Assembly (NCBI RefSeq): GCF_001641695.1
Contig: NZ_LSEF01000113.1
Location: forward strand, 27,498 to 91,497
Length of the DNA: 64,000 bases
DNA from: Bradyrhizobium neotropicale
GTDB taxonomy: Bacteria > Pseudomonadota > Alphaproteobacteria > Rhizobiales > Xanthobacteraceae
Reading direction: 5' to 3'
The first letter of the stretch is position 1. Every line of letters starts with the position of its first letter. This document shows, piece by piece, positions 1-64,000 of the stretch. A program made the translations under genes and the position numbers. A model generated the notes under the pieces. The model was not told the DNA's origin, searched no databases, and worked only from the letters and a program-made list of their open reading frames with translations.

Positions 1-2
1 CC

Positions 3-956
3 GCCGCTGATGCGGCGCAGGCATCGCCGCCCGCAGCCGCACCGGCCGGCGCGGCTGCCGGCTTTGTTGGTGATATCGACGAGTTTCAGATCGCCAAGGT
101 TGCGCGCGCGCCCGGCTTCATCAAGCTCGGCGCGATCGGGCAGGGCCCCGACCAAGCCAAATTGATCACGTTCAGTGTCGACGAGGAAAACGCGGGCTGG
201 TTCAGCGGCGGTTATTTCGGCGTGATCCTTCGCTCGGTGACGCTCGATGGCTGGGTCGTCATCGGCCTGCTCGCGATCATGGCGTTCATCAGCTGGTACG
301 TCATGGTCGATCGCGTCTCTTATCTGAACCGGGTCGCGGCCGGCAATACGATCTTCCTTAAGCATTTCCGCGAGACGTCGACCGACATCGGCGGTCTGCT
401 TCAGCTCGACAGCCAGGAGAACGATCCGAGCTTTGGTGGCGAGCTCGGCAAAAAGCAGCGCAAGGCGGTGCATGCCGCGCCCCTCTATCACCTGTTCGCG
501 GCCGGCGCGCAGGAAATCCGGCGTCGCTTCGCGGGTGGCGGTTATCGCCGATTGTCACCGCAGGCGATCCAGTCGATCCGCGCCGTGCTCGACAGCGGCT
601 TCGTGCGGGAGAACCAGCGCCTCAACCGTCTGATGGTGATGCTGACCATTGCGATCTCCGGCGGTCCGTTTCTCGGTCTCCTCGGTACCGTCGTCGGCGT
701 CATGATCACCTTCGCGGCGATCGCCGCCAGCGGCGACGTCAACGTCAACGCGATTGCGCCCGGCATCGCGGCTGCGCTGGTCGCCACCGTCGCCGGCCTC
801 GGCGTCGCGATCCCCTCGCTGTTTGCCTACAACTACCTGACGATCCGCATCAAGGACGTGAGCAGCGAGATGCAGGTCTTCGTCGACGAGTTCATCACGC
901 GGATCGCGGAGTCCTACGAGCTTCCTGACGAGCCGGTGAAGCAGGCGGCGGAGTGA
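3..956 (+). CDS. LamG-like/ExbB fusion, MotA/TolQ/ExbB proton channel family (5' end outside window)
   Basis: The reading frame is open to the left edge, so the true start lies upstream and the first visible codons are internal. The visible N-terminal part has a short Ala/Pro-rich linker followed by a GDIDEFQIAKVAR segment. That segment resembles the last strand of LamG/concanavalin A-like domains. Three hydrophobic stretches follow (around nt 225-310, 630-720 and 740-840) with the Gly/Pro-rich GGPFLGLLGTVVGVM signature of the ExbB/TolQ core. By family, ExbB forms the inner-membrane proton channel that powers TonB. ExbD begins 4 bp downstream, so the two are almost certainly co-transcribed. 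A periplasmic lectin-like extension on ExbB is uncommon. An internal TTG at nt 162 could be mistaken for the start, but the coding frame clearly runs upstream of it. Confidence 0.85.
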   Translation, partial: AADAAQASPPAAAPAGAAAGFVGDIDEFQIAKVARAPGFIKLGAIGQGPDQAKLITFSVDEENAGWFSGGYFGVILRSVTLDGWVVIGLLAIMAFISWYVMVDRVSYLNRVAAGNTIFLKHFRETSTDIGGLLQLDSQENDPSFGGELGKKQRKAVHAAPLYHLFAAGAQEIRRRFAGGGYRRLSPQAIQSIRAVLDSGFVRENQRLNRLMVMLTIAISGGPFLGLLGTVVGVMITFAAIAASGDVNVNAIAPGIAAALVATVAGLGVAIPSLFAYNYLTIRIKDVSSEMQVFVDEFITRIAESYELPDEPVKQAAE

Positions 957-960
957 ACCG

Positions 961-1365
961 ATGCAAGTCCAGTCCGAAAGCAAGCCGTACGACGACATCA
1001 ACATCACGCCGATGCTCGATCTCGCTTACGTGCTGCTGGTGATCTTCATCATCATGACCACGGCGACCGTGCAAGGCATGAAGGTGAACCTGCCGAAGGC
1101 GAGCGCGGCGCCGAGCCTTGCGCAGCAGACCACCAAGGCGATCACGGTCGCCAATGACGGAAAGCTGTTCCTCGATACGATTCCCGTGACGCTGGCCGAG
1201 CTCGAGCAGCGCCTGGTGCAGCAACGCGCGCTGACGCCGGAGTTTCCGATCGTCGTGCGCGGCGACAGCCAGACCCCGTACCAGAACGTCGTCGACGTGC
1301 TCGATCTGCTCGGCCGCCTGAACTTCACACAGGTCGGCATGGCGACCAAGCCCGTAGCGCGGTGA
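961..1365 (+). CDS. exbD: ExbD/TolR family biopolymer transport protein
   Basis: This 134-residue protein has a single N-terminal transmembrane helix (about residues 20-38), preceded by the DINITPMLD motif. The membrane aspartate, here D20, is the conserved proton-carrying residue of the ExbD/TolR family. The rest is a small periplasmic domain of normal length. It starts 4 bp after the ExbB-like gene and is followed 12 bp later by a TonB-like gene, giving the usual exbB-exbD-tonB order. By family knowledge, ExbD works with ExbB to turn proton-motive force into movement of TonB. The partner set in this locus is a porin-like barrel and a giant exoprotein, not an obvious siderophore receptor. 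Confidence 0.92.
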   Translation: MQVQSESKPYDDINITPMLDLAYVLLVIFIIMTTATVQGMKVNLPKASAAPSLAQQTTKAITVANDGKLFLDTIPVTLAELEQRLVQQRALTPEFPIVVRGDSQTPYQNVVDVLDLLGRLNFTQVGMATKPVAR

Positions 1366-1377
1366 ACCTGACTGCAC

Positions 1378-2103
1378 ATGACGCCGATGGATCAGCGCAG
1401 CAACACCGACGAGAGCGAAGGAGCTGCCTGGTGGCGCTATCTGCTGCTGGGTGGCGGCGGTCTGTTGGTCGTCGTGCTCCTGGTCGGCGGCATCATGGTC
1501 CTGATGAGCGGCGACAAGAACCCGCCGCGCAAGGTGAACGAGCTGCAGGTCACGATGATCATGCCGCCGCCGCCACCTCCGCCTCCGCCGCCGCCTCCAC
1601 CGGAACAGCAGCCCGAGCAGAAGATGGTCGAGCAGACGCCGGTCAAGCAGGAGATGATCGAGGAGAAGCCGGTGGACGTCCCCAAGGACGCGCCGCCGGA
1701 TGCGCCCGACAGTCCGATGGACAGCCCGCCATCGCTCGAAGCCAACACGACCGGGCCGGGCACCTTGAAGGGCGGCAAGGGAGGCTTGATCGGTGGCGGT
1801 GGCGGTGGAGGCGGCGGCGGCGGCAAATGGGGCTGGTACGCCAGCATCGTGCAGGCGCAGATCGAGGCTGCCCTGCGCTCGAACGAGAAGACGCGCCACG
1901 CAGTGATGCGGGTCAGGGTCCGGTTGTGGCCGGACGCCAGCGGCCGGGTCAGCCGCGTGCAGCTGGTGTCCTCGACCGGTAACAGCGAGCTCGACGCGGT
2001 GATCCGCGATCAGATCCTCAGCGGCATGACGTTACGCGAACCGCCGCCCAGGGAAATGCCGATGCCGATCGTGATGCAGGTCACGGCGCGCAGTCCGGGT
2101 TGA
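1378..2103 (+). CDS. TonB-like energy transducer
   Basis: The protein has 241 residues with one transmembrane helix at about residues 21-43. A 13-proline run follows at about 63-75, then an acidic, Pro-rich spacer, a Gly-rich stretch (about 132-148) and a C-terminal TonB fold of roughly 90 residues. That fold contains the usual core in which a residue change accumulates through a VRVRLWPDASG strand. Proline spacers let TonB cross the periplasm, and the glycine hinge is an extra feature. It is the third gene of the ExbB-ExbD-TonB set. Its outer-membrane target is unknown. The next gene is a porin that shows no evident plug domain or TonB box. Confidence in the family is good; the substrate cannot be named. 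Confidence 0.85.
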   Translation: MTPMDQRSNTDESEGAAWWRYLLLGGGGLLVVVLLVGGIMVLMSGDKNPPRKVNELQVTMIMPPPPPPPPPPPPPEQQPEQKMVEQTPVKQEMIEEKPVDVPKDAPPDAPDSPMDSPPSLEANTTGPGTLKGGKGGLIGGGGGGGGGGGKWGWYASIVQAQIEAALRSNEKTRHAVMRVRVRLWPDASGRVSRVQLVSSTGNSELDAVIRDQILSGMTLREPPPREMPMPIVMQVTARSPG

Positions 2104-2171
2104 GGCGACGGCGGGACGGCGACAGCCGTCCGCGTAAATGAGTGAGAGAGACTGGAAGAAGGGTTGATGTC

Positions 2172-4034
2172 ATGTGGCGTGCAGAGATGACGAAGCGACA
2201 ACTGGCGGGGAGCGCGGCGATCCTGCTTGCGCTTTCTGTTCCCGCGTCGGCCCAGGACGATACTCAACCGGTCAAACGCCCAACGGTCTCGCGCAACGCG
2301 CCGCCGTCGTCCAACGCGACCGTCAACCTGATCAATCTGCTGGTGAAGCAAGGCACGCTCAGCGAGGAGCAGGCGGCAGCGCTGATCAAGCAAGCGGACG
2401 GCGAGGCCTACGTCGCCCGCCAGGCCACGCGTGATGCCACGGCGAAGGCGGAAGGCGCCGAGAAGGCTGCGACAACTGCAACGGATGCGGTCTCGCCGCC
2501 CGGCACCAAGCGCGTCACTTATGTCCCAGAGATCGTCAAGAAGCAGCTGCGCGACGAGATCAGGGCGGAAGTGATGGACCGCGCCCACAAGGAGGGCTGG
2601 GCCCAGCCGGGCGCGCTGCCGGACTGGATCTCGCGCATCCGGTTCTATGGCGACGTGCGCGTGCGGCACGAAAGCGATTTCTTCCCGAAAGGCAACGCGG
2701 TTGGCTTTTTTCCGAACTTCAATGCCATCAATACCGGCAGTCCGTTCGACGTCAGCGATTTGAGTAATCCGAACACCTATCCGTCCTACAATGTGGATCA
2801 GGATCGGCATCGTGAACGGCTCCGCGCGCGTTTGGGCATGGAAGCCGAGGTCTTCGACGGATTCTGGACCGGAATGCGGATCGCGACCGGCGACAACAGC
2901 GGTCCGGTCTCATTCAACCAAACAATGGGAGGCTCGGGCGGAAACTTCAGCAAGTACGCCATTTGGCTGGATCGTGCCTATATCAGATATAGCCCCACGA
3001 ATGAGATGACGCTTAGTGCGGGGCGGTTCGACAATCCGTTCTTCACTGCGACGGATCTCGTATACCACCGTGATCTCGGCTTCGATGGCTTCGCCGCACA
3101 AGGACGCTACGAGGTAGAGCCGGGTATTACGCCCTTTGTGGTCGCTGGTGCGTTCCCGATCTACAACACGACATTCGACGTTGGTGCACAACTCGCGTCG
3201 GATGGCACGAACGCCACGTTCGGTAAACTGCCGAGCCGTGACAAGTGGATGTTCGGTGCGCAGGTTGGCGGCAATTTCAGGCCTCAGCCCGAGATTGAAC
3301 TCACCGTGGGTGCCGCCTTCTATGACTTCAGTAACGTCCAGGGCAAGGTTTCGAGCCAATGCTATGTCTATAGCGTTCAGGACCTGTGCGACACAGACTT
3401 GTTGCGCCCGTCATTCGCACAAAAGGGCAATACCTACATTCCGCTGCGAAGCATCGTGCCGACGGTGTTCAATAGTCTTGGCACCCAGTTCCAATACCAG
3501 TATTTCGGCCTCGCATCGGCGTTCCAGGACGTGGATTTGAGCGCCCGCCTGGATCTTGGTCACTTCGATCCGATACACATCATCCTCGACGGCGAATACG
3601 TGCGCAACGTCGCATGGAATCGCAATGATATCGCTGCAAAACTGCTCAATGCGGGCACTTTCATCCCGAATAACGGCTTCGTGCCTCTTGGGCCGACAGC
3701 GGCCTGCGCAAGTCTTCCTTGTCCTCAAGTATACGAGGGCGGAAATCAAGGCTGGCTCGCGCGCCTGTCGGTCGGCCATCGAGAGTTGAAGCAACTTTGG
3801 GATTGGAGCGCGTATGTCGGTTACAAGTATCTCGAGTCCGACGCCGTGCTCGACGCCTTCGCCGACTCCGATTTCGGGCTCGGAGGAACCAATCTCAAGG
3901 GCTATTTCATAGGTGGGAATCTCGCGCTGTCGTCGAACGTCTGGCTGACGGCGCGCTGGATGAGTGCGAACCAGGTCGCTGGTGCGCCTTACGCGGTAGA
4001 CATCTTCCAGTTCGATCTCAATGCGAGGTTCTAA
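2172..4034 (+). CDS. Putative outer-membrane porin (Porin_5-like)
   Basis: I place the start at ATG 2172, which has a GAAGAAGGG ribosome-binding site 8 bp upstream. This yields a 620-residue precursor with a signal peptide ending near ASAQ. The mature N-terminus carries a short helical segment, NLINLLVKQGTLSEEQAAAL, then an Ala/Lys-rich coiled-coil stretch. These precede a long beta-rich part with alternating aromatic strands such as RIRFYGDVRVRHE, and a terminal phenylalanine (NARF), typical of outer-membrane barrels. The layout matches the putative porin family PF16930 as I know it. No POTRA domain or TonB-receptor plug is apparent. It follows the TonB gene and its stop overlaps the next start, so it may be the outer-membrane component of this locus. 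Confidence 0.8.
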   Translation: MWRAEMTKRQLAGSAAILLALSVPASAQDDTQPVKRPTVSRNAPPSSNATVNLINLLVKQGTLSEEQAAALIKQADGEAYVARQATRDATAKAEGAEKAATTATDAVSPPGTKRVTYVPEIVKKQLRDEIRAEVMDRAHKEGWAQPGALPDWISRIRFYGDVRVRHESDFFPKGNAVGFFPNFNAINTGSPFDVSDLSNPNTYPSYNVDQDRHRERLRARLGMEAEVFDGFWTGMRIATGDNSGPVSFNQTMGGSGGNFSKYAIWLDRAYIRYSPTNEMTLSAGRFDNPFFTATDLVYHRDLGFDGFAAQGRYEVEPGITPFVVAGAFPIYNTTFDVGAQLASDGTNATFGKLPSRDKWMFGAQVGGNFRPQPEIELTVGAAFYDFSNVQGKVSSQCYVYSVQDLCDTDLLRPSFAQKGNTYIPLRSIVPTVFNSLGTQFQYQYFGLASAFQDVDLSARLDLGHFDPIHIILDGEYVRNVAWNRNDIAAKLLNAGTFIPNNGFVPLGPTAACASLPCPQVYEGGNQGWLARLSVGHRELKQLWDWSAYVGYKYLESDAVLDAFADSDFGLGGTNLKGYFIGGNLALSSNVWLTARWMSANQVAGAPYAVDIFQFDLNARF

Positions 4035-4630
4035 TGATGCGGCGCTTGGGACTTTCTCTGATTGCTTTGTCGGCGCTCGCGATCGCCACCACCGCGCACG
4101 CGGACCAGGAAGGCGATCGCCTGCGCGAAGCGCTGCGTACCGCCACCGCGCAGGCGAGGGCGGCGGAAGATCAACGCGCCGCGCTCCAGGCCAAGCTGAC
4201 ATCGGCCGAGCAGGAGCGTGACCGTCTGCGCAAGCAGAGCGAGGCGTATCGTGCCCAGGTCAAGGAAGCGGAGCAGGCCTATCGCCAGGCGGTGAAGGAC
4301 TTCAACGAACGTCTCGGCGAACGCGACGATTCACTGGAGAAGTGGAAGACCGCCTATGGCGAGGCGGCCAGCGTGGCGCGCGCCAAGGATGCCGAGCGCG
4401 CCAAGTTCGAAACCGAGGCGACCGCGTTGAAGGCGAGCACCAAGGCCTGCGAAGCCAAGAACGTCCGGCTTGCGAAGATCGCCGACGAAGTCGTGACCAA
4501 ATATGAGGCGATGGATCCGTTCGAGAAGGTTCTCGACCACGATCCGGTATTTGGATTGAAGCGGGTCGAGCATCAGAATGCGGCCCAGGACTTCCGTGAC
4601 AAGATCCTCGAACAGAAGGCCAAGCCATGA
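4034..4630 (+). CDS. Periplasmic coiled-coil protein of unknown function
   Basis: The ATG at 4034 overlaps the porin stop by one base (TAATG). A second ATG follows directly at 4037. The 198-residue product has a signal peptide (MMRRLGLSLIALSALAIATTAHA) and is then almost entirely charged heptad-like sequence rich in Ala, Glu, Arg and Lys. It contains no recognisable enzymatic motif. I do not recognise a family. Its position between the porin and the parvulin, with overlapping ends on both sides, indicates translational coupling. A structural or chaperone-like role in the periplasm is therefore plausible, for example bridging TonB and the porin, but this is inference only. Confidence 0.8.
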   Translation: MMRRLGLSLIALSALAIATTAHADQEGDRLREALRTATAQARAAEDQRAALQAKLTSAEQERDRLRKQSEAYRAQVKEAEQAYRQAVKDFNERLGERDDSLEKWKTAYGEAASVARAKDAERAKFETEATALKASTKACEAKNVRLAKIADEVVTKYEAMDPFEKVLDHDPVFGLKRVEHQNAAQDFRDKILEQKAKP

Positions 4631-5646
4631 CCAGCCATGCACTTAAGACCGTTGTACTCGCGGGCGCGCTGTTCGCTGCCACTTCGTCCATGGCCATGGC
4701 TCAAACCCGCAATCAGCCGCAGCCTGCACCGGCACGCCCCGCACCTGCGGGAGCCGCTCCCGTGCGCCCGACAGCCAGCGAGGATGCTTCGGCGATCAGG
4801 AGCGGCGAGGTGATTGCGCGGGTCGGCGACAGTGACGTGACCGCGGAGGAGGTGCGTGCGACGATCCAGCTTCTGGATGCGCGTCAGCAGGCCGCGATGG
4901 CGCGTGATCCGGCCCTGCTCAGCCAGACTGTGCGGGCGATCCTCGCCAATCGCCTCGTGCTCAAGGAGGCGTCGGCCAAGAAATGGGAGCAGCAGCCCAC
5001 CGTCGTCGCCCAGCTTGCGCGCGCGCGCGAAAGCCTGATCGTCGAAACCTATCTGCAATCCGTGACCGCGCCGCCCGACAGCTTTCCGAGCGAGGCGGAG
5101 GTCAAGAGCGTGTATGAGGCAAATGCCAGTGCTCTTCTCGTCCCGCGCCGTTTCCGGCTTGCGCAGATCGTGGTGGCGGTGCCGAAGGACGCGGACAAGG
5201 CCGCCGAGGACATCGCGCGAAAGAAACTCGAAGATGTCATGAAGAAGGTCAAGCAGACAGGCGCGGATTTCGGCGCGATTGCGCGCAGCGCGTCCGATGA
5301 TACCGCGTCCGCCGAGCGCGAGGGCGAGATCGGCTGGGTCAACGAGCCGGACCTTCGGACCGAAATTCGCGGTCAAGTCACCGGATTGCCGAAATCGGGC
5401 ATCACCGATGCAATCCGGCTCGATGATGGCTGGCACATCGTGAAGCTGGTGGATACCGAGGCTGCGCATACGCGGTCGTTTGCGGAAGTGAGGGATGCCC
5501 TGGTCCAGCGCATGCGAGCGGAGCGCATCGAAGCCAATCGCCGCGCCTATGTGGCGGAAGTGCTCAAGCAATCCCCACCTGTCGTGAACGAGATCGCGCT
5601 CTCCAAACTGCTGGAAGCGAAGCCCGACTCTACGTCGTCACGCTAG
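4627..5646 (+). CDS. Parvulin-type peptidyl-prolyl isomerase, periplasmic
   Basis: The gene overlaps its upstream neighbour by 4 bp (ATGA). The 339-residue product has a signal peptide ending near AMAQ, a Pro/Ala-rich linker and a helical SurA-like N-terminal chaperone region (about residues 60-155). A PpiC/rotamase domain follows (about 165-280), with the family segments RRFRLAQIVVAV, GEIGWV and DGWHIVKLVD. By family, such proteins escort unfolded outer-membrane or secreted proteins through the periplasm. Here it is the last gene before a hairpin terminator and the giant exoprotein. That placement makes a chaperone role for the exoprotein or for the porin likely, though not shown. Confidence 0.88.
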   Translation: MTSHALKTVVLAGALFAATSSMAMAQTRNQPQPAPARPAPAGAAPVRPTASEDASAIRSGEVIARVGDSDVTAEEVRATIQLLDARQQAAMARDPALLSQTVRAILANRLVLKEASAKKWEQQPTVVAQLARARESLIVETYLQSVTAPPDSFPSEAEVKSVYEANASALLVPRRFRLAQIVVAVPKDADKAAEDIARKKLEDVMKKVKQTGADFGAIARSASDDTASAEREGEIGWVNEPDLRTEIRGQVTGLPKSGITDAIRLDDGWHIVKLVDTEAAHTRSFAEVRDALVQRMRAERIEANRRAYVAEVLKQSPPVVNEIALSKLLEAKPDSTSSR

Positions 5647-5672
5647 GCCTGCGTTCTGTCCGAATGGTCCCG

Positions 5673-5709
5673 GCCGAGTTGCGCGACAGCGCAGCTCGGC
5701 TGCTATTTT
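5673..5709 (+). terminator. Rho-independent terminator after the exbB-to-parvulin operon
   Basis: Two 12-bp arms, GCCGAGTTGCGC (5673-5684) and GCGCAGCTCGGC (5689-5700), pair with one G-T contact around a GACA loop. They are followed by TGCTATTTT. The hairpin sits 26 bp after the parvulin stop and separates the operon from the giant exoprotein gene. Confidence 0.75.
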
Positions 5710-5959
5710 GCGCTCCGTGGAACAGTAGAGGCGGACCCCGGAATATCGTTGTTCCCAAGCGGCAATTGATCACCTGCGACCTTAGAACCTTTGTTCCGGT
5801 CGCCGATATCGTTAATCGTTAGTTAAATATCATATATGTGTAACAGTTTATGTGATACCCGAGACGCGCGTTGCGTGCTCTCAGCGGCGGCCGCGAACCG
5901 GCTGGTGCGGCCCTGTCAGCCGCCCTAAGCAACGCCCCGTTCCCGCTGGAGTGCGCCTC
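5710..5959 (+). promoter_or_regulatory. Leader and probable promoter region of the giant exoprotein gene
   Basis: This 250-bp space between the terminator and the proposed GTG start contains a distinctly AT-rich block (about 5805-5855) in an otherwise GC-rich window. The contrast is typical of a promoter. I cannot assign exact -35/-10 boxes. A GGAG sequence at 5948-5951 lies 8 bp before GTG 5960 and supports that start over an upstream in-frame ATG at 5852. Confidence 0.4.
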
Positions 5960-8900
5960 GTGAATATCGATCTGAAGTCTTCGGCCTTTTCGCTTCGTTG
6001 GCGCAGCATCCGTGCCGCGCTGCTGACCTCGACAGCTATATTGCCCGGGTTGATCGGCCATCAGGCCCAGGCACGCAGCCTCACTCCGAGCAATTCGTCG
6101 GTGGCCCCCGCCACCGCGGCTCAGCTGGCTGCTGGGCTGGCGGCGCAGCAAGCCGCTGCCGCGGGTGCCCAGGCGCAAGTCTCTCTCGCGCGTGCCGCGG
6201 CCGCACTTTCTGCTGCGCGCCAGGCACAGCAGGACGCCGCGGCGGCAGCCGCACAAGCTCTCAATTCGACTGTCAATGGCGTCGTCACCGGTGGTTTGAT
6301 GCCGATCGGGGGGGTGAAGGACGTCACGGGCCAGAGCGCTTGCGGCGATTCTTGCTCGTCGCTTCAACTCAACACCCCGACCTCGTGGCAGAACGCAAAC
6401 ACGACCTTCACCCAGACCGTCAAGAACGGGCAATACACGGTGGACATCACCCAGACCCAGAATCGGGCGATCCTGAACTGGGAAACGTTCAATATCGGCC
6501 GCAACACGTCCGTGAAGTTCGAGCAGAAGTCCGCCGACTGGACCGTGCTCAACCGCGTGACCGATCCGACCGGTTCCCCGACGCAGATTCTGGGGCAGAT
6601 GAGCGCGCTCGGCGGCGTCTACGTCATCAACCGCAACGGCATCATTTTCGGCCCCGGCGCGCAGGTCAACGTGCATGCTCTGATTGCCTCGAGCCTCGAC
6701 GTCGGTGCGCTGGGTTTACCGCAGGATAAGCGCGACAAATACTTCATCAACACAGGCATCAACAATGCGAACGTGACCGCGTTCTCGGTTGCGCCCACGC
6801 ACTCGCCTGGGTTCGGCTCGCCGGATGACGGCGGCTACACTGCGGAGAACAACGGCTGGGGCGACGTCAAGGTCAATGCTGGTGCCTCGATCAAAACCAG
6901 CGTGGTCGATCTGGAGTCGACCGGCTTCATCTACCTTTTCGGTCGCAACGTGTCTAATTCGGGCACGCTCACGTCGCCGGCCGGCGAGGTCGCTCTCGTC
7001 GCGGCCCGTAGCATCAGCCTGATCTCCGGCGGCTATTGGAAGCTGCCCTCGGCGGTGCTCCCTACCGGTGTGACCTATCGCGGAACCGACTTCCAGATCA
7101 CCCACTTCGCCGACGTCTATAGTCCAGACGGCAACGCGATCGCACCCAACTACGCGACTGGGACAGGTCTCATCAGTAATGACGGCTTGATCGAAACGCC
7201 GCGTGGCATCACCCAGATGAACGGCGACCGGATCACGATCGGTCAGACCGGCATCATCTCGGCGGATACCGGTATCACCCGCAACAGCATGGTGCTGCTG
7301 CGCGCTGCGACCGGCATTGACCTGGAAGGTACGATCAGCGCGCTTCCCTACGAGGATCCGTTGACGCCCAGCCTGCCACAGGGTGGAAGCAGGGGGAGCA
7401 CGGTACAAAGCTTCGCGCCGGCCTATGTCGAGCTGTCTGCTCAGAATTCGGTCACGGTGGGATCGAGCGGCCTGATATCGGCGCCCTCGGCTACGGTGGC
7501 GCTACGTGCCATCGACCTTGGAAATGGGCTGCCGAACGCTCCGTCCCTCTACACGAATTCTACGACAAACACGTTGTTCGGTAGCCCGGGCGTCCCCGGC
7601 GCGGTTAAGGCAAGCGTGACCGGCCCGCAGCAGGTCCTGCTGGAGGACGGCGCAACCATCGACGTCGCCGGGCTGCAAAACGTCGTGCTCCCGGCCAGCT
7701 ACAATTTCATCCCGTTCAAGCCGACCGGAAATGAAGTTGCGGACATGCCGTTGCAGCGCAGCTTTTTGCCTGGCCAGACGTTCTACATCGACATCCGCGC
7801 GTCGGGGACGCGGAGCGACGGCACGACGTGGGTCGGAACTCCGGTCGCCGATGCCAGCGGTACGATCAACAGCTACGGCCGCAGCATCCAGCAGCTCATG
7901 ACGACCGGGGGCGTCGTGAGCCTGCAAACGGACCAGATCGCAACGGACAGCTCGACCACCAGCCGCAGCGTGATTACACAGTCCGGTTCGGTGATCAATG
8001 TCGCGGGTGGCACGGTCAAGTACCTTCCGGGCATGGTCTCGACCACCAAGCTGCTCGGCGCCGACGGCCGAATATACAGCATGGCGAACGCCGATCCCAA
8101 CATGGTTTATCTCGGCATCGCGGGGCAGTTCACCGTCAACCACTCCCATTGGCGCGTGAAGGAGATCTGGTCGACGGCGACGCAGATTTATCAGCCCGGG
8201 TATGCCGAGGGGCATGACGCCGGCGGCATCAACATCACCACCGTCAGCCCACAGCTCCAGGGTCAGATGTATTTCGGGTCCGCGGCGGGTGAGCGGCAAA
8301 TCTCCCTCGGCCTCAAGCCATCGGCGACGAATGGCGTCACCGCCACTCAAGCCAAGGGCGATGAACTCCCCTCGCAGGGATATCTCACCTTCAATCTCGC
8401 GAGCAGCGTCGTGATCGGCACGAGCACGGATTCGACGTCCGGCGGGTTGGGAGTGACGAACCAGATCAGGCATATCGCCGACGTGCCGGACCCGTCGCAA
8501 TTCGCTCCTGCCGTGGCGGGCGCCGATTTTACCCCGACCAGCGCCTACCAGACCGTCCTGTCGGCCGCGACATTGTCGAGCTACGGTCTCAGCCTGCTGC
8601 GCATCAACAGTAATGATCTGCTGGTCACGCACAATTCGGCCAATGACGCAGCAGGACTGCCCGACCTCAGCCTTGCGGCTGGCGGAACATTCTCGGCCAC
8701 GACCGGCAGCGCGATCAGCGTGGCGGGCAATATTGGGGCGGCCGGCGGTCAGATCAGTCTGGTGACCGACGGCTTCGCGTTTAGAAACAATCCCTTCTTC
8801 AAGGCGGCCCAGACTGCATCCGGCAAGGACGACATCTTCGTCCAGGGGACGCTTGATGTCAGCGGCCGCTGGGTCAACGACACCGGCCGGTTCGGGACCG

Positions 8901-11900
8901 GCATGACTGGTCCGGGATACATCGACGGCGGTTCGATTTCGATTGCGACAAATACGAACAGCGATGGGACCGTCGACACGACTGGCAGCATCCTGCTCGC
9001 GCAGGGATCGCTCTTGGACGCCTCGAGCGGCGGATACATTTCCTCGACCGGGATTGCCAAGACCGCCTCGACGGGCGTGTTGGCCGGGCGTGGCGGCAGC
9101 GTTTCGCTGCTTCTCTATCAGGGCAAGCGCTATGATGTGCAGGGCGCTACCGGACCGGCGACGCCTACCGCTGGCAACGTCGCCCAACTCCAGCTCGACG
9201 GTAGACTGCGGGCCTATGGCTTCGAGCGCAACGGCACCCTGACGCTGGGCACGGGGAAGACGATCACGATCGACAGCACTGCGCATGCCGACGCAAGCTC
9301 GGGCATCGTGACCTCGACCGGCGGCGCGGGCATGACGGCCGTCACGCTCGCAGCCTCCCGGCTGACTGATGGCGGGTTTGGCGCTTATGTGATCGAATCG
9401 ACGCCAGACGGCTGGACCGATACGAACGCGGTGATCGCCGTGGCCGCCGGGGTGAATCTGACGCTCCAGCAGCAGAACCTGGCGAGCCTTGCCGACTACC
9501 GTGCGGTCGGCACCGGCAGCAAGATCGCGGACGCAGCGACCCGGGCGCGCTTGCCGGACGATCAGCGCAATGTGGTCGACCTCACACTGAAATCGGACAA
9601 CATCCTGCTCGACACCGGCGCCGTGATAGCGACCGATCCGCAGGCAAAGGTCAGCTTCGGCGGCATCCCGAACTACACCGTTTCGGATCCGACCCGGGAG
9701 CAGGCCGCTCAGAACGTCCTGCTGCGCGGCAGGGTGATCGATCATGGCGGCACGGTCGTGGTGAACGCGCAGAAGACCTGGCTTGGCCCCCAGGCCAAGG
9801 TCGACGTGTCCGGAACATTCGTGGCCAACTCCCGTTTCGGGCAGCCGAAAGGCCAGCTTGTCAGCGGTACGGTCCTGAGCGGCGGTACCTTTACCATCGA
9901 AGCCGCCGCGCCGAACGTTCAGGTCGGCACCCTCGCAAACACCTACACCCCCGGTACCGTGCCGTCCGGCACTTACGTCGTCGCCGAGCAAGGTGCTGTG
10001 GTCGACGTATCCGGCTACGCCACGTCGATCCAGGCCCAGAACGGCCACGGCGGCGCGGTCACGGTCCAATCCTGGAGCGACGCCGGCACCGTCAAGATCG
10101 ACGCCGCCGCATTCGTCTGGGCCGGCACTTTCGAAGCGAAGGGTGGGCGCTCGGCCGACGGCAAGACGCCGCTGGCCAATGGCGGGACCCTCATGCTCGG
10201 CGGCGGCGCGATGCAGTTGCAGCAGGATTCTGCCAATGTCACGGCTGCGCTGTCCGGAACCCTTGCAGGCGGCCCGGCGACGCTTGCCAACCTTGCCAGC
10301 AATTCGAGTTCGCTCGTCAATCAGCTTGCGTCGGCGTCGGGTACGTCGTCTTCGATATTCGCCGCGGTCGATCGGCTGAGCGCGTTCGAGAACGTCCTTC
10401 TCTACAGCGGCACCGCACAGAATGGTGTTGCGCGAATCTTCACGGGCGTGTCGGGCAACACCTACGCCATTGCCGCGCCGACGCTGAGCCCATTGGCGAT
10501 CTCGGGCTCCGTGACCTGGACATCCGACGACGGCCTGTCCCGACTCTACATCGCGGCCAACACGATCAGCTCCACGACGTCCGGCAGCACGGTTACGCTG
10601 GCCGCACCCTATATGCTGCTCACCGGCGGGGGCGGCAGCACCAGCACCGCCGGCAGTTCGCTGCATCTGGGCTTCCGCACCAAGGCGGGTGATCCGACGT
10701 CGGACGTCATCATCGCGCGGACGATCGACATCGAAAATGCCGCCTTTGCGGGCTTCAACGATATCGAGCTTAAGAGCTCGGGCGACATTCGTCTCAGCAC
10801 CCCGAAGGTCGCCAACGGTTTCACGTCAGGCGGCACCTCGACGGACGCTGCGAGATTTACCGGCCAGATCGCGGCGGGTGGGGCGAACCTCATTCTCGAC
10901 GCCCAGCGAATCTACCCTGTCTCGGATGTCGACTTCACCATTCAGACCACGGGTAACGTCACTTTCCAGGCCACCGCCGGCGGACGCAGCGTTATTCCCC
11001 TGTCGGCCGGCGGCTCGCTCAGCGTCTATGCAGCGACCATCGATCAGAACGGCAATATCTACGCCCCGCTCGGCAGGATCACGCTCGGCGATGACGGCAC
11101 CGCGACCGGCAACACGTCGAAAATCCAGACCACGTCGGTGACCCTGGAGCCGGGCAGCCTGACCTCGGTCACGCTCGCCGGCACCATCGTGCCCTACGGC
11201 GAAACGGTCGACGGCGTGAATTGGTATTACAACGCCAGTCTCCACCCTCTGCTGGCCGCAGCAAGCGGTACGGAGCCGGTGCTGCCGTCGAAGGGGCTCG
11301 TGCTCAACGGGAACAACGTCGCGGTCAAACAGGGCTCGACCATCGACACCCGTGGTGGCGGCGACCTTCAGGCCATGGAATGGACCCCGGGCAAAGGCGG
11401 GTCCCGTGACACGCTGACCACGACGCCCTCGGGCCAGACCGTCTACGCGCTCATCCCGTCCTACAACGATCCGGTCGCGGCTTACGATATCCATTTCGCC
11501 ACGACGCGCAGCGATGGCGGCCAGAACTTCAAGGCGGGCGACGCGTATCCGCTGGCGGGACAGCAAATCCATCTCGACGGCAGCACCGGCGTTCCGGCCG
11601 GCACCTATACGCTCTACCCGGCACATTATGCGACTCTGCCCGGTGCCTTGCGCGTCGTGGACTATGGCAGCAATCTCGGACGCAACATCCCGTCGGGGAC
11701 AACGCTGCCGGACGGGACAGTGCTGGTCTCGGGACACTACACGCAATCGGTACGGCCGGGAGCCTACTCGTCGGGCAGCGAACTGTTCGCGGTTCAGAGC
11801 AACAGTGTCTGGCGCCAGTACAGCGAATACAACTTCAGCACGGCCAACGGCTATTTCACCGACAAGGCGAACCACGACGGCGTTGCCATCCCGCGCCTTC

Positions 11901-14900
11901 CGGTCGATGCGGGCCGCATCGCTGTCGTTGCGCAGCAAACGCTTCTTCTCGGTGCCACCGAGCTGAGCGCGCCCGCCGCAGGAGGACGTGGCGGCGAGCT
12001 CGATATTTCCAGCGACAAGCTGGCCGTGCTGAGCTCCAGCGTCAACCAGCAGCCGTACACGGCTGCCGGCTATGTCGTGGTGGCGAGCGAGCAGCTCGCG
12101 AGCTTCGAAAGCGTGCTGATCGGTGGACTGCGCAGCGATACGTCGAAGGGCACGCTGATCACGGGAACTGCGTCTGAGCTCGTGGTCGATACGCCGGATG
12201 GCTTGTCGCTTCCAGAGTTCATGTTCGTGACGAGCCCGCTGAGAACGACGCAACAGACTGTCTCGTCGTCGTTCCAGGTCAACATGAACGGCAATTGGCT
12301 CGACGGCACCTCCCAGTTCACCGCCACGGTGCCGAAGGGCACCGGCACCATCTCGATCGCGACTGGCAGCGTGATCACGACCAGCGGGAACGTTCATACC
12401 GGCGCCGGACGCAACTTCTATGTCGGCTCGAATCCGAGCGGCAGCACCACGGCACAGCAAGTGGCGACGGCTCTCGGAGGAACGCTGGATTCCACCGGCG
12501 CCGTCATCACGGGCGCCGATGTCAACAAGCTACCCGTCAGCGTTCCGGGGATAGGCTACAACAACAACCCGTCCACAGCCGTGTTGTCCAGCTATGCCAG
12601 CCAGGGCCTCGGTGCCCTGTTTGTCGCGTCTCAGGATTCGACGATTTCTGTCGCGGGACCCTCAGCATCACCGCTGACGATCCAGTTCACGACGCTGGCG
12701 GGCAGCAACAATCTGGTGCGCAACGCCGATGGCAGCAGCGGTCCGGCCACGATCACCTTGGGCGGCAATGTCGGTCATGTCGAGATCGAGGCGGGCGCGC
12801 ATATCTCGACCAACAACCTGTTCATCCAGGCAACGGCAACCACCAACAACATCATCCTCAACAAGCCGGTCGCGGGCAATCCCAACGCGCCGGCCGCCAC
12901 CATCACCGCGAACCAGGCAAAGTTCGCGGGTCGCAGCATCGGGATCGGGGCGAGCTCGAGCGACGGCGTGATCCTGAATCAGACCAATCTGGATCAGCTC
13001 TCGGGTGTGAAGAATCTGACGCTCGCCGCAGTCGGGGGTGACATCACGTTCTACGGCTCCAATCTGATCCAGGCGACAATGCAGGGGCTGACGTTAGATG
13101 CGCGTGCAGTCAGGGGGACTGGCGGCAATAGCACGATCGAGGTCGGCGGCACCGTGACGCTGCTCAACAGCAGCGCGACCGGCACATCGGCGCAGGCGAG
13201 CCCGAGCGGAAGTCTCGGCATCGCCGCAACCGACATCGTATTCGGCGGCGGCACCCAGACGATCGCAGGATTCTCGCAAGTGAACCTCGCTGCCAGTGAC
13301 CAGGTCCTGTTCAAGAGCCAGGGCTCGCTGAGGCTCGGGACCGGAAGCGACGTGGACGGTCTCCCGACCGACGTGGTCGGTCTCCAGATGATCACGCCGC
13401 TGGTTTCGGTCGGCGGCAGCACCTCGAAGGGCGGCGGATCGTTCGTCGTTGTCACCTCCGGTGCCGTCAACATCGGCGACACCATCGTCAATCCCAACAA
13501 CCCGCCGGTCCGGTCCGATTCGCCCAAGGACAGCAGTGACACCGGCGGCAGCCTGATGATCCAGGGCAGGAGCGTCAGCATCGGCGGCTTTGCCGATGAT
13601 CAGGGCAATCAGCGTTCGGGCACCGTCATCCAGGCGCAGGCCGGTTCGATCACGCTCGAGGCGACGAAAGGAGACGTGACGCTCGACCACAACGCCTATT
13701 TGTCGGCGCGCGGCTACGCCAAGAACCTGATCGACACGGCAACCTATCTCCCTGGTGGAAAAATCGTGCTGAAGGCCGATCGCGGCAACGTCGTCACACG
13801 CGGCGTCAGCGCTTCGGCCAAGGGCAACGACGCCAGCGTGATCGATGTGGCGCAGCCGGATGGTGGCATGGGCTATGGCGGACAGGTCCGGATTCTCGCG
13901 ACCGCCGGTCAGGCGACCGTGCTCGGGGACCTCCGTGGCAAGGGTGGCAACGGTCTCGGCGGCGGTATCCAGATCGACACCAACAGTCTCCAGGTCGACG
14001 GCAGTGGCTTCACGCCCGAGGTGGCGCTCGATCCGCTGGCGGACAAGTTGCTGGCGGGCGGCTTCACCGGTGCAGTCGACATCCACACCCGGACCGGCGA
14101 CCTGATCCTGTCCCAGGGACACACACTCAAGGCCAACTCGGTCACGCTCACGGCGGATGACCAGACGTGGGACACCACCGACCCGACGAGGCAGTTCGGA
14201 CGCATCGTCATCGCCGGCACGATCGACGCCAGCGGCTATGCGGGCAGAACGGCTGACGGCACCGGGCAGGCGGGTGGACAAGTCAACCTTTACGCCGCCA
14301 ACGAGATCACCCTGACGGCGACGGGGCTCATCAACGCATCCACCGAGCACGGCGATGAACGCGGCGGCGACGTGACGATCGCGATCGGCTGGGGCACCAA
14401 GAGCAACGCAGGCATCGACCTTCAGCCGGGCTCGCGCATCGACGTCCATGGCGGCACCAAGGGCGGGTTGAGCGGCGGGACGGTCCTGGTCCGTGCACCG
14501 AACGACGGCGGCAACGACGTCTACATCACGGAGATCGCGTCGACGATCACCGGCGCCCGCGACGTGACGATCGAGTCCTTCGTCAGCTTCAGCACCAACG
14601 GCCAGGGCGGTATCGATGCGTCCTCGCTCGGGTGGAACGGCGTGCTCGATCCGGGCGGCTCGGTGACGAAGACGAGCCTGAAGGTCAACACGGTGTATGT
14701 GCCTCCGGGCAGCGGTGGGGCGTACACCCAGGTTCCCGACGTGATATTCTCCGCGCCTGCGACGTCCGTGACCGGGCTCAAGAGCATTTCGATCGCCTCG
14801 ACGAGCAACTGGTATCACCTCGATCCCAATCTAATCGGCGAAGTCGTGATCGAGGCGCCCGCGGGCGGCACCGCCGCAAGCGGCATCGTGACGACCGACG

Positions 14901-17900
14901 CGAACGGCGTTCCCACGTTCACCATCACCAATCCGGGCAGTGGCTTCACCGGCGCGCCCGCGACGATCCGCTTCTACAGCCAGGGCGTTCTTCTCACCAC
15001 CGCGCACCTGACGAGCAGCGACTTCGCCAGCGCGCAGTTGACGACGACGGCCGGCCAGGCCCAGGGCACTGCGGTGATGGGGCTCAAGAGCATCTCGATC
15101 GCCTCGACCAGCGGCTGGTATCATCTCGATCCCAATTTTGCAGGCAATGTGGTGATCGAATCCGCGTCGGGCGGCGCTTCGGCGACCGGAACCGTGACGA
15201 CGGACGCGAATGGCGTTCCGACCTTCACCATCATCGGCGCCGGCAGCGGCTTTACGGGCGCGCCTTCCACCATCCTGTTCTATCGCGACGGCAAGCTCAT
15301 TCTCACCGGGCATCTGACGAGCAGCGATTTCGCCAGCACCGTGATGACGGTCGTCGGCGTCAATGTGACGAATGCCGGCAACTACACCCCCGGCACGGCG
15401 GCCACCGCCAGCTTCTCGGGCGGCGGCATCGGCGCGACGGAGGCTGCTTCGGTCGCGGCGGACATGGATACGGCCGCGGCGACGGGCTCGGGGGCCTTTG
15501 CCGCCGTGACGCTGCGGCAATATGTGCAGGGCAATTGGACCTACAACACCAACACCGAAGTCAAGCACTACGGTTTCAGCGGTGCGATGGATCGGATCGT
15601 GAAGCCGCTCGCCGGCGAGCTCGGTTCGGTGGTGCATCTGCGGCCGGACGTCGACCTCGTCAATCCGGATCCGACCATCAACGGCGGCAACATCACCGTC
15701 GCCAGCAACTGGAATCTGGCGGCCGGCACCGTCGGGAAGCTGCAGAACAACACCGGCTCTCTGGCGGGGACCCAGTACTTCGATCCCAGCATCAGTTACG
15801 TCGATTTTGCCTACCGCTATCTGGCGAACTACGGAAGTGCGGACGTGCCGAGCTACGGGGTCGAAGCCGGCGCACTGACGCTGCGCGCGTTCAACAACAT
15901 CAACGTGAACGCCTCGATCTCCGATGGGTTCTTCCAGTTCGGGGATTATCTGAACCCGATCTACCGGAGCGCCGTTTCGGCCTATCTCCGCAGCGCTACC
16001 CCGCGGGGAATCGACGGCAATAATGGTGCCAACTTGAACAACTACAAGCCGGCTCCAATCGCGCCGTACAATACGACTGGAAATCCCAACGGCATCAGCG
16101 CGAGTGCGACCGACCTCGACGAAGCGGACCTGTTCCCGCACACGCTGAATGTCTGCATCAGCCATTGTGGTGCCGACTCAGCGCCGGATGGTCTGGCTGC
16201 GATCACCAATCCCGGCTCGTGGTCCTACCGTCTGACGGCCGGCGCCGAAATCGGGAGCGCCAATCCAAACGCGATGCAGTCGCTCGCAAGCGTGAACAAG
16301 CGCGGTGCCGGGGACGTCGTCGTGAACGGGCACGTCCTGGCCACGACCATCGCACCAAACCTCAATCTCCCGACCATGGTGCGGACCGGCACCGGCAGCA
16401 TCTCGATCGCGGCCGCGCGCGACGTCAGTCTCGCCGATACCGCCGCGCCGGGCGTCATCTACGCTGCGGGCGTGAACACGGCCCGATACGCCAATCCCTA
16501 TGATGCGTCCGGCAATGTGACGGATGCCAACGGCTTCCTCGAGCCGCAGCTGTTGAGCTATGGCAGCAATACGCAGGGCGGCGCGGCACTAGTCTACGGC
16601 GCGCCGACCAGCGCAGCATTTCCGGTTGCTGCGGGTGACGTGTCGGTCGTCGCGCAGGAGGACATCAAAGGGTACAGGAATGTCACGACAACGAACATAT
16701 TCAATCAAACCACCCTGTGGAATGCCTACTATACGCCTTGGCTCATCGCCGATGCTGGAGTGACGAACTTGGTCGGCGCACCGACCGTGGGCGCCGGCGT
16801 GTTCGTTTCCAGCGACCGCATTGCATCCCAGACCGCCTGGTGGATTCAGTACGCCAGCTTCCGCGAGGGCATTCTTTCGGCCGGTGGCAACGTCAACGTT
16901 ACGGCAGGACGCGATCTGGTCGACGTCTCGGTCTCGCTGCCCACGACCGGGCGGGTCACTGGCGGGCTTTCTTCGGCGAGCACGCCGGTGACCCAGCTCT
17001 ACGGTAGCGGCAACATGATGGTGCGGGCAGGCCGCAATCTGCTGGGCGGTTCGTATTACGAAGGCTCGGGGCACGCAAGCATCCAGGTTGGCGGCCTCGT
17101 GGATGCGAATGGCACAATCACGCTCAAGGCGGCCAATACGACGGCGCCCAACTATACACTGCTTGCGGTGGACACTGGCCAGATCAGCATGATCTCAGGC
17201 GGATCGATGGCGATCGGCGGCGTGGTCAACCCCGCCCAGTTGCATCTTCAGTCAACCACGGCGGCCAATCCCTTGGGTGCGGCGAGCAGCCTTCTCATGA
17301 ACACCTACGGGCAGGACAGTGGCGTGAACCTGACCGCGGTCACCGGAAATCTGAATATCGCGATGCCGCAGACGTTCGGTACGGTCCCCTGGAACACCTC
17401 CGGTTTGACCTACCCGGCGAGTTTCACGGCCATCGCTGCGGGCGGGGACATCACCACAAAGGGACTCGTGACCAATTCAACCGTAGGGGCCCAGAATCCT
17501 GCCATGCCCGGCATCGTCCTGACCGGATCGGAGAATGGCAGGTTTGAGCTGCTCGCGCAGGGCAGCATCGATCTGACCGGCGGCTATACCAATCTGGCCA
17601 CGTTCGCGCCGTCTATTTCGGCGGGGCCGTCGCTGCTCGACACGGCGTTCGATCCCTACCAGCCCAACAACGGCATGACAGGCGCCTTCAGTTCGGCGTT
17701 GCTGGCGCACCGGGACGACCACGATACCAACCCTGCGCGCATCTACGCGGTGTCGGGCAACATCTCGGCGGTAGCGACCACGAGCAGCACGGTTAACCGG
17801 ATTCCGGGTACGAGCACGATTGTCTCGGTCACGCCGACGTCGTACGCGAGAGTCGAACTCAACCGTCCGGCGAAGATCTATGCCGGCCGCGACATCCTCA

Positions 17901-19723
17901 ATCTCAACCTCATCGCCCAGAACATCGCAGCCGACGATGTCACCACGATCCAGGCCGACCGCGACATTCTGTACAATTACGGCGGCGGAACGGCAAATGT
18001 GAACAACCAGGCCGTGACCTTTGGCGGACCGGGACTGCAGATCGCGGGGCCGGGATTCCTGGTGGTACAGGCCGGCCGCGATCTCGGACCGTTCCTGCCC
18101 GTGACGCGCGACAGCATCACATACACACCGGCCCAGGAAGGTATCGCCTCGGTCGGCAACGCCAGCCTGTGGCCGGTCGGCAACCGATATGTCAGCCAGG
18201 GCTCGAGCGGCATGTACGACATAACGCTGCTCGGCTCCGTCAGCTCAACCACGAAAAAGCGCAACGAGCTGCTGCCCGGCACCGGAGCCGACATCATCAC
18301 CATGTTCGGCGCCGCCAAAGGCATCAATTACGACGGTTATTGGGCCAAGGATCCCAACACCAATCAGCTTGTCCTTCACCCCGGCGTGATTTCCACCTAT
18401 CTCGATCCGGCCAACGCCTCGAACGTCGCGCAAAATTACGCCTTCAATACAGATGCGCTTCGGAGCTATCTGAAGAGCGACGCGCTGTTCGACTTCTTTA
18501 ACACCCCGGCCGGTCGAGCCACGCTGAAACAGGCGAACATCAATGCTTTGAAGGGCGATGGTTCAATCGATCGTGCTGGTCTGAATCAGTACTTTGATCT
18601 TCTAGCGCGCCCGTGGGATTTCTTTGCTAATGCGCTGCCGCAGCAAATTCAGAACGGGTTCGTCGATCTCGGCGCCTTCTTGCTGCGCATCGGTTTACGT
18701 CCCGAAAATCAGGCCAGCGCGTTGGCGGATTTCTACGCCTTGCCGAAGGATCTCCAGCACGTCTTCGCCGACCAGGTGTTCTTTGCCGAGCTCAAGGCCG
18801 TAGGCCAGGCGCAGACCGGAACGTCCGGCAACTACCAGCGCGGTTACGAGGCGATCAACACGATGTTCCCGGCGGACTTCGGCTACACCCGGAACGCGCT
18901 GGGCGGCGGCACCAACGGCGCGAATACGCTGAAGCATACCGGCGACCTCGATCTCCTGCACGCGACGATCCAGACCAAGCTCGGCGGCGACATCTCGATC
19001 TTCGGTCCGGGCGGGACGATCCGCGTCGGCTCGCTCGCGCTCGAGCCGAACCCGCTGCTCAAGCCGAACGATCTCGGCATCCTCACGCTCGGTGTTGGCG
19101 ACATCAACACGTTCACGGATGCCAGCGTGCTGGTGAACTCAAGCCGGGTCATGACCCAGCAGGGCGGTGACATCCTGATGTGGAGCTCGAACGGCGACCT
19201 CGACGCCGGCCGCGGCGCCCAGACGACGCTGTCGTTCCCGCCGTTGCAGGTCGTGTTCAACTCCGACGACTATCAGAGCGTCGATCTCGGCGGCCTCGTC
19301 AGCGGCGCCGGCATCGCCGTGATCCAGAGCTCGAAGGTTGCGAAGAAGTCCAACACCTATCTGCTCGCGCCGCGCGGCACCGTCGACGCCGGCGAAGCGG
19401 GTATCCGGGTGTCGGGCAATCTGACGATCGCGGCCGTGCAGGTGGTTAATGCCGGCAACATCCAGGTGGGCGGCACCTCCACCGGCATCCCGACGGTTAC
19501 AGCCCCGAATATCGGCGCGCTCAGCGCGGCCTCGAACACGGCCGGCGCCGCGGCCAAATCGGCAGAACCGCCGACGGCTGCGGGCAACAATGATCGTGCC
19601 TCCGTCTTCATCGTCGAGGTGGTCGGCTACGGCGGCGGTGACACTGGTGGTCAGGACTCCAACCCGTCCTCAAGCAGCGGACAGGGGACCAAATCCGACG
19701 ATCAGGAACGCAAGCAGCCGTAA
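5960..19723 (+). CDS. Giant filamentous haemagglutinin-family exoprotein (TPS secretion domain)
   Basis: From GTG 5960 the product has about 4,587 residues. It begins with a basic segment and hydrophobic signal (RSIRAALLTSTAILPGLIG), then an Ala/Gln-rich coil (about residues 45-100). A two-partner-secretion haemagglutination-activity domain follows (about 150-260), with NWETFNIGRN and NRNGIIFGPGAQVNVHALIASS motifs. The rest is thousands of residues of Gly/Ser/Thr/Asn-rich beta-helix-like repeats, and the C-terminal tail is Ser/Gly/Gln-rich. By family these are secreted adhesins of the FHA/HMW type. I noticed only two C-x3-C pairs (nt 6341-6355 and 16153-16167). A 90-residue module is duplicated in tandem near nt 14774. 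No TpsB transporter is adjacent; the upstream operon has TonB/ExbBD and a porin instead. The C-terminus may match the FHA-associated DUF3739, which I could not check. Confidence 0.9.
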   Translation: MNIDLKSSAFSLRWRSIRAALLTSTAILPGLIGHQAQARSLTPSNSSVAPATAAQLAAGLAAQQAAAAGAQAQVSLARAAAALSAARQAQQDAAAAAAQALNSTVNGVVTGGLMPIGGVKDVTGQSACGDSCSSLQLNTPTSWQNANTTFTQTVKNGQYTVDITQTQNRAILNWETFNIGRNTSVKFEQKSADWTVLNRVTDPTGSPTQILGQMSALGGVYVINRNGIIFGPGAQVNVHALIASSLDVGALGLPQDKRDKYFINTGINNANVTAFSVAPTHSPGFGSPDDGGYTAENNGWGDVKVNAGASIKTSVVDLESTGFIYLFGRNVSNSGTLTSPAGEVALVAARSISLISGGYWKLPSAVLPTGVTYRGTDFQITHFADVYSPDGNAIAPNYATGTGLISNDGLIETPRGITQMNGDRITIGQTGIISADTGITRNSMVLLRAATGIDLEGTISALPYEDPLTPSLPQGGSRGSTVQSFAPAYVELSAQNSVTVGSSGLISAPSATVALRAIDLGNGLPNAPSLYTNSTTNTLFGSPGVPGAVKASVTGPQQVLLEDGATIDVAGLQNVVLPASYNFIPFKPTGNEVADMPLQRSFLPGQTFYIDIRASGTRSDGTTWVGTPVADASGTINSYGRSIQQLMTTGGVVSLQTDQIATDSSTTSRSVITQSGSVINVAGGTVKYLPGMVSTTKLLGADGRIYSMANADPNMVYLGIAGQFTVNHSHWRVKEIWSTATQIYQPGYAEGHDAGGINITTVSPQLQGQMYFGSAAGERQISLGLKPSATNGVTATQAKGDELPSQGYLTFNLASSVVIGTSTDSTSGGLGVTNQIRHIADVPDPSQFAPAVAGADFTPTSAYQTVLSAATLSSYGLSLLRINSNDLLVTHNSANDAAGLPDLSLAAGGTFSATTGSAISVAGNIGAAGGQISLVTDGFAFRNNPFFKAAQTASGKDDIFVQGTLDVSGRWVNDTGRFGTGMTGPGYIDGGSISIATNTNSDGTVDTTGSILLAQGSLLDASSGGYISSTGIAKTASTGVLAGRGGSVSLLLYQGKRYDVQGATGPATPTAGNVAQLQLDGRLRAYGFERNGTLTLGTGKTITIDSTAHADASSGIVTSTGGAGMTAVTLAASRLTDGGFGAYVIESTPDGWTDTNAVIAVAAGVNLTLQQQNLASLADYRAVGTGSKIADAATRARLPDDQRNVVDLTLKSDNILLDTGAVIATDPQAKVSFGGIPNYTVSDPTREQAAQNVLLRGRVIDHGGTVVVNAQKTWLGPQAKVDVSGTFVANSRFGQPKGQLVSGTVLSGGTFTIEAAAPNVQVGTLANTYTPGTVPSGTYVVAEQGAVVDVSGYATSIQAQNGHGGAVTVQSWSDAGTVKIDAAAFVWAGTFEAKGGRSADGKTPLANGGTLMLGGGAMQLQQDSANVTAALSGTLAGGPATLANLASNSSSLVNQLASASGTSSSIFAAVDRLSAFENVLLYSGTAQNGVARIFTGVSGNTYAIAAPTLSPLAISGSVTWTSDDGLSRLYIAANTISSTTSGSTVTLAAPYMLLTGGGGSTSTAGSSLHLGFRTKAGDPTSDVIIARTIDIENAAFAGFNDIELKSSGDIRLSTPKVANGFTSGGTSTDAARFTGQIAAGGANLILDAQRIYPVSDVDFTIQTTGNVTFQATAGGRSVIPLSAGGSLSVYAATIDQNGNIYAPLGRITLGDDGTATGNTSKIQTTSVTLEPGSLTSVTLAGTIVPYGETVDGVNWYYNASLHPLLAAASGTEPVLPSKGLVLNGNNVAVKQGSTIDTRGGGDLQAMEWTPGKGGSRDTLTTTPSGQTVYALIPSYNDPVAAYDIHFATTRSDGGQNFKAGDAYPLAGQQIHLDGSTGVPAGTYTLYPAHYATLPGALRVVDYGSNLGRNIPSGTTLPDGTVLVSGHYTQSVRPGAYSSGSELFAVQSNSVWRQYSEYNFSTANGYFTDKANHDGVAIPRLPVDAGRIAVVAQQTLLLGATELSAPAAGGRGGELDISSDKLAVLSSSVNQQPYTAAGYVVVASEQLASFESVLIGGLRSDTSKGTLITGTASELVVDTPDGLSLPEFMFVTSPLRTTQQTVSSSFQVNMNGNWLDGTSQFTATVPKGTGTISIATGSVITTSGNVHTGAGRNFYVGSNPSGSTTAQQVATALGGTLDSTGAVITGADVNKLPVSVPGIGYNNNPSTAVLSSYASQGLGALFVASQDSTISVAGPSASPLTIQFTTLAGSNNLVRNADGSSGPATITLGGNVGHVEIEAGAHISTNNLFIQATATTNNIILNKPVAGNPNAPAATITANQAKFAGRSIGIGASSSDGVILNQTNLDQLSGVKNLTLAAVGGDITFYGSNLIQATMQGLTLDARAVRGTGGNSTIEVGGTVTLLNSSATGTSAQASPSGSLGIAATDIVFGGGTQTIAGFSQVNLAASDQVLFKSQGSLRLGTGSDVDGLPTDVVGLQMITPLVSVGGSTSKGGGSFVVVTSGAVNIGDTIVNPNNPPVRSDSPKDSSDTGGSLMIQGRSVSIGGFADDQGNQRSGTVIQAQAGSITLEATKGDVTLDHNAYLSARGYAKNLIDTATYLPGGKIVLKADRGNVVTRGVSASAKGNDASVIDVAQPDGGMGYGGQVRILATAGQATVLGDLRGKGGNGLGGGIQIDTNSLQVDGSGFTPEVALDPLADKLLAGGFTGAVDIHTRTGDLILSQGHTLKANSVTLTADDQTWDTTDPTRQFGRIVIAGTIDASGYAGRTADGTGQAGGQVNLYAANEITLTATGLINASTEHGDERGGDVTIAIGWGTKSNAGIDLQPGSRIDVHGGTKGGLSGGTVLVRAPNDGGNDVYITEIASTITGARDVTIESFVSFSTNGQGGIDASSLGWNGVLDPGGSVTKTSLKVNTVYVPPGSGGAYTQVPDVIFSAPATSVTGLKSISIASTSNWYHLDPNLIGEVVIEAPAGGTAASGIVTTDANGVPTFTITNPGSGFTGAPATIRFYSQGVLLTTAHLTSSDFASAQLTTTAGQAQGTAVMGLKSISIASTSGWYHLDPNFAGNVVIESASGGASATGTVTTDANGVPTFTIIGAGSGFTGAPSTILFYRDGKLILTGHLTSSDFASTVMTVVGVNVTNAGNYTPGTAATASFSGGGIGATEAASVAADMDTAAATGSGAFAAVTLRQYVQGNWTYNTNTEVKHYGFSGAMDRIVKPLAGELGSVVHLRPDVDLVNPDPTINGGNITVASNWNLAAGTVGKLQNNTGSLAGTQYFDPSISYVDFAYRYLANYGSADVPSYGVEAGALTLRAFNNINVNASISDGFFQFGDYLNPIYRSAVSAYLRSATPRGIDGNNGANLNNYKPAPIAPYNTTGNPNGISASATDLDEADLFPHTLNVCISHCGADSAPDGLAAITNPGSWSYRLTAGAEIGSANPNAMQSLASVNKRGAGDVVVNGHVLATTIAPNLNLPTMVRTGTGSISIAAARDVSLADTAAPGVIYAAGVNTARYANPYDASGNVTDANGFLEPQLLSYGSNTQGGAALVYGAPTSAAFPVAAGDVSVVAQEDIKGYRNVTTTNIFNQTTLWNAYYTPWLIADAGVTNLVGAPTVGAGVFVSSDRIASQTAWWIQYASFREGILSAGGNVNVTAGRDLVDVSVSLPTTGRVTGGLSSASTPVTQLYGSGNMMVRAGRNLLGGSYYEGSGHASIQVGGLVDANGTITLKAANTTAPNYTLLAVDTGQISMISGGSMAIGGVVNPAQLHLQSTTAANPLGAASSLLMNTYGQDSGVNLTAVTGNLNIAMPQTFGTVPWNTSGLTYPASFTAIAAGGDITTKGLVTNSTVGAQNPAMPGIVLTGSENGRFELLAQGSIDLTGGYTNLATFAPSISAGPSLLDTAFDPYQPNNGMTGAFSSALLAHRDDHDTNPARIYAVSGNISAVATTSSTVNRIPGTSTIVSVTPTSYARVELNRPAKIYAGRDILNLNLIAQNIAADDVTTIQADRDILYNYGGGTANVNNQAVTFGGPGLQIAGPGFLVVQAGRDLGPFLPVTRDSITYTPAQEGIASVGNASLWPVGNRYVSQGSSGMYDITLLGSVSSTTKKRNELLPGTGADIITMFGAAKGINYDGYWAKDPNTNQLVLHPGVISTYLDPANASNVAQNYAFNTDALRSYLKSDALFDFFNTPAGRATLKQANINALKGDGSIDRAGLNQYFDLLARPWDFFANALPQQIQNGFVDLGAFLLRIGLRPENQASALADFYALPKDLQHVFADQVFFAELKAVGQAQTGTSGNYQRGYEAINTMFPADFGYTRNALGGGTNGANTLKHTGDLDLLHATIQTKLGGDISIFGPGGTIRVGSLALEPNPLLKPNDLGILTLGVGDINTFTDASVLVNSSRVMTQQGGDILMWSSNGDLDAGRGAQTTLSFPPLQVVFNSDDYQSVDLGGLVSGAGIAVIQSSKVAKKSNTYLLAPRGTVDAGEAGIRVSGNLTIAAVQVVNAGNIQVGGTSTGIPTVTAPNIGALSAASNTAGAAAKSAEPPTAAGNNDRASVFIVEVVGYGGGDTGGQDSNPSSSSGQGTKSDDQERKQP
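14774..15349 (+). repeat. Tandem duplication of a roughly 100-residue module inside the giant exoprotein
   Basis: Two adjacent in-frame units start at GLKSISIASTS: unit 1 at 14774-15079 (102 codons) and unit 2 from 15080. Aligned by eye, about 65 of the first 90 residues are identical. Shared blocks include WYHLDPN, TTDANGVPTFTI, GSGFTGAP and HLTSSDFAS. The divergence shows the duplication is not recent. It stands out from the irregular beta-helix repeats around it and could be a separate folded module. Confidence 0.85.
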
Positions 19724-19752
19724 GGAGGCGCGCCAAGCAGCAAGGGGCCGCG

Positions 19753-20742
19753 ATGACCGAAATCCACGCCATCATCCTGACGCTCGACGAGGAGAAGCAC
19801 ATCGCGCGCTGCATCGAGACCATCCGCGATCACTGCGCGAGCATCCTCGTCGTCGATTCCGGCTCAAAGGACCGCACCCGGGAGATCGCGGCCGGCCTCG
19901 GCGCGGAGGTGATCGAAAATCCCTGGATCAACTACGCGACCCAGACCAACAAGGCCATCGCGGCCTGCGCCGGCAAGACCGGCTGGCTGATGCGCATCGA
20001 TGCCGACGAATATCTCACGCCGGAATCGGCCGCCGGCCTGCATGATCTCCTGGACCGGCAGCCGCGCGAGGTCGGCGGCATCGTCGTCCGCCGCCAGATC
20101 GTGTTTCTCGGCCGCCGCATCAAATGGGGCGCGATCGAGCCGAGCTGGCAGCTCAGGCTCTGGCGCGCGGGGCAGGGCTCCTGCGAGCAGCGCTGGATGG
20201 ATGAGCACATCATCGTCACCGGCAAGGTGGTGCGCTCCACGATCGACCTGGTCGACGAGAACCTCAACTCACTCGACTGGTGGACCAGCAAGCACAATCG
20301 CTACGCCTCACGCGAGGTGATCGACATCCTGGCCTCGCGCGGGCTGCTCGGCGAGAACATGGACATCCAGCGCCACAGTGCATCCTGGCAGGCCAAGCTC
20401 AAGCGCTTCGTCAAGGAGCGGATCTACGGGAAGCTGCCCGGCGGCGTCCGGCCACTGCTCTTCTTCCTCTACCGCTATGTCGTGCGGCTCGGCTTCCTCG
20501 ACGGCAAGCAGGGATACTATTTCCACATCCTCCAGGGCTTCTGGTATCGCACCCTGATCGACGCCAAGCTCGACGAGATCATGGCGCTGGCAAAGCGGCG
20601 GGGGATTCCAGTGAGCGAGGCGGTCCGGATCGCGACGGGTTTCGACCCGAACGTCGCGGCCCCAGCCCCGGCGCGGCCGCTGCCGCGAATTGTCGCGGCC
20701 GAAGGCGAGTGCAGCCGCGCGCGGGCTGCCGCGCACGGTTGA
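19753..20742 (+). CDS. Glycosyltransferase family 2
   Basis: This 329-residue protein has a GT-A fold N-terminus: IHAIILTLDEEKHI, then VVDSGSKDRT and the metal-binding MRIDADEYL (DxD-type). A helical C-terminal part includes the conserved WWTSKHNRYA segment seen in WaaE/KdtX-like GT2 enzymes. It is cytosolic and has no transmembrane helices except possibly near the C-terminus. It starts 29 bp after the giant exoprotein stop on the same strand and may be co-transcribed with it. It could glycosylate the exoprotein or act in the polysaccharide locus that follows; the sequence does not decide this. The family call is firm and the acceptor is unknown. Confidence 0.88.
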   Translation: MTEIHAIILTLDEEKHIARCIETIRDHCASILVVDSGSKDRTREIAAGLGAEVIENPWINYATQTNKAIAACAGKTGWLMRIDADEYLTPESAAGLHDLLDRQPREVGGIVVRRQIVFLGRRIKWGAIEPSWQLRLWRAGQGSCEQRWMDEHIIVTGKVVRSTIDLVDENLNSLDWWTSKHNRYASREVIDILASRGLLGENMDIQRHSASWQAKLKRFVKERIYGKLPGGVRPLLFFLYRYVVRLGFLDGKQGYYFHILQGFWYRTLIDAKLDEIMALAKRRGIPVSEAVRIATGFDPNVAAPAPARPLPRIVAAEGECSRARAAAHG

Positions 20743-20924
20743 CGCGGAGGGCGTCGTCACCTGAATTGAGTGCTCAGCTCTTATGAAGGGCGACGAACGC
20801 TTTCGGCCGCGACCTCGCCGTGCGTCGAGCTGCGCCGATCGAACCGTGCATACGCCGACGCAATACCGTGCCGCATCCGCACCGGGGACGCGACACCGCC
20901 GATATCAACCCGTTCGCCCGCCTC

Positions 20925-21947
20925 TTACTCCGCCGCGACGATTTCCGGCTGCCGGATTACGGGCTTCGGCGCGTCCTTGAGACGCTTTGCCTTTTGGACC
21001 TGCTGGTCGATCCAGGCATAGGTCTTGGCGAGGCCGTTGGCGAGCGGCTGCGACGGACGCCATCCGAGCTTTTCGAAGATCAGCTTGTTGTTCGAGTTGC
21101 GGCCGCGCACGCCGAGCGGTCCGGGGATGTGCCGCGGTGTGATCTTCTTGCCCGCGATCTCGGCAGCGATTGCCGCGAGGCGGTTGATCGAGACCATTTC
21201 CTCGGAGCCGATATTCACCGGTCCGGCCCAGTCCGATCGCATGAAGCGGATCGTGCCATCGAGGCATTCGTCGATGTAGAGGAACGAGCGGGTCTGCTCG
21301 CCGTCACCCCAGATCTCGATCTCGCCGGGATTGCCGGCCTGTGCGACCTTGCGGCAGATCGCCGCCGGCGCTTTTTCCTTGCCGTCGTTCCAGGCGCCTT
21401 CGGGGCCGAAGATGTTGTGATAGCGCGCGACGCGAACCTCGAAACCGTGATTGCGGGCGTAGGCGGCGTAGAGGCGCTCGCTGAACAGCTTCTCCCAGCC
21501 GTATTCGCTGTCGGGTGCGGCTGGATAGGCGTCGCTCTCGGCAAGGCCCGCGTTATCGGCATCGAGCTGACGGTATTCCGGGTAGATGCAGGCCGACGAC
21601 GAGTAGAAGATCCGAAAGCTGTTGCGGCGCCGGCAAGCCTCGAGGATGTTGAGGTTGATCTGCGCCGAATTATGCATCACCGACGCATCATTCTCGCCGG
21701 TGAAGATGTAGCCGGCACCGCCCATATCAGCGGCGAGTTGATAGACCTCGTCGAAGCGCGCATCGACGGCCTCGTGGCAAACCGAGAGATCCCTGAGATC
21801 GCCGACGATGAAATCGTCGGCCTGGGTCGGGCTGAAGCGCGGATATTTGAGGTCCACACCGCGGACCCAGAAACCTTCCGCCTTCAGGCGCTTGACCAGA
21901 TGGGACCCAATGAACCCGCCTGCGCCGCAGACCAATGCCTTTTTCAT
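20925..21947 (-). CDS. GDP-mannose 3,5-epimerase-like NAD-dependent sugar epimerase
   Basis: The 340-residue extended SDR protein has a GxxGxxG Rossmann motif (GAGGFIG, residues 8-14). The whole layout closely follows plant GDP-mannose 3,5-epimerase as I know it. It has LAADMGG, SSACIYPEY (C120), YGWEK (Y149, K153), EKAPAAICRK (K192), TRSFLYIDEC, NIGSEEMVS and HIPGPLGVRGRNS. These include the Cys and Lys counterparts of the plant catalytic acid/base pair. Such enzymes make GDP-L-galactose (and GDP-L-gulose) from GDP-D-mannose. The ATG at 21947 shares an ATGA overlap with the upstream glycosyltransferase stop and has an AGGAG site. The product is a probable sugar donor for the surface polysaccharide; substrate assignment rests on motif likeness. 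Confidence 0.85.
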   Translation of the reverse strand: MKKALVCGAGGFIGSHLVKRLKAEGFWVRGVDLKYPRFSPTQADDFIVGDLRDLSVCHEAVDARFDEVYQLAADMGGAGYIFTGENDASVMHNSAQINLNILEACRRRNSFRIFYSSSACIYPEYRQLDADNAGLAESDAYPAAPDSEYGWEKLFSERLYAAYARNHGFEVRVARYHNIFGPEGAWNDGKEKAPAAICRKVAQAGNPGEIEIWGDGEQTRSFLYIDECLDGTIRFMRSDWAGPVNIGSEEMVSINRLAAIAAEIAGKKITPRHIPGPLGVRGRNSNNKLIFEKLGWRPSQPLANGLAKTYAWIDQQVQKAKRLKDAPKPVIRQPEIVAAE

Positions 21948-23089
21948 ACGCTGCTCCTGACTAATCGAATTTTCTTGGCTGACGATGCGCTCTGCTTCGT
22001 GCCCAAATCTTCGAGCAATCGCACGCATCGATTGGTGTCGCCGACATCGACGTGGAAATACGAGCTGGACTTGCGCTTGTCGCAGAGGAGATGGACGTCG
22101 GAGTCCGTGGGGCCGATGAAGATCACCGGCAGGTCCGAGTCGACGCAGGCATAGACCTTGGAGGGCAGCACGTAGCCGACGAACGCGTTCTTCAGGGTGA
22201 TGAGATGAGCGTCCGGCGTCCTGAGCAGGGAGGCGAGCTGATCCAGCGGCACGAGATCGGTGCGAATGTACGGCACCCGAGCTTCGTCAAGCGCTTCGGC
22301 TACGGTGGCCGCGCCTTTTCCGATCGCGTTGAGCCAGAGGAGGACCGTTCCCGATCCACTCTTGTGATGCTCGACATAGGCGTCAACGAACGTCGTCGTG
22401 TCGTGCGCGATGCCCCAGTTACCCGAGTAAAGCAGGAGAAACTTGCCTTCGGTTTGCGGCGGGCGGGCGAGAGGCGGGGTGTCGGGGCCGATCTCGATCG
22501 GGGAGGGATCGCGCTTCAGCACGATGCGGTCCTTGGTCACCCCGATCTCGTTGAGCCGTATCGCCTGGTCGTGTCCGAGCACCTCGAAGGTGTGGACTCG
22601 CCGGCGCCACAACAGCGTGAGGGTGAGGACGAGCCTCAGGAACAGGCTGGCACTGCCGCGTTCGGCGATCGCGCACTCGGGATGGAAATCCGTGATGCGA
22701 TAGATGAGCCGCTTGCGCAGCAGCACGTTCAGCGGCGCAATCCAGTGAAGAAACAAAGGCGGGCTTCCGGTGAAGAGAACCGATTGCGCCTTGCGGATGT
22801 AGGGCAGGGCGGCCCGCAGCAGCTTGGTGTTGGTCGTGATCGTCCAGCGAATGCGCGCCGACGTCCTGGCCTTGTCGTAGGCGGGGACCGGCACCTTGAC
22901 GACCTCGAGCTCACCGCGTTCGAAGCGTTCGACCGAATGGGTTGCTTCGCCCGACGTGAGGCCGACCAGCGTGACGTGAAGGCCGCGGTCGCGCGCAAGA
23001 TCGCGGGCGAACAGCACGGAGTACTGTCCCACCGCGCCGAAGTCGGGCGGGAGCCAATCGCAGATATAGACGAGCCGGGAGTCGGACAT
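21944..23089 (-). CDS. Glycosyltransferase, GT4-like (GT-B fold)
   Basis: The 381-residue protein has an N-terminal LVYICDWLPPDFGAVGQYS segment, which is the donor-side loop typical of WbuB-like glycosyltransferases. The C-terminal half has LLLYSGNWGIAHD and a VGYVLPSKVYACVDSDLPVIFIG region, which corresponds to the nucleotide-sugar binding part of GT4 enzymes. It is the middle gene of a minus-strand run and its stop overlaps the epimerase start by 4 bp, so the two are translationally coupled. By context it transfers a sugar onto the lipid-linked repeat unit. The specific sugar is unknown; coupling to the epimerase hints at an epimerised GDP-sugar donor. Confidence 0.82.
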   Translation of the reverse strand: MSDSRLVYICDWLPPDFGAVGQYSVLFARDLARDRGLHVTLVGLTSGEATHSVERFERGELEVVKVPVPAYDKARTSARIRWTITTNTKLLRAALPYIRKAQSVLFTGSPPLFLHWIAPLNVLLRKRLIYRITDFHPECAIAERGSASLFLRLVLTLTLLWRRRVHTFEVLGHDQAIRLNEIGVTKDRIVLKRDPSPIEIGPDTPPLARPPQTEGKFLLLYSGNWGIAHDTTTFVDAYVEHHKSGSGTVLLWLNAIGKGAATVAEALDEARVPYIRTDLVPLDQLASLLRTPDAHLITLKNAFVGYVLPSKVYACVDSDLPVIFIGPTDSDVHLLCDKRKSSSYFHVDVGDTNRCVRLLEDLGTKQSASSAKKIRLVRSSV

Positions 23090-23283
23090 GATGGCGGAAG
23101 GCTGCTCAATGATCCGGCGCGATGCCGGAGCGGCCGTGCAACGGCGCCAAGTCGCTACGGTTCAGGACATCATCCGTGGCGCGCGGCTCGCTCGCTAGCA
23201 TATCGGGACGCTCGGGTAGCATAACATGCGATCCGCAAGTTAGATGATAGTTTGTGTGACGTTATGAGAACAACATGTCGCCT

Positions 23284-24813
23284 TCACGACACGTGAAGCC
23301 TCGCGCCGAGCGCCACCGAAGCGGCGGCGGCCCCGTTCTTTTCGGCTTGCGCTTGCGATTTTTCCAGCTCGCGCCAAGCCTGTGCGATCGCGTCGTTCTC
23401 GACTTTCTCGCCGAACAGTATCATCGGGATCGTGCCGATAATGATCTTGATATCCAGCAGGAAGGACATGTTCCTGACGTACCAGACGTCGAGCGCGGCC
23501 TTGTCGGTTGGCGAGATTGCTCGCCCGCCCTTGATCTGGGCCCAGCCTGTGAGGCCCGGGCGAACCAGGAGGCGCGCCGAATAATCCGCCGGCTGATCGA
23601 TCGGAAGCAGCGGTCGCGGCCCCACGAACGACATGCGGCCCATCAGGATGCTGATCAACTGGGGCAGTTCGTCGAGCCGCGTCCGGCGCAGGACATTGCC
23701 GATCGAGGAAATGCGCTGCGACTCGAGCCTGCGGCGCCCGTGCGCGTCATGGGCCGCGGCCATGGTGCGGAACTTGAACACCTTGAACGGTTGCGCACCA
23801 AGGCCGGGACGCTCTTGCCAGAACAGCACTGGAAATCCGACGTCCATGATCGCGACGAGCGCGACCAGGCCCATGATGGGCGCCAGCATCACCAGGAGCA
23901 ACGCTGCAAAGACGATATCGAGGAGCCGCTTGACGGTGCGGTAGGGCGAGCCTACCAAACCCTCGCCGCTCCTTGCACTGAATGCATAGGTCTGCGTCCG
24001 CGTCTCGGAAGCACTGTCGCTGTGCGCCACCTCCCGGCTCGGACGATCCGATGCGATCTTCTGATCCAGGAATTCGAGCGGAATCGCGTTGGAGGCCTCG
24101 AGCGCGAACAGTGCTTCCCGCGCCTGGGTCGACAACTCGCGAAGGGGAACCGCAAGCACGACCCGGGTGATGACGACGCCGTGCACTTCGAGTGTGCGGA
24201 CAACGTCGGCAACGTCTTCCGGCGTGCCGAGAACACGATGCGACAGTAGGGACAGCCCGCGACGGGCCTGGGAGTCCAGCAGCCCTACGACACGGACGCG
24301 GTCGCGGGCATAGCGGGTGATGCTGTGCAAATAGAGTTCAGCCAATTCGTTGAGGCCGACGAGAAGGACGGATTCGGCGGTGGGAACGATTACGTCCTGC
24401 TGCCAATCGCGCGGCGAACGTCGCATATGCCACAGCCGGCTCGCGATCCGCGCCCCGATCATCAGGGTGATTGTGATGAGCGCCTGGAGCAGGGGCAGCG
24501 CGCGCGGCACCCCTTCGAGCCGGTTGGCAATGAAGGTCAGTACCGCGGCACCGGCGACGATCGCCACGACCGCGGTAACGATGTCACGATAGTTTTGCGG
24601 AGAACTGTACCGCCAGACTGCCGTGGTGACGCCCGACAATGGCAGCACGATTGCGGCTGTGGAAATCGTCAGGAGGCCATACGGGATCAGTGCCAAGAGA
24701 TGATCGCTCGAGAACTCCAGATTCTCGCGGAGGATCGAGGACGCGACCAGCGCGAATGACACCAATGCCAGATCCGCCAGCAAAATGCGCAATGATCTCA
24801 TGGCAATTACCAT
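23284..24813 (-). CDS. Polyprenyl-phosphate sugar-1-phosphate transferase (polysaccharide initiating enzyme)
   Basis: The protein has 509 residues. Four or so N-terminal transmembrane helices (about residues 5-130) and a central nucleotide-binding-like domain precede a C-terminal bacterial sugar transferase domain (about 300-490). That domain carries KVFKFRTM, RTRLDELPQL, SFVGPRPLL and RPGLTGWAQIKGGR, hallmarks of WbaP/WcaJ-type enzymes. These start the repeat unit by adding a sugar-1-phosphate to undecaprenyl phosphate at the inner membrane. ATG 24813 has an AGGGA site 4 bp upstream; a second ATG at 24801 is possible. It is the first gene of the minus-strand run and faces a large divergent control region. 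Confidence 0.92.
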   Translation of the reverse strand: MVIAMRSLRILLADLALVSFALVASSILRENLEFSSDHLLALIPYGLLTISTAAIVLPLSGVTTAVWRYSSPQNYRDIVTAVVAIVAGAAVLTFIANRLEGVPRALPLLQALITITLMIGARIASRLWHMRRSPRDWQQDVIVPTAESVLLVGLNELAELYLHSITRYARDRVRVVGLLDSQARRGLSLLSHRVLGTPEDVADVVRTLEVHGVVITRVVLAVPLRELSTQAREALFALEASNAIPLEFLDQKIASDRPSREVAHSDSASETRTQTYAFSARSGEGLVGSPYRTVKRLLDIVFAALLLVMLAPIMGLVALVAIMDVGFPVLFWQERPGLGAQPFKVFKFRTMAAAHDAHGRRRLESQRISSIGNVLRRTRLDELPQLISILMGRMSFVGPRPLLPIDQPADYSARLLVRPGLTGWAQIKGGRAISPTDKAALDVWYVRNMSFLLDIKIIIGTIPMILFGEKVENDAIAQAWRELEKSQAQAEKNGAAAASVALGARLHVS

Positions 24814-25278
24814 CTAATCCCTGATCATTTTCATAAGTATTCACCGCATCTGTCGGCGCTCCAGCGGGCTTGATGCGATTAACGTCGAGTTAACATTGCT
24901 ATGTGACATCGGGGCGACATCACAACATCAGTTGGACAGAGTTCCACGTGACTTGCGCGGTCGTTCCAGGCCGCGGCGACGCTGCTGCAAGCAGGCCAGG
25001 CCTCGATTTACGAAACTGTCGATGTTGCGAGGCGCAGTGGCGCGAGCGATCGGTGCTCAATGGCATCGTGATGTGATTGCGATGTTCTCACGTCATCTTA
25101 ACATAATATGACGTGGTGTATCCCGTGACGGCGTTGCTGGGGGCGAAGCGTGCCGTACAGGCAGGTTATGGGTCTGGCGACCGTGAGGTGCGTGCTTGAG
25201 GCTCGCGCATGACGTTCCGCGTAACACACGCGCCGACGCAGCAAGCCGCGGCGGGCGTTAGAGGAGACGGGTGGGCAT
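24814..25278. promoter_or_regulatory. Divergent control region between sugar transferase and carbamoyltransferase genes
   Basis: This 465-bp space separates two divergently read polysaccharide genes and must hold both promoters. It contains several dyad sequences: TTAAC-N5-GTTAA at 24880-24894, TGTGA-N13-TCACA at 24902-24924, and CACGTCAT-N11-ATGACGTG at 25089-25115. The local AT content is raised around these. I see no convincing gene inside it. Confidence 0.5.
25089..25115. promoter_or_regulatory. Palindromic operator candidate CACGTCAT-N11-ATGACGTG
   Basis: Perfect 8-bp arms (25089-25096 and 25108-25115) flank an AT-rich 11-bp spacer, CTTAACATAAT. It lies 164 bp upstream of the carbamoyltransferase gene. 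The spacing suits a dimeric regulator, but none can be named. It could also form an RNA hairpin, though no T-run follows. Confidence 0.4.
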
Positions 25279-27075
25279 ATGACCGCGATCCTGGGGCTGA
25301 ATTTCAATCACGCCGACGCGTCGGCTGCGCTGATCCTGGACGGCAAGGTCGTTGCGGCTGTCGCCGAAGAACGCTTTGGACGTCGCGTCAAGCATGATCC
25401 GACCTTCCCGGAGCAAGCGATAAGGTCGGTCCTCGCGATCGGTGGCGTGAGCGTCAAGGACATTGATTTCATCGCGGTCCCCCGCGACACGCAGCAAAAC
25501 CGATTGAGCAAGGCCCTGTACGTCCTGCAAAACCCATGGCACGGGGCGCAGGCGGCGATGGAGCATCTGCGCCGCGCCAATGCCGAGAAGGGAACCGCGG
25601 ACCGGGTCGCGGAAGCGTGTGGCGAGGCGCCTGGCGCGCTCCGGGCCAAGGTCGTCAACGTAGAGCATCATATCGCGCACATCGCGAGCGCCTATTATTG
25701 CTCGCCGTTCGAGGGCGTTACGGCCGGCTTCTCGTACGACGCCAGCGGCGATTTCGTGAGCGCGATGGCCGCGCGATGCGAGGGCAGCCGCATCGAGGTC
25801 CTCGATCGTGTTTCGTTGCCGAACAGCCTCGGGTTTTTCTACACGGCCTGCTGTCAGTACATCGGCTTCGACGGATTCGGCGAGGAATACAAGGTCATGG
25901 GTCTCGCCCCGTATGGGGAGAACACCTACGCGGAGTTCATGCGCGAACTGGTGATCTCGCCCGACGACGGCTGGTTCCAACTCGCTCCCGGATGGTTCGG
26001 AATGCATTCGGGCGGTGTCAGCGGCGGAATGGATGACCGCAACGCGATCGAGATGGGTCTGCACTACACCGACAAATGGATCGAAAAGCTCGGCGCCCCG
26101 CGCAAGCGCGGCGAACCGCTGACGCAACGGGAGCACGACATCGCTCGCTCATGCCAGGTGCGGTTCGAGGATGTCGCGATGGATTGCTTCCAGAAGCTTC
26201 ACGATCGGGTTCGCAGCAATCAGATCGCCTACGCTGGCGGATGTGCGCTCAACGGCGTGGCGAATGCGCGGCTGTTGCGCGATACCCCGTTCGAGAACGT
26301 CTATCTTCAGCCGGCAGCTTCGGACGACGGCCTGTGCATCGGGGCGGCCATGTGGGCCTGGCACAATGTCGCGGGCAGGTCGGAGCGCTTCTACATGAAG
26401 CACGCCTATTGGGGTCCGGAATATCCGGACAGCGTGATACGGAGGGCGGCGGAAACTTCCGGCTTTCCGGTTCATCAGGTGTCACGCGCCGAGGTCCCGG
26501 AGGCGGCGGCCCGACTGATCCGAGCGGGCCTCGTGATCGGATGGTATCAAGGCCGATCGGAGTGGGGGCCGCGCGCACTGGGCAATCGTTCGATCCTCGG
26601 CGATCCGACGCGGGCCGACGTCAAGGATCTCATCAACGCCAAGATCAAGCGCCGCGAACTGTTCCGCCCGTTCGCACCGACCATCGTGCGGCACGAGGTC
26701 GGGAAGTATTTCGAACAGGACGTCTTCAGCCCGTTCATGATGCATGTGGTAAAGGTTCGTCCCGAATGGCGTGAACAACTTCCGGGCATCACCCATGTCG
26801 ACGGCACCGGTCGGCTCCAGAGCATCGAGCGTGAGACGAACCCGTTGTATTTCGACCTGATCGAGGCGTTCGGACGCCAGTCCGGAATCCCGATCGTTCT
26901 CAACACCAGCTTCAACGAGAACGAGCCGATCGTCGATACGCCGGAGCAGGCCGTGAATTGCTTCGTGCGGACCGGTCTCGACGCGCTTTGCCTCGGCAAC
27001 TACATCGTCGCCAAGCCCGAGCACGAAGCGCTGGTGCGCGAGGTGTGCGGGCTGGAAGAGGCCGCGGCGGGGTGA
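25279..27075 (+). CDS. Carbamoyltransferase (NodU/CmcH family)
   Basis: This 598-residue protein has the normal family length. The N-terminal ASKHA-like/Kae1-type domain starts [15 protein letters not shown] and contains [15 protein letters not shown] and the metal-binding [14 protein letters not shown] motif. The C-terminal carbamoyl-phosphate domain contains [12 protein letters not shown] and [13 protein letters not shown]. By family it adds a carbamoyl group from carbamoyl phosphate to a sugar hydroxyl, as NodU does on Nod factor and TobZ on an antibiotic. Here it stands alone in a polysaccharide locus, not beside nod genes. It most likely decorates the surface polysaccharide repeat unit. 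The target sugar is unknown. Confidence 0.92.
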
Positions 27076-27114
27076 GAATGTCATTCGCTGCGCCGAGGCG
27101 CGCCAGCCTTTCAG

Positions 27115-28353
27115 CTATGAGATCGCTCTGGCAGCGATCTCCGGTGTCCGATTGTGGGCCGTCGCGATCTCGGAGAGCACGCGGCCAAGCTGCTTGGCCG
27201 GGATACTGATCTCGAAGCGTCGCAAGAAGCACTCGCGGGCGGCCTGGCCCATCGCGCTCTTCTCTGACTGAGGCAGCGACACGAAGCGCGCCAACATGTC
27301 GCTGACGCCGGCGGCATCATCCGTCGAGACCAGTCCGGCGGCATCCGACGTGACCTCGCGCCAGATGTTGACCTTGTCGGTGATCAGGACCGGCTTGCCG
27401 GCTGCAAGCGTCTCCGCAACCGCGACGCCAAAGTTCTCCTGATGTGATGGCAGAACGAAAGCATCGCAGGCGCGCAAGGCGCCCCATTTGACATCGCCGA
27501 ACACCGCGCCGGGCCAATGGATACGACGTTCGATGCCGGCCGCGCGTGCCTGGGCCTCGAGCTGGCGCCGCCATCCGACCTGGTCCGGGCCCGCGATGAC
27601 GAGATCAAGTTCGGGGTTCTCGGCAGCGATCCCTGAGAACGCGGTAACCAGCAGGTCGCAGCCCTTCTTGGGATGGATGCGGCCGAGAAACAGCAGGAAC
27701 GTCCGGTCGCCGAGGGCAGGCAAGGATTTGCGGAAGGCGCTGATCTGCTGCTCGCAATCACCCTGGATGTCCGCAGTCCCATAGCCGGCAATTCGCTCGC
27801 GGACGCGATACGGCCGAAACGTGTTGCGGGCGCGGATCATTTCGTCTTCGGTGGTGAACAGCACGGCGTTTGCATTCTTCAACAGCGGGCCCTCAGAGAA
27901 CGCCCACAGCGCCTGCTTCATCGCATGCTTCAAGCCCCCCCGAGCCCATGGATCCAGCATGCCATGGGCAAACACGACGTAGGGAATGCCGGATCGTGGC
28001 AGGACCTGCCGCGCTCCGAGCGTTGAATAATTCCAGAGACCGTTGACCACCACGATGTCATGGTCGCTGACGTGCGATCTGAGCCACGGCACGAATTTGG
28101 GCGCGTAACCGTAGTGGGTCCACAGCCAGTTCAACGGGCCGGATGGACGGCTCAGCATACCGCTCCCGACTGCGAAGGTCGGCACCGGACATTCGCGGAC
28201 CCAGGGGTCGTCCGGGTCGTCGAGACTGACGATATGCGTGTCCATTCCGAACGCGCGCCGGGCCTCCGCCTGGCGCAGCAGGCCCTCGATGGCCCCGCCA
28301 CCGCGTGGATCGACCGATGCTATGATCTCAAGAACGCGTAATGATGGTTTCAT
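27115..28353 (-). CDS. Glycosyltransferase family 4
   Basis: From ATG 28353 (GTG 28365 is possible) the product has 412 residues. The N-terminal acceptor domain includes EIIASVDPRGGGAIEGLL. The C-terminal GT4 domain has LLFLGRIHPKKGCDLL, the loop LPSHQENFGVAVAETLAAGKPVLITD and the EX7E glutamates within it (E-N-F-G-V-A-V-A-E). It is cytosolic and has no transmembrane helices. It reads against the carbamoyltransferase, ending 39 bp from its stop. As with most GT4 enzymes, the donor and linkage cannot be read from sequence. Context assigns it to assembly of the polysaccharide repeat unit. Confidence 0.9.
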   Translation of the reverse strand: MKPSLRVLEIIASVDPRGGGAIEGLLRQAEARRAFGMDTHIVSLDDPDDPWVRECPVPTFAVGSGMLSRPSGPLNWLWTHYGYAPKFVPWLRSHVSDHDIVVVNGLWNYSTLGARQVLPRSGIPYVVFAHGMLDPWARGGLKHAMKQALWAFSEGPLLKNANAVLFTTEDEMIRARNTFRPYRVRERIAGYGTADIQGDCEQQISAFRKSLPALGDRTFLLFLGRIHPKKGCDLLVTAFSGIAAENPELDLVIAGPDQVGWRRQLEAQARAAGIERRIHWPGAVFGDVKWGALRACDAFVLPSHQENFGVAVAETLAAGKPVLITDKVNIWREVTSDAAGLVSTDDAAGVSDMLARFVSLPQSEKSAMGQAARECFLRRFEISIPAKQLGRVLSEIATAHNRTPEIAARAIS

Positions 28354-28600
28354 TGCTGGCTTCACATCCGCATATGATCAATACGATATATCAATGGGTG
28401 GCGATACCAAATTGATCGTGGCCGCATCAAGGATCGTGCTGGATGACGCTGGCCGCACGGCTGGACATCAGACTGTCAAGGAGGGCTGCCATCACGGTGC
28501 GCTGGCGACGCTTGCGGGGGCTCGCCGGAAGCATCGCGGCAAACGGCAGGGCCGCGCAAGCCGGGAAGATCGCTGGGCCGTTTGCCGGCAAAGGGATGCG

Positions 28601-29686
28601 ATGATGAGCGACGCAATGACACCCAACGCACGAGTCGGGTCTGCGCCGATAGAGCAATCACTTTCCGTCCAGGAAACGGTCCTCGCGATCTGGCAGCGCA
28701 CGACGGGCCCGAAGGGACAGCAGGCGAATGCAGATCTTCGCCACATGGGGATCGGCGTCAGGCGGGTGGTTCGCTTGCTGGATGAGATTGAATGGTCGCT
28801 GGGCAAGAGGATTCCGATCGGTACCGCGTTGAGGCTGGGCACGCCGGAGGCCATCGCGGAAGCCATCGCGACGGATCGATGGCCCGAGCCTTCGCCGTTG
28901 CTGCTGCTGAAGGATGGCGACGATCGTCCGCCGCTCTATCTGATTGCCGGTGTTCGCGGGACCCTGTTTGAAGTCGTGGCGCTGGCGCGAGCGTCATCAT
29001 TCCCGGGCAAAATTTGGGGATTTCAGCCGCCCGGCTTCGAAGGCGACACACCGCGTTTCGAATCCATTGAGGCGACCGCGGCCTGGTTTCTCAAGCATCT
29101 CGGCGGGGATCATGCCGAGCCGGTCAATCTCGTTGGATACTCGATGGGTGGTGAGATCGCGATCGAGATGGCGAGGGCTCTGCGCTTGGACAATCGAAAG
29201 CTGGGATTGATCGGCCTCATCGACACCAACGTCGTGGAAAGGCATTGGTCGTTGACGACGCGGTTGCGATACATGGCCCGGCGTTCGCAGTTGCGCGTGT
29301 GGGGACTGTTTGAGGCTCCATCGGGGCAGCGCCTGGAGACCTTGCTCAATCTCGTGCGCCCGCTGATCCGTCGCCTGATAGGTCAGTTCACCTATGATGC
29401 CGAATTCACGCGCTATTACGAATCCTCACTCGACGAGAGGATCAAGGTCGTCAAGGACCTCGCGCTCGTGGCCTACGAACGGTACGTGCCGCTCGTGGTC
29501 GATTTTCCCGTCGTCCTGTTCAAGTCGTGGGAGTCGGCGAAACGCGATCTCGTCGATCCCGTCGAAACATGGCAACCGAAGGTTCCGGAGCTCGAAGTGG
29601 TCGAAGTCGACGGGACCCATGCCAACATGATTTTCCCTCCTTTCGTGCACGAGCTGGCAGCCGAGATTTCCATCCGCCTGTCATAG
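28601..29686 (+). CDS. Thioesterase-domain protein with a degenerate acyl-carrier-like N-terminus
   Basis: The start is ATG 28601 or 28604, with AAGGG just upstream. The 361-residue product joins two parts. Residues about 22-92 look like a phosphopantetheine carrier domain (VLAIWQRTTG, RHMGIGVRRVVRLLDEIEWSLGKRIPI, GTPEAIAEAI). At the place of the modified serine (DLGGDSL in active carriers) it has MGIGVRR, so V53 replaces Ser. Residues about 108-361 are an alpha/beta-hydrolase thioesterase with GYSMGG (S181), D208 and DGTH (H340), so its catalytic triad looks intact. By family such thioesterases release or transfer acyl groups from carrier proteins. No acyl-activating or polyketide genes are nearby, so it may act in acylation of the polysaccharide. 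That role is inference. Confidence 0.8.
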   Translation: MMSDAMTPNARVGSAPIEQSLSVQETVLAIWQRTTGPKGQQANADLRHMGIGVRRVVRLLDEIEWSLGKRIPIGTALRLGTPEAIAEAIATDRWPEPSPLLLLKDGDDRPPLYLIAGVRGTLFEVVALARASSFPGKIWGFQPPGFEGDTPRFESIEATAAWFLKHLGGDHAEPVNLVGYSMGGEIAIEMARALRLDNRKLGLIGLIDTNVVERHWSLTTRLRYMARRSQLRVWGLFEAPSGQRLETLLNLVRPLIRRLIGQFTYDAEFTRYYESSLDERIKVVKDLALVAYERYVPLVVDFPVVLFKSWESAKRDLVDPVETWQPKVPELEVVEVDGTHANMIFPPFVHELAAEISIRLS

Positions 29687-29809
29687 GGCGCTATCCCGTC
29701 AGGAATTCGCCAATCCGAGCCTGCGAGCGCGCAGGCATCGAGTGGCTTCGCTCGGCGAATGGATGGCCTTATCTTGGCCGATTGAGGCGACGCATTTCTC
29801 AAAGGGGAG

Positions 29810-29841
29810 TAAAAAGAATGCACCCGGCGGAGCCGGGTGCA
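29810..29841 (-). terminator. Rho-independent terminator for the PstS-like gene
   Basis: A perfect 10-bp stem, TGCACCCGGC / GCCGGGTGCA, with a GGA loop spans 29819-29841. Read on the minus strand it is followed by TTCTTTTTAC. It lies 33 bp past the stop of the minus-strand binding-protein gene, between two convergent genes. Confidence 0.9.
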
Positions 29842-29873
29842 CATGCGTCGTTTGACGAGCCTTGAGCGGAAGA

Positions 29874-31526
29874 TCAGGCGCCCTGCTTGCTCGCGCAGAA
29901 CGTGTTGCCCGGATCGCCGGCATTACCCATGACCGAGGGGCCGCCCGTGATGAGCGGGATGATCGGGTCGCGCCAGGCGTTCGGGATCGACGCGAAGCCC
30001 TGCGAGTTGAGGATCGCAGCGGCGGTCGAGTCGTAGTAGTGGAAGGTCAGGTAGTTCATCATGTTCTGGAACGTGCCGAGACCGAGGCCCGAGTCGCGGG
30101 TCTGGCTGTAGCACTGATAGAAGTCCAGCCAAGTGAAGCCAGCGATCGGATACGAATTCGGCGTGGCCGGATTCGGAACCTGAGACTGCGAGCTCCAGTT
30201 CAGCGGGTTAGCGATCGCGTTGGCGTCCGGCAGGATCGGGCTGACGGCAGCCATCGAGTTCTTGATGCGGGTCGGCGAGGGCCACTGGAACGCGCCCGTC
30301 GCGTTGTCCACGTCGTACTGCGACTGAACGTTGGCGACCTTCATGCCGACCGAGAGGACCGGCTGCGCGAAGTCGGTGGTGGAGTAGCCGATCGCACCGT
30401 TGGTGCTCTCGATCGCGCTCTTGACGCCGCCATTGGTGCTGGCAGCAACGAATGTGCCGCCGCCCGGGTTGTTGTTGAGCGGCTGCGCCGGCGAGCAGGT
30501 ATCGTTGGTGTTATCCGGCCAGTTGGTCAGGTTGCTCGCGCGATAGAGAGCGTCGGGGCAAGCCGCGTTGGTGCGGTCGCTGAACCGGAACTCCCACGAG
30601 CGAGTGGTCGGAGAAGCGCTGAGCGCATCGGTCGTGTTGTTCGGACCGGTGACGCCCTGGCACTGACGATACAGAGCATTGGTGAAGAGGAAGTTGGTGC
30701 CGCTGCCGTCGGCGCGGTGGATGACCTTGATCGCGCCGTTGCCGAGAGCAACGTTGTTGTTGGACTTCTTCAGCTCGGGGTCGTTCCAGGCGGTGATGTG
30801 GCCGGTGAAGATGCCGCACAGCGCCTTGCGGGTCAGGTTCAGACCGGAGTAGTTGCCCGGATAGCCGAACGTGGCCTTGTCGGCGGTTGCACCAGTGGGA
30901 GCCGCGTTCTGGATGTTGAGCGGCGTACCGTTGCCGTCATTGCCGTTGAACGCGATCACGACCGCGCCAGCCAGAGCCGGCATCTGGATGATGTTGCCAT
31001 ACTTGGCCTGGTTGCCCGAAGCAACGTAGTTCGCCGCGTCGGTCGAATTCCAGACGTCGTCGCTGCCGACGAACTGCACGGACGGATAGCCGTACTTGTC
31101 GGTCCAGCCGGGAATCCAGCCGGAGACGTATGGCAGTGCAACGGCGGGCGCGTTACCGAAGCCGGTCGAGTTGGAAGAGCCGTCATGGGCAATGAGCGCG
31201 CGCTTGCCGCCGCCCGAGCCAACCGGAACGTAGAGGATCTGCATGAACAGGCCGCTCGAGTCGCCGCTCGCGCTCGGGCAGGACGGAGAGATCGGATACG
31301 CGGGCTGGAACGTGCCAGCGGGAGTGGTGCCGATGGCGGGATAGGGCCAGGTCGGGCCGTTGGGATTGCCGTCGACTTGGACCGAGTGGCAGTCGAAGAG
31401 ATAACGATACACCGGTGCAGGGAACGACGCACCTCCCGCGTAAACCAGCTGAGCTTCAGCCGGCGCAGCCAGGCCGCAAGTGCCGATGGCAGCCGTGGCC
31501 AGCAAATACGCTTTCCAGTTTCTCAT
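29874..31526 (-). CDS. PstS-like periplasmic substrate-binding protein, lone
   Basis: The 550-residue precursor has a signal peptide ending near APAEAQ. The mature protein starts LVYAGGASFPAPVYRYL, the opening strand and anion-binding loop of phosphate-binding PstS proteins. It later shows HRADGSGTNFLFTNAL, the family's second anion-binding loop, and NGAIGYS. It is longer than typical PstS (about 330-350) owing to insertions rich in Asn, Gly and Pro. An AGGAG site lies 6 bp before the ATG and a strong terminator follows, so it is a single-gene unit. There are no pstC, pstA, pstB or phoU genes here. Roles in phosphate scavenging or surface binding are possible; the ligand is not proven. Confidence 0.85.
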   Translation of the reverse strand: MRNWKAYLLATAAIGTCGLAAPAEAQLVYAGGASFPAPVYRYLFDCHSVQVDGNPNGPTWPYPAIGTTPAGTFQPAYPISPSCPSASGDSSGLFMQILYVPVGSGGGKRALIAHDGSSNSTGFGNAPAVALPYVSGWIPGWTDKYGYPSVQFVGSDDVWNSTDAANYVASGNQAKYGNIIQMPALAGAVVIAFNGNDGNGTPLNIQNAAPTGATADKATFGYPGNYSGLNLTRKALCGIFTGHITAWNDPELKKSNNNVALGNGAIKVIHRADGSGTNFLFTNALYRQCQGVTGPNNTTDALSASPTTRSWEFRFSDRTNAACPDALYRASNLTNWPDNTNDTCSPAQPLNNNPGGGTFVAASTNGGVKSAIESTNGAIGYSTTDFAQPVLSVGMKVANVQSQYDVDNATGAFQWPSPTRIKNSMAAVSPILPDANAIANPLNWSSQSQVPNPATPNSYPIAGFTWLDFYQCYSQTRDSGLGLGTFQNMMNYLTFHYYDSTAAAILNSQGFASIPNAWRDPIIPLITGGPSVMGNAGDPGNTFCASKQGA

Positions 31527-32032
31527 TAGAGACTCCTGTTCAATTTCTAAACACCCGACCTTCTCCCCCAGCGGGCATCGTATCGGGCGCGGCGGACCCT
31601 AGTCAGGCTTTGTTATGATTTAACGTTACATTTGTGAAGTGAGTAACATGATTTAATGATGTGCGCGCCGCGCATCGTTTTCGCTGGCGGGGGGCGCCGC
31701 TGTGAAAATTTCGCGATGACCTTGAAGGCGAAATAGCGCTGCGTTTGTCTTGTTTTTCTGCGCATCGCGCAGCGATTCGTCTCGCGTGGTGCCGTGGTCG
31801 CAACATCCGATTCTCAGGTCGCGCGGGCGACATCATTCATGGATGAATAACATAATGGGGGTGATGGTCACAAATCATTCTTCTCTACATTATATTAGCG
31901 TCAGGCTTGAATCATTACAGACGCATCCTGGTCATGCCGAGCGGCACGACCGGTTGCAGTTGCAGGGGCATCGCGTTCTCGCGTCGCTGCCGCGCAGCCT
32001 ACGATGATGCATTTCGAAATCTGATCGAGGGT
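31527..32032. promoter_or_regulatory. Divergent control region between PstS-like and parvulin genes
   Basis: This 506-bp space holds the promoters of two divergent genes. It is AT-rich at about 31605-31665 and 31835-31915. The most ordered element is a pair of ATGATTTAA direct repeats at 31615-31623 and 31648-31656, enclosing GTTAC (31625-31629) and GTAAC (31643-31647) in inverted orientation. I see no convincing gene within the space, although a frame stays open upstream of the parvulin start. Confidence 0.45.
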
Positions 32033-33007
32033 ATGATGGTTCTCTATCGTGGTCGCCGCCAGCAATCGTCTGGCGTGTATTCTCGAATGGTGGTGGGCTT
32101 CGCAGTCGCTACGAGCCTTTGGGCCGCGAGCGGACCGGGCTACGCACAGTCAAGCGACACGGTCCTCGCCAAGGTCAGCGACCTGGTCGTTGCCAGGGTT
32201 GACGGCATGGTGATCGACGGCCGCGACTATGAATTGGCGCAGCAGATGTTCGTGCATGACCTGAAGGGATTGGATGAAAAGGCGCGTCACGACTTCCTCG
32301 TCCAATACCTCATCGACGTCGCGCTGATGTCGAGGGACGCGCAGAAGAAGGATCTCAAGATCGACGAGGCCGCCCTGCAGCGCAACGTCGAGTTCCTGCG
32401 CAAGAAGGCGCTGATGGAAAGCTGGCTGGGTGACGTCGCGCGTTCCGCGGTTACGGCAGATACGGTTCGCGCGGCATATGATCAGGCGGTCAAGGATGCG
32501 GCCGAGCCTCAGATCCGTATGCGGACCATGCTGTTCAAGGTCGATGCTGCCAACGATGAAAAGGCGGTCAAGACCGCAGAGGATCGCGCCAATGAGGCGG
32601 TCGCCCGTATCAAGAAGGGCGAGGAATTCACCAAGGTCGCCGAGGACATGACGGGAACGTCTTTGCCCGCCACGCTCAAGGAGGCGGGCTACATGGGCCG
32701 GCAGCAGATGAAACCGGAAATCGCGAAGGTCGCGTTCGCGACCGAGGTCGGAAGCACGGCAGCTCCAATCCGCACCGAGCAGGGTTGGGAGGTTGTCAAG
32801 GTCGAGGACAAGCAGACGCGAAAGCCGCTGGAGTTTGACGTCGTGCGGGACAAATTCGGAATGGTTGTCGCGCGGAAAGCTCAGCTCGTGGCTATGGAGA
32901 AGCTGCGGTCGGAAGCGAAAATCGAGCGGCTGGATATCCCCGAGCAGCCGCAGGATCAGGCCGCCAAGGCGACGAATGAAGGTGCCAAGGTGAAGGCGCC
33001 GAACTGA
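32033..33007 (+). CDS. Parvulin-type peptidyl-prolyl isomerase in the polysaccharide locus
   Basis: I start at ATG 32033 (or 32036), just after a GAGGG site; this gives 324 residues. A short basic N-terminus leads to a hydrophobic signal segment (MVVGFAVATSLWAASGPGYAQ). A SurA-N-like helical region follows (about residues 40-150), then a PpiC rotamase domain (about 155-265) with QIRMRTMLFKV and EQGWEVVKVED. The C-terminus is charged. By family it is a periplasmic foldase/chaperone. It precedes the flippase and polymerase genes on the same strand. EPS loci in alphaproteobacteria sometimes carry such a gene, but its client here is unknown. Confidence 0.85.
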   Translation: MMVLYRGRRQQSSGVYSRMVVGFAVATSLWAASGPGYAQSSDTVLAKVSDLVVARVDGMVIDGRDYELAQQMFVHDLKGLDEKARHDFLVQYLIDVALMSRDAQKKDLKIDEAALQRNVEFLRKKALMESWLGDVARSAVTADTVRAAYDQAVKDAAEPQIRMRTMLFKVDAANDEKAVKTAEDRANEAVARIKKGEEFTKVAEDMTGTSLPATLKEAGYMGRQQMKPEIAKVAFATEVGSTAAPIRTEQGWEVVKVEDKQTRKPLEFDVVRDKFGMVVARKAQLVAMEKLRSEAKIERLDIPEQPQDQAAKATNEGAKVKAPN

Positions 33008-33090
33008 CCCCGCATACTGCGATCGCGCCGTTTAGCGGTGGAAGAGGGACGATCGGCCCTGCGCGGTCGGCCGTTGTGGTCGATCGTTCC

Positions 33091-34392
33091 ATGAGGATGC
33101 GGGAACAGGAATTGCCAGTGAAGGCACGGTTGTCGTCGGCCGCCAATATCGGTCTCCTGTTCGGCGGATACGGCTTCGGACAGGGAGCTGTATTTCTCGC
33201 TCAGACCTGGTTGATTGCCGCCGGCGAGTATCGCTTGCTCGCCGCCTTCGGGACCCATTTTCTGTTTGCCGTCCTGGGCAGCCTCGTGGTCGATGCGGGT
33301 TCAAACACCACGCTGGCGCGCCACGCAGCGTCTTCCTCTCGCGAGACGGGTGTTCAGGAGCTATCGAGAGCATTTTGGGACACGACCGTGTTTCGAGTGT
33401 TGCTGGCGATGACCCTGATCGTCGCGGCGGGCATCTATGCGCTTGCCTTCGCTCCGGATGGATTTTCCAGCAGCTATGCGCTGTTTGCTGCGCCCGGCTT
33501 GCTTGTCGTCGCCTGCAACGCAGCCGGACTGCTGGACGGATTCAAGCTCAGCGGTCTCAGCGGGATGAGCGCGGCGTTCCCTTATGCGAGTTCCGCGCTC
33601 ATTCTGGTCGCTGTCGCAAGACACGCCTCGCCCGAAGCCGCGGGCGCGGCTCTCGGCGCGGCATTTTCGGCGGGATCCTTGCTGATGGTTGCGATGCAGT
33701 GGATTGCGCTCGGCAAACTCGGCTGGCGGCTGCATGCGCACACACCGACGTTGCGCGGCCTGCGAAGGGCGGCGCGGGAAGGGGGAGCCATGCTCTGTGT
33801 CCACTTGCCGGCCCAACTCTACGGGCGCGCGCAGTTGGTCATGAGCGCGACCTGGTTCGGCGCCGAGACGACTGCGCTTTTTCTCTACGCCAAGCAGATC
33901 GTCACGGGAGTGCTTCAGGTCATCGCGTTCGTGCAGCGGGTCGAATTCCCCACCTTGGTTGCATCCATGTCCGGTCATAACGCAAATCCGTTGGGGACGG
34001 TTTTTCGCGTTCAGAAGCTGGTGGCGGCCTCCGGGTTGACCTTCTCTGCGGCGGTGGCGGCGGCGGGACTGGTCGCCGCACAATTTCCGGAGAGCCGGTT
34101 CAGCGCCGTCGCGCCACTGCTCAGCGCGTTTTCGCCCGCCATTCTGACGGTCACTGCGGTGATCATGATGATGCAGGGGCTGGCCGCAACCGGAGCTTAT
34201 GAGGGTCTTGCTCTGGACATCACAATCTTTCACGTGGTCGGGGTTGTGACCAGCTACGTCTTGCTGAGCAGGTCGGGCGTATATGCTTTCATCGTAGCCG
34301 ACATCTTGTCGACGCTGCTTGGCATCCTGCTGCTCGCGCTGCGGCTGGGCAGGTCGAGGCCACAGATCGCGGCGATGGGACAGCAACCGTGA
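33091..34392 (+). CDS. Wzx-like polysaccharide flippase (MOP/PST family)
   Basis: The protein has about 430 residues and 12 or so predicted transmembrane helices throughout. It opens with a NIGLLFGGYGFGQGAVFLAQTWLI segment, the usual first helix of the polysaccharide-transport branch of the MOP superfamily. The start is uncertain: ATG 33091, ATG 33097 and GTG 33118 are all in frame, and GTG 33118 has AGGA about 9 bp upstream. Its 3' end overlaps the polymerase start by 4 bp (GTGA). By family, Wzx moves the lipid-linked repeat unit from the cytoplasmic to the periplasmic face of the inner membrane. With Wzy and Wzz also present, a Wzy-dependent pathway is the natural reading. Confidence 0.85.
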   Translation: MRMREQELPVKARLSSAANIGLLFGGYGFGQGAVFLAQTWLIAAGEYRLLAAFGTHFLFAVLGSLVVDAGSNTTLARHAASSSRETGVQELSRAFWDTTVFRVLLAMTLIVAAGIYALAFAPDGFSSSYALFAAPGLLVVACNAAGLLDGFKLSGLSGMSAAFPYASSALILVAVARHASPEAAGAALGAAFSAGSLLMVAMQWIALGKLGWRLHAHTPTLRGLRRAAREGGAMLCVHLPAQLYGRAQLVMSATWFGAETTALFLYAKQIVTGVLQVIAFVQRVEFPTLVASMSGHNANPLGTVFRVQKLVAASGLTFSAAVAAAGLVAAQFPESRFSAVAPLLSAFSPAILTVTAVIMMMQGLAATGAYEGLALDITIFHVVGVVTSYVLLSRSGVYAFIVADILSTLLGILLLALRLGRSRPQIAAMGQQP

Positions 34393-35804
34393 TTGCTGCA
34401 GTCAATACCGGACTGCGCGGCCTCCCCGAGCGGCCTACGGTCCTGCGAAGGCATCGGCTCTTTGCCTCCGCCATGCTCATGAGACTGGCCTTCTTCGTCG
34501 GCTACTACGCCTTGAACGCGCTGTTCGCGGCCGACAAATTCGTAGTTGCGCTGACGTTTCCGTCCTTCCTGATCTGCTGCTACAACGTCTCGCGAATTGC
34601 AGGAGCCTACACGACCGTCGAGGACATGCTTTGGCTGCTGATGTTCGTGTTTTTCGTCATCGCTCCGTGTCAAACCCTCAGCTTCGGGCATTTCGAGAAT
34701 GACGGACCGGTCAGCGGGTTCTTCTTCACCAACGGCGAGATCGCGACGGCGTTCGTCATCATCTTCCTGTTCCTCCTGACTGCTACTGTCACGAGCGCTC
34801 TGGTCGGGCGGCTCGTGCCGGCGTCGCAGCCCGTGCGGTATCGCCTGAAAGACAACGTGCTGCCAGTGCTGCTTGTGCTCAGCGTGGTTGGTTTCGCCGT
34901 GTTCGTCGTTGGTCAGGGTGGCTTCGGGAACGTCCTTGCGGATCGATACTCCAAGGAACTGTCCGACGACGGCGCGATGGGAACTGCAGGAGCCTCCGCG
35001 CTCGCGCTGCTGATGGTGGCCTGTCTCCTTATCTCCGTCCATGCGAAGTACATGCCTTATCGGCAAAAGGCCGCCCCGGCGGTCGTCGCCGTTTCGACCT
35101 GTGTCGCGCTTGCGTTGCTCTTTGTTGCCCAGAATCCCTACAATACGGCGCGGTTCTATTTCCTGATCGCCTGGCTGCCGATCGCGCTGGTTTTCATCTC
35201 CGGGAAACTTGGCATCAAGACATTCTATTTGGGCGTGCTGATCGGCCTCGTAGTCCTCATGCCGATGCTCAATCTCACGTCCAGGTCCGGCGCCTCGCTG
35301 GCCGAGGCCATCGAAGCCGTCGACTTCGCCGGCGTCCTCACGATCCCCGGGCTCGATGTGCTCGACATGCTCGTGTACGAGGTGCGGTATCTTGAGTTGT
35401 CGGACTTTTTTTGGGGGGGAAAGACGCTGGGTCTGATGTTGTTCTTCGTGCCGCGCAGTCTCTGGCCGGGAAAGGAGACGGTTCTGGCCGGCGACATGGG
35501 AGTTGTGCTGGCCGACCTCGGGACGGCAGGAACGCCCAATTTGTCAGGCTTCGTGGCGGGCGACTTCTACGCCGACCTCGGCATGATCGGCGTTGTCATT
35601 GGTGCGGTCATGGTATCGTTCCTGCTCACATTTTTCGGGACCAAGCGAGCGATCCTGGTACACGGGCTGGATCTGCGCGCGTTCATTTTCATGGCCTCGG
35701 CGCCCATTCTCGTCCGCGGTTCGCTGGGCGCCGTGATTGGGCTGACTTTCGTCGAGATGGTTATCTTGGCGGTATTGACCCGCGTCCTGTGCCGACGGTC
35801 GTGA
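34389..35804 (+). CDS. Wzy-like O-antigen/exopolysaccharide polymerase
   Basis: The gene starts with GTG 34389, overlapping the flippase stop by 4 bp. The 471-residue product is a polytopic membrane protein with about 11-12 hydrophobic segments. A larger loop between late helices contains YEVRYLELSDFFWGGKTLG and FFVPRSLWPGK. The P-R-S-x-W-P-G-K segment recurs in oligosaccharide repeat unit polymerases. Wzy proteins are poorly conserved, so the call rests on topology, this segment and position directly after Wzx. It would join repeat units in the periplasm, with chain length set by the Wzz/BY-kinase encoded about 3.5 kb downstream. Confidence 0.8.
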   Translation: MIAAVNTGLRGLPERPTVLRRHRLFASAMLMRLAFFVGYYALNALFAADKFVVALTFPSFLICCYNVSRIAGAYTTVEDMLWLLMFVFFVIAPCQTLSFGHFENDGPVSGFFFTNGEIATAFVIIFLFLLTATVTSALVGRLVPASQPVRYRLKDNVLPVLLVLSVVGFAVFVVGQGGFGNVLADRYSKELSDDGAMGTAGASALALLMVACLLISVHAKYMPYRQKAAPAVVAVSTCVALALLFVAQNPYNTARFYFLIAWLPIALVFISGKLGIKTFYLGVLIGLVVLMPMLNLTSRSGASLAEAIEAVDFAGVLTIPGLDVLDMLVYEVRYLELSDFFWGGKTLGLMLFFVPRSLWPGKETVLAGDMGVVLADLGTAGTPNLSGFVAGDFYADLGMIGVVIGAVMVSFLLTFFGTKRAILVHGLDLRAFIFMASAPILVRGSLGAVIGLTFVEMVILAVLTRVLCRRS

Positions 35805-36041
35805 GAGAGCGCGACGGGACACGCAACGATAGTCTCCTGATAGGTTATGCTCGGGCTCGAGAAACGCGGAAGAATGTCTCTTCAATAACATAACTTACGT
35901 GAAGGGACTGTATAAGACCTGCTGAGATGCTATGATTTCGCGGCGACGTCCCTGGCTACGTCTATTGAGCGTACCGCAGGCGATCCTCGCCGATCGTTCT
36001 GCTGAGTGACTGCGTGGCCGCGCAACGGCTAGGAGACGCGT

Positions 36042-36671
36042 ATGGAACAGCTCGAATCGATCTCTGGATATACCTTTGACGATGCGGAGCTGAACGGATC
36101 GCACGACATTCTGTTGCCGTGCCTGCTTGCCGTCCTCGAAGAGCGCGGCAGTGGGAAGGGGACCCGCGTCATGGATCTCGGATGCGGCAACGGAGCGGTC
36201 ACCGAGTTGTTGCACCGCCGCGGTCATTCGGTGGTCGGCGTCGATCCCTCCGAGTCCGGCATCCGGTACGCACGCGAAAAATATCCGCATCTTCAGATCG
36301 ACCGCGGCTCGGCCTACGAGCCCATCTCCGAAAAATACGGGCAGTTCGACTTCGTCGTCAGCCTTGAAGTCGTCGAGCACCTCTACAATCCGCGCAAGTA
36401 CGCTGCCACCGTTCACGGTCTGCTCAAGCCGGGCGGTACCGCGATCATCAGCACGCCGTATCACGGATATTGGAAAAACCTGACGATGGCCGTTACGGGC
36501 AGGCTCGACCACCATTTTACGGCCCTATGGGATCACGGGCATATCAAGTTCTGGTCGTACAAGACTCTTCGCTTGCTTCTCGAAGAAGCTGGTCTCCGCG
36601 ACATCCAGTTCCATCGTGTCGGACGAATTCCTCCACTGGCCAAATCGATGCTCGCTGTTGCCCGGAAATAG
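36042..36671 (+). CDS. SAM-dependent class I methyltransferase
   Basis: This 209-residue protein has a GGAG ribosome-binding site 7 bp before the ATG. It carries the class I SAM-binding signature RVMDLGCGNGAVTELL (motif I), VVGVDPSESGI with its acidic ribose-binding residue, FDFVVSLEVVEHL (motif post-II) and LLKPGGTAIIST (motif III). The family resembles UbiG-like and sugar methyltransferases. It sits between the polymerase and a secreted beta-helix protein, so O-methylation of a sugar in the polysaccharide is likely. Bradyrhizobium polysaccharides are known to contain O-methylated sugars, which fits, but the acceptor is not shown here. Confidence 0.87.
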   Translation: MEQLESISGYTFDDAELNGSHDILLPCLLAVLEERGSGKGTRVMDLGCGNGAVTELLHRRGHSVVGVDPSESGIRYAREKYPHLQIDRGSAYEPISEKYGQFDFVVSLEVVEHLYNPRKYAATVHGLLKPGGTAIISTPYHGYWKNLTMAVTGRLDHHFTALWDHGHIKFWSYKTLRLLLEEAGLRDIQFHRVGRIPPLAKSMLAVARK

Positions 36672-36737
36672 AACTCGGCGGGTCATTTTGAGCGCGTCGT
36701 CACGGACGTCGCAAGCCGGTACCGGGGGCACAATTGC

Positions 36738-38927
36738 ATGTTTCGATCGGTCTGCATCGCACTCGCACTGATGGTGCTCACGGTCGCGGGCGCAGCCGCG
36801 CAGCCGCAGATGTTCTGGTACAGCGATCCCGTTGGTCCAGATGAGTCAGTTATCGTCACCGGCTCACAACTTGATGCAGTCACAGCGATTAGCGTCAGCC
36901 GAGTTCCAGACGGTGCGTCAGGGCAGGCAGCCGCCGCGCGATCCGTGGAGTTGATCCAGCAGGACGCGCAATCCATGAAGTTTGTCGTTCCAAAGGAATT
37001 TGCCCCTGGAATTTACCGCTTCACGTTGACTCATCCGCAAGGCGAGGTCTCTGCCAGCCTCAACAGGCCGACCGTCTATTGGGTGCAGGCGAGCCTCGGC
37101 GACACGGTGTCGCCGGGCGGAACGGTGCGCGTCTTCGGACGCAATATCGTGCGGCAGCCAGATCGGGCGAAGCTCGTTCTGCTTCCGGAACGCGCGGGCC
37201 CGCCGATCACGTTGACCCCCGGCGGAGGGAATCTCTGGCATGCCAGTTTTCGTCTGCCGGACACGGTCGCGCCAGGTGACTACCGTTTGCGGCTCTCGAA
37301 CGGCGACGGCACCGAAGATGATTTCGTCGATGCAGAACGCATTCACGTCGTTCCTGCCGTCGCGGAGACGCGTACAAGTTTCAACGTCCGCGAATATGGT
37401 GCATTCGGCGACGGCATCATAAACGCGTCGCGGTCGGTCAAAGCGGCGATCAGTGCGGCCCAGCAGAGCGGCGGCGGCATCGTCTACTTTCCGCGAGGGC
37501 GGTATTTGATTTCGGGCCCGCTCATGATCCCACCGAATGTGACCCTCAAGGGCGAGCGTACAGATCTCGTCAATCTGGTCTGGTCGGACGTGGAGGATCC
37601 ACCGGAAGCGCTGATCGCCGGTACGTCGCACTTCGCCATCGAAGATCTGACAATCTACGCCTCCAGGCATGGTCATGTCGTGGTTGGCGGCTTTCTGAAC
37701 GGTGTGCCGATCCCGAGCGCCTCCGAAATCGCCCTCCGTCGCGTGCGCATTCGCGCCTCGGCCTTTCGCGGCCACATGTCTCCCGAGCAGACCTATCAGC
37801 GGATGCTGAAGATCGACCAGCGATATGGTCAGTTTCTGGATACGATCCGTCTGAGCGGCGACAAGTTGACAGTGACTGATTGCGATGTCGTTGGATCGGG
37901 CCGATCGCTCCATTTGCTCAAGGCGAGCAACACCGTCGTTTCCGGGAATGTTCTCAACAACGGTCGGTTCGGATGGTACTCGTTCACTGGCGCAAATCGC
38001 ATCATATTCGAAAATAACACCGTCACGGCGGCGGATCTTCAAGGCACCGGTGGATCGATCAATACTCTTGCGCCCGATGTCACCGGTTCGGAAAATGTGT
38101 TCTTCGCCAACAATGTTTTCAAGGCGATATACGGCTGGGATCGTGAAGCGGTGTCGAGTGACGGAGGCGGCGGCTTCTATTTCGGCCCCGCCTTGAGCGT
38201 CACACCGGACCGGCTATCGCTGCCTGGGCCGGCGAACGAGCGCGTGATCGCGACGACCTGGGCGGGGGCCGTCGTCATGGTCGCGGACGGGCGGGGAGCC
38301 GGTCAATTCGCGCGCGTCGCCCGGTTCGATCCGGCCGGCAACGATAAGCCGATGTCGGTTGCGCTCGACCGCAAGCTGGCGGTCGAACTCGATGCGACGT
38401 CGGTCGTCACCGTGGTCCAGATGCATCAGAACTATCTGATCGTCGACAACACGTTCGAAGACGTCGGTGTTGCCGCGCAATTCTACGGCACCGGCTTGAA
38501 TCACGTGCTTGCCGACAACGTCGCCACGAGGACCGGAGGTTTTTTCGCGCGCGCCTTGATCTATCACCATTTTCAGCCGAGCTGGCAGGTCCAGATCCTC
38601 AACAATCGCATTACCGAGGGCAACGCGTACCAGGCCGGTCCTGATCGCACGATTGCGTCCGGCGAAGCCCTGATCGCAGTTCAGGCCGTACGACCGCCGG
38701 GCATGCTGAAGCAACCACCTCTTGTCCGTGCCGTGATCGTGCGCGGCAACCGGATGGAGAACGACTCTCATATCGAGGTCACCGGTGTAACGCCGGTCTT
38801 TCCGGGCGTGCGTGACGTTGTCGTGGAGAACAATGTCATAGGAGCGTCGCGCGTAGGCCTGGTCATCGACCGTGGCGTGCTGCTGGCGACCGAGCGGCGC
38901 AACAAGATCAATCTCATCGAGCGGTAG
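36738..38927 (+). CDS. Secreted right-handed beta-helix protein (pectate lyase superfamily-like)
   Basis: The 729-residue precursor has a signal peptide ending near AAAQ. Two immunoglobulin-like or IPT-like beta domains follow (about residues 25-210), with the repeated DTVSPGGTVRVFG / DTVAPGDYRLRLS style. From about residue 215 it has FNVREYGAFGDGIINASRSVKAAI and GGGIVYFPRGRYLI, the entry motif of the Pectate_lyase_3 fold. Parallel beta-helix coils continue to the C-terminus (many N-N-x-F/V-E/x-D turns). By fold it binds or cleaves a polysaccharide, as a lyase, hydrolase or epimerase. In this locus it could trim or modify the exported polymer. I cannot place catalytic residues. Confidence 0.82.
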   Translation: MFRSVCIALALMVLTVAGAAAQPQMFWYSDPVGPDESVIVTGSQLDAVTAISVSRVPDGASGQAAAARSVELIQQDAQSMKFVVPKEFAPGIYRFTLTHPQGEVSASLNRPTVYWVQASLGDTVSPGGTVRVFGRNIVRQPDRAKLVLLPERAGPPITLTPGGGNLWHASFRLPDTVAPGDYRLRLSNGDGTEDDFVDAERIHVVPAVAETRTSFNVREYGAFGDGIINASRSVKAAISAAQQSGGGIVYFPRGRYLISGPLMIPPNVTLKGERTDLVNLVWSDVEDPPEALIAGTSHFAIEDLTIYASRHGHVVVGGFLNGVPIPSASEIALRRVRIRASAFRGHMSPEQTYQRMLKIDQRYGQFLDTIRLSGDKLTVTDCDVVGSGRSLHLLKASNTVVSGNVLNNGRFGWYSFTGANRIIFENNTVTAADLQGTGGSINTLAPDVTGSENVFFANNVFKAIYGWDREAVSSDGGGGFYFGPALSVTPDRLSLPGPANERVIATTWAGAVVMVADGRGAGQFARVARFDPAGNDKPMSVALDRKLAVELDATSVVTVVQMHQNYLIVDNTFEDVGVAAQFYGTGLNHVLADNVATRTGGFFARALIYHHFQPSWQVQILNNRITEGNAYQAGPDRTIASGEALIAVQAVRPPGMLKQPPLVRAVIVRGNRMENDSHIEVTGVTPVFPGVRDVVVENNVIGASRVGLVIDRGVLLATERRNKINLIER

Positions 38928-39258
38928 TTCTTCAGCATGCCGATCCGGCGCCAATCTGCGGTGAGAGCGCAGGGTGGCTCGAAAGGCGCGGGTCGACCCG
39001 CCACCGGTGAACGTAACGGCGAGCGACGGGGCGGCAGAACCGATCGCATATGCCTCTGACCTCTGTGACAGGCAGATGACGCCGCCATTGCCTGTTTTAT
39101 TTCGTCGCAGCAGGGAACGATACGTCTTCTGCATAGGGACTGGACGATCGGCTTTGGCGGAGCGTCCGGTGACCCAAGACGCTCGTGGTGACGCGGCCGG
39201 AACGTTGAGGATTTGGACAGGGGGGACGTGCCGAGGCGCGGATCCTCGGCGGACAAGT
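38928..39258. other. Intergenic stretch before the Wzz/BY-kinase gene
   Basis: This is 331 bp between the beta-helix gene and the proposed ATG 39259. The downstream frame is open back to GTG 38974. The extra 95 residues would be low-complexity and would push the first transmembrane helix unusually far from the N-terminus, so I treat it as a leader. No terminator or clear palindrome was seen. Confidence 0.4.
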
Positions 39259-41520
39259 ATGGATATTCGAACGGTCGCACCAGCCAAGGCAGTCGATCAG
39301 ACCGACCGCGATGATCGCGGCGGCACGATCTCCCTGTCCGATCTGGTCGAGCAAGTCTGGGGCTTTATCCGGCGTCAATACCTTGTCTTTCTGATCGTCA
39401 CCGCCTGTTCGATCGGTCTTGGCCTAGTCTATCTGCTGACGACACCGGCGCGCTACACCGCGCATGCGATGATGCAGATCGACTCCAGCAAATTGCGGGT
39501 CTTGCAACAGCAGCAGGTGTCGTTCGCCGACACGCCGCTCGACACCACTCAGGTCGAAACCCAGGTCGAAGTGTTGAAATCCGAAGGTCTTGGGCTGTCC
39601 GTCGTCAAGGAAATGCACCTGACGGAGGACGCGGAGTTCGCCGGCGCCAGCGCGCGGTTTTGGGGGACTGGCAATTCGATGCAAGGTGCGGACAGCCGGC
39701 AGTCCCAGGCTCTGGACGCATTGTTGAGTCAACGCACCATCAGCCGTGTTGGCCGCACCTACGTGCTCGACATTGCGTTTACCTCGCTGCGCCCCGATCG
39801 CGCCGCCGAAATCGCCAACGGGATCGCCGAGGCCTACATCGTCGACCAGTTGGAATCGAAGTACCAGGCCACACGGCGGGCCAGCAAATGGCTCCAGGAC
39901 AGGATTACAGAACTGCGCGAGCAGGTCTCCGCTGTCGATCGCGCCGTGCTCGACTACAAGGAAAAGAACAAGATCGTCGACATCGCCGTTGCTTCCGCTG
40001 CCGGCAGCGCCAGCACCAGCACGCGATCGCTCGAAGAGCAGCAACTGACGGAGATTTCGAGCCAACTGAGTACCGCGCGCGCGGCGAGCACCGAGGCGAA
40101 GGCGCGGCTCGATCGCATCCAGGACGTCCTCAAAATGGGGATACCCGATGCGTCCGTGGTGGATTCGCTGCGAAGCGAAATCGTCATTCGGCTCCGCAAT
40201 CAGTATCTCGACCTGGCCGCGCGTGAAGGCCTCCTCTCGCAACGTTATGGGAGTGACCACCAGGCCGCGATCAATGTGCGGGCTCAGATGGAGCAGATCC
40301 GCCAGTCCGTCACCGATGAGCTGCGCCGCATCGCGGAAAGCACCAGGAGCGACTATGAGATCGCCACCGCGCGGGAACAGTCGCTCAAGAACAAGCTCGC
40401 GGACATGGTCTCGGATGCGCGGATCACCAACCGTGAGCGCATCGGCTTGCGCGAGCTCGAGAGCAACGCTCAAGCGATTCATACGATCTATGACAATTTC
40501 CTCCAGCGCTATATGGAAGCGATCCAGCAGCAATCGTTTCCGATCACCGAATCTCGCGTCATCAGCCCGGCGACCGCGCCCAAGCAGAAGAGCAGTCCGC
40601 GCACATCCATCGTGCTGGGTCTCGCCACGGTGCTGGGCCTCGCCCTTAGCCTTGCGATCGCTGGCCTGCGCGAAGCGCTCGATCCGGTGTTCCGCAGCAC
40701 GCGGCAAGTCCAGGAAACCCTTCAGGTCAGATGTCTCGCCGTCGTGCCGCTCTTGGACGCTCCGCCGCGATCGCGCCTGGTCATGCCATGGCGACGAAAC
40801 GCTGGGCGGGACGTCGCATCGTCCGCTGAGGCCCATGCGATGTTCGGCAGGGCGGTTCTCGATCCGTCATCGGTGTTCGCCTCCGCGTTTCGCTCGATCA
40901 AGGTCGCCGTCGACGTCAGTACGGCCGGTCAGAGGAGCAGGGTCATCGGTGTGATTTCGACGCTTCCGGACGAAGGCAAATCGACGATCGCGAGCAATTT
41001 TGCCGAGCTGGTCGCGCATGTCGGCAAGAACGTCATTCTTATCGACGGCGATCTTCGCAATCCGACGATAAGCCGGGCGATGGCCCCGGATGCCACGAAT
41101 GGCCTGCTCGAGGTTCTCGCCGGAAAGGTCGAGCTGCAAGATGCGGTTCGCACCGCGCGCGGGCTCGCCTTCCTTCCGACGATCATCGAGTCCCGTGATA
41201 CCCACAGCAGCGAGCTTCTCGGTTCGGAGGCCCTGAAGGTGATGATCGAGCGGCTGCGTGAGACGTATGACTATATCATCATCGATCTGCCGCCACTCGG
41301 TCCCGTTGCAGAGGTGCGGGGGACGGCAAGCATGGTCGATTCATATGTTCAGGTGATCGAGTGGGGACGATCGCGCAAGAACACCGTGCGACAACAGCTC
41401 CTCGGAGCTCCCGAGGTCTACGAGCGGTTGCTTGGAGTGGTCCTCAACAAGGTCGACCTCAAGGAATTTGGACGACATGAGACGCTCGACGCCGTCTATG
41501 GCCAGAACGGCTACTATTGA
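39259..41520 (+). CDS. Wzz-type chain-length regulator fused to a BY-kinase (polysaccharide co-polymerase)
   Basis: The product has 753 residues. A Wzz domain with a first transmembrane helix at about 41-62 precedes a long periplasmic coiled-coil region (about 65-440). A second transmembrane helix follows (about 447-470), then a cytoplasmic tyrosine-kinase domain. That domain has Walker A STLPDEGKST (residues about 567-576, K574), Walker A' VILIDGDLRNP and Walker B IIIDLPP (D676). A tyrosine-containing C-terminus (VYGQNGYY) is a modest version of the usual Tyr cluster. By family (ExoP, Wzc) it controls polymer length and couples polymerisation to export by autophosphorylation cycles. The outer-membrane Wza partner is not in this window. 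Confidence 0.92.
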   Translation: MDIRTVAPAKAVDQTDRDDRGGTISLSDLVEQVWGFIRRQYLVFLIVTACSIGLGLVYLLTTPARYTAHAMMQIDSSKLRVLQQQQVSFADTPLDTTQVETQVEVLKSEGLGLSVVKEMHLTEDAEFAGASARFWGTGNSMQGADSRQSQALDALLSQRTISRVGRTYVLDIAFTSLRPDRAAEIANGIAEAYIVDQLESKYQATRRASKWLQDRITELREQVSAVDRAVLDYKEKNKIVDIAVASAAGSASTSTRSLEEQQLTEISSQLSTARAASTEAKARLDRIQDVLKMGIPDASVVDSLRSEIVIRLRNQYLDLAAREGLLSQRYGSDHQAAINVRAQMEQIRQSVTDELRRIAESTRSDYEIATAREQSLKNKLADMVSDARITNRERIGLRELESNAQAIHTIYDNFLQRYMEAIQQQSFPITESRVISPATAPKQKSSPRTSIVLGLATVLGLALSLAIAGLREALDPVFRSTRQVQETLQVRCLAVVPLLDAPPRSRLVMPWRRNAGRDVASSAEAHAMFGRAVLDPSSVFASAFRSIKVAVDVSTAGQRSRVIGVISTLPDEGKSTIASNFAELVAHVGKNVILIDGDLRNPTISRAMAPDATNGLLEVLAGKVELQDAVRTARGLAFLPTIIESRDTHSSELLGSEALKVMIERLRETYDYIIIDLPPLGPVAEVRGTASMVDSYVQVIEWGRSRKNTVRQQLLGAPEVYERLLGVVLNKVDLKEFGRHETLDAVYGQNGYY

Positions 41521-41950
41521 GCGTTGAAGTTGTTTCATTGATTAGTAGCATCGTAGGGTAGCAGACGCTATCCTCGCCGCGAGTTCTCCGCTGCTCCATG
41601 AAGGGCACGCGGCGTGCCGGGCTATCCGTGGCAGCTCCGATTTTTCCTTTAAATTCGCGATCGAATTTGCGATGCAGGCTTCAGGGGACGAGGCTGGCCT
41701 GAGTCTGGAGGGAATTTTGGGACGACGCCGGTGTGTGCTAGCACAGGCAGGGCAACTCCGGGCGGGGGGATCGGGCGAGCGCAAATTAACCATCGGCAAT
41801 GCGATGGTGGCGCAAAAGGCTTTACTGTGGGGACAATCCGCGCCAAGCCTATCGCAACGAACGCAACCCGACTTTTCATTAGTGGATTGAAAAGGTTAAC
41901 TAAACCCGCCTTACCAAGGTGAAGCGGGGACTTTGGCCGGAGAGGGTGAG
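41521..41950. promoter_or_regulatory. Intergenic region upstream of the OrfA-like HTH gene
   Basis: This 430-bp space follows the Wzz/BY-kinase stop. AT-rich segments lie at about 41640-41670 and 41875-41915 and could include a promoter for the HTH gene. I see no clear terminator, no inverted repeats that would mark an insertion sequence end, and no convincing gene. Confidence 0.35.
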
Positions 41951-42316
41951 ATGGTCGGCAGGAGACATGATTCGCGGGAAATATCGGACAAGCTGGCTCA
42001 GGCGGATCAACTCGCGGCCAAAGGCAAGACCCAGCGCGAGATATCAAAAGCGCTCGGCGTGAGTATCATGACCTACCATCGCTGGAAGAAGATGCTCAAA
42101 TCTCCCGAGCCGGTGATGGATGGTGCAGGCAACGAGATCAGCAGCGGCTTGAGCGTGCCGCGCGAGGCCAGCACAGAAGACACCATCAAGCGCCTGGAAG
42201 TCGAAAACGCGCAACTGCGACGTCTTGTAACTGACATGTTGCTGGAGAAGCTGAAGTACGAAGAGGAACTTCGTGCACGCCAGGGGCCGCGGCTTCGGCG
42301 TCCCGAGAAGGGCTAG
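41951..42316 (+). CDS. Stand-alone IS3 OrfA-like helix-turn-helix protein
   Basis: ATG 41951 follows an AGAGGG site (TTG 41933 is an in-frame alternative). The 121-residue protein has a helix-turn-helix (KTQREISKALGVSIMTYHRWKKM, about residues 25-47) and then a leucine-zipper-like helix (IKRLEVENAQLRRLVTDMLLEKL). This is the two-part layout of IS3-family OrfA. However, no OrfB transposase follows, because a minus-strand gene ends within 4 bp of its stop. No terminal inverted repeats are visible. It is either an IS remnant or a domesticated DNA-binding regulator of the polysaccharide locus. The intact frame and good start favour the latter. Confidence 0.7.
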   Translation: MVGRRHDSREISDKLAQADQLAAKGKTQREISKALGVSIMTYHRWKKMLKSPEPVMDGAGNEISSGLSVPREASTEDTIKRLEVENAQLRRLVTDMLLEKLKYEEELRARQGPRLRRPEKG

Positions 42317-43008
42317 GGCCTGATTCCCAAGGGGGGAGGCAAGGGCGATGGCGTGAGCTCAATGCCCGGTTTTGCCTGCTCGGCGTTGAAGGAAACCCAG
42401 ACGTTGGGATCCGCCGCGCTCTGTCGTGACAGATACCGATAGGTCGTCTCGTACCAGAACAGGATTTCCGGCGTCTGGTTGTCGAGGATCATTTCGCCAC
42501 GGTCGGATCTGACGGTCAGGACCGCATGACGCGCCCTATCCTGGCCGCGCGCCTCGACGATCGTGATCAGCAACGCGCCCTGCGGCCAACCCGCCTTCGC
42601 GAGCAGTCGGCGCTTGAGCAGGACCATGTCCTCGCAATCACCCCGGTCGAGCGGATAGGCCCAACGCTCAGCTTTTCCGTAGAGCTCGGAATCGCTGGTC
42701 CACGTTACGCGATCATTGACGTATTTGTTGATCTCGTACAGTTGCTGGAGCAGACCCGGCGTGAGAGTCACATCGCGCGCCTGATCGGCCAAGGGCTTGC
42801 ATTCGTCGGCATTTGCGGCACAGAGCTGCAGCCATCCGCCGGGCGCCTTCGTTGCCTCGCCGATCGCGGCGAACAGCGCCGGACGGGCAAGGAAGGCGTG
42901 AGCCGGAAGAGCATCCAGCGCGAAGACGGCGGCCACGGCCGCCGCGACAAATGTCCAAGCGCGAAGCCGTGTGGTGGCGATCCGCCCCGTTATGCAGAAT
43001 CTCGTCAT
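42313..43008 (-). CDS. Transglutaminase-like cysteine protease (BTLCP, peptidase family C93)
   Basis: The 231-residue protein has an N-terminal signal or anchor (about residues 15-38, ending PAHA). The catalytic Cys lies in DRGDCEDMVLLKRRLL (C125), His in ARHAVLTV (H161) and Asp in MILDNQTP (D176). This is the full triad of bacterial transglutaminase-like cysteine proteases. The best-known member, LapG, is a periplasmic protease that releases surface adhesins. This gene is divergent from the DUF3047 gene and converges on the OrfA-like gene with a 4-bp end overlap. Which protein it cleaves is unknown. I see no LapD-like partner in the window. Confidence 0.88.
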   Translation of the reverse strand: MTRFCITGRIATTRLRAWTFVAAAVAAVFALDALPAHAFLARPALFAAIGEATKAPGGWLQLCAANADECKPLADQARDVTLTPGLLQQLYEINKYVNDRVTWTSDSELYGKAERWAYPLDRGDCEDMVLLKRRLLAKAGWPQGALLITIVEARGQDRARHAVLTVRSDRGEMILDNQTPEILFWYETTYRYLSRQSAADPNVWVSFNAEQAKPGIELTPSPLPPPLGIRP

Positions 43009-43514
43009 GCCTGTCCCCCATCAGATTCCGAATGAGAGGCTGGCAGAGACAGCTCGCGATCCCGCTAAGGGATTGCTTCAAATTGAATCGATCTGCGCGG
43101 AAGTAGCCTCGCTGGAGTGCCATGGTGTGATTTCAGTTAAGGTGCGGACGTAGACCGCGGCCAACGGTTGCTGGCACGTTGAGAACCGCTGTGCAGAAAG
43201 GGCGCTGCCGATCGCGATCGAGATCGCGGGAGTCCGGGGCGGGCAGCAAGCGTCATCGCATCATTTGGAGACAGAACCGGAGCGCGGGAGGGCGCCGCAT
43301 CCTGCCGCACGGCAGCTTCGTGAAATTTTCCCGGCTTCACGCGGGAGGTTTTCAGCTTCACGAAGCGGTCAGCGGGCCCATCCTCACTTCCTCAATGCTG
43401 GACCGAGGTCCCTTCGGCGGCCCGCAGCAATCGGCATTTGCGACGGCATTTCGAACCAAGATGGACGAAGCACCGCGAGATGCCGGCATCGATTTGGATC
43501 AGGGGAGGAAGCGC
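43009..43514. promoter_or_regulatory. Divergent control region between BTLCP and DUF3047 genes
   Basis: This 506-bp space must hold two promoters. It includes a perfect 10-bp inverted repeat, GCTTCGTGAA (43315-43324) and TTCACGAAGC (43357-43366), with a further GCTTCACG between the arms. The downstream frame stays open back to about 43179. The predicted peptide there is Arg/Ser-rich and unlike a real N-terminus, so I see no gene in this space. Confidence 0.4.
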
Positions 43515-44726
43515 ATGTGTTTCAGTTGTTTTCGCTCACCGTCGACGGCCGGCCTCTCCCGGCGTGATGCGTTGGCGCGCGCATGCACTCTGGGTCTCGT
43601 GCTGCCATTTACCGCTCCGGCATTGCGGGCGGTTTGCGCCGCGGAGCAGAGCGGTCCTGCCCCGACTGATCTGATGAGCGCGATCAAGGACATCATCGTT
43701 CAGGCGAAGTCGCCCGAACTCGCCGCTTATCGGGTTTTCGATATCAACGCGGGTGATCTTCCCTGGACCGATCTCGGTCTTGATGCGGCTCAGGGGCAGC
43801 AGGTGACATTCCTGCTGACCGGTCGCATGTGGCTTTCGCGCGAACATGACCTCTGGTTCAATCCCGGCCTGATCTTCCACGCGCGCACGCGCGGGCTCCG
43901 GCCGATGTACATCCCGATGTTGAATGCCGGGACGATGACGGCCTCCCACGATGGTCCGATCGAAGTCGCGCGCTCGGCGGCGGAGTGGGCCTCGGAGGAC
44001 GGCGTATTGCAGACGCCGCCGGAGATCTACAAGAAGGCGGACGTCAGGATCACCGGTGTCGCGCTGCTGTGGCGCGGCGATGCCCGCGTCGGCATCAAGA
44101 GTTTGCTCGCTCAGGGCGATGCCGGCGATCTCCTCGCTTCCGAACTCGCGCGCCTCGAACGTGGTCGCAAGCTTCCGGCGGGATGGTCGAACCTGCTGGG
44201 GTTCGGCGGTGGACAAGAGGTCTTCAGCCGGGACGAGAACGGCGAAATCACCTGCGACAGCGCGGGTAGCGCCAGTATCATCGAGCGGCCGTTGTCGATA
44301 CCGTTGGCGTCCGGTCCGCGCCTCGGATGGCGCTGGAAAATCGACCAACTGCCCTCTGCGGCCGCCGAGGATCAAGCCCCGACCCATGACTATCTTTCAA
44401 TTGGGGTGAAGTTCGAAGATGGGCAGGATCTGACCTACATCTGGAGCGAGCACTTGCCCCAAGGCATGGTGTTCCGCTGCCCGCTGGCCAACTGGAAGGC
44501 GATCGAGACCCATATGGTCGTCCGCTCTGGCAAGGCGGAACTCGGGACCTGGCAAGCGTTCGAACGCGACATTGCTGCCGATTACTCCGCCCATATCGGC
44601 GGCCCGGCGAAAAGCATCTCGCACGTCTGGCTGCTGGCGATCACGCCGTTTCAGCGCCGCAAGGGCTCGTGCCGCTACGCCGACATCAAGATCAGCACCG
44701 CCGACAACACTGTCCTCAAGGTTTAG
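43515..44726 (+). CDS. DUF3047 family exported protein
   Basis: ATG 43515 has a GGAGG site about 7 bp upstream, giving 403 residues. The N-terminus has SRRDAL followed by a hydrophobic stretch (residues about 15-40), which looks like a twin-arginine signal. A middle beta-rich domain follows, with LPWTDLGLDAAQGQQVTFLLTGRMWLS, similar in pattern to Ca-dependent galactose-binding lectin folds. The C-terminal 190 residues (from about nt 44150) match the DUF3047 layout, including SIGVKFEDGQDLTYIW and SHVWLLAIT. Function is unknown for the family. It lies at the edge of the polysaccharide locus, so a sugar-binding role is possible but unproven. Confidence 0.75.
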   Translation: MCFSCFRSPSTAGLSRRDALARACTLGLVLPFTAPALRAVCAAEQSGPAPTDLMSAIKDIIVQAKSPELAAYRVFDINAGDLPWTDLGLDAAQGQQVTFLLTGRMWLSREHDLWFNPGLIFHARTRGLRPMYIPMLNAGTMTASHDGPIEVARSAAEWASEDGVLQTPPEIYKKADVRITGVALLWRGDARVGIKSLLAQGDAGDLLASELARLERGRKLPAGWSNLLGFGGGQEVFSRDENGEITCDSAGSASIIERPLSIPLASGPRLGWRWKIDQLPSAAAEDQAPTHDYLSIGVKFEDGQDLTYIWSEHLPQGMVFRCPLANWKAIETHMVVRSGKAELGTWQAFERDIAADYSAHIGGPAKSISHVWLLAITPFQRRKGSCRYADIKISTADNTVLKV

Positions 44727-44763
44727 AGAGGAGGGGGCTCGACGATGGTCTCAAGCTTGCTCA

Positions 44764-45582
44764 TCACTGCGGCAAGGACACCAGCCAAGCGCCCGCCGCC
44801 ACACATGCAATGCCGGCCGCACGCGCGATCCATCGTCCGACCGGCGTAAGTTTCTCCAGCAGGACGAGCAGCGCCAAAAGTGCAATCCAAAGCACGTTCA
44901 TCACCCCGCCGACGAACAAGAGCGCCATCAAGACCCAGCAGCAGCCGACACAATAGCCTCCGTGCCGGAGCCCCAGCAGCAGGCAGCCTCGCAGGTCGTT
45001 GCGAAAGCCGCCGTTGCGCATCAGGAACAGAAATGGCGACTGGCATTGGGCGAGACAGACATCCTTGAGCGGTGTCCATTGATAGACTCCGGCCGCGATC
45101 AGCACGATGCCGCCAAGCAGATTGCTGGCAATCGTCATCCGGGAATCCAGCAGCGCTGCCCGCTCGATCACCCATTGGAGTAGGGTTGCTGCCAGCGAAA
45201 AGCCACCCCAGGCGAGGAGATAACCGGCCGCGAACCAGCCGGTCGCAGCGAATGGCTTGCGCTGCGCTTTGCCCTGTCGACCGACGCGGGCGTACATGAG
45301 GATCATGGGCGCTGCCGAGGGGGCCATCATTCCGATCATCATCACCGCCCACATCAGCAACACATACGCGAATTCGATCGCTCGCCATGGCTCGCCCGCC
45401 GGCAGCATGATTCCGATCCCGGCCGGGATCATGCGGAACCCGGTCATGTCCATGCCGCCCATGTCCATGTCCCTGGCGAGCCAGAGCACATAGGCCCACG
45501 CCAACGCGACAATGATCCCCATCACGCCGCCGACGATCCAGCGATCGCGCCGCAGCACGGTTTCCAGGGGGCCATCGGTCAT
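44764..45582 (-). CDS. DUF2182 membrane protein, putative metal-binding
   Basis: From ATG 45582 the product is 272 residues with about seven transmembrane helices. A Met-rich loop (RDMDMGGMDMTG) sits after the first helix, followed by the family segment VLLMWAVMMIGMMAPSAAPMILMYARV. A late GLRHGGYCVGCCWVLMALLFVGGVMN segment carries conserved His and Cys residues. DUF2182 proteins are described as predicted metal-binding membrane proteins. The methionine and cysteine content suggests copper or a similar soft metal. It follows the DUF1326 gene at 49 bp on the same strand, and this pairing is common, so the two likely work together. Confidence 0.88.
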   Translation of the reverse strand: MTDGPLETVLRRDRWIVGGVMGIIVALAWAYVLWLARDMDMGGMDMTGFRMIPAGIGIMLPAGEPWRAIEFAYVLLMWAVMMIGMMAPSAAPMILMYARVGRQGKAQRKPFAATGWFAAGYLLAWGGFSLAATLLQWVIERAALLDSRMTIASNLLGGIVLIAAGVYQWTPLKDVCLAQCQSPFLFLMRNGGFRNDLRGCLLLGLRHGGYCVGCCWVLMALLFVGGVMNVLWIALLALLVLLEKLTPVGRWIARAAGIACVAAGAWLVSLPQ

Positions 45583-45631
45583 TTGCGATAAGTGTTGCCG
45601 GCCTCCTCGCAAGGCCGGCTCAGGAGCTGCA

Positions 45632-46261
45632 TCACGCCTGGTTCGACCAGCGGATCGGCGCATACAGGCCGTTCTTGCCGGAATTGTCCCAGCGCATGCC
45701 ATGATCGCTGAACGTATTGCCGGCGGCGCCGACGGCCATGACCATGTTGTCGGGGCTGACCGGATGGCCGATGTTCGCCCACATTTCCCCGCTCGGATGC
45801 ATGGTCGGCAATGGATCGACGGACATGTGCAGAATACCCGGGATTTCCGCGGACCGCGTCTTGCCGTCGATGCGGAATGTGATCGGGGCCTTGCGCACCC
45901 CCAGGTTCTTGCTGATCAACGGCGTGAACGCGGCCATCGGACCGCCGGCGGCGCCGGTGAAGATCGCAGCTAGAGCCTCGGTCTGCTCATCGTCGGCGCG
46001 CTGATCAATATAGGCGGCCACCGACCAATCCCCGTCTGCCATGACCCCGGGTGCGTGGAGGACAACCAGGACATTGAGTCCGTCGAGTACGACATCGCCA
46101 TAGCGGCCGCTTTCGACGTGGAAGATCAGCGGTACGTTGCAAAACCCCTCGGTCGGTCGCGCGGTCAACGGGGGAGCCGCCGACACGAGGCAGGGACACA
46201 CGATGCTGCAACTGCAATTTTCGAAATAGTCACCGGAAAGGTGCCATGGGACATCCGCCAT
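45632..46261 (-). CDS. DUF1326 family protein
   Basis: This 209-residue protein starts MADVPWHLSGDYFENCSCSIVCPCL. The ENCSCSIVCPC cluster (C-x-C-x3-C-x-C) is the hallmark of DUF1326 and suggests metal or thiol chemistry. A conserved FRIDGKTRSAEIPG strand and HPVSPDNMVMAVG follow. No signal peptide is evident. It is the first gene of a two-gene unit with the DUF2182 membrane protein. The function of the family is not established; a metal-handling module is the reasonable inference. Confidence 0.88.
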   Translation of the reverse strand: MADVPWHLSGDYFENCSCSIVCPCLVSAAPPLTARPTEGFCNVPLIFHVESGRYGDVVLDGLNVLVVLHAPGVMADGDWSVAAYIDQRADDEQTEALAAIFTGAAGGPMAAFTPLISKNLGVRKAPITFRIDGKTRSAEIPGILHMSVDPLPTMHPSGEMWANIGHPVSPDNMVMAVGAAGNTFSDHGMRWDNSGKNGLYAPIRWSNQA

Positions 46262-46463
46262 CGCTCTCTCCCGCTAGGCCGAACCCGATAGATTGCTTTC
46301 GAATGAACTACGTGCAGTTGAAGGCTACGCTGAGCGGGGAAGTACCGCAAGGCGAAATCCACCTGAACGCTTTGCCCATTTCCGCAAGCCATTGAAATCG
46401 CAGAAAATGCGGCCGCGCTGCGAGCGCACCTAAGCCGGGCCCCAAGTGGGCGCGCCCGAGTGC

Positions 46464-46721
46464 TCAGCCATACTCATCGCCGATCCCGTATTCGCGGTAG
46501 ATCTCCAGCGGATCCTGGTCGGGAAACAGCCGGCATTTGGCCTGGGCGAGATGGAGGCTCACCGCGGCCGGCTCCTTGCCGTTCGACAGCATCTTGCGGA
46601 TGTCGTCCATATGCGCGCGGGGCTGGTGCTTCGGCGCGAGCTGCTCCAGCGCGACCAGCGCGGTGGCAAGCGCCTCGGTGAGGACCCATTCGTCGTGGCC
46701 CGTGATTCCCTTCTTCGGCAT
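46464..46721 (-). CDS. Small conserved-type hypothetical protein
   Basis: The preferred start is ATG 46721 (85 residues, beginning MPKKGITGHDEW); ATG 46736 would add five residues. The protein is soluble, with a helical stretch (VLTEALATALVALEQL), then MDDIRKMLSN and a C-terminus rich in acidic and aromatic residues. I do not recognise a family. The start precedes a 297-bp divergent space facing a membrane-protein gene, and codon use matches the neighbours, so it is probably real. Confidence 0.6.
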   Translation of the reverse strand: MPKKGITGHDEWVLTEALATALVALEQLAPKHQPRAHMDDIRKMLSNGKEPAAVSLHLAQAKCRLFPDQDPLEIYREYGIGDEYG

Positions 46722-47018
46722 CGGCAGACCCCACATGCGGTGGCGGGCCAGTGTATCGCGCCTTGCGCCGAATCTCCATTGAGCCGTCGCCAGGCGCGGG
46801 AGGGGTGCAGAACAGTGGCCGGCTCTTTCCGCAGTCGCTTGCATTATGGCCAAGCGCAGCTAAAACGCCGATCTGCGCAGGCCATCTTATCTTTGTTGCA
46901 ACAAAGTGGGCGTAGATCGGCTCGCGCGGCATTCGGGCCGGCCGTTCCGGCCCCGGACCGACTTCCCCGAAATTCCAGAGCGCGATCCGGTTGCGCCGTC
47001 CTCGAGGCTGGAGCCAGC

Positions 47019-47393
47019 ATGGCCTTTCTGAGCATCGCCTACCGCTTCGTCACCAACTTCGCATTTCTGGCGATGGTCTATTTCAGCTTGAATTTCATGG
47101 AGAAGTATCCGAACCGGGCGATCCTCGCGATCCTGGTGCTGGTCTATACCGCCATGCGGGCGGCCTCGACGCTGCGCGCGTTCTACTTCTTCCAGAAGAT
47201 CGAGAAGCTGGAGGCCGAGACCAAGCGCCTGCAGGCCCCGATCAATGACGGCTCGGGCGGAACATCGGCGCGCAAGCAGATCGTGACCGACGTCGCGCGG
47301 CTGCGCCGCGACGGCGAGCTCAAGTCCTATATGGACCTGTTCTTCCTGGCGCTGATCGTGCTGCTCTGCGTCGCCAACATCGTGCGGCAGTAG
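47019..47393 (+). CDS. Small two-helix membrane protein of unknown function
   Basis: ATG 47019 is preceded by GGAG. The 124-residue product has hydrophobic helices at about residues 8-25 and 32-55, a charged coiled-coil region (FFQKIEKLEAETKRLQ) and a third hydrophobic stretch near the C-terminus (LFFLALIVLLCVANIV). No family is recognised. The gene converges on the deacetylase gene, with only 4 bp between the stops. The frame is open far upstream, but the extra sequence looks non-coding and overlaps the opposite-strand small gene. Confidence 0.65.
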   Translation: MAFLSIAYRFVTNFAFLAMVYFSLNFMEKYPNRAILAILVLVYTAMRAASTLRAFYFFQKIEKLEAETKRLQAPINDGSGGTSARKQIVTDVARLRRDGELKSYMDLFFLALIVLLCVANIVRQ

Positions 47394-47397
47394 ACGT

Positions 47398-48645
47398 TTA
47401 CTGCTGCTGGGGCGGCCGCTTCTTCAGGCTGGCGATGCGCGTCGGACGCGGCGCTGTGCCCTTGGCGCGCTTCGCAGCCGGTACGGCATGCGCGGCCTGA
47501 CGCTTGTGCGACGAGGCGGCGATCTTGCCCTTGTGGCCGCTTGCAGCCTCGGCCGCAGCCATCCGCGTCGCCGCGCGCCGCGACAGTGTCGTCGACAGTA
47601 GCACTTCGAGCGAGCCTTCAGGGATCGCGAACAGGTCGCGGTCGGGCACGGGCAGGGTGGCTGCGACATCCGCCAGCGCCTTCGCCCGGTGCGGCAATGG
47701 CGATTGATAGGCGGGCTGCGCGTTGAGATCGGCGAGGTTTGGCGCTGGCAGCGTCCGCGTCTGCGCGAACACGAAATTCGGAACGCTCGGCCAACGCGCG
47801 ATCGGCACCGCCTCCGACGGCGGGTGCAGCAGCCATTCCACCGGCTCGGTCGGTGTCGCGGGCCGGTCGGCGGTCGCAGGCACCACATGCACGATGCGAT
47901 AGCCGCGCGCCTTCAGGTCGCGGATGATCTTTGGCAGCGCCGCGACGGTCCGGGCCTGGATGTCGTGCAGCAGCAAAATGCCTTTGCCCTTGGCTTCGAG
48001 CCGCTGGATCGCGAGCTGGTAGACGCGGTCGGATGACACATGCCGCCAGTCATCGGCCGGGAAGTCGGCGCTCCAGACCTGGATGCCGCGGGAGATCAGG
48101 TAGTTCTCGACGCCCTCGGCGCGCATCAGGCCGGGAATGCGGAAGAACGGCGCCAGCGCGGATGGATCGGTCATCGCGGCCGAGGTCCACTCGATGCCGC
48201 CATTGATCTGCGCCTCGGCCTTGTCGATCGGCATCCGGTCGAACGTCAGGGGATGGTTCATGCTGTGCGTGCCGACGGTGTGGCCGGCCGCCACCAGCTT
48301 GCGTACGCCTTCCGGGTTGGCCTTGGCCTGTTCGCCGATGATGAAGAAGGTCGCCTTGATGCATTCATCGGCCAGGATCTGGAGCACCTGGTTCGAGTAT
48401 TTCGGCAGCGGACCGTCGTCGAAGGTCAGGACGACCTCGTGGTCCTTCAGGGGCAGCGTCTCGCGGTACTGCATGGTCCCGATGCGCGGATGCGCGCGCG
48501 GATCGACGACCAGGGTGCGGGAAGTGCCGAGCGCGTCCGGATGGCCGGGACAATTGGCCGCGTAGGCGGCCGGAGAAGCCGTCAGTAAACCCAGGTAAAG
48601 GACGATCCACGATCGCGTCCGGACAGAAACGCTACTTCCGATCAT
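47398..48645 (-). CDS. Secreted polysaccharide deacetylase with basic C-terminal tail
   Basis: The start at ATG 48645 gives 415 residues with a signal peptide (about 1-29). The NodB-homology domain spans about residues 65-260. It has the TFDDGP motif (D76, D77), the zinc-ligand motif THSMNHP (H127, H131), FFRIPG and a late GILLLHD segment. By family (carbohydrate esterase 4) it removes N- or O-acetyl groups from chitin-like polymers, peptidoglycan or exopolysaccharide. The last 130 or so residues are Ala/Lys/Arg/His-rich and likely disordered or wall-binding. A shorter paralogue lies 179 bp upstream on the same strand. Confidence 0.88.
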   Translation of the reverse strand: MIGSSVSVRTRSWIVLYLGLLTASPAAYAANCPGHPDALGTSRTLVVDPRAHPRIGTMQYRETLPLKDHEVVLTFDDGPLPKYSNQVLQILADECIKATFFIIGEQAKANPEGVRKLVAAGHTVGTHSMNHPLTFDRMPIDKAEAQINGGIEWTSAAMTDPSALAPFFRIPGLMRAEGVENYLISRGIQVWSADFPADDWRHVSSDRVYQLAIQRLEAKGKGILLLHDIQARTVAALPKIIRDLKARGYRIVHVVPATADRPATPTEPVEWLLHPPSEAVPIARWPSVPNFVFAQTRTLPAPNLADLNAQPAYQSPLPHRAKALADVAATLPVPDRDLFAIPEGSLEVLLSTTLSRRAATRMAAAEAASGHKGKIAASSHKRQAAHAVPAAKRAKGTAPRPTRIASLKKRPPQQQ

Positions 48646-48824
48646 GAATCCCGTCTGCCTCCATGTGCGTTGCGGCCATGTCCAATGTGCCATGTCCAAC
48701 GTTGGTCGGAGACGCCCTGAAACGGTTCAGGCGCGGATCCCCCGTGACACTGCATGGCGTAGCATGAACAGAGACTTAATAAGTCCTGAATCACCCCATT
48801 TTGCACGGGCGTGACATTCCGGCA

Positions 48825-49631
48825 TCAACGCGCGTCGGCGCTCCTCGGCGCTGGCGCTGCCGGAACCACGTGAACGACGCGATAGCCGTTCTCCCGCAAA
48901 TACCGCAAAAAGGCGGGCATGATGGCGGCCGTGCGCGCCTTGGGGTCGTGGAAGAGGATGATGCCCTTGCCGGCGGCGGCAAGGCGCTCGGTGACTAGCT
49001 TCAGCTCCTGCTCCGGGGTCATCTCTTCCCAGTCGCTGGCCCAGAGATCGGCCCCGAATACGACGATGCCGCGCGACTGGAGCAGGTCGAGCTCTGCGGG
49101 CGTCGACTCGAAATAGGGGAAGCGGAAAAACGGCGTCGACGGCGTCGTCGTCGAGGCGCCGTGCAGCGCCATCTCGTCGGCCGCAATGCCGCGATCGATC
49201 TCGCTCGTCGCCTTCTCGAGCGGGATCCGCGCCATGAACGGATGCGACCAGGTGTGATGGCCGATGGTGTGGCCCTCGCGCGCGATCCGCTTCACCATCT
49301 CGGGATGTTCGGAGGCGTGCTGGCCGATCAGGAAAAAGGTGGCGCGCACGCATTCCTGCGCCAGCGCGGCCAGCACCTTCGACGTCGTCGGCGGATACGG
49401 GCCGTCGTCGAAGGTCAGCACGACCTCGTGATCGGCCAGCGGCAGCGTCTGCGGAAAGCTCTTCAGGCCGACGCGCGGCGTGGCCTTCACGTCGACGCTC
49501 AGCTCGCGCGAGGTGCCGAGCGCATCCTTGCGCGGACAGTCTGCGGCCTTGGCCGAGGTGGTACTGGCGAGGGCGGCGAGGGCCGCCCCCATCGATATCG
49601 AGATCCATTTCGGCCGACGCATCTTTGTCAT
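48825..49631 (-). CDS. Secreted polysaccharide deacetylase
   Basis: The protein has 268 residues with a signal peptide ending near AKAA. It contains TFDDGP (D75, D76), HHTWSHP (H126, H130), FRFPYFE and GIILFHDPKAR, the five-motif set of NodB-type esterases. It shares the DALGTSR and LPLxDHEVVLTFDDGP segments with the downstream gene, so the two arose by duplication. This copy lacks the long basic tail. The substrate is unknown: peptidoglycan and surface polysaccharide are both plausible for an exported enzyme next to an EPS region. It is divergent from mgtE across 83 bp. Confidence 0.88.
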   Translation of the reverse strand: MTKMRRPKWISISMGAALAALASTTSAKAADCPRKDALGTSRELSVDVKATPRVGLKSFPQTLPLADHEVVLTFDDGPYPPTTSKVLAALAQECVRATFFLIGQHASEHPEMVKRIAREGHTIGHHTWSHPFMARIPLEKATSEIDRGIAADEMALHGASTTTPSTPFFRFPYFESTPAELDLLQSRGIVVFGADLWASDWEEMTPEQELKLVTERLAAAGKGIILFHDPKARTAAIMPAFLRYLRENGYRVVHVVPAAPAPRSADAR

Positions 49632-49714
49632 TGCGCTTGCAGTTGCCTTGTGAGTATTGCCTGAGCCGATAGCTCAGACCAACTGATCCAATCTGTCAAA
49701 CGGCGAGGCGCGCC

Positions 49715-51136
49715 ATGAATGAACAAATGGACGTTGCCCCGTCCGCCGCGGCCTCGGTACTTGACCATGTGCCGATGCGCAATGAAGACGGCGAAATTCG
49801 GCACGAATTCGTCGAGGAGATTGCGCACGCGATCGAAGGTGGCGACTCGACGCTGCTCAAGGCCACCGTCGGCGAGCTGCACGAGGCCGACCTCGGCGAT
49901 CTGATCGGAGCGCTGGAGCCCGACGACCGCGTCCGCCTGGTCGAGCTGACGGGCCGCGATTTCGACTTCTCGGCGCTGAACGAGGTCGACGAGGCGGTCC
50001 GCGAGGAGATCCTCGAGGAGCTTCCGCCGGAGACGGTCGCGGAGGGCGTGCGCGAGCTCGAATCCGATGACGCGGTCGAGCTTCTGGAAACCCTCGACGA
50101 AGCGGACCAGGAGGAGATCCTGGAGAAGCTGCCGCTGCCCGAGCGCGTCGCGCTCGAGCGCAGCCTGCTTTATCCGGAAAACTCCGCCGGACGGCGGATG
50201 CAGACAGAGTTCATCGCCGTGCCGCAGGATTTCACCGTCGGCCAGGCGATCGATTACATGCGCGAGACACCGGACCTGCCCGATCGCTTCTACGAGATCT
50301 ACGTGGTCGACAAGGAGCAGCACTGGCAGGGCGCGGTGCCGCTCGACGTGCTGCTGCGCTCGCGCCGTCCCGTGCCGCTCGCCGACCTCTGCGATGAGGA
50401 TCGCCGCCGCGTCTCCGTCCTGGAGGACCAGGAGGAGGTGGCGCGCATGTTCGGCAAGTACAATCTCGTCGCCGCGCCGGTTCTCGACACCCAGGATCGT
50501 CTCGTCGGCGTCATCACCGTCGACGACGTCGTCGACGTCATCGAGGAGGAGGCGGCCGAGGACCTCAAGGCGCTGGGCGGCGTCACCAGCGACGAAGAGC
50601 TGTCGGACACCGTGCTGACCATCGCACGCGGCCGCTTCAACTGGCTGCTGGTCAATCTCGCCACTGCGTTCCTGGCGTCCTCCGTGCTCGGCCTATTCGA
50701 GGGCCAGCTCGAGAAGATGGTGGCGCTCGCGGTGCTGGCGCCGATCGTGGCGAGCCAGGGCGGCAACGCCGCGACCCAGACCATGACCGTCGCGGTGCGC
50801 GCGCTCGCCACCCGCGAGCTCGGCTCCTCCAACGCCTGGCGTGTGGTGATGCGCGAGACCTTCGTCGGCCTCGTCAACGGTCTCGCCTTCGCGGTGATCA
50901 CAGGCATCGCCGCGGTGGCCTGGTTCAAGATCCCGGGCCTCGGAATCGTGATCGGCCTTGCGATCATCTGCAATCTCGTCGCCGGCGCGCTCGGCGGCAT
51001 CCTGATCCCGATGGGGCTCGACCGGGTGCGGGCCGATCCCGCGGTGGCGTCCGGCACCTTCGTCACCACGGTGACCGACGTCGTCGGCTTCTTCTCCTTC
51101 CTCGGCATCGCGACGCTCTGGTTTGGCTTGAAGTAG
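49715..51136 (+). CDS. mgtE: Magnesium transporter MgtE
   Basis: The 473-residue protein has the standard MgtE order. An N-terminal acidic superhelical domain (about residues 25-150) has repeated E-E-I-L-E-x-L-P units. Two CBS motifs follow (about 150-275), with AAPVLDTQDRLVGVITVDDVVDVI, and then a connecting helix and five transmembrane helices (about 300-473). The pore signature PIVASQGGNAATQT is intact. Acidic cytosolic residues sense Mg2+ and gate the pore in this family. It has its own start with GAGG 6 bp upstream. It is divergent from the deacetylases and looks like a monocistronic housekeeping gene. I see no M-box-type leader in the short upstream space. Confidence 0.96.
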   Translation: MNEQMDVAPSAAASVLDHVPMRNEDGEIRHEFVEEIAHAIEGGDSTLLKATVGELHEADLGDLIGALEPDDRVRLVELTGRDFDFSALNEVDEAVREEILEELPPETVAEGVRELESDDAVELLETLDEADQEEILEKLPLPERVALERSLLYPENSAGRRMQTEFIAVPQDFTVGQAIDYMRETPDLPDRFYEIYVVDKEQHWQGAVPLDVLLRSRRPVPLADLCDEDRRRVSVLEDQEEVARMFGKYNLVAAPVLDTQDRLVGVITVDDVVDVIEEEAAEDLKALGGVTSDEELSDTVLTIARGRFNWLLVNLATAFLASSVLGLFEGQLEKMVALAVLAPIVASQGGNAATQTMTVAVRALATRELGSSNAWRVVMRETFVGLVNGLAFAVITGIAAVAWFKIPGLGIVIGLAIICNLVAGALGGILIPMGLDRVRADPAVASGTFVTTVTDVVGFFSFLGIATLWFGLK

Positions 51137-51166
51137 GTCGCTTCGAGGCGCCGCTCTCTCAACGGT

Positions 51167-51327
51167 CGTCATTGCGAGCGCAGCGAAGCAATCCAGGCTG
51201 TCGCCGCGGAAAGACTTTGGATTGCTTCGCTGCGCTCGCAATGACGGAGTGTGGGCAACCACAAAGTCCACGCTCGTGTCCCGAACGCGCTGCGACGCCC
51301 TAAGCGGGGCTGCGTCCGGGACACGAG
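51167..51327. repeat. Composite intergenic palindromic repeat, copy 1
   Basis: A perfect 29-bp inverted repeat (51167-51195 and 51218-51246, core ATTGCGAGCGCAGCGAAGCA) is followed by a second imperfect palindrome. Its arms are CTCGTGTCCCGAACGC (51273-51288) and GCGTCCGGGACACGAG (51312-51327). The same sequences reappear near 54381-54615. Such elements are typical dispersed repeats of Bradyrhizobium-type genomes. The first may also stop transcription after mgtE. Confidence 0.85.
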
Positions 51328-51395
51328 ACCGTGTGCACCTCGCTATCGTTAATCCGAACTTAAGCGGCCTCGCGCATGATTCCCCCGCTTGGGGG

Positions 51396-51698
51396 ATGAA
51401 CATGCGGTTGCGGCTGAAGGCGGACGGACGGATCGTCGAGTTGCGGGACGGGCAGGAGTTTCCGGTGCAGCCCGCGACCCCGGCTGCACAGGATGAGGCC
51501 GCTCCGCTCGCGGTGCGCGACCTGCGCCGCCGCGCCTGTCTCACCCAGATGGAGTTCGCGGCCAAGCTGGGAGTTCCCGTCGAGACCATCCGCAATTGGG
51601 AGCAGGGCAAGCGCGCTCCGCGCGGACCGGCCCGCGCGCTGCTGGCGGTGATCGCGCATGCGCCGGACACGGTGTTCCAGGCGCTCGCCAAGGCCTGA
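51396..51698 (+). CDS. Short XRE-like helix-turn-helix regulator
   Basis: This gives 100 residues from ATG 51396 (ATG 51402 is also possible) after a G-rich site. The N-terminal 35 residues are a small beta segment; the C-terminal 60 are a helix-turn-helix (RRRACLTQMEFAAKLGVPVETIRNWEQGKRAPRGPARALL). That part resembles the DNA-binding half of HigA/MqsA-like antitoxins and XRE regulators. No toxin gene lies next to it, so a toxin-antitoxin role is not supported. Its target is unknown. It lies immediately downstream of the palindromic repeat. Confidence 0.75.
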   Translation: MNMRLRLKADGRIVELRDGQEFPVQPATPAAQDEAAPLAVRDLRRRACLTQMEFAAKLGVPVETIRNWEQGKRAPRGPARALLAVIAHAPDTVFQALAKA

Positions 51699-51827
51699 AG
51701 GCAAGATACTCATCAAGACCTCATCAAGTCTGATCTGGATATCCCGTCTGCATGCCTCAGCTTCGGTTGGCACTGCCATGGGCGAGGTCCATAATGGCCG
51801 TCGGCGCGAACGTGGGAGAGATTCCTC

Positions 51828-52646
51828 ATGCTGTTCGTCGGGGCCAATGGCGCAAAGATCCCGGCGCTCGGGCTCGGAACCTGGGAGCTGAGCGGCCGGA
51901 CCTGCGCGCGCGTGGTCGAGCAGGCGCTGCGGCTCGGCTACCGTCACATCGACACCGCGCAGGTCTATGAGAATGAGCGCGAGGTCGGCGATGCCTTGCG
52001 CGCCTCCGGCGTGCGCCGTGACGATGTGTTCGTGACCACGAAGGTCTGGACCAACCATTTCGCGCCTCACGATCTCGGGCGCTCGGTCAAGGAGAGTCTC
52101 GCGCGGCTGCGGCTTTCGTCTGTCGACCTCGTGCTGCTGCACTGGCCCAACTCGCACGTGCCGCTGGCGGAGACGCTGGGGGCGCTGGCGCATGCCAGGC
52201 AAATGGGCCTGACACGTCACATCGGCGTCTCCAACTTCACGGTGGCCCTGATCGAGCAGGCGGTCGCGCTCTCGCCGGAGCCGCTGGTCTGCAACCAGGT
52301 CGAATATCACCCTTATCTCGACCAGGCGAAGGTGAGGGCGGCCTGCGACCAGCACGGCCTCGCGCTCGTCGCCTACAGCCCGATCGCCAAAGGCCGCATC
52401 AAGACCGACCAGACGCTGGCCGAGATCGGGCGCACGCACCGCAAGAGCCCGGCGCAGGTCTGCCTGCGCTGGCTGGTGCAGCAGAATGTCGCTGCGATTC
52501 CCCGGACCTCGCGCGTCGAACGCCTGTCGGAGAACATCGGGATCTTCGATTTCGAGCTGTCGGACGACGAGATGAGCCGGATTGCCGGGCTTGCCCAACC
52601 CAAGGGCCGCCTGACCGATTACGGCTTCGCGCCGAAATGGGATTGA
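51828..52646 (+). CDS. Aldo/keto reductase
   Basis: The 272-residue TIM-barrel oxidoreductase has the catalytic tetrad D42, Y47 (IDTAQVYENE), K72 (VTTKVW) and H105 (LLHWPN). NADPH-binding C-terminal elements include AIPRTSRVERLSENIGIFDFELS. Length and motifs match the 2,5-diketo-gluconate reductase/DkgB branch of the superfamily, which reduces aldehydes and ketones. The start has ATTCCTC nearby but no strong site. It is followed 49 bp later by a TolA/TonB-like gene without obvious functional link. The physiological substrate is unknown. Confidence 0.93.
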   Translation: MLFVGANGAKIPALGLGTWELSGRTCARVVEQALRLGYRHIDTAQVYENEREVGDALRASGVRRDDVFVTTKVWTNHFAPHDLGRSVKESLARLRLSSVDLVLLHWPNSHVPLAETLGALAHARQMGLTRHIGVSNFTVALIEQAVALSPEPLVCNQVEYHPYLDQAKVRAACDQHGLALVAYSPIAKGRIKTDQTLAEIGRTHRKSPAQVCLRWLVQQNVAAIPRTSRVERLSENIGIFDFELSDDEMSRIAGLAQPKGRLTDYGFAPKWD

Positions 52647-52695
52647 GGGGGGCTTCCGTTATGCTAGGACCAGCGCGGCAACCCAAGATCGGGCG

Positions 52696-53664
52696 ATGGA
52701 ACTGCGGCGGATCATACGGACGGACATTGCAGCGTCGGCGATCGCGCATCTGACGCTGGTGGGGCTGATCATCCTGATCAGCGAGGTCCATCCGTTCCGT
52801 GCCGCGCCGCCCGAGACAGTGTCGGTCGACATCGTCACGCCGGAGCAGGTGCAGGAGCAGGTCAAGGAGCAGGAGGCCAAGGAGGAGGCGAAGGAGAAGA
52901 CGCCTGAAGCGCCGCTCCCCGACTTAAAACTGCCCAAGCTCGATTTCAACGACAAGGCGGAGGCGACCGCGCCTTCGGCCAAGCAGTCCGCGCCGGCGCC
53001 ATCACCGTCGCCAGCGCCGCCGGCATCGCCTGAGCCGCAGCGGCAACAAGCGCAGCCGCAGCCCTCATCGGCGGCGAAACAGCGCGAGGCTAACGTACAG
53101 CCGCAAGAGCAGGCGACGCCGCAACCGCAAGCAACTCAACAGCCTCAGACGGCGCGATCAGCGCAGCCACAGCCTACGCAGCAGCCGCCCCCCGTGCCGC
53201 CACCGCCGCAAGCCGAGAAGCCGGCCTATGCGGCTCCGGAGCCCGACGTCACCGTCAAATACGGCGTCATGCTGGGCCTGCCGCCGGACTTGTCGCTCGC
53301 GCCGAAGGACGCGCCCAAGGACGACGGCGGCGACGCCAAGGATTCGATTGCGGCCAAGCTTCCAGCCGAGGTGGTCGCAGAGTTTCGCCGCCATTTGAGG
53401 AGCTGCGCAAAACTGCCGGCCGGCGTGGCGCCGGGCGACAACGTGCACATCAAGCTGCGCGCAGTGATGGCGACCGACGGCACGCTGGCGCGCGCCCCGG
53501 TCCTGATCGAGGCGAGCGCATCGGCCAAGGGCCCGCTGCTGATGCAGTCGGCGATGAGCGCGCTATTGGCCTGCCAGCCCTACAAGATGCTGCCGGTCGA
53601 CAAGTACCAGGAATGGAAGGTGATGGACCTTCCATTCACGCCGCGGGATTTTGGCGGGTCGTAG
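52696..53664 (+). CDS. TolA/TonB-like periplasm-spanning protein
   Basis: The 322-residue protein has one N-terminal transmembrane helix (about residues 12-30). Next come a Glu/Lys-rich helix (QVKEQEAKEEAKEK), a long Pro/Gln/Ala-rich spacer (about 75-185) and a C-terminal domain from about 210. That domain has VVAEFRRHLRSCAKLPAGV, a VHIKLRAVMATDGTLARAPVLIEAS strand pair and two cysteines. The layout matches TolA or TonB energy transducers. It is not beside tolQ, tolR, tolB or exbB, so the partner channel is encoded elsewhere. A cell-envelope role is likely; whether it is the true TolA of this organism cannot be told from here. Confidence 0.75.
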   Translation: MELRRIIRTDIAASAIAHLTLVGLIILISEVHPFRAAPPETVSVDIVTPEQVQEQVKEQEAKEEAKEKTPEAPLPDLKLPKLDFNDKAEATAPSAKQSAPAPSPSPAPPASPEPQRQQAQPQPSSAAKQREANVQPQEQATPQPQATQQPQTARSAQPQPTQQPPPVPPPPQAEKPAYAAPEPDVTVKYGVMLGLPPDLSLAPKDAPKDDGGDAKDSIAAKLPAEVVAEFRRHLRSCAKLPAGVAPGDNVHIKLRAVMATDGTLARAPVLIEASASAKGPLLMQSAMSALLACQPYKMLPVDKYQEWKVMDLPFTPRDFGGS

Positions 53665-53679
53665 GGTTTGCCGCTCGCG

Positions 53680-53931
53680 TTATCCGTTCGCGGCGAGGCA
53701 GGCGCGGACTTTGTCGGCTGGGCCTCTCGGCACGGCGTGAGCGCGCCACTGCTCGATCGTGGCGCCGGCGGAGGCAAGGCACCGCTTGATATTTCGGTCG
53801 TACGTGGCGCGGGACATGCTGTCGCGCTTGGCCTGGCAGGCCGGGTCGCCGTGGCATTCGTAAAGCGGAGCTGCCTTCGCCGTCGATAGTCCCAAAACCG
53901 CCGCGACAGCCGCGATCATCACCTTGTTCAT
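53680..53931 (-). CDS. Small exported Cys-containing protein
   Basis: From ATG 53931 the product has 83 residues with a signal peptide (MNKVMIAAVAAVLGLSTAKA). The short mature part has four cysteines (YECHGDPACQ, KRCLAS, VRACLA), which could form two disulfides. A longer frame upstream exists, but its sequence looks non-coding. I do not recognise a family. It sits convergent to the TolA/TonB-like gene, 15 bp from its stop. The periplasmic location is inferred from the signal peptide. Confidence 0.65.
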   Translation of the reverse strand: MNKVMIAAVAAVLGLSTAKAAPLYECHGDPACQAKRDSMSRATYDRNIKRCLASAGATIEQWRAHAVPRGPADKVRACLAANG

Positions 53932-54086
53932 TTCGCCCCGGGTCTTACGCGTTAAGTCATTCCAATGCGCTAGCGTATAGCTTGTCGAATTGCTGCCTGC
54001 AATCTCAGGCTTTGCAGCGGTGTGGTGAAGCACACACGGCGGCCGATCTCTACGACTGGCCCGCCGATCGGAGAGCCCGCGAGCGC

Positions 54087-54371
54087 TCATAGACGTTGAG
54101 CAATGAGCTTCCTCATCTCCTGGATTGCACTCGTTAAGAGGCGCGCGTGCTCGTTTGGAAATTCCGTGAGGTTCTCGTCCAATATGTCGGCATTGACGTC
54201 TTCGAGCACGCCCGAATGCTCGAGGAAGGCACTCTTCCACTGAGCGTCCGCACTTTCCATCGCACTTTGAAGCCCATCCAAGTCCGACACAAGATGAGAC
54301 AAATAGATTGCATCAAAGGCATCGAGTTTTTCAATCATCAGACCGAGTTGCCGAACGTCGTACTCCGTCAT
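54087..54371 (-). CDS. Small hypothetical protein
   Basis: This 94-residue acidic, mostly helical protein has no signal peptide or membrane segment. It begins MTEYDVRQLGLMIEKLD and ends with a charged helix (AIQEMRKLIAQRL). No family is recognised. Base composition is somewhat lower in GC than the surroundings, and it is flanked by repeats and by a non-coding stretch. These features fit a recently acquired or orphan gene, possibly an immunity or antitoxin-like protein, but nothing here proves that. Confidence 0.5.
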   Translation of the reverse strand: MTEYDVRQLGLMIEKLDAFDAIYLSHLVSDLDGLQSAMESADAQWKSAFLEHSGVLEDVNADILDENLTEFPNEHARLLTSAIQEMRKLIAQRL

Positions 54372-54380
54372 CTTCCCTCA

Positions 54381-54615
54381 TGATTGCTTCGCTGCGCTCG
54401 CAATGACGACGGGGAGAGAGCCTGCGCCTCAATTTGCGGTCGCGTGCCCCGGACGCAGCGCAGCGCCTCTTCGGCGGTGCGCTGCAGAGCCGGGGCCCAT
54501 CTTGCAGCGCTGTGCCGCATTATCATCTTGGTCCCGGCTCTGCGCAGCAACGCAAAAGCGCGTTTACGCACGTCTTCAACGCGCTATGCGCGTTGCAGTG
54601 CGTCCGGGACACGAG
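54381..54615. repeat. Composite intergenic palindromic repeat, copy 2
   Basis: Positions 54381-54408 carry one arm of the first palindrome found at 51218-51246 (core ATTGCTTCGCTGCGCTCGCA). GCGTGCCCCGGACGCA (54442-54457) and GCGTCCGGGACACGAG (54600-54615) match the second palindrome, here spread further apart. The first element is reduced to a half, so this copy is degraded or rearranged relative to the copy near 51.2 kb. Confidence 0.75.
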
Positions 54616-54623
54616 AATCTTCA

Positions 54624-55346
54624 TCAATGACCGCGCTTCTGCGCCGCCTCGCCATCCACCGCCCAATCCTCCGGCGCCATCGCCGCCCAGGCACTGGATG
54701 CGAACTGCCGCCGCCATGTCACGATCACCACCGCTGCCGTGCTCACGAACAGCACCCAGGGGCTGACGAACCAGCCGAGATAGCCGAGTGCGAAGAAGAA
54801 GGCGCGCTGGCCGCGGTTGAAGTGGCGGCCGGCGGATTCGAACACGCGCGTGGTGCGGATGACGTGGGCCTCGGCCGTGGGCGTGTCGCGCTGGGAGGAC
54901 GGTGGCATGCCGCCGAACAGGATCGCGACATAGTTGAACAGGCGATAGGCCCAGGCGAACTTGAAGAAGGCGTAGACGCAGATCAGGACGAGGCCGACGC
55001 ATTTCAGCTCCCACAGCGCGGGCGAGGGGCTGAGGTCGATCGGCAGCTTGCTCAGGATGACGATCGCATCGTTGGTGGCATGCAGCAGCGCCAGTGCGCC
55101 GCCGATCGCAAACAGGCTGGTGGAGGCGAAGAAGGCGGTGCCGTTCTGCAGCGAGGCCATGATCTGCATGTCGACCATGCGCGTCTCGCGCTCGAGCAGG
55201 CGGCGGACCCAGACCTCGCGGTAGCGGTTCATGCGCGCCGACAGGCTGTTGCGCCCGTAAGCCGAGTGCTCCAGCGTCAGGGCGTAGACCAGCCATTCGA
55301 TGATGAAGAAGCCGACGGCGGCGGCGTCGACCCAATATCCGTGCAT
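54624..55346 (-). CDS. DUF599 family membrane protein
   Basis: ATG 55346 has a GAGGGG site 7 bp upstream, giving 240 residues. There are four predicted transmembrane helices (about 6-25, 75-95, 110-135 and 185-205). The conserved family segment RNSLSARMNRYREVWVRRLLERETRMVDMQIMASLQNGTAFFAST is near the N-terminus. The DUF599 family has no established function. The gene is divergent from the GST gene. In-frame ATGs further upstream lack a ribosome site and would extend into the promoter space. Confidence 0.88.
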   Translation of the reverse strand: MHGYWVDAAAVGFFIIEWLVYALTLEHSAYGRNSLSARMNRYREVWVRRLLERETRMVDMQIMASLQNGTAFFASTSLFAIGGALALLHATNDAIVILSKLPIDLSPSPALWELKCVGLVLICVYAFFKFAWAYRLFNYVAILFGGMPPSSQRDTPTAEAHVIRTTRVFESAGRHFNRGQRAFFFALGYLGWFVSPWVLFVSTAAVVIVTWRRQFASSAWAAMAPEDWAVDGEAAQKRGH

Positions 55347-55467
55347 CTTGATCCCCTCATTCGCAGAAGAATTGCCATGCATGTTCACGCGCGGCAACGA
55401 TTGATTGGCGGCAGGCGAAAGCGCTACAAGCAGGCGCACGAGAGAGTCTGAGACAAGGATTGGTCAC

Positions 55468-56130
55468 ATGGCTGCGCTGAAACTCGCGATCGGCAACAAG
55501 AACTACTCGTCATGGTCGATGCGGCCCTGGCTCGCGCTGCGCGCCAACGAGATCCCGTTCGTGGAGACCGTCATCCCGCTCTACACCGACAATCCCGCGG
55601 ACAAGGAGCGCATCCTCGGCTTCAGCCGCGCCGGCAAGGTGCCGGTGCTCGTCGACGGCGATATCACGGTGTGGGATTCGCTCGCGATCATCGAATACAT
55701 CGCCGAGCGCTATCCGGAAAAGAAGCTCTGGCCCGATGACGTCGCGGCCCGCGCCCATGCCCGTTCGGTGTGCGCCGAGATGCATTCCGGCTTCGTCCCC
55801 CTGCGCAGCGAATGCGGTATGAACCTGCATCGCCCCGTGCGTGCGATAGCGCTGTCGGCGGATGCTTTGGCCAACATCGCGCGCATTCAGGAGATCTGGC
55901 GCGAGTGCCGGACCCGCTACGGCGCCAAGGGGCCGTTCCTGTTCGGCCGCTTCGGCGCGGCGGATGCGATGTACGCCCCGGTCATGCACCGCTTCCGCAC
56001 CTACGCGATCGACATCACGGCAGAGACCAAGGCCTACATGGACACGATGATGGCGCTGCCGGCGTTCCAGGAATGGACCCGCGACGGGCTCGCCGAAACG
56101 CTTGTCATCGAAAAGTTCGAGGATGCGTAA
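55468..56130 (+). CDS. Glutathione S-transferase family protein
   Basis: ATG 55468 follows AAGGA by 8 bp. The 220-residue protein has a thioredoxin-like N-terminal domain. NKNYSSWSMRPWLAL provides the likely catalytic Ser region, and GKVPVLVDGDITVWDSLAIIEYI is the cis-Pro and glutathione gamma-Glu recognition segment. An all-helical C-terminal domain (about 95-215) contains FLFGRFGAADAMYAPV. Length and motifs are normal for bacterial GSTs. The substrate is unknown. It looks monocistronic and is followed by a palindromic repeat. Confidence 0.93.
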   Translation: MAALKLAIGNKNYSSWSMRPWLALRANEIPFVETVIPLYTDNPADKERILGFSRAGKVPVLVDGDITVWDSLAIIEYIAERYPEKKLWPDDVAARAHARSVCAEMHSGFVPLRSECGMNLHRPVRAIALSADALANIARIQEIWRECRTRYGAKGPFLFGRFGAADAMYAPVMHRFRTYAIDITAETKAYMDTMMALPAFQEWTRDGLAETLVIEKFEDA

Positions 56131-56241
56131 GCATGATCCGGACCCGAAGGGCCGCGTTAGCGCAAAGTGGGTACCGGTTTTCCAATCAGATCATGCTCTC
56201 TTAAACGGGTAAAACGCGATGCAATCGCATCGCATTTTACC
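56131..56241. repeat. Rhizobial-type palindromic repeat with a long hairpin
   Basis: GCATGATC (56131-56138) and GATCATGC (56189-56196) frame the familiar CAAAGTGGGTACCGGTTTTCC repeat core. A second hairpin follows directly: 15-bp arms GGTAAAACGCGATGC (56208-56222) and GCATCGCATTTTACC (56227-56241) with one G-T mismatch. The element begins right after the GST stop and may end its transcript. Confidence 0.8.
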
Positions 56242-56326
56242 ATGATTGTGATTGAGGGCCGCTTGACGGTGCACAGGCCCGCAGCGCTCAATCGCAGGTG
56301 CGATCGTCGAAGGAGAGGGGACGGCT

Positions 56327-56695
56327 ATGGGAATCCTGGACTCGTTGGAGAACAACCCCGCGTTCCGCAGCGCGCTCGGCCAGCTCGGCGCAGCGGTGCT
56401 GCCGGCCGTGCTCAGCGAGGTGCTCGGCAGCAACAGTCAGGGCGGGCTCGGCGCGATTGTCGCCAAGCTCGAGCAGGCCGGCTTCGGCGACCAGGTGAAG
56501 TCCTGGCTCGGCAATGGCCAGAATCTGCCGATCTCGGCCGACCAGCTTCGCGCGGTGCTCGGCAACGACACCGTTCGCCAGTTGGCTGCGCGCTACAACA
56601 TCCCGGTCGACCAGCTCAGCCAGATCCTGGCCCAGGAGCTGCCCAAGGCGGTCGATCAGGCAAGCCCCGACGGCAGGTTGCCCCACGGCGCCTGA
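56327..56695 (+). CDS. YidB-like protein
   Basis: This 122-residue protein begins MGILDSLENNPAF. It has an Ala/Leu/Gly-rich helical segment (LGQLGAAVLPAVLSEVLGSN), then GGLGAIVAKLEQAGFGDQVKSWLGNGQNLPISADQLRAVLGNDTV and the LAARYNIPVDQLSQILAQELPKAVD C-terminus. These are the defining blocks of the YidB family (formerly DUF937). It carries no signal peptide. The family's function is not established; some members are linked to type VI secretion effector chaperoning, but no such genes occur here. Confidence 0.85.
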   Translation: MGILDSLENNPAFRSALGQLGAAVLPAVLSEVLGSNSQGGLGAIVAKLEQAGFGDQVKSWLGNGQNLPISADQLRAVLGNDTVRQLAARYNIPVDQLSQILAQELPKAVDQASPDGRLPHGA

Positions 56696-56890
56696 GGGCC
56701 TCGGGTTCCGGCGGTATTGTCCGGCGCCGGTTCTCGGGTATCGCGCTGAAAACATTGCAAAATTGATACGTTTGCCATGCTGGATACCACTGGCCAAAAA
56801 GGCGGCGCGCATGCTATAGAGCGGGCCGGGTTTCCGGCCGGCCATCGCGTGGGACCATGGGCGAGGCAGGCGCTGTTTGAGTAGGAGAGG

Positions 56891-57085
56891 GTGTTGAAGC
56901 ACAAATTCCCCGTAGGAACGCGCGTACTTTTCACGGCCAGCAATGTCGCGCGTCCGGCTGCCAGCGGCGCGTATGAGATCATCCGCCTGCTGCCGACGGA
57001 AGGTGACGACTGCCAGTACCGGATCAAGAGCTCGACCGAAGCCTTCGAGCGCGTCGCCAAGGAAAGCCAGCTCGCACTGGGTTGA
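56891..57085 (+). CDS. Small conserved-type protein
   Basis: GTG 56891 with a GGAGAGG site directly upstream gives 64 residues. The sequence, including KFPVGTRVLFTASNVARPAASGAYEIIRLLP and a C-terminal KSSTEAFERVAKESQLAL helix, looks like a compact beta-barrel domain similar in pattern to SH3-like or KOW folds. I recognise no named family. Codon use and the good start support a real gene. It stands alone between two intergenic spaces. Confidence 0.65.
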   Translation: MLKHKFPVGTRVLFTASNVARPAASGAYEIIRLLPTEGDDCQYRIKSSTEAFERVAKESQLALG

Positions 57086-57227
57086 CAGCGCGGTGTGTCG
57101 GCAGCGATTTGTTTCGCACCGCCGTTAAAAGGCCCGGTTCACCTCGACAAGGTGAATGGGGGCGGTTGCCGACTCGCGGCGCTTGCCTTGACAATTCGCT
57201 CTTTGCTCGCGTGAGGGGACGTCGCGC

Positions 57228-58226
57228 ATGAACTGGGCATGGGCCACTTCGCTCGACCAAATCTGGCGCTCGCCGGCCGCTCCGATGTGGCTGACGCTGG
57301 TCGCTGCCGGCTTCTTCGGCATGATTCTCCTGTTTACGCTGGTGCGCGCCGAGAGGTCGGTCGCCAACGGCGCGCTGACGGTGATCTCGCTGCTCTCCAT
57401 CGGCATTGCGGTGGCCGCCACCATGCGCGTCTATGGACCGGGCGGATCCGGCGGCGCGGGCGAAGCTCCCGCGCAGGCGACGGTGACCGCCAGCCTGCCG
57501 GCGCTGTCCTGCCTCGATGATCTTGCCGGCGATGCCGTGGCGCTCGGCTGCGAGAAGGCGCTGTTCGGCGCGCCTGACGCGGCGGCCGCCGCCGTTTCCT
57601 ACACGGCTGCGCGGATCGATCGGCTGACGGCGCTCGGCGACGTCGCCACCGCCGAGAGCAGCATGACGCTAGAGTTGAAAGCGATGCGCAAGTCGCTGGA
57701 GCGCGACCGCTACGGCCTCGTCGCGCAGGTTCTGGTCGCGCGCAACGGCTGCACGCAGTTCGAGTGTGCGGCCTTCCGCTCGCTGACCGATCAGCAGCAG
57801 GTCGCCGCCAACATGGATTCCCATCTCTACGACACGTTGGTCGCGCGCTTCGCGCCGACCTGGAACGCGCCGGCGGCGCCGGGCCTGCCGGCCGGAGGAG
57901 CGCTCGCCGCGTTACCGGCCTCGGTGCCGACGGGCAAGCCGACCAATGCAGAGTTCCCGAGCGCCTCGTCGACGCCAGCCGTGAGCATCATGACCTCGGA
58001 GCCACCGGCACGCCAGGCGCCCGCTGCGAACGCCAACGCGAACGCCGCGGCGCCGCCAGCCGCGCGTGCCCCGGCTGCGGCACCGGCCCAGGCCGCAGCG
58101 CCTGCACCGGCGGCGAAGAAGCCGCAGGCGCCGAAGACCGCTCGGGCTCCCGCCGCCGCGCCGGTTCCGCTGGCGCCGCCGGCGCCGGCAGCTGCACCGG
58201 CTCCCGCGGCTGCGGATAACAATTAG
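57228..58226 (+). CDS. Membrane-anchored protein with Ala/Pro-rich tail
   Basis: The protein has 332 residues with two N-terminal transmembrane helices (about 20-40 and 50-68). A helical periplasmic or cytosolic domain (about 85-215) contains paired cysteines (SCLDDLAGDAVALGC, NGCTQFEC). The tail from about residue 225 onward is low-complexity and rich in Ala and Pro. No named family is recognised. The second frame over the tail is also open because of its repetitive GC-rich sequence; I judge the stated frame coding because it alone contains the transmembrane helices and cysteines. Confidence 0.75.
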   Translation: MNWAWATSLDQIWRSPAAPMWLTLVAAGFFGMILLFTLVRAERSVANGALTVISLLSIGIAVAATMRVYGPGGSGGAGEAPAQATVTASLPALSCLDDLAGDAVALGCEKALFGAPDAAAAAVSYTAARIDRLTALGDVATAESSMTLELKAMRKSLERDRYGLVAQVLVARNGCTQFECAAFRSLTDQQQVAANMDSHLYDTLVARFAPTWNAPAAPGLPAGGALAALPASVPTGKPTNAEFPSASSTPAVSIMTSEPPARQAPAANANANAAAPPAARAPAAAPAQAAAPAPAAKKPQAPKTARAPAAAPVPLAPPAPAAAPAPAAADNN

Positions 58227-58268
58227 TTCGGCTTTCAAATGCGCGGCCGGCCCGCTAATGCTGGGGGC

Positions 58269-58709
58269 ATGCCGCTACATCTGATCAAGCTCGCCGTTGG
58301 CTGCGACTCCGTCAAAGAATTGAAGGAGTGGGTCGCCGAGCGGATGCAGACCGCGAAGAAGAAGGGTCTGCCGCAGCATCACATCCACATCACCCGCATG
58401 GTGCCCAAGCGCGACGCCGAGATCCTCGCAGGGGGATCGCTCTACTGGGTGATTAAGGGTGAGATCGCCGCCCGCGAAAAAATCATCAGCATCGAGCCGT
58501 TCCGAGACAAGGACGGCATCGGGCGTTGCCGGATCGTGATGCAGCCGAAGGTGATCTCGGTCTCGCCGCGGCCGATGCGTCCGTTCCAGGGCTGGCGCTA
58601 TCTCACCGAGGACGCCGTGCCGCCCGATCTCGGCAAGGCCGCAGCAGGCACCATCGCGGCGATGCCGGAGCCGATGCGGCGCGAGCTGCGCGACCTCGGG
58701 CTGCTCTAA
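58269..58709 (+). CDS. DUF1489 family protein
   Basis: ATG 58269 follows a GGGGG site. The 146-residue protein has [21 protein letters not shown] and [28 protein letters not shown], then [18 protein letters not shown]. These are the signature blocks of DUF1489, an alphaproteobacterial family of unknown role. It is soluble and probably a basic, nucleic-acid-like fold. Its stop overlaps the panC stop on the opposite strand, so the two genes converge and share the last bases. Confidence 0.88.
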
Positions 58710-59557
58710 ACCGCGATATTGTCGATCAGGCGCGTCGAGCCGAGCCTGGCTGCGACCAGGATCCGCAAGGGGCCGTCCTTGCGCGAGGTGACCGGCCCAA
58801 GCGTCTCGGCATGGCGGACCTCGAAATAGTCGAGCGTAAAGCCGGCGGCCGCGATCAGCCCGGCGCCGCCCGCCATCGCAGACGCGATCGCATCGCCGGC
58901 CTTGATCCGGCGGGCGCTTTCCTTCATGGCGCGATAGAGCGTGGGCGCGATCTGCCGCTCCTCCGGCGACAGGTAGACGTTGCGCGAGGACATCGCGAGC
59001 CCGTCGCGCTCGCGCACGGTGCGGGACCCGATGATCTTGACGCCGAGATCGAGATCCCGCGCCATCTGCGTCACCACCCGCAATTGCTGAAAGTCCTTCT
59101 CGCCGAAGATCGCGAAATCCGGCCGGCATTGCGTGAACAGCTTGCCGACCACGGTGGCGACGCCGCCAAAGAAGTGCGGGCGGAAGCGGTCTTCGAGCCC
59201 GGCCAGCGCCGGCCCCTCCGGCGCGATGCGGGTGGCAAAGCCCTCCGGATACATGGCCTCGACGCCGGGGTGCCAGACCATGTCGACGTCCTCGGCGGCC
59301 AGCTTGGCGATGTCCGACTTCCAGGTTCGCGGATAAGCGCCGAAATCCTCGGTCGGCGCGAACTGAGTCGGGTTCACGAAGATCGAGACCACGACCCGGC
59401 TCGCGCGTCGCTTGGCGAGTCGGACCAGCGACACATGCCCGTCATGGAGTGCCCCCATGGTCGGCACCAGCGCGATCGTGGCTTTTCGCTTGCGAAGATT
59501 GTCGATGGCGCGGCGCAGGGTGGGGACCGTGCGGGCGATCAAGGGGCTGCGTGACAT
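58706..59557 (-). CDS. panC: Pantothenate synthetase
   Basis: The 283-residue protein starts at ATG 59557; the frame is open further upstream but without coding character. It has the PanC set: [18 protein letters not shown] (ATP-binding HxGH-like motif), [18 protein letters not shown] and [13 protein letters not shown]. It condenses pantoate and beta-alanine using ATP to make pantothenate, a precursor of coenzyme A. Length is normal. No panB is in the window. It is convergent with the DUF1489 gene. Confidence 0.97.
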
Positions 59558-59844
59558 CAGGACTCGGGGATGGCTGGGACACGGATGGGCCGTACGGTCT
59601 GCCGCGCGGCCGGCTAACCTTAACAAGCCGCGGCCGTGGACGCCATGCATCCGCATGCGGCACAGCATCCCGCGTAGCGCCGTGAAGGATGTCGCGGCAT
59701 TGTTGGCTGAATCGCAGACGCGAAATGGCGGCGCGATTCATGATGAAGCACGGCGCAGTGCGATTTGCATTTCCTGTCACGCATTTCACTTGACCGCAGA
59801 CGCGGTCATCTCGAAGATATTCGTTAGGGGTGTTGAGGATCGTT

Positions 59845-60768
59845 ATGCTTCTGCAGGCTAGCCAAGGCCAATCCGGCTCGGCGCATGTTGTCGTGCTCGG
59901 CAACGAAAAGGGCGGCTCCGGCAAGTCGACGACTGCCCTGCATATCGCGGTCGCGCTTCTGAAGGCTGGCCAGCGCGTCGCCACCATCGACCTCGACTGC
60001 CGTCAGCAGAGCTTCACCCGTTACATCAACAACCGTTCCGCCTGGGCGCGCCGCACCAAGCTCGATCTCGAGCTGCCGGTACATCGCTGCATCAAGCTCG
60101 GCGAGACCATGCAGATCGCCGACAACGAGAACTCCGAGTTCCAGCAGTTCATGGAGGCGGTCTCGGCAGTCGAAAGCAGTTTCGACTTCATCGTCATCGA
60201 TACGCCAGGCACCGACAGCTACCTGATGCGGCTCGCCCATTCGATGGCTGATACCCTGGTCACGCCGATCAACGACAGCTTCCTCGATTTCGACGTGCTC
60301 GGCACCGTCGACCCCGCCAACTATGCGGTCACGGGCGAGAGCCACTATGCCGAGATGGTGCGGGACACGAGGCGCAGGCGCCGCCAGCTTGACGGCTCGA
60401 CCACCGACTGGATCGTCGTGCGCAACCGCCTGTCCATGCTCGGCTCGCGCAACAAGCAACTCGTCGCCGACGGCTTGAAGGAATTGTCGCTGCGGCTCGG
60501 CTTCCGCTATGTCGATGGCTTTGCCGAGCGCGTCGTCTATCGCGAGTTCTTTCCGCGCGGCCTGACCGCGCTCGACGAGATCGACGAGGCCACGCTCGGC
60601 ATGCGGCCCAATCTCGGTCATCTCACCGCACGGGAAGAGGTGACGAGCCTGCTCCGCCAGCTCAAGCTGCCGCTCGACGAGCGCGGCCGCCGCCGCGCGG
60701 CCAACCGCGCCGAGTGGTTCAGCCAGGTCGACAAGCCGCTCGAGGTTCACGACATCCTCGGCGCCTGA
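59845..60768 (+). CDS. mipZ: Division-plane positioning ATPase MipZ
   Basis: From ATG 59845 (GAGG 9 bp upstream) the product has 307 residues. It has the deviant Walker A motif NEKGGSGKSTT near the N-terminus, VATIDLDCRQQSFTRYINNR (switch I region, Walker A'-following strand), DFIVIDTPGTD (switch II/Walker B) and a MipZ-type C-terminus with ERVVYREFFPRGLTALD. MipZ forms a polar gradient by binding ParB and inhibits FtsZ, placing the division site in Caulobacter and relatives. Its presence is a strong alphaproteobacterial marker. It appears monocistronic. Confidence 0.92.
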   Translation: MLLQASQGQSGSAHVVVLGNEKGGSGKSTTALHIAVALLKAGQRVATIDLDCRQQSFTRYINNRSAWARRTKLDLELPVHRCIKLGETMQIADNENSEFQQFMEAVSAVESSFDFIVIDTPGTDSYLMRLAHSMADTLVTPINDSFLDFDVLGTVDPANYAVTGESHYAEMVRDTRRRRRQLDGSTTDWIVVRNRLSMLGSRNKQLVADGLKELSLRLGFRYVDGFAERVVYREFFPRGLTALDEIDEATLGMRPNLGHLTAREEVTSLLRQLKLPLDERGRRRAANRAEWFSQVDKPLEVHDILGA

Positions 60769-61124
60769 GCCGCGACGGTACGGCGCTACTTCCAGTCGAA
60801 GATCAACGAAGCTGAAATCCCGGGTTCCCACGGAACCGAGCGAGCGCAGCGAGGTTTTTATGCTGCATTTACACCGAAACCGAACCTGAAAGAGAAAGGT
60901 TGCGTCTGAAGTACGAGTGCACCCTGACGTAGTGGTGCTGGAATAAGGTGCTCAAGAAACGTGTGCGGCGCACAACGAAAGGGCTGCCGGATCACAATAT
61001 TTGGCCTTCCTGTCACGTGGCTGTGACATATATTAGGGAATAGGCGACAAGGGGCCAGTGAGAGCCCTCTACCAACGATTTTCAACAGGGATTCAGGTCA
61101 GAAGACCTGAGGCTGAGGACGAAA
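60769..61124. promoter_or_regulatory. Intergenic region between mipZ and the alpha/beta hydrolase gene
   Basis: This 356-bp space holds no convincing gene. It contains a short hairpin (GGTTCC-CAC-GGAACC near 60830-60843). A GGTTTTTA run follows about 15 bp later, which may serve as a weak mipZ terminator. Close to the hydrolase gene it has a symmetric TGTCAC-N6-GTGACA site followed by an AT-rich TATATTAGGG stretch. Confidence 0.4.
61011..61028. promoter_or_regulatory. Operator candidate TGTCAC-N6-GTGACA
   Basis: Perfect 6-bp arms (61011-61016 and 61023-61028) with a 6-bp spacer sit just before an AT-rich TATATT (61029-61034), about 95 bp upstream of the hydrolase ATG. The geometry suits a dimeric helix-turn-helix regulator. 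The regulator is unknown. Confidence 0.4.
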
Positions 61125-61985
61125 ATGAAGCGTGGAATTGCCGTTCTGGTTTCCGTCGGTGCCCTCTGCGGCGTCGCCTATTTCACGGCGAGCAAATGGG
61201 CCATCAAGCATGAGACGATCACCTTCTACGACGCTTCGCGCGACAACCGTCCAGTGCCCGTCGATATCGCCGTCCGTCGCGACAAGGAAATGCAGGCCAC
61301 TGCCGGCATGATCACGTTGCCGGTCGCGGTGATCAATCACGGCAACACCGTCAAGAACACCGAATACGGTTTCCTCGCCAACATCTTTGCGGCGCGCGGC
61401 TATCTCGTGGTCAGCCCGCAGCATGACCTGCCGACCGATCCTCCGATGGTGACCAAGCCCGGCGAGCTTTACGTCGGCCGGCTGCCGCAGATCCTGCGCG
61501 GCGTCGCCAACATCCATCTGGCGATGCAGGAAATGAAGAAGGTGCAGCCGAACGCCGACTACGCCCAGGTGACGATGGTCGGTCACTCCATGGGCGGCGA
61601 TATCACGATGTATTTCGCCAAGCAGTATCCGGACGAGGTCAAGAAGGTCGTCACGCTGGACAATCTGCGCGTGCCCTTCGTCACCGCCGGCAAGTTCAAG
61701 ATCCTGTCGTTCCGATCCCACGATCCGCAGTTCAAGACGGATCCGGGCGTGATCCCGACCGACGAGGAGTGCGAGAAGGCCGGGATTCAGGTCGTGAAGA
61801 CCGAATTCCAGCATAACGACATGCGCGACACCGGTCCGGACGATGCCAAGAACTCGATCCAGGGCATGCTGGACAAGTTCCTGAGCGCCACCGACAGCGA
61901 GATCGCGCCCGTCGACACCACTTCATCGCCGCCCAAGATCCTCGAGCCCGGTCCGGTCGCCCTGATGAAGCCAGCCAAGAGCTGA
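61125..61985 (+). CDS. Membrane-anchored or secreted alpha/beta hydrolase
   Basis: The 286-residue protein has an N-terminal hydrophobic segment (about residues 4-22) that may be an uncleaved anchor or signal. The alpha/beta-hydrolase core has VAVINHGN (oxyanion-hole region), a VTMVGHSMGGD nucleophile elbow and a VVTLDNLRVPF strand carrying the likely Asp. A histidine in EFQHNDMRDT is the best candidate for the third catalytic residue. No substrate can be deduced. It has a long leader with an operator-like palindrome, so regulated expression is likely. Confidence 0.85.
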   Translation: MKRGIAVLVSVGALCGVAYFTASKWAIKHETITFYDASRDNRPVPVDIAVRRDKEMQATAGMITLPVAVINHGNTVKNTEYGFLANIFAARGYLVVSPQHDLPTDPPMVTKPGELYVGRLPQILRGVANIHLAMQEMKKVQPNADYAQVTMVGHSMGGDITMYFAKQYPDEVKKVVTLDNLRVPFVTAGKFKILSFRSHDPQFKTDPGVIPTDEECEKAGIQVVKTEFQHNDMRDTGPDDAKNSIQGMLDKFLSATDSEIAPVDTTSSPPKILEPGPVALMKPAKS

Positions 61986-62110
61986 TCGCGCTTCTCAACT
62001 AGCTGACGACTTTCGAAGCCTCCGCCGGCGACCGCCTGGGGAGGCTTCGCGCATTGACCGGGCAGGGGGCGCACTCCACATTAGCCGTCTCTGACAAGAT
62101 GCGAGCAGGG

Positions 62111-62866
62111 ATGTCCGGCGAACCGACCAAACCGCGCGGCCGCGAACCCGTTTCAGCGAAAGACGATCGAAGCGGTGGACTGCCGCAGGCGGATGCGTCA
62201 ACAGCGGACGATATCGCCGCCTTCGTCGCCAAGGCCCGCGCGATGTCGCCGCATGCGCCCGGCGCCAAGGGCCGGCTGATCTTTGCGCTGGACGCGACGA
62301 TGAGCCGGCAGCCGACCTGGGACATGGCCTGCGCGCTCCAGGCCGACATGTTCCGTGAGGCGGCGGCGCTGGGCAGTCTCGACATCCGGCTCGTCTATTA
62401 TCGCGGCTTCAACGAGTGCCGCGCCACGGGCTGGATCTCAGATAGCGTCAGGCTTGCGACGCTGATGAGCAAAATCGATTGCCGTGGAGGCGACACGCAG
62501 ATCGGCAAGGTGCTCAGCGAGGCGCGGCGCGAGGCGGTAGCTTCCGGCGTGCGCGCCGTGGTTTTCGTCGGCGACGCCATGGAGGAGAAGGTCGACGAAC
62601 TCTGCGCCAAGGCGGGTGAGCTTGGCATGTTGAAGGTCCCCGTCTTCCTGTTTCAGGAAGGCTACGACGCCGTGGCCGAGCAGGCGTTCCGCGAGATCGC
62701 GCGCCTGACCGGCGGGGCCTGGTGCCGGTTCGATCCGGGCGCGGCGGCGCAGCTGCGCGACCTGCTGCGCGCCGCCGCAGCCTATGCCGCCGGCGGCCGC
62801 GAGGCGCTGCTGAAATTGTCGAAGACCACGAGCGGCGCGGCCCTGCTGATCGGCCAGATGAAGTAG
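62111..62866 (+). CDS. VWA-like domain protein
   Basis: ATG 62111 is preceded by GAGCAGGG; ATG 62099 and TTG 62054 are alternatives. The 251-residue product has a disordered N-terminus. A von Willebrand A-like fold follows: RLIFALDATMSRQPTWDMA corresponds to the MIDAS DxSxS strand, with D-A-T-M-S in place of the canonical D-x-S-x-S, and later VRAVVFVGDAMEE. The C-terminal helices end GAALLIGQMK. It is cytosolic. Such proteins often act as protein-interaction adaptors. It is followed 99 bp later by a J-domain protein, which suggests but does not prove joint function. Confidence 0.75.
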   Translation: MSGEPTKPRGREPVSAKDDRSGGLPQADASTADDIAAFVAKARAMSPHAPGAKGRLIFALDATMSRQPTWDMACALQADMFREAAALGSLDIRLVYYRGFNECRATGWISDSVRLATLMSKIDCRGGDTQIGKVLSEARREAVASGVRAVVFVGDAMEEKVDELCAKAGELGMLKVPVFLFQEGYDAVAEQAFREIARLTGGAWCRFDPGAAAQLRDLLRAAAAYAAGGREALLKLSKTTSGAALLIGQMK

Positions 62867-62965
62867 TCGGACGTTCCGGCAAACCAGTGTTTGGTGTCGT
62901 CGCCGGCTGCGGGCGTGCGGAAAGACCGCCATGCATTTTGCCGTCAGGGCGACTATATTCCGGTC

Positions 62966-63694
62966 ATGCCGACCCTGATCGCTGGCGCTGTCGCCGTTGT
63001 CACTTTGTATCTGCTGCTCCAGATGTTCCGCGCGGCCAATCCGGCGGTGCTCGCGCGTGCCCTCAAGGTCGGCGGCGGCGTGGTGGCGCTGGCGGTCGCA
63101 GCCTTCACCGGCATCAGGGGCGAGCTTGCGGTGGCGATCCCGCTCGGAATATTCGGCGCCGGGCTGCTCGGCTGGACGCCGCTGGCGAACGCAGGCTTCG
63201 GCAATGTCGGCGGGCTGTTCGGCGGTGGCGCGACGCGCGCGTCAGGGCAGAGCTCGCGCGTGCGCTCGCAGTTTCTGGATATGCAGCTCGATCACGACAG
63301 CGGCCAGCTGACGGGCCAGATCGTTGCCGGGCCGAACGCCGGGCGCAGTCTCGACGAGTTCGATCTCGCCGGATTGCTCGCGATGGTCCCGGCGTTCGAC
63401 GCCGAGAGCGTCGCCTTACTTGAAAGCTATCTGGACCGCCGGTTTCCCGCCTGGCGTCAGAACGCGCAAGGCAATACGGCAGGGGGGCAGCGCCGCACGG
63501 CGGCGGGCGGCAAAATGACGGCGGAGGAAGCCTATCAGATCCTTGGCCTGCAGCCGGGGGCGGGGCGTGACGACATCAGCCGGGCCCACAAATCCCTCAT
63601 GAAGAAACTGCATCCCGACCAGGGGGGCTCGACGTATCTCGCTGCCCGTGTAAACGAGGCCAAGGATACTCTGCTTCGCACGCATAACGGCTAA
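62966..63694 (+). CDS. Membrane-anchored J-domain protein
   Basis: From ATG 62966 the product has 242 residues. Two N-terminal transmembrane helices (about 3-20 and 35-75, the latter possibly split in two) precede a Gly-rich linker and a middle alpha domain. A C-terminal J-domain (about 180-242) has EEAYQILGLQPGAGRDDISRAHKSLMKKLHPDQGG, including the HPD tripeptide essential for stimulating Hsp70. This reversed layout, membrane anchor first and J-domain last, resembles DjlA/TIM14-like co-chaperones, which recruit DnaK to the inner membrane. The client is unknown. Confidence 0.88.
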   Translation: MPTLIAGAVAVVTLYLLLQMFRAANPAVLARALKVGGGVVALAVAAFTGIRGELAVAIPLGIFGAGLLGWTPLANAGFGNVGGLFGGGATRASGQSSRVRSQFLDMQLDHDSGQLTGQIVAGPNAGRSLDEFDLAGLLAMVPAFDAESVALLESYLDRRFPAWRQNAQGNTAGGQRRTAAGGKMTAEEAYQILGLQPGAGRDDISRAHKSLMKKLHPDQGGSTYLAARVNEAKDTLLRTHNG

Positions 63695-63860
63695 CTCCGG
63701 CACCACGCTACAAACGCCCGTACCGCGTGAACTCCGCTTGCTCCGTTTGCCGTCGCCCCGATGCCCGCCGTTTGCGGCGTGGTCGATCCCTTGAGCAAAG
63801 TTTTAACCGTAAATCCTTGACGAGAGGTTGTTGCGAAACAGTCTTCGGATCACTGCGTCC

Positions 63861-63897
63861 ACAAAACGAAAATGCCCACGCCAGAGGCGCGGGCATT
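63861..63897 (-). terminator. Rho-independent terminator for the right-edge minus-strand gene
   Basis: Arms AATGCCCACGCC (63871-63882) and GGCGCGGGCATT (63886-63897) pair with one G-T contact around an AGA loop. Read on the minus strand they are followed by TTCGTTTTGT. The hairpin lies 22 bp past the stop of the partial gene at the right edge. Confidence 0.75.
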
Positions 63898-63919
63898 GGG
63901 GTCGGAAGGATGAAAAGAG

Positions 63920-64000
63920 CTAGTTGCGGACCGTGATGCAGGAGATGTCGGCGCGCTTCAGCGTGCGGCACACTGCTTCGGCCTGGTCCCGCTCGAGCCC
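63920..64000 (-). CDS. 3' end of a protein with a probable SPOR-like C-terminus (partial)
   Basis: Only the last 26 codons and the stop (TAG, read on the minus strand) are inside the window. The translated tail, including RDQAEAVCRTLKRADISC and ending VRN, matches the final helix and strand of SPOR domains. Those bind denuded peptidoglycan and often end in a Cys-containing helix followed by a beta strand. A terminator follows 22 bp downstream, which supports the reading frame. The rest of the protein lies outside; its catalytic domain, if any, cannot be judged. Confidence 0.6.
   Translation of the reverse strand, partial: GLERDQAEAVCRTLKRADISCITVRN

What the first reader, a model, noticed from the sequence alone, without database searches (positions are those of the whole stretch)
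3..19723. TonB-ExbBD-powered locus beside a giant FHA-type exoprotein: candidate undescribed secretion or display system
Six co-directional, tightly spaced or overlapping genes (LamG-like/ExbB fusion, ExbD, TonB, porin, periplasmic coiled coil, parvulin) end at a terminator, and a 4.6-thousand-residue TPS-type exoprotein follows. The classical system needs only a TpsB barrel with POTRA domains, not TonB energy. A dedicated TonB set with a plugless porin and chaperones next to the exoprotein suggests a different, energised route for export, assembly or release.
Basis: partly seen in the sequence, partly recalled or inferred. Interest (0 to 1): 0.75.

Follow-up and report, generated by a model that had tools for sequence, protein, structure and literature searches.

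The report
Secretion locus with dedicated TonB motor
A bacterial gene cluster that encodes a giant surface protein and its standard two-partner exporter also encodes its own proton-powered TonB motor and a porin; the pairing is known but unexplained, held in every sampled genome that could be checked, and hints at a powered form of a secretion route thought to need no energy.

Summary
Directly upstream, abutting the ExbB gene, lies a TpsB/FhaC-type exporter with POTRA and ShlB domains. The gene set is also in print: P. aeruginosa pdtB-exbB2-exbD2-tonB4-PA0696 (porin)-PA0697-PA0698-PA0699 (PpiC), its TonB genes called "still uncharacterized".

The TonB set is not incidental. Of 397 genomes of the phylum, 19 have the exoprotein family (DUF3739); 18 have the DUF2341 of the ExbB fusion, all within those 19; full-length Porin_5 is in exactly the same 19. 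In 140 further genomes with TPS domains DUF2341 was not found. Twelve genomes hold 47 exoproteins but 12-13 hubs. The exoproteins end in a flexible tail with one conserved strand motif (51 of 52 loci; 25 of 25 in Pseudomonas).

Best reading: a TPS subtype with an obligate TonB/Tol-type motor hub acting on the periplasmic end of the exoprotein or on its exporter. The coupling is inferred, not shown.

The parts
1..956 (+). C-terminal part of the DUF2341-LamG-ExbB fusion (whole protein 647 aa; gene begins about 1 kb upstream of the window, directly after the TpsB gene at L005:732-2510)
961..1365 (+). ExbD/TolR-like protein; the Asp of its membrane helix is kept in 30 of 36 hub picks (the other 6 picks were wrong-frame stretches and were not re-picked)
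1378..2103 (+). TonB-like protein: hydrophobic N-terminal segment, Pro- and Gly-rich spacer, TonB_2 C-terminal domain
2187..4034 (+). Porin_5: signal-peptide-like start, helical stalk, predicted 16-strand barrel without plug; best structural match is the OM attachment porin OmpM1 (start codon is my choice)
4034..4630 (+). coiled-coil protein with a signal-peptide-like start (position of PA0697)
4627..5646 (+). PpiC/SurA-type prolyl isomerase, presumably periplasmic (position of PA0699)
5671..5702 (+). terminator-like hairpin at the end of the hub genes
5960..19723 (+). giant TPS exoprotein (open frame from 5852, 4623 aa; likely start GTG 5960, about 4587 aa, followed by a signal-peptide-like stretch; my reading)
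6383..6712 (+). TPS secretion domain of the exoprotein (aa 178-287)
19163..19495 (+). DUF3739 domain (aa 4438-4548)
19604..19633 (+). conserved tail motif VFIVEVVGYG (aa 4585-4594) in a predicted disordered tail

Best explanation
It is a Pdt-type two-partner secretion locus with an obligate proton-powered accessory hub. The upstream TpsB barrel exports the giant exoprotein (family evidence strong; export itself not tested here). ExbB/ExbD turn the proton gradient into movement of TonB, as in TonB and Tol systems (inferred from family). The hub serves every DUF3739 exoprotein of the cell in trans (inferred from copy numbers). The most likely point of action is the periplasmic end of the exoprotein: its flexible C-terminal tail, presumably last to leave, carries one conserved strand motif that could dock on the TonB C-terminal domain by strand addition, so that the motor holds, pulls or releases the surface fibre. 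The stalked porin would hold the hub at the outer membrane, and PpiC would act as chaperone. Locus identity and dedication of the hub: about 0.95. TonB acting on tail or exporter, rather than on nutrient uptake: about 0.5. Tail motif as the TonB site: about 0.3.
For: TpsB abuts the hub. DUF2341 is in 18 of 19 DUF3739 genomes, 0 of 140 other TPS genomes and 0 of 238 genomes without TPS; the 19th (G230) has the ExbB end of the fusion at a contig start. Full-length Porin_5 (>390 bits) is in the same 19 and no other; 8 more genomes have partial matches of at most 129.3 bits. In 32 DUF3739 genomes there are 67 exoproteins, 35 DUF2341 loci and 33 Porin_5 genes; 12 multi-copy genomes hold 47 exoproteins, 12 DUF2341 loci, 13 porins and 12 full-length hub TpsBs. 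Tail motif in 51 of 52 DUF3739 loci (50 distinct tails) and 25 of 25 Pseudomonas exoprotein ends, against 9 of 7253 other open frames of the same loci; the one miss has a readable variant. Tail predicted disordered. At two hubs and beside one exoprotein an STN protein ends in a TonB_2 domain, the VreA design known from P. aeruginosa, so a TonB-type domain seems to have a second user in this system.
Against: No interaction was tested; complexes could not be predicted here. The tail motif could bind something else (POTRA, coil protein, PpiC) or be a plain secretion or stability signal. The pattern was drawn from 40 of these tails, which overlap with the 52 loci. In P. aeruginosa pdtA and pdtB are described as a functional TPS system, and transposon mutants in tpsA, tpsB, the tonB homologue PA0695 or PA0696 all left VreI-induced zebrafish virulence unchanged, so nothing seen in print shows that tonB4 is needed for export. 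ExbB-ExbD-TonB triplets without porin or TpsB beside them make up 4 of 36 loci. No STN-TonB gene was found in the window or 20 kb around its start. All hub ExbBs examined lack the Glu that TolQ has in this helix, so the motor may not work exactly like TonB/Tol motors. In the 119-genome family sample the hub families were searched only in the DUF3739-positive genomes.
Confidence: 0.5

Rival explanations
1. TonB energises the export step itself by acting on TpsB, for example by freeing its barrel or the POTRA domains, which would help move chains of more than 3,200 residues.
For: TpsB directly precedes ExbB in most loci; one hub TpsB in G438 accompanies nine exoproteins (a second, weak TpsB match is elsewhere in that genome); the exoproteins are 3,295 aa or longer, apart from one of 1,988 aa whose frame is open at the contig start.
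Against: TPS exoproteins of similar size exist without the hub (one search lists frames of up to 29,206 aa); no TonB-box-like motif stood out before the POTRA domain in the TpsB alignment, only a variable Ala/Pro linker (by eye, half of the rows shown).
Confidence: 0.2
2. A nutrient-uptake set: the exoprotein is a capture arm on the surface and TonB powers entry through the porin, as HxuA/HxuB work with the TonB-dependent receptor HxuC.
For: The P. aeruginosa locus is induced by phosphate starvation; HxuABC is a precedent for TPS with TonB-dependent uptake; the phosphate porin OprP and the related OprO are among the best structural matches of the porin.
Against: No plug or TonB-dependent receptor domain in the hub proteins; the porin model has 16 strands and helices, no plug (low confidence); one porin accompanies many exoproteins.
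Confidence: 0.13
3. A second Tol-Pal-like envelope machine: motor, TonB and stalked porin tie the outer membrane down where giant fibres are anchored; no direct contact with the exoprotein.
For: ExbB and ExbD score best against TolQ and TolR and ExbB is nearest to solved TolQ; the porin's best structural match is OmpM1, an outer membrane attachment porin (VIA-align 2 Z 25.7, rmsd 2.6 over 296 residues; next other entries 20.4 and 20.0); ExbB carries a LamG-like domain that by analogy lies in the periplasm.
Against: TolQ and TolR models are not reached at their cut-offs (131 of 221 and 91 of 127 bits); no Pal or TolB family among the hub proteins; no SLH domain found in the porin; porin model confidence is low (mean pLDDT 52.9).
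Confidence: 0.14
4. Neighbourly arrangement only: the TonB genes have an unrelated function.
For: None found beyond the lack of a direct test; extra exoprotein copies often lie away from the hub.
Against: Near-perfect co-occurrence in 397 genomes, also inside one genus (in the window's genus 2 of 11 listed genomes have the three families and 9 have none).
Confidence: 0.03

Closest known systems
Pdt/PUMA3 locus of Pseudomonas aeruginosa (PA0690-PA0699: PdtA, PdtB, ExbB2, ExbD2, TonB4, porin PA0696, PA0697, YbjN PA0698, PpiC PA0699)
   Same: Same gene order and same protein kinds by the published table (PMC7035377, passages); another Pseudomonas (G127, matching a contig of Pseudomonas sp. GM50) has DUF3739, DUF2341-ExbB, full Porin_5 and the tail motif.
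   Different: Here the exoprotein lies downstream of the hub; no YbjN or STN-TonB gene was found around it, and of a VreR-like FecR only a 96-aa frame beside the ECF sigma gene. The P. aeruginosa sequence itself was not compared.
Classical two-partner secretion (FhaB/FhaC, HMW, CdiA/CdiB; type Vb)
   Same: TPS domain in the exoprotein, POTRA_2 plus ShlB barrel in the exporter; CdiB and FhaC are solved relatives of the exporter.
   Different: TonB-ExbBD-porin-PpiC hub, DUF3739 and tail motif; the passages seen of the 2017 TPS review (PMC5422565) describe secretion without classical energy sources and name PdtA without a TonB hub (TonB occurs once in its text, for HxuC).
HxuA/HxuB/HxuC of Haemophilus influenzae
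   Same: TPS pair with a TonB-linked partner in one operon (review passage).
   Different: HxuC is a TonB-dependent receptor; here there is a porin without plug and a complete dedicated motor.
Tol-Pal and TonB-ExbBD motors
   Same: ExbB/TolQ, ExbD/TolR and TonB/TolA-type proteins.
   Different: DUF2341-LamG fused to ExbB; the Glu of the TolQ stretch APGIAEAL replaced by Ala/Gly/Ser in 36 of 36 and by Ala in 80 of 80 homologues.
OmpM1 attachment porin of Veillonella
   Same: Best structural match of the barrel; OmpM1's stalk with SLH domain is recalled.
   Different: No SLH domain found; sequence identity 18-19%.

Membership tests
Two-partner secretion (type Vb) | TPS domain near the N terminus of the exoprotein | tested here: met
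   PF05860 1e-19 and TIGR01901 9e-20
Two-partner secretion (type Vb) | TpsB partner: POTRA plus FhaC/ShlB barrel encoded in the same locus | tested here: met
   POTRA_2 1.2e-14, ShlB 3.6e-20, gene abuts the ExbB fusion
Two-partner secretion (type Vb) | Exoprotein actually exported by this TpsB | not testable with these tools
   needs a tpsB deletion and surface assay
Pdt-type locus (P. aeruginosa PA0692-PA0699) | Order TpsB-ExbB-ExbD-TonB-porin-coil-PpiC | tested here: met
   against the published table, (YbjN missing here)
Pdt-type locus (P. aeruginosa PA0692-PA0699) | Control by VreI-type ECF sigma, FecR-like VreR and STN-TonB VreA | tested here: inconclusive
   ECF sigma gene at L004:15766-16425 next to TpsB; directly behind it a 96-aa frame matching FecR at 9e-13, about a third of the query's length; no STN-TonB gene in L004 or the window; rest of the genome not searched
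Pdt-type locus (P. aeruginosa PA0692-PA0699) | Sequence relation to PdtA and PdtB themselves | not tested
   no P. aeruginosa sequence was fetched; relation rests on other Pseudomonas species
TonB-dependent receptor uptake system | Plug domain and 22-strand receptor barrel | tested here: not met
   no plug or receptor family in the seven window proteins or TpsB; porin model with 16 strands, low confidence
Tol-Pal system | TolQ and TolR at equivalog cut-off, TolB and Pal present | tested here: not met
   TolQ 131 of 221 bits, TolR 91 of 127 bits; no TolB or Pal family among the hub proteins
TonB-ExbBD motor | Asp in the membrane helix of ExbD (its role is recalled) | tested here: met
   30 of 36 picks; the other 6 picks were wrong-frame stretches, not re-picked; present in the window's ExbD
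TonB-ExbBD motor | Glu in the stretch APGIAEAL as in TolQ (its role in ExbB is recalled) | tested here: not met
   Ala 34, Gly 1, Ser 1 of 36; Ala 80 of 80 in Pseudomonas

The most novel reading that the evidence does not exclude
A type V secretion subtype powered by the proton gradient: a TonB/Tol-type motor is mechanically coupled to giant two-partner exoproteins through a universal C-terminal tail motif, one motor hub handling up to nine different exoproteins per cell, to finish their export, hold them, or move and release them on the surface.
Probability: 0.3. Interest if true: 0.82.

Novelty: new variant of a known kind. Interest (0 to 1): 0.6.

Why it matters
Two-partner secretion is described as proceeding without classical energy sources (review passage). 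A branch of it that in this sample is never found without its own proton-driven motor, porin and chaperone-like genes would change that picture, and would suggest a function for exbB2-exbD2-tonB4 and PA0696-PA0699 of P. aeruginosa, which are called uncharacterised or of unknown or putative function in print. The conserved tail motif makes the idea testable with short peptides and point mutants.

Tried and rejected
Considered and rejected: an exporter-free, purely TonB-driven route (a TpsB lies just upstream); classical TonB-dependent uptake (no plug); chance neighbourhood; the hub as a general TPS accessory (DUF2341 in 0 of 140 TPS genomes that lack DUF3739).

Led nowhere or stayed weak: a TonB-box-like motif in the N-terminal parts of TpsB and porin (by eye, no clear candidate); the helical stretch between signal peptide and TPS domain of the exoprotein is common but missing in several members (every second row shown); the C-terminal model of the exoprotein has mean pLDDT 48.2 and was not searched against structures; no solved relative for the porin or the exoprotein end by sequence (0; one hit at E 0.32, taken as chance). 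Papers: no paper in the library holds the word DUF3739; six hold DUF2341 (listing), of which only PMC12505986 was opened, in passages, and names DUF2341 only as a domain of unknown function on ExbB-like proteins. Searches bearing on a function of the TonB hub (listings; passages read of PMC2729926, PMC4971064, PMC7035377, PMC5422565) showed none; subscription papers such as the 2014 PdtA paper cited in those passages were not looked up.

Limits: genome counts ignore relatedness; the 19 positive genomes fall in 16 genera. The sample is 397 of a larger group. In one search the two DUF3739 stretches of one G146 frame were counted once. In one search one of 41 loci (L135) was dropped because its longest frame was not the exoprotein. 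In one search loci L028 and L031 are one gene and both are counted in the 52 (50 distinct tails); most of the 40 tails come from the same genes. My ExbD profile also picked wrong-frame stretches. One hub TpsB match (G174) runs over a stop codon. A first count by longest frame (32 strict and 38 relaxed of 52) picked wrong frames in some short loci and was replaced. The output was cut in its middle. The PF05860 table does not list all matches.

Full report
1. What is there. Pfam gives MotA_ExbB, ExbD, TonB_2, Porin_5, a coiled coil without a trustworthy family, PpiC rotamase, and a 4,623-aa frame with an N-terminal TPS domain and a C-terminal DUF3739 domain. The exoprotein probably starts at GTG 5960 rather than 5852, after a Shine-Dalgarno-like GGAG and before a signal-peptide-like stretch (my reading of the sequence). 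A hairpin with a 14-pair stem lies between PpiC and the exoprotein (5671-5702).

2. What the window edge hid. The window is G000:C113:27498-91497. In the fetched upstream DNA the ExbB gene is complete: 647 aa, DUF2341 and a LamG-like domain, then ExbB. The base before its ATG ends a 592-aa gene with POTRA_2 (1.2e-14) and ShlB (3.6e-20): a TpsB/FhaC exporter. A profile of 16 such TpsBs finds CdiB and FhaC, among five solved relatives. The genome has a single DUF3739 match; a second ShlB match lies on another contig (C33).

3. The gene set is in print. The P. aeruginosa locus near vreAIR (PUMA3) contains pdtA (PA0690), pdtB (PA0692), exbB2, exbD2, tonB4 (PA0693-0695), PA0696 'putative outer membrane porin', PA0697 'structural homology with channel-forming colicins', PA0698 (YbjN) and PA0699 (PpiC); [quoted passage not shown] One promoter transcribes phdA, pdtB, exbB2D2, tonB4 and PA0696-PA0701 (PMC4971064, passages). 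[quoted passage not shown] I did not compare the P. aeruginosa sequence itself. G127, whose hub contig has the length of a Pseudomonas sp. GM50 contig and whose ExbB fusion matches it at 100%, gives the bridge: it has the same hub, a DUF3739 exoprotein and the tail motif. A scan with its ExbB fusion found 224 relatives in named genomes; the 80 kept are all Pseudomonas. Of these 80 loci 77 show TpsB-ExbB-ExbD-TonB-Porin_5-coil-PpiC in order, 25 of 80 with the exoprotein end directly upstream. Of the other three, two end early (L150, L155, at a contig end by the ranges) and one (L164) has no PpiC match.

4. The hub is dedicated. Of 397 genomes sampled across the phylum, 19 have DUF3739, 18 have DUF2341, all inside the 19, and 159 have a TPS domain. 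DUF2341 is thus in 0 of 140 TPS genomes without DUF3739 and 0 of 238 genomes without TPS. The 19th genome, G230, has the ExbB end of the fusion at the start of a 3,770-base contig, so its DUF2341 part is probably in an assembly gap. Full-length Porin_5 (over 390 bits) is in the same 19 genomes and no other; 8 further genomes have only partial matches of at most 129.3 bits. Hypergeometric P for DUF2341 with DUF3739 is about 3e-30, and about 8e-23 within TPS genomes; these ignore relatedness. In the window's own genus 2 of 11 listed genomes have all three families and 9 have none, so the set seems gained or lost as a unit.

5. One hub, many exoproteins. Adding 16 positive genomes out of 119 of the window's family (three are shared), 32 genomes hold 67 DUF3739 exoproteins, 35 DUF2341 loci (in 31 of 32) and 33 Porin_5 genes (in 32 of 32). 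Twelve genomes with two to nine exoproteins hold 47 of them, with 12 DUF2341 loci, 13 porins and 12 full-length hub-type TpsBs. Six further weak matches (under 85 bits) of the TpsB profile are probably other TPS exporters. Of 36 ExbB-fusion loci (35 plus G230), 27 including the window's have TpsB directly before ExbB, 5 have ExbB-ExbD-TonB-porin without TpsB beside it (one of them the cut G230 contig), and 4 are bare ExbB-ExbD-TonB triplets.

6. A shared tail. Behind DUF3739 and a low-complexity linker, the exoproteins carry one conserved strand, in the window VFIVEVVGYG. A pattern drawn from 40 tails matched 34 of them strictly, and the other 6 show readable variants; it had no match in the remaining 156,034 residues of the same proteins. 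A slightly wider pattern matches 51 of 52 DUF3739 loci, largely the same genes, and 25 of 25 Pseudomonas exoprotein ends, against 9 of 7,253 other open frames from the same loci. The miss, L007, reads LKVELLGFG. The tail is predicted disordered (residues 323-400 of the model under pLDDT 50). An isolated conserved strand in a variable flexible tail is what a docking site can look like; that TonB is the partner is inference, resting on the TonB gene in each hub and on TonB binding by strand exchange as described in the 2009 paper.

7. Other parts. The porin has a helical N-terminal region and 16 predicted strands (mean pLDDT 52.9; most strands 70-90). Its best structural match is OmpM1, an outer membrane attachment porin (Z 25.7, rmsd 2.6 over 296 residues), above OprB (20.4) and OprP (20.0). 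ExbB is nearest to TolQ, but the Glu that the three TolQ sequences shown have in APGIAEAL is Ala, Gly or Ser in 36 of 36 hub ExbBs and Ala in 80 of 80 Pseudomonas ones; that this Glu matters in E. coli ExbB is recalled. Among 41 loci clustered, FecR-like frames occur in 11, ECF sigma in 9 and YbjN in 7 (one member of each checked in Pfam). At two hubs and beside one G230 exoprotein an STN protein ends in a TonB_2 domain, the design of VreA, which was modelled in 2009 as an STN lobe plus a TolA/TonB-like lobe. The window's genome has the ECF sigma gene next to TpsB and, behind it, a 96-aa frame matching FecR (9e-13), much shorter than the 325-aa query; no YbjN or STN-TonB gene was found in L004 or the window.

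8. How it most likely works. Shown by family, order and co-occurrence: TpsB exporter, TPS substrate, a complete TonB/Tol-type motor and porin that go together, with coil and PpiC genes in most hubs. Inferred: TpsB exports the exoprotein; the motor acts in trans on all exoproteins of the cell; the point of action is the periplasmic tail (or TpsB). The tail model explains why extra exoproteins need no extra hub and why they keep the tail. Rivals are a motor acting on TpsB, uptake through the porin, and a Tol-like tether; none is excluded. In print, single mutants in tpsA, tpsB, the tonB homologue or PA0696 did not change the zebrafish phenotype, so no genetic result that I saw speaks for or against.

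9. Verdict. Observation confirmed; interpretation partly supported. The locus is of a published type (hence no claim to a new gene set). I file it as a variant of two-partner secretion because its tie to a proton-driven hub, tested here by co-occurrence, is not described in the papers and searches named in Tried and rejected. The function is untested and worth testing.

Noticed in passing
L004:4932-7298 and 9350-10980 (G000:C113, about 6-12 kb upstream of TpsB): A type II secretion-like cluster (GspD secretin, N-methylated pseudopilin-like protein, T2SS protein K) lies upstream of TpsB, recalling the Hxc type II system beside pdtA in P. aeruginosa.
   Followed up: partly
L004:15555-15842 and 15766-16425 (minus): ECF sigma factor gene divergent from TpsB, followed by a frame of only 96 aa that matches FecR (9e-13; query 325 aa), perhaps a shortened or decayed anti-sigma gene.
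   Followed up: partly
window 300-953 (ExbB part): Glu of the TolQ stretch APGIAEAL replaced by Ala in nearly all of this hub family, which may mean an altered ion path.
   Followed up: partly
L083, L085, L090, L091: Bare DUF2341-ExbB-ExbD-TonB triplets away from porin and TpsB in four genomes; their partners were not studied.
   Followed up: no
L069:11232-11828, L071:1317-1880 and similar: Small proteins after PpiC, with signal-peptide-like starts, that match the hub TonB profile but reach no TonB family in Pfam (two checked).
   Followed up: partly
L004:3961-4731 (minus): Hint_2 domain protein beside the secretin gene.
   Followed up: no
G390:C1:290030-290788: Open frame of 29,206 residues with a TPS domain in another genome.
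   Followed up: no
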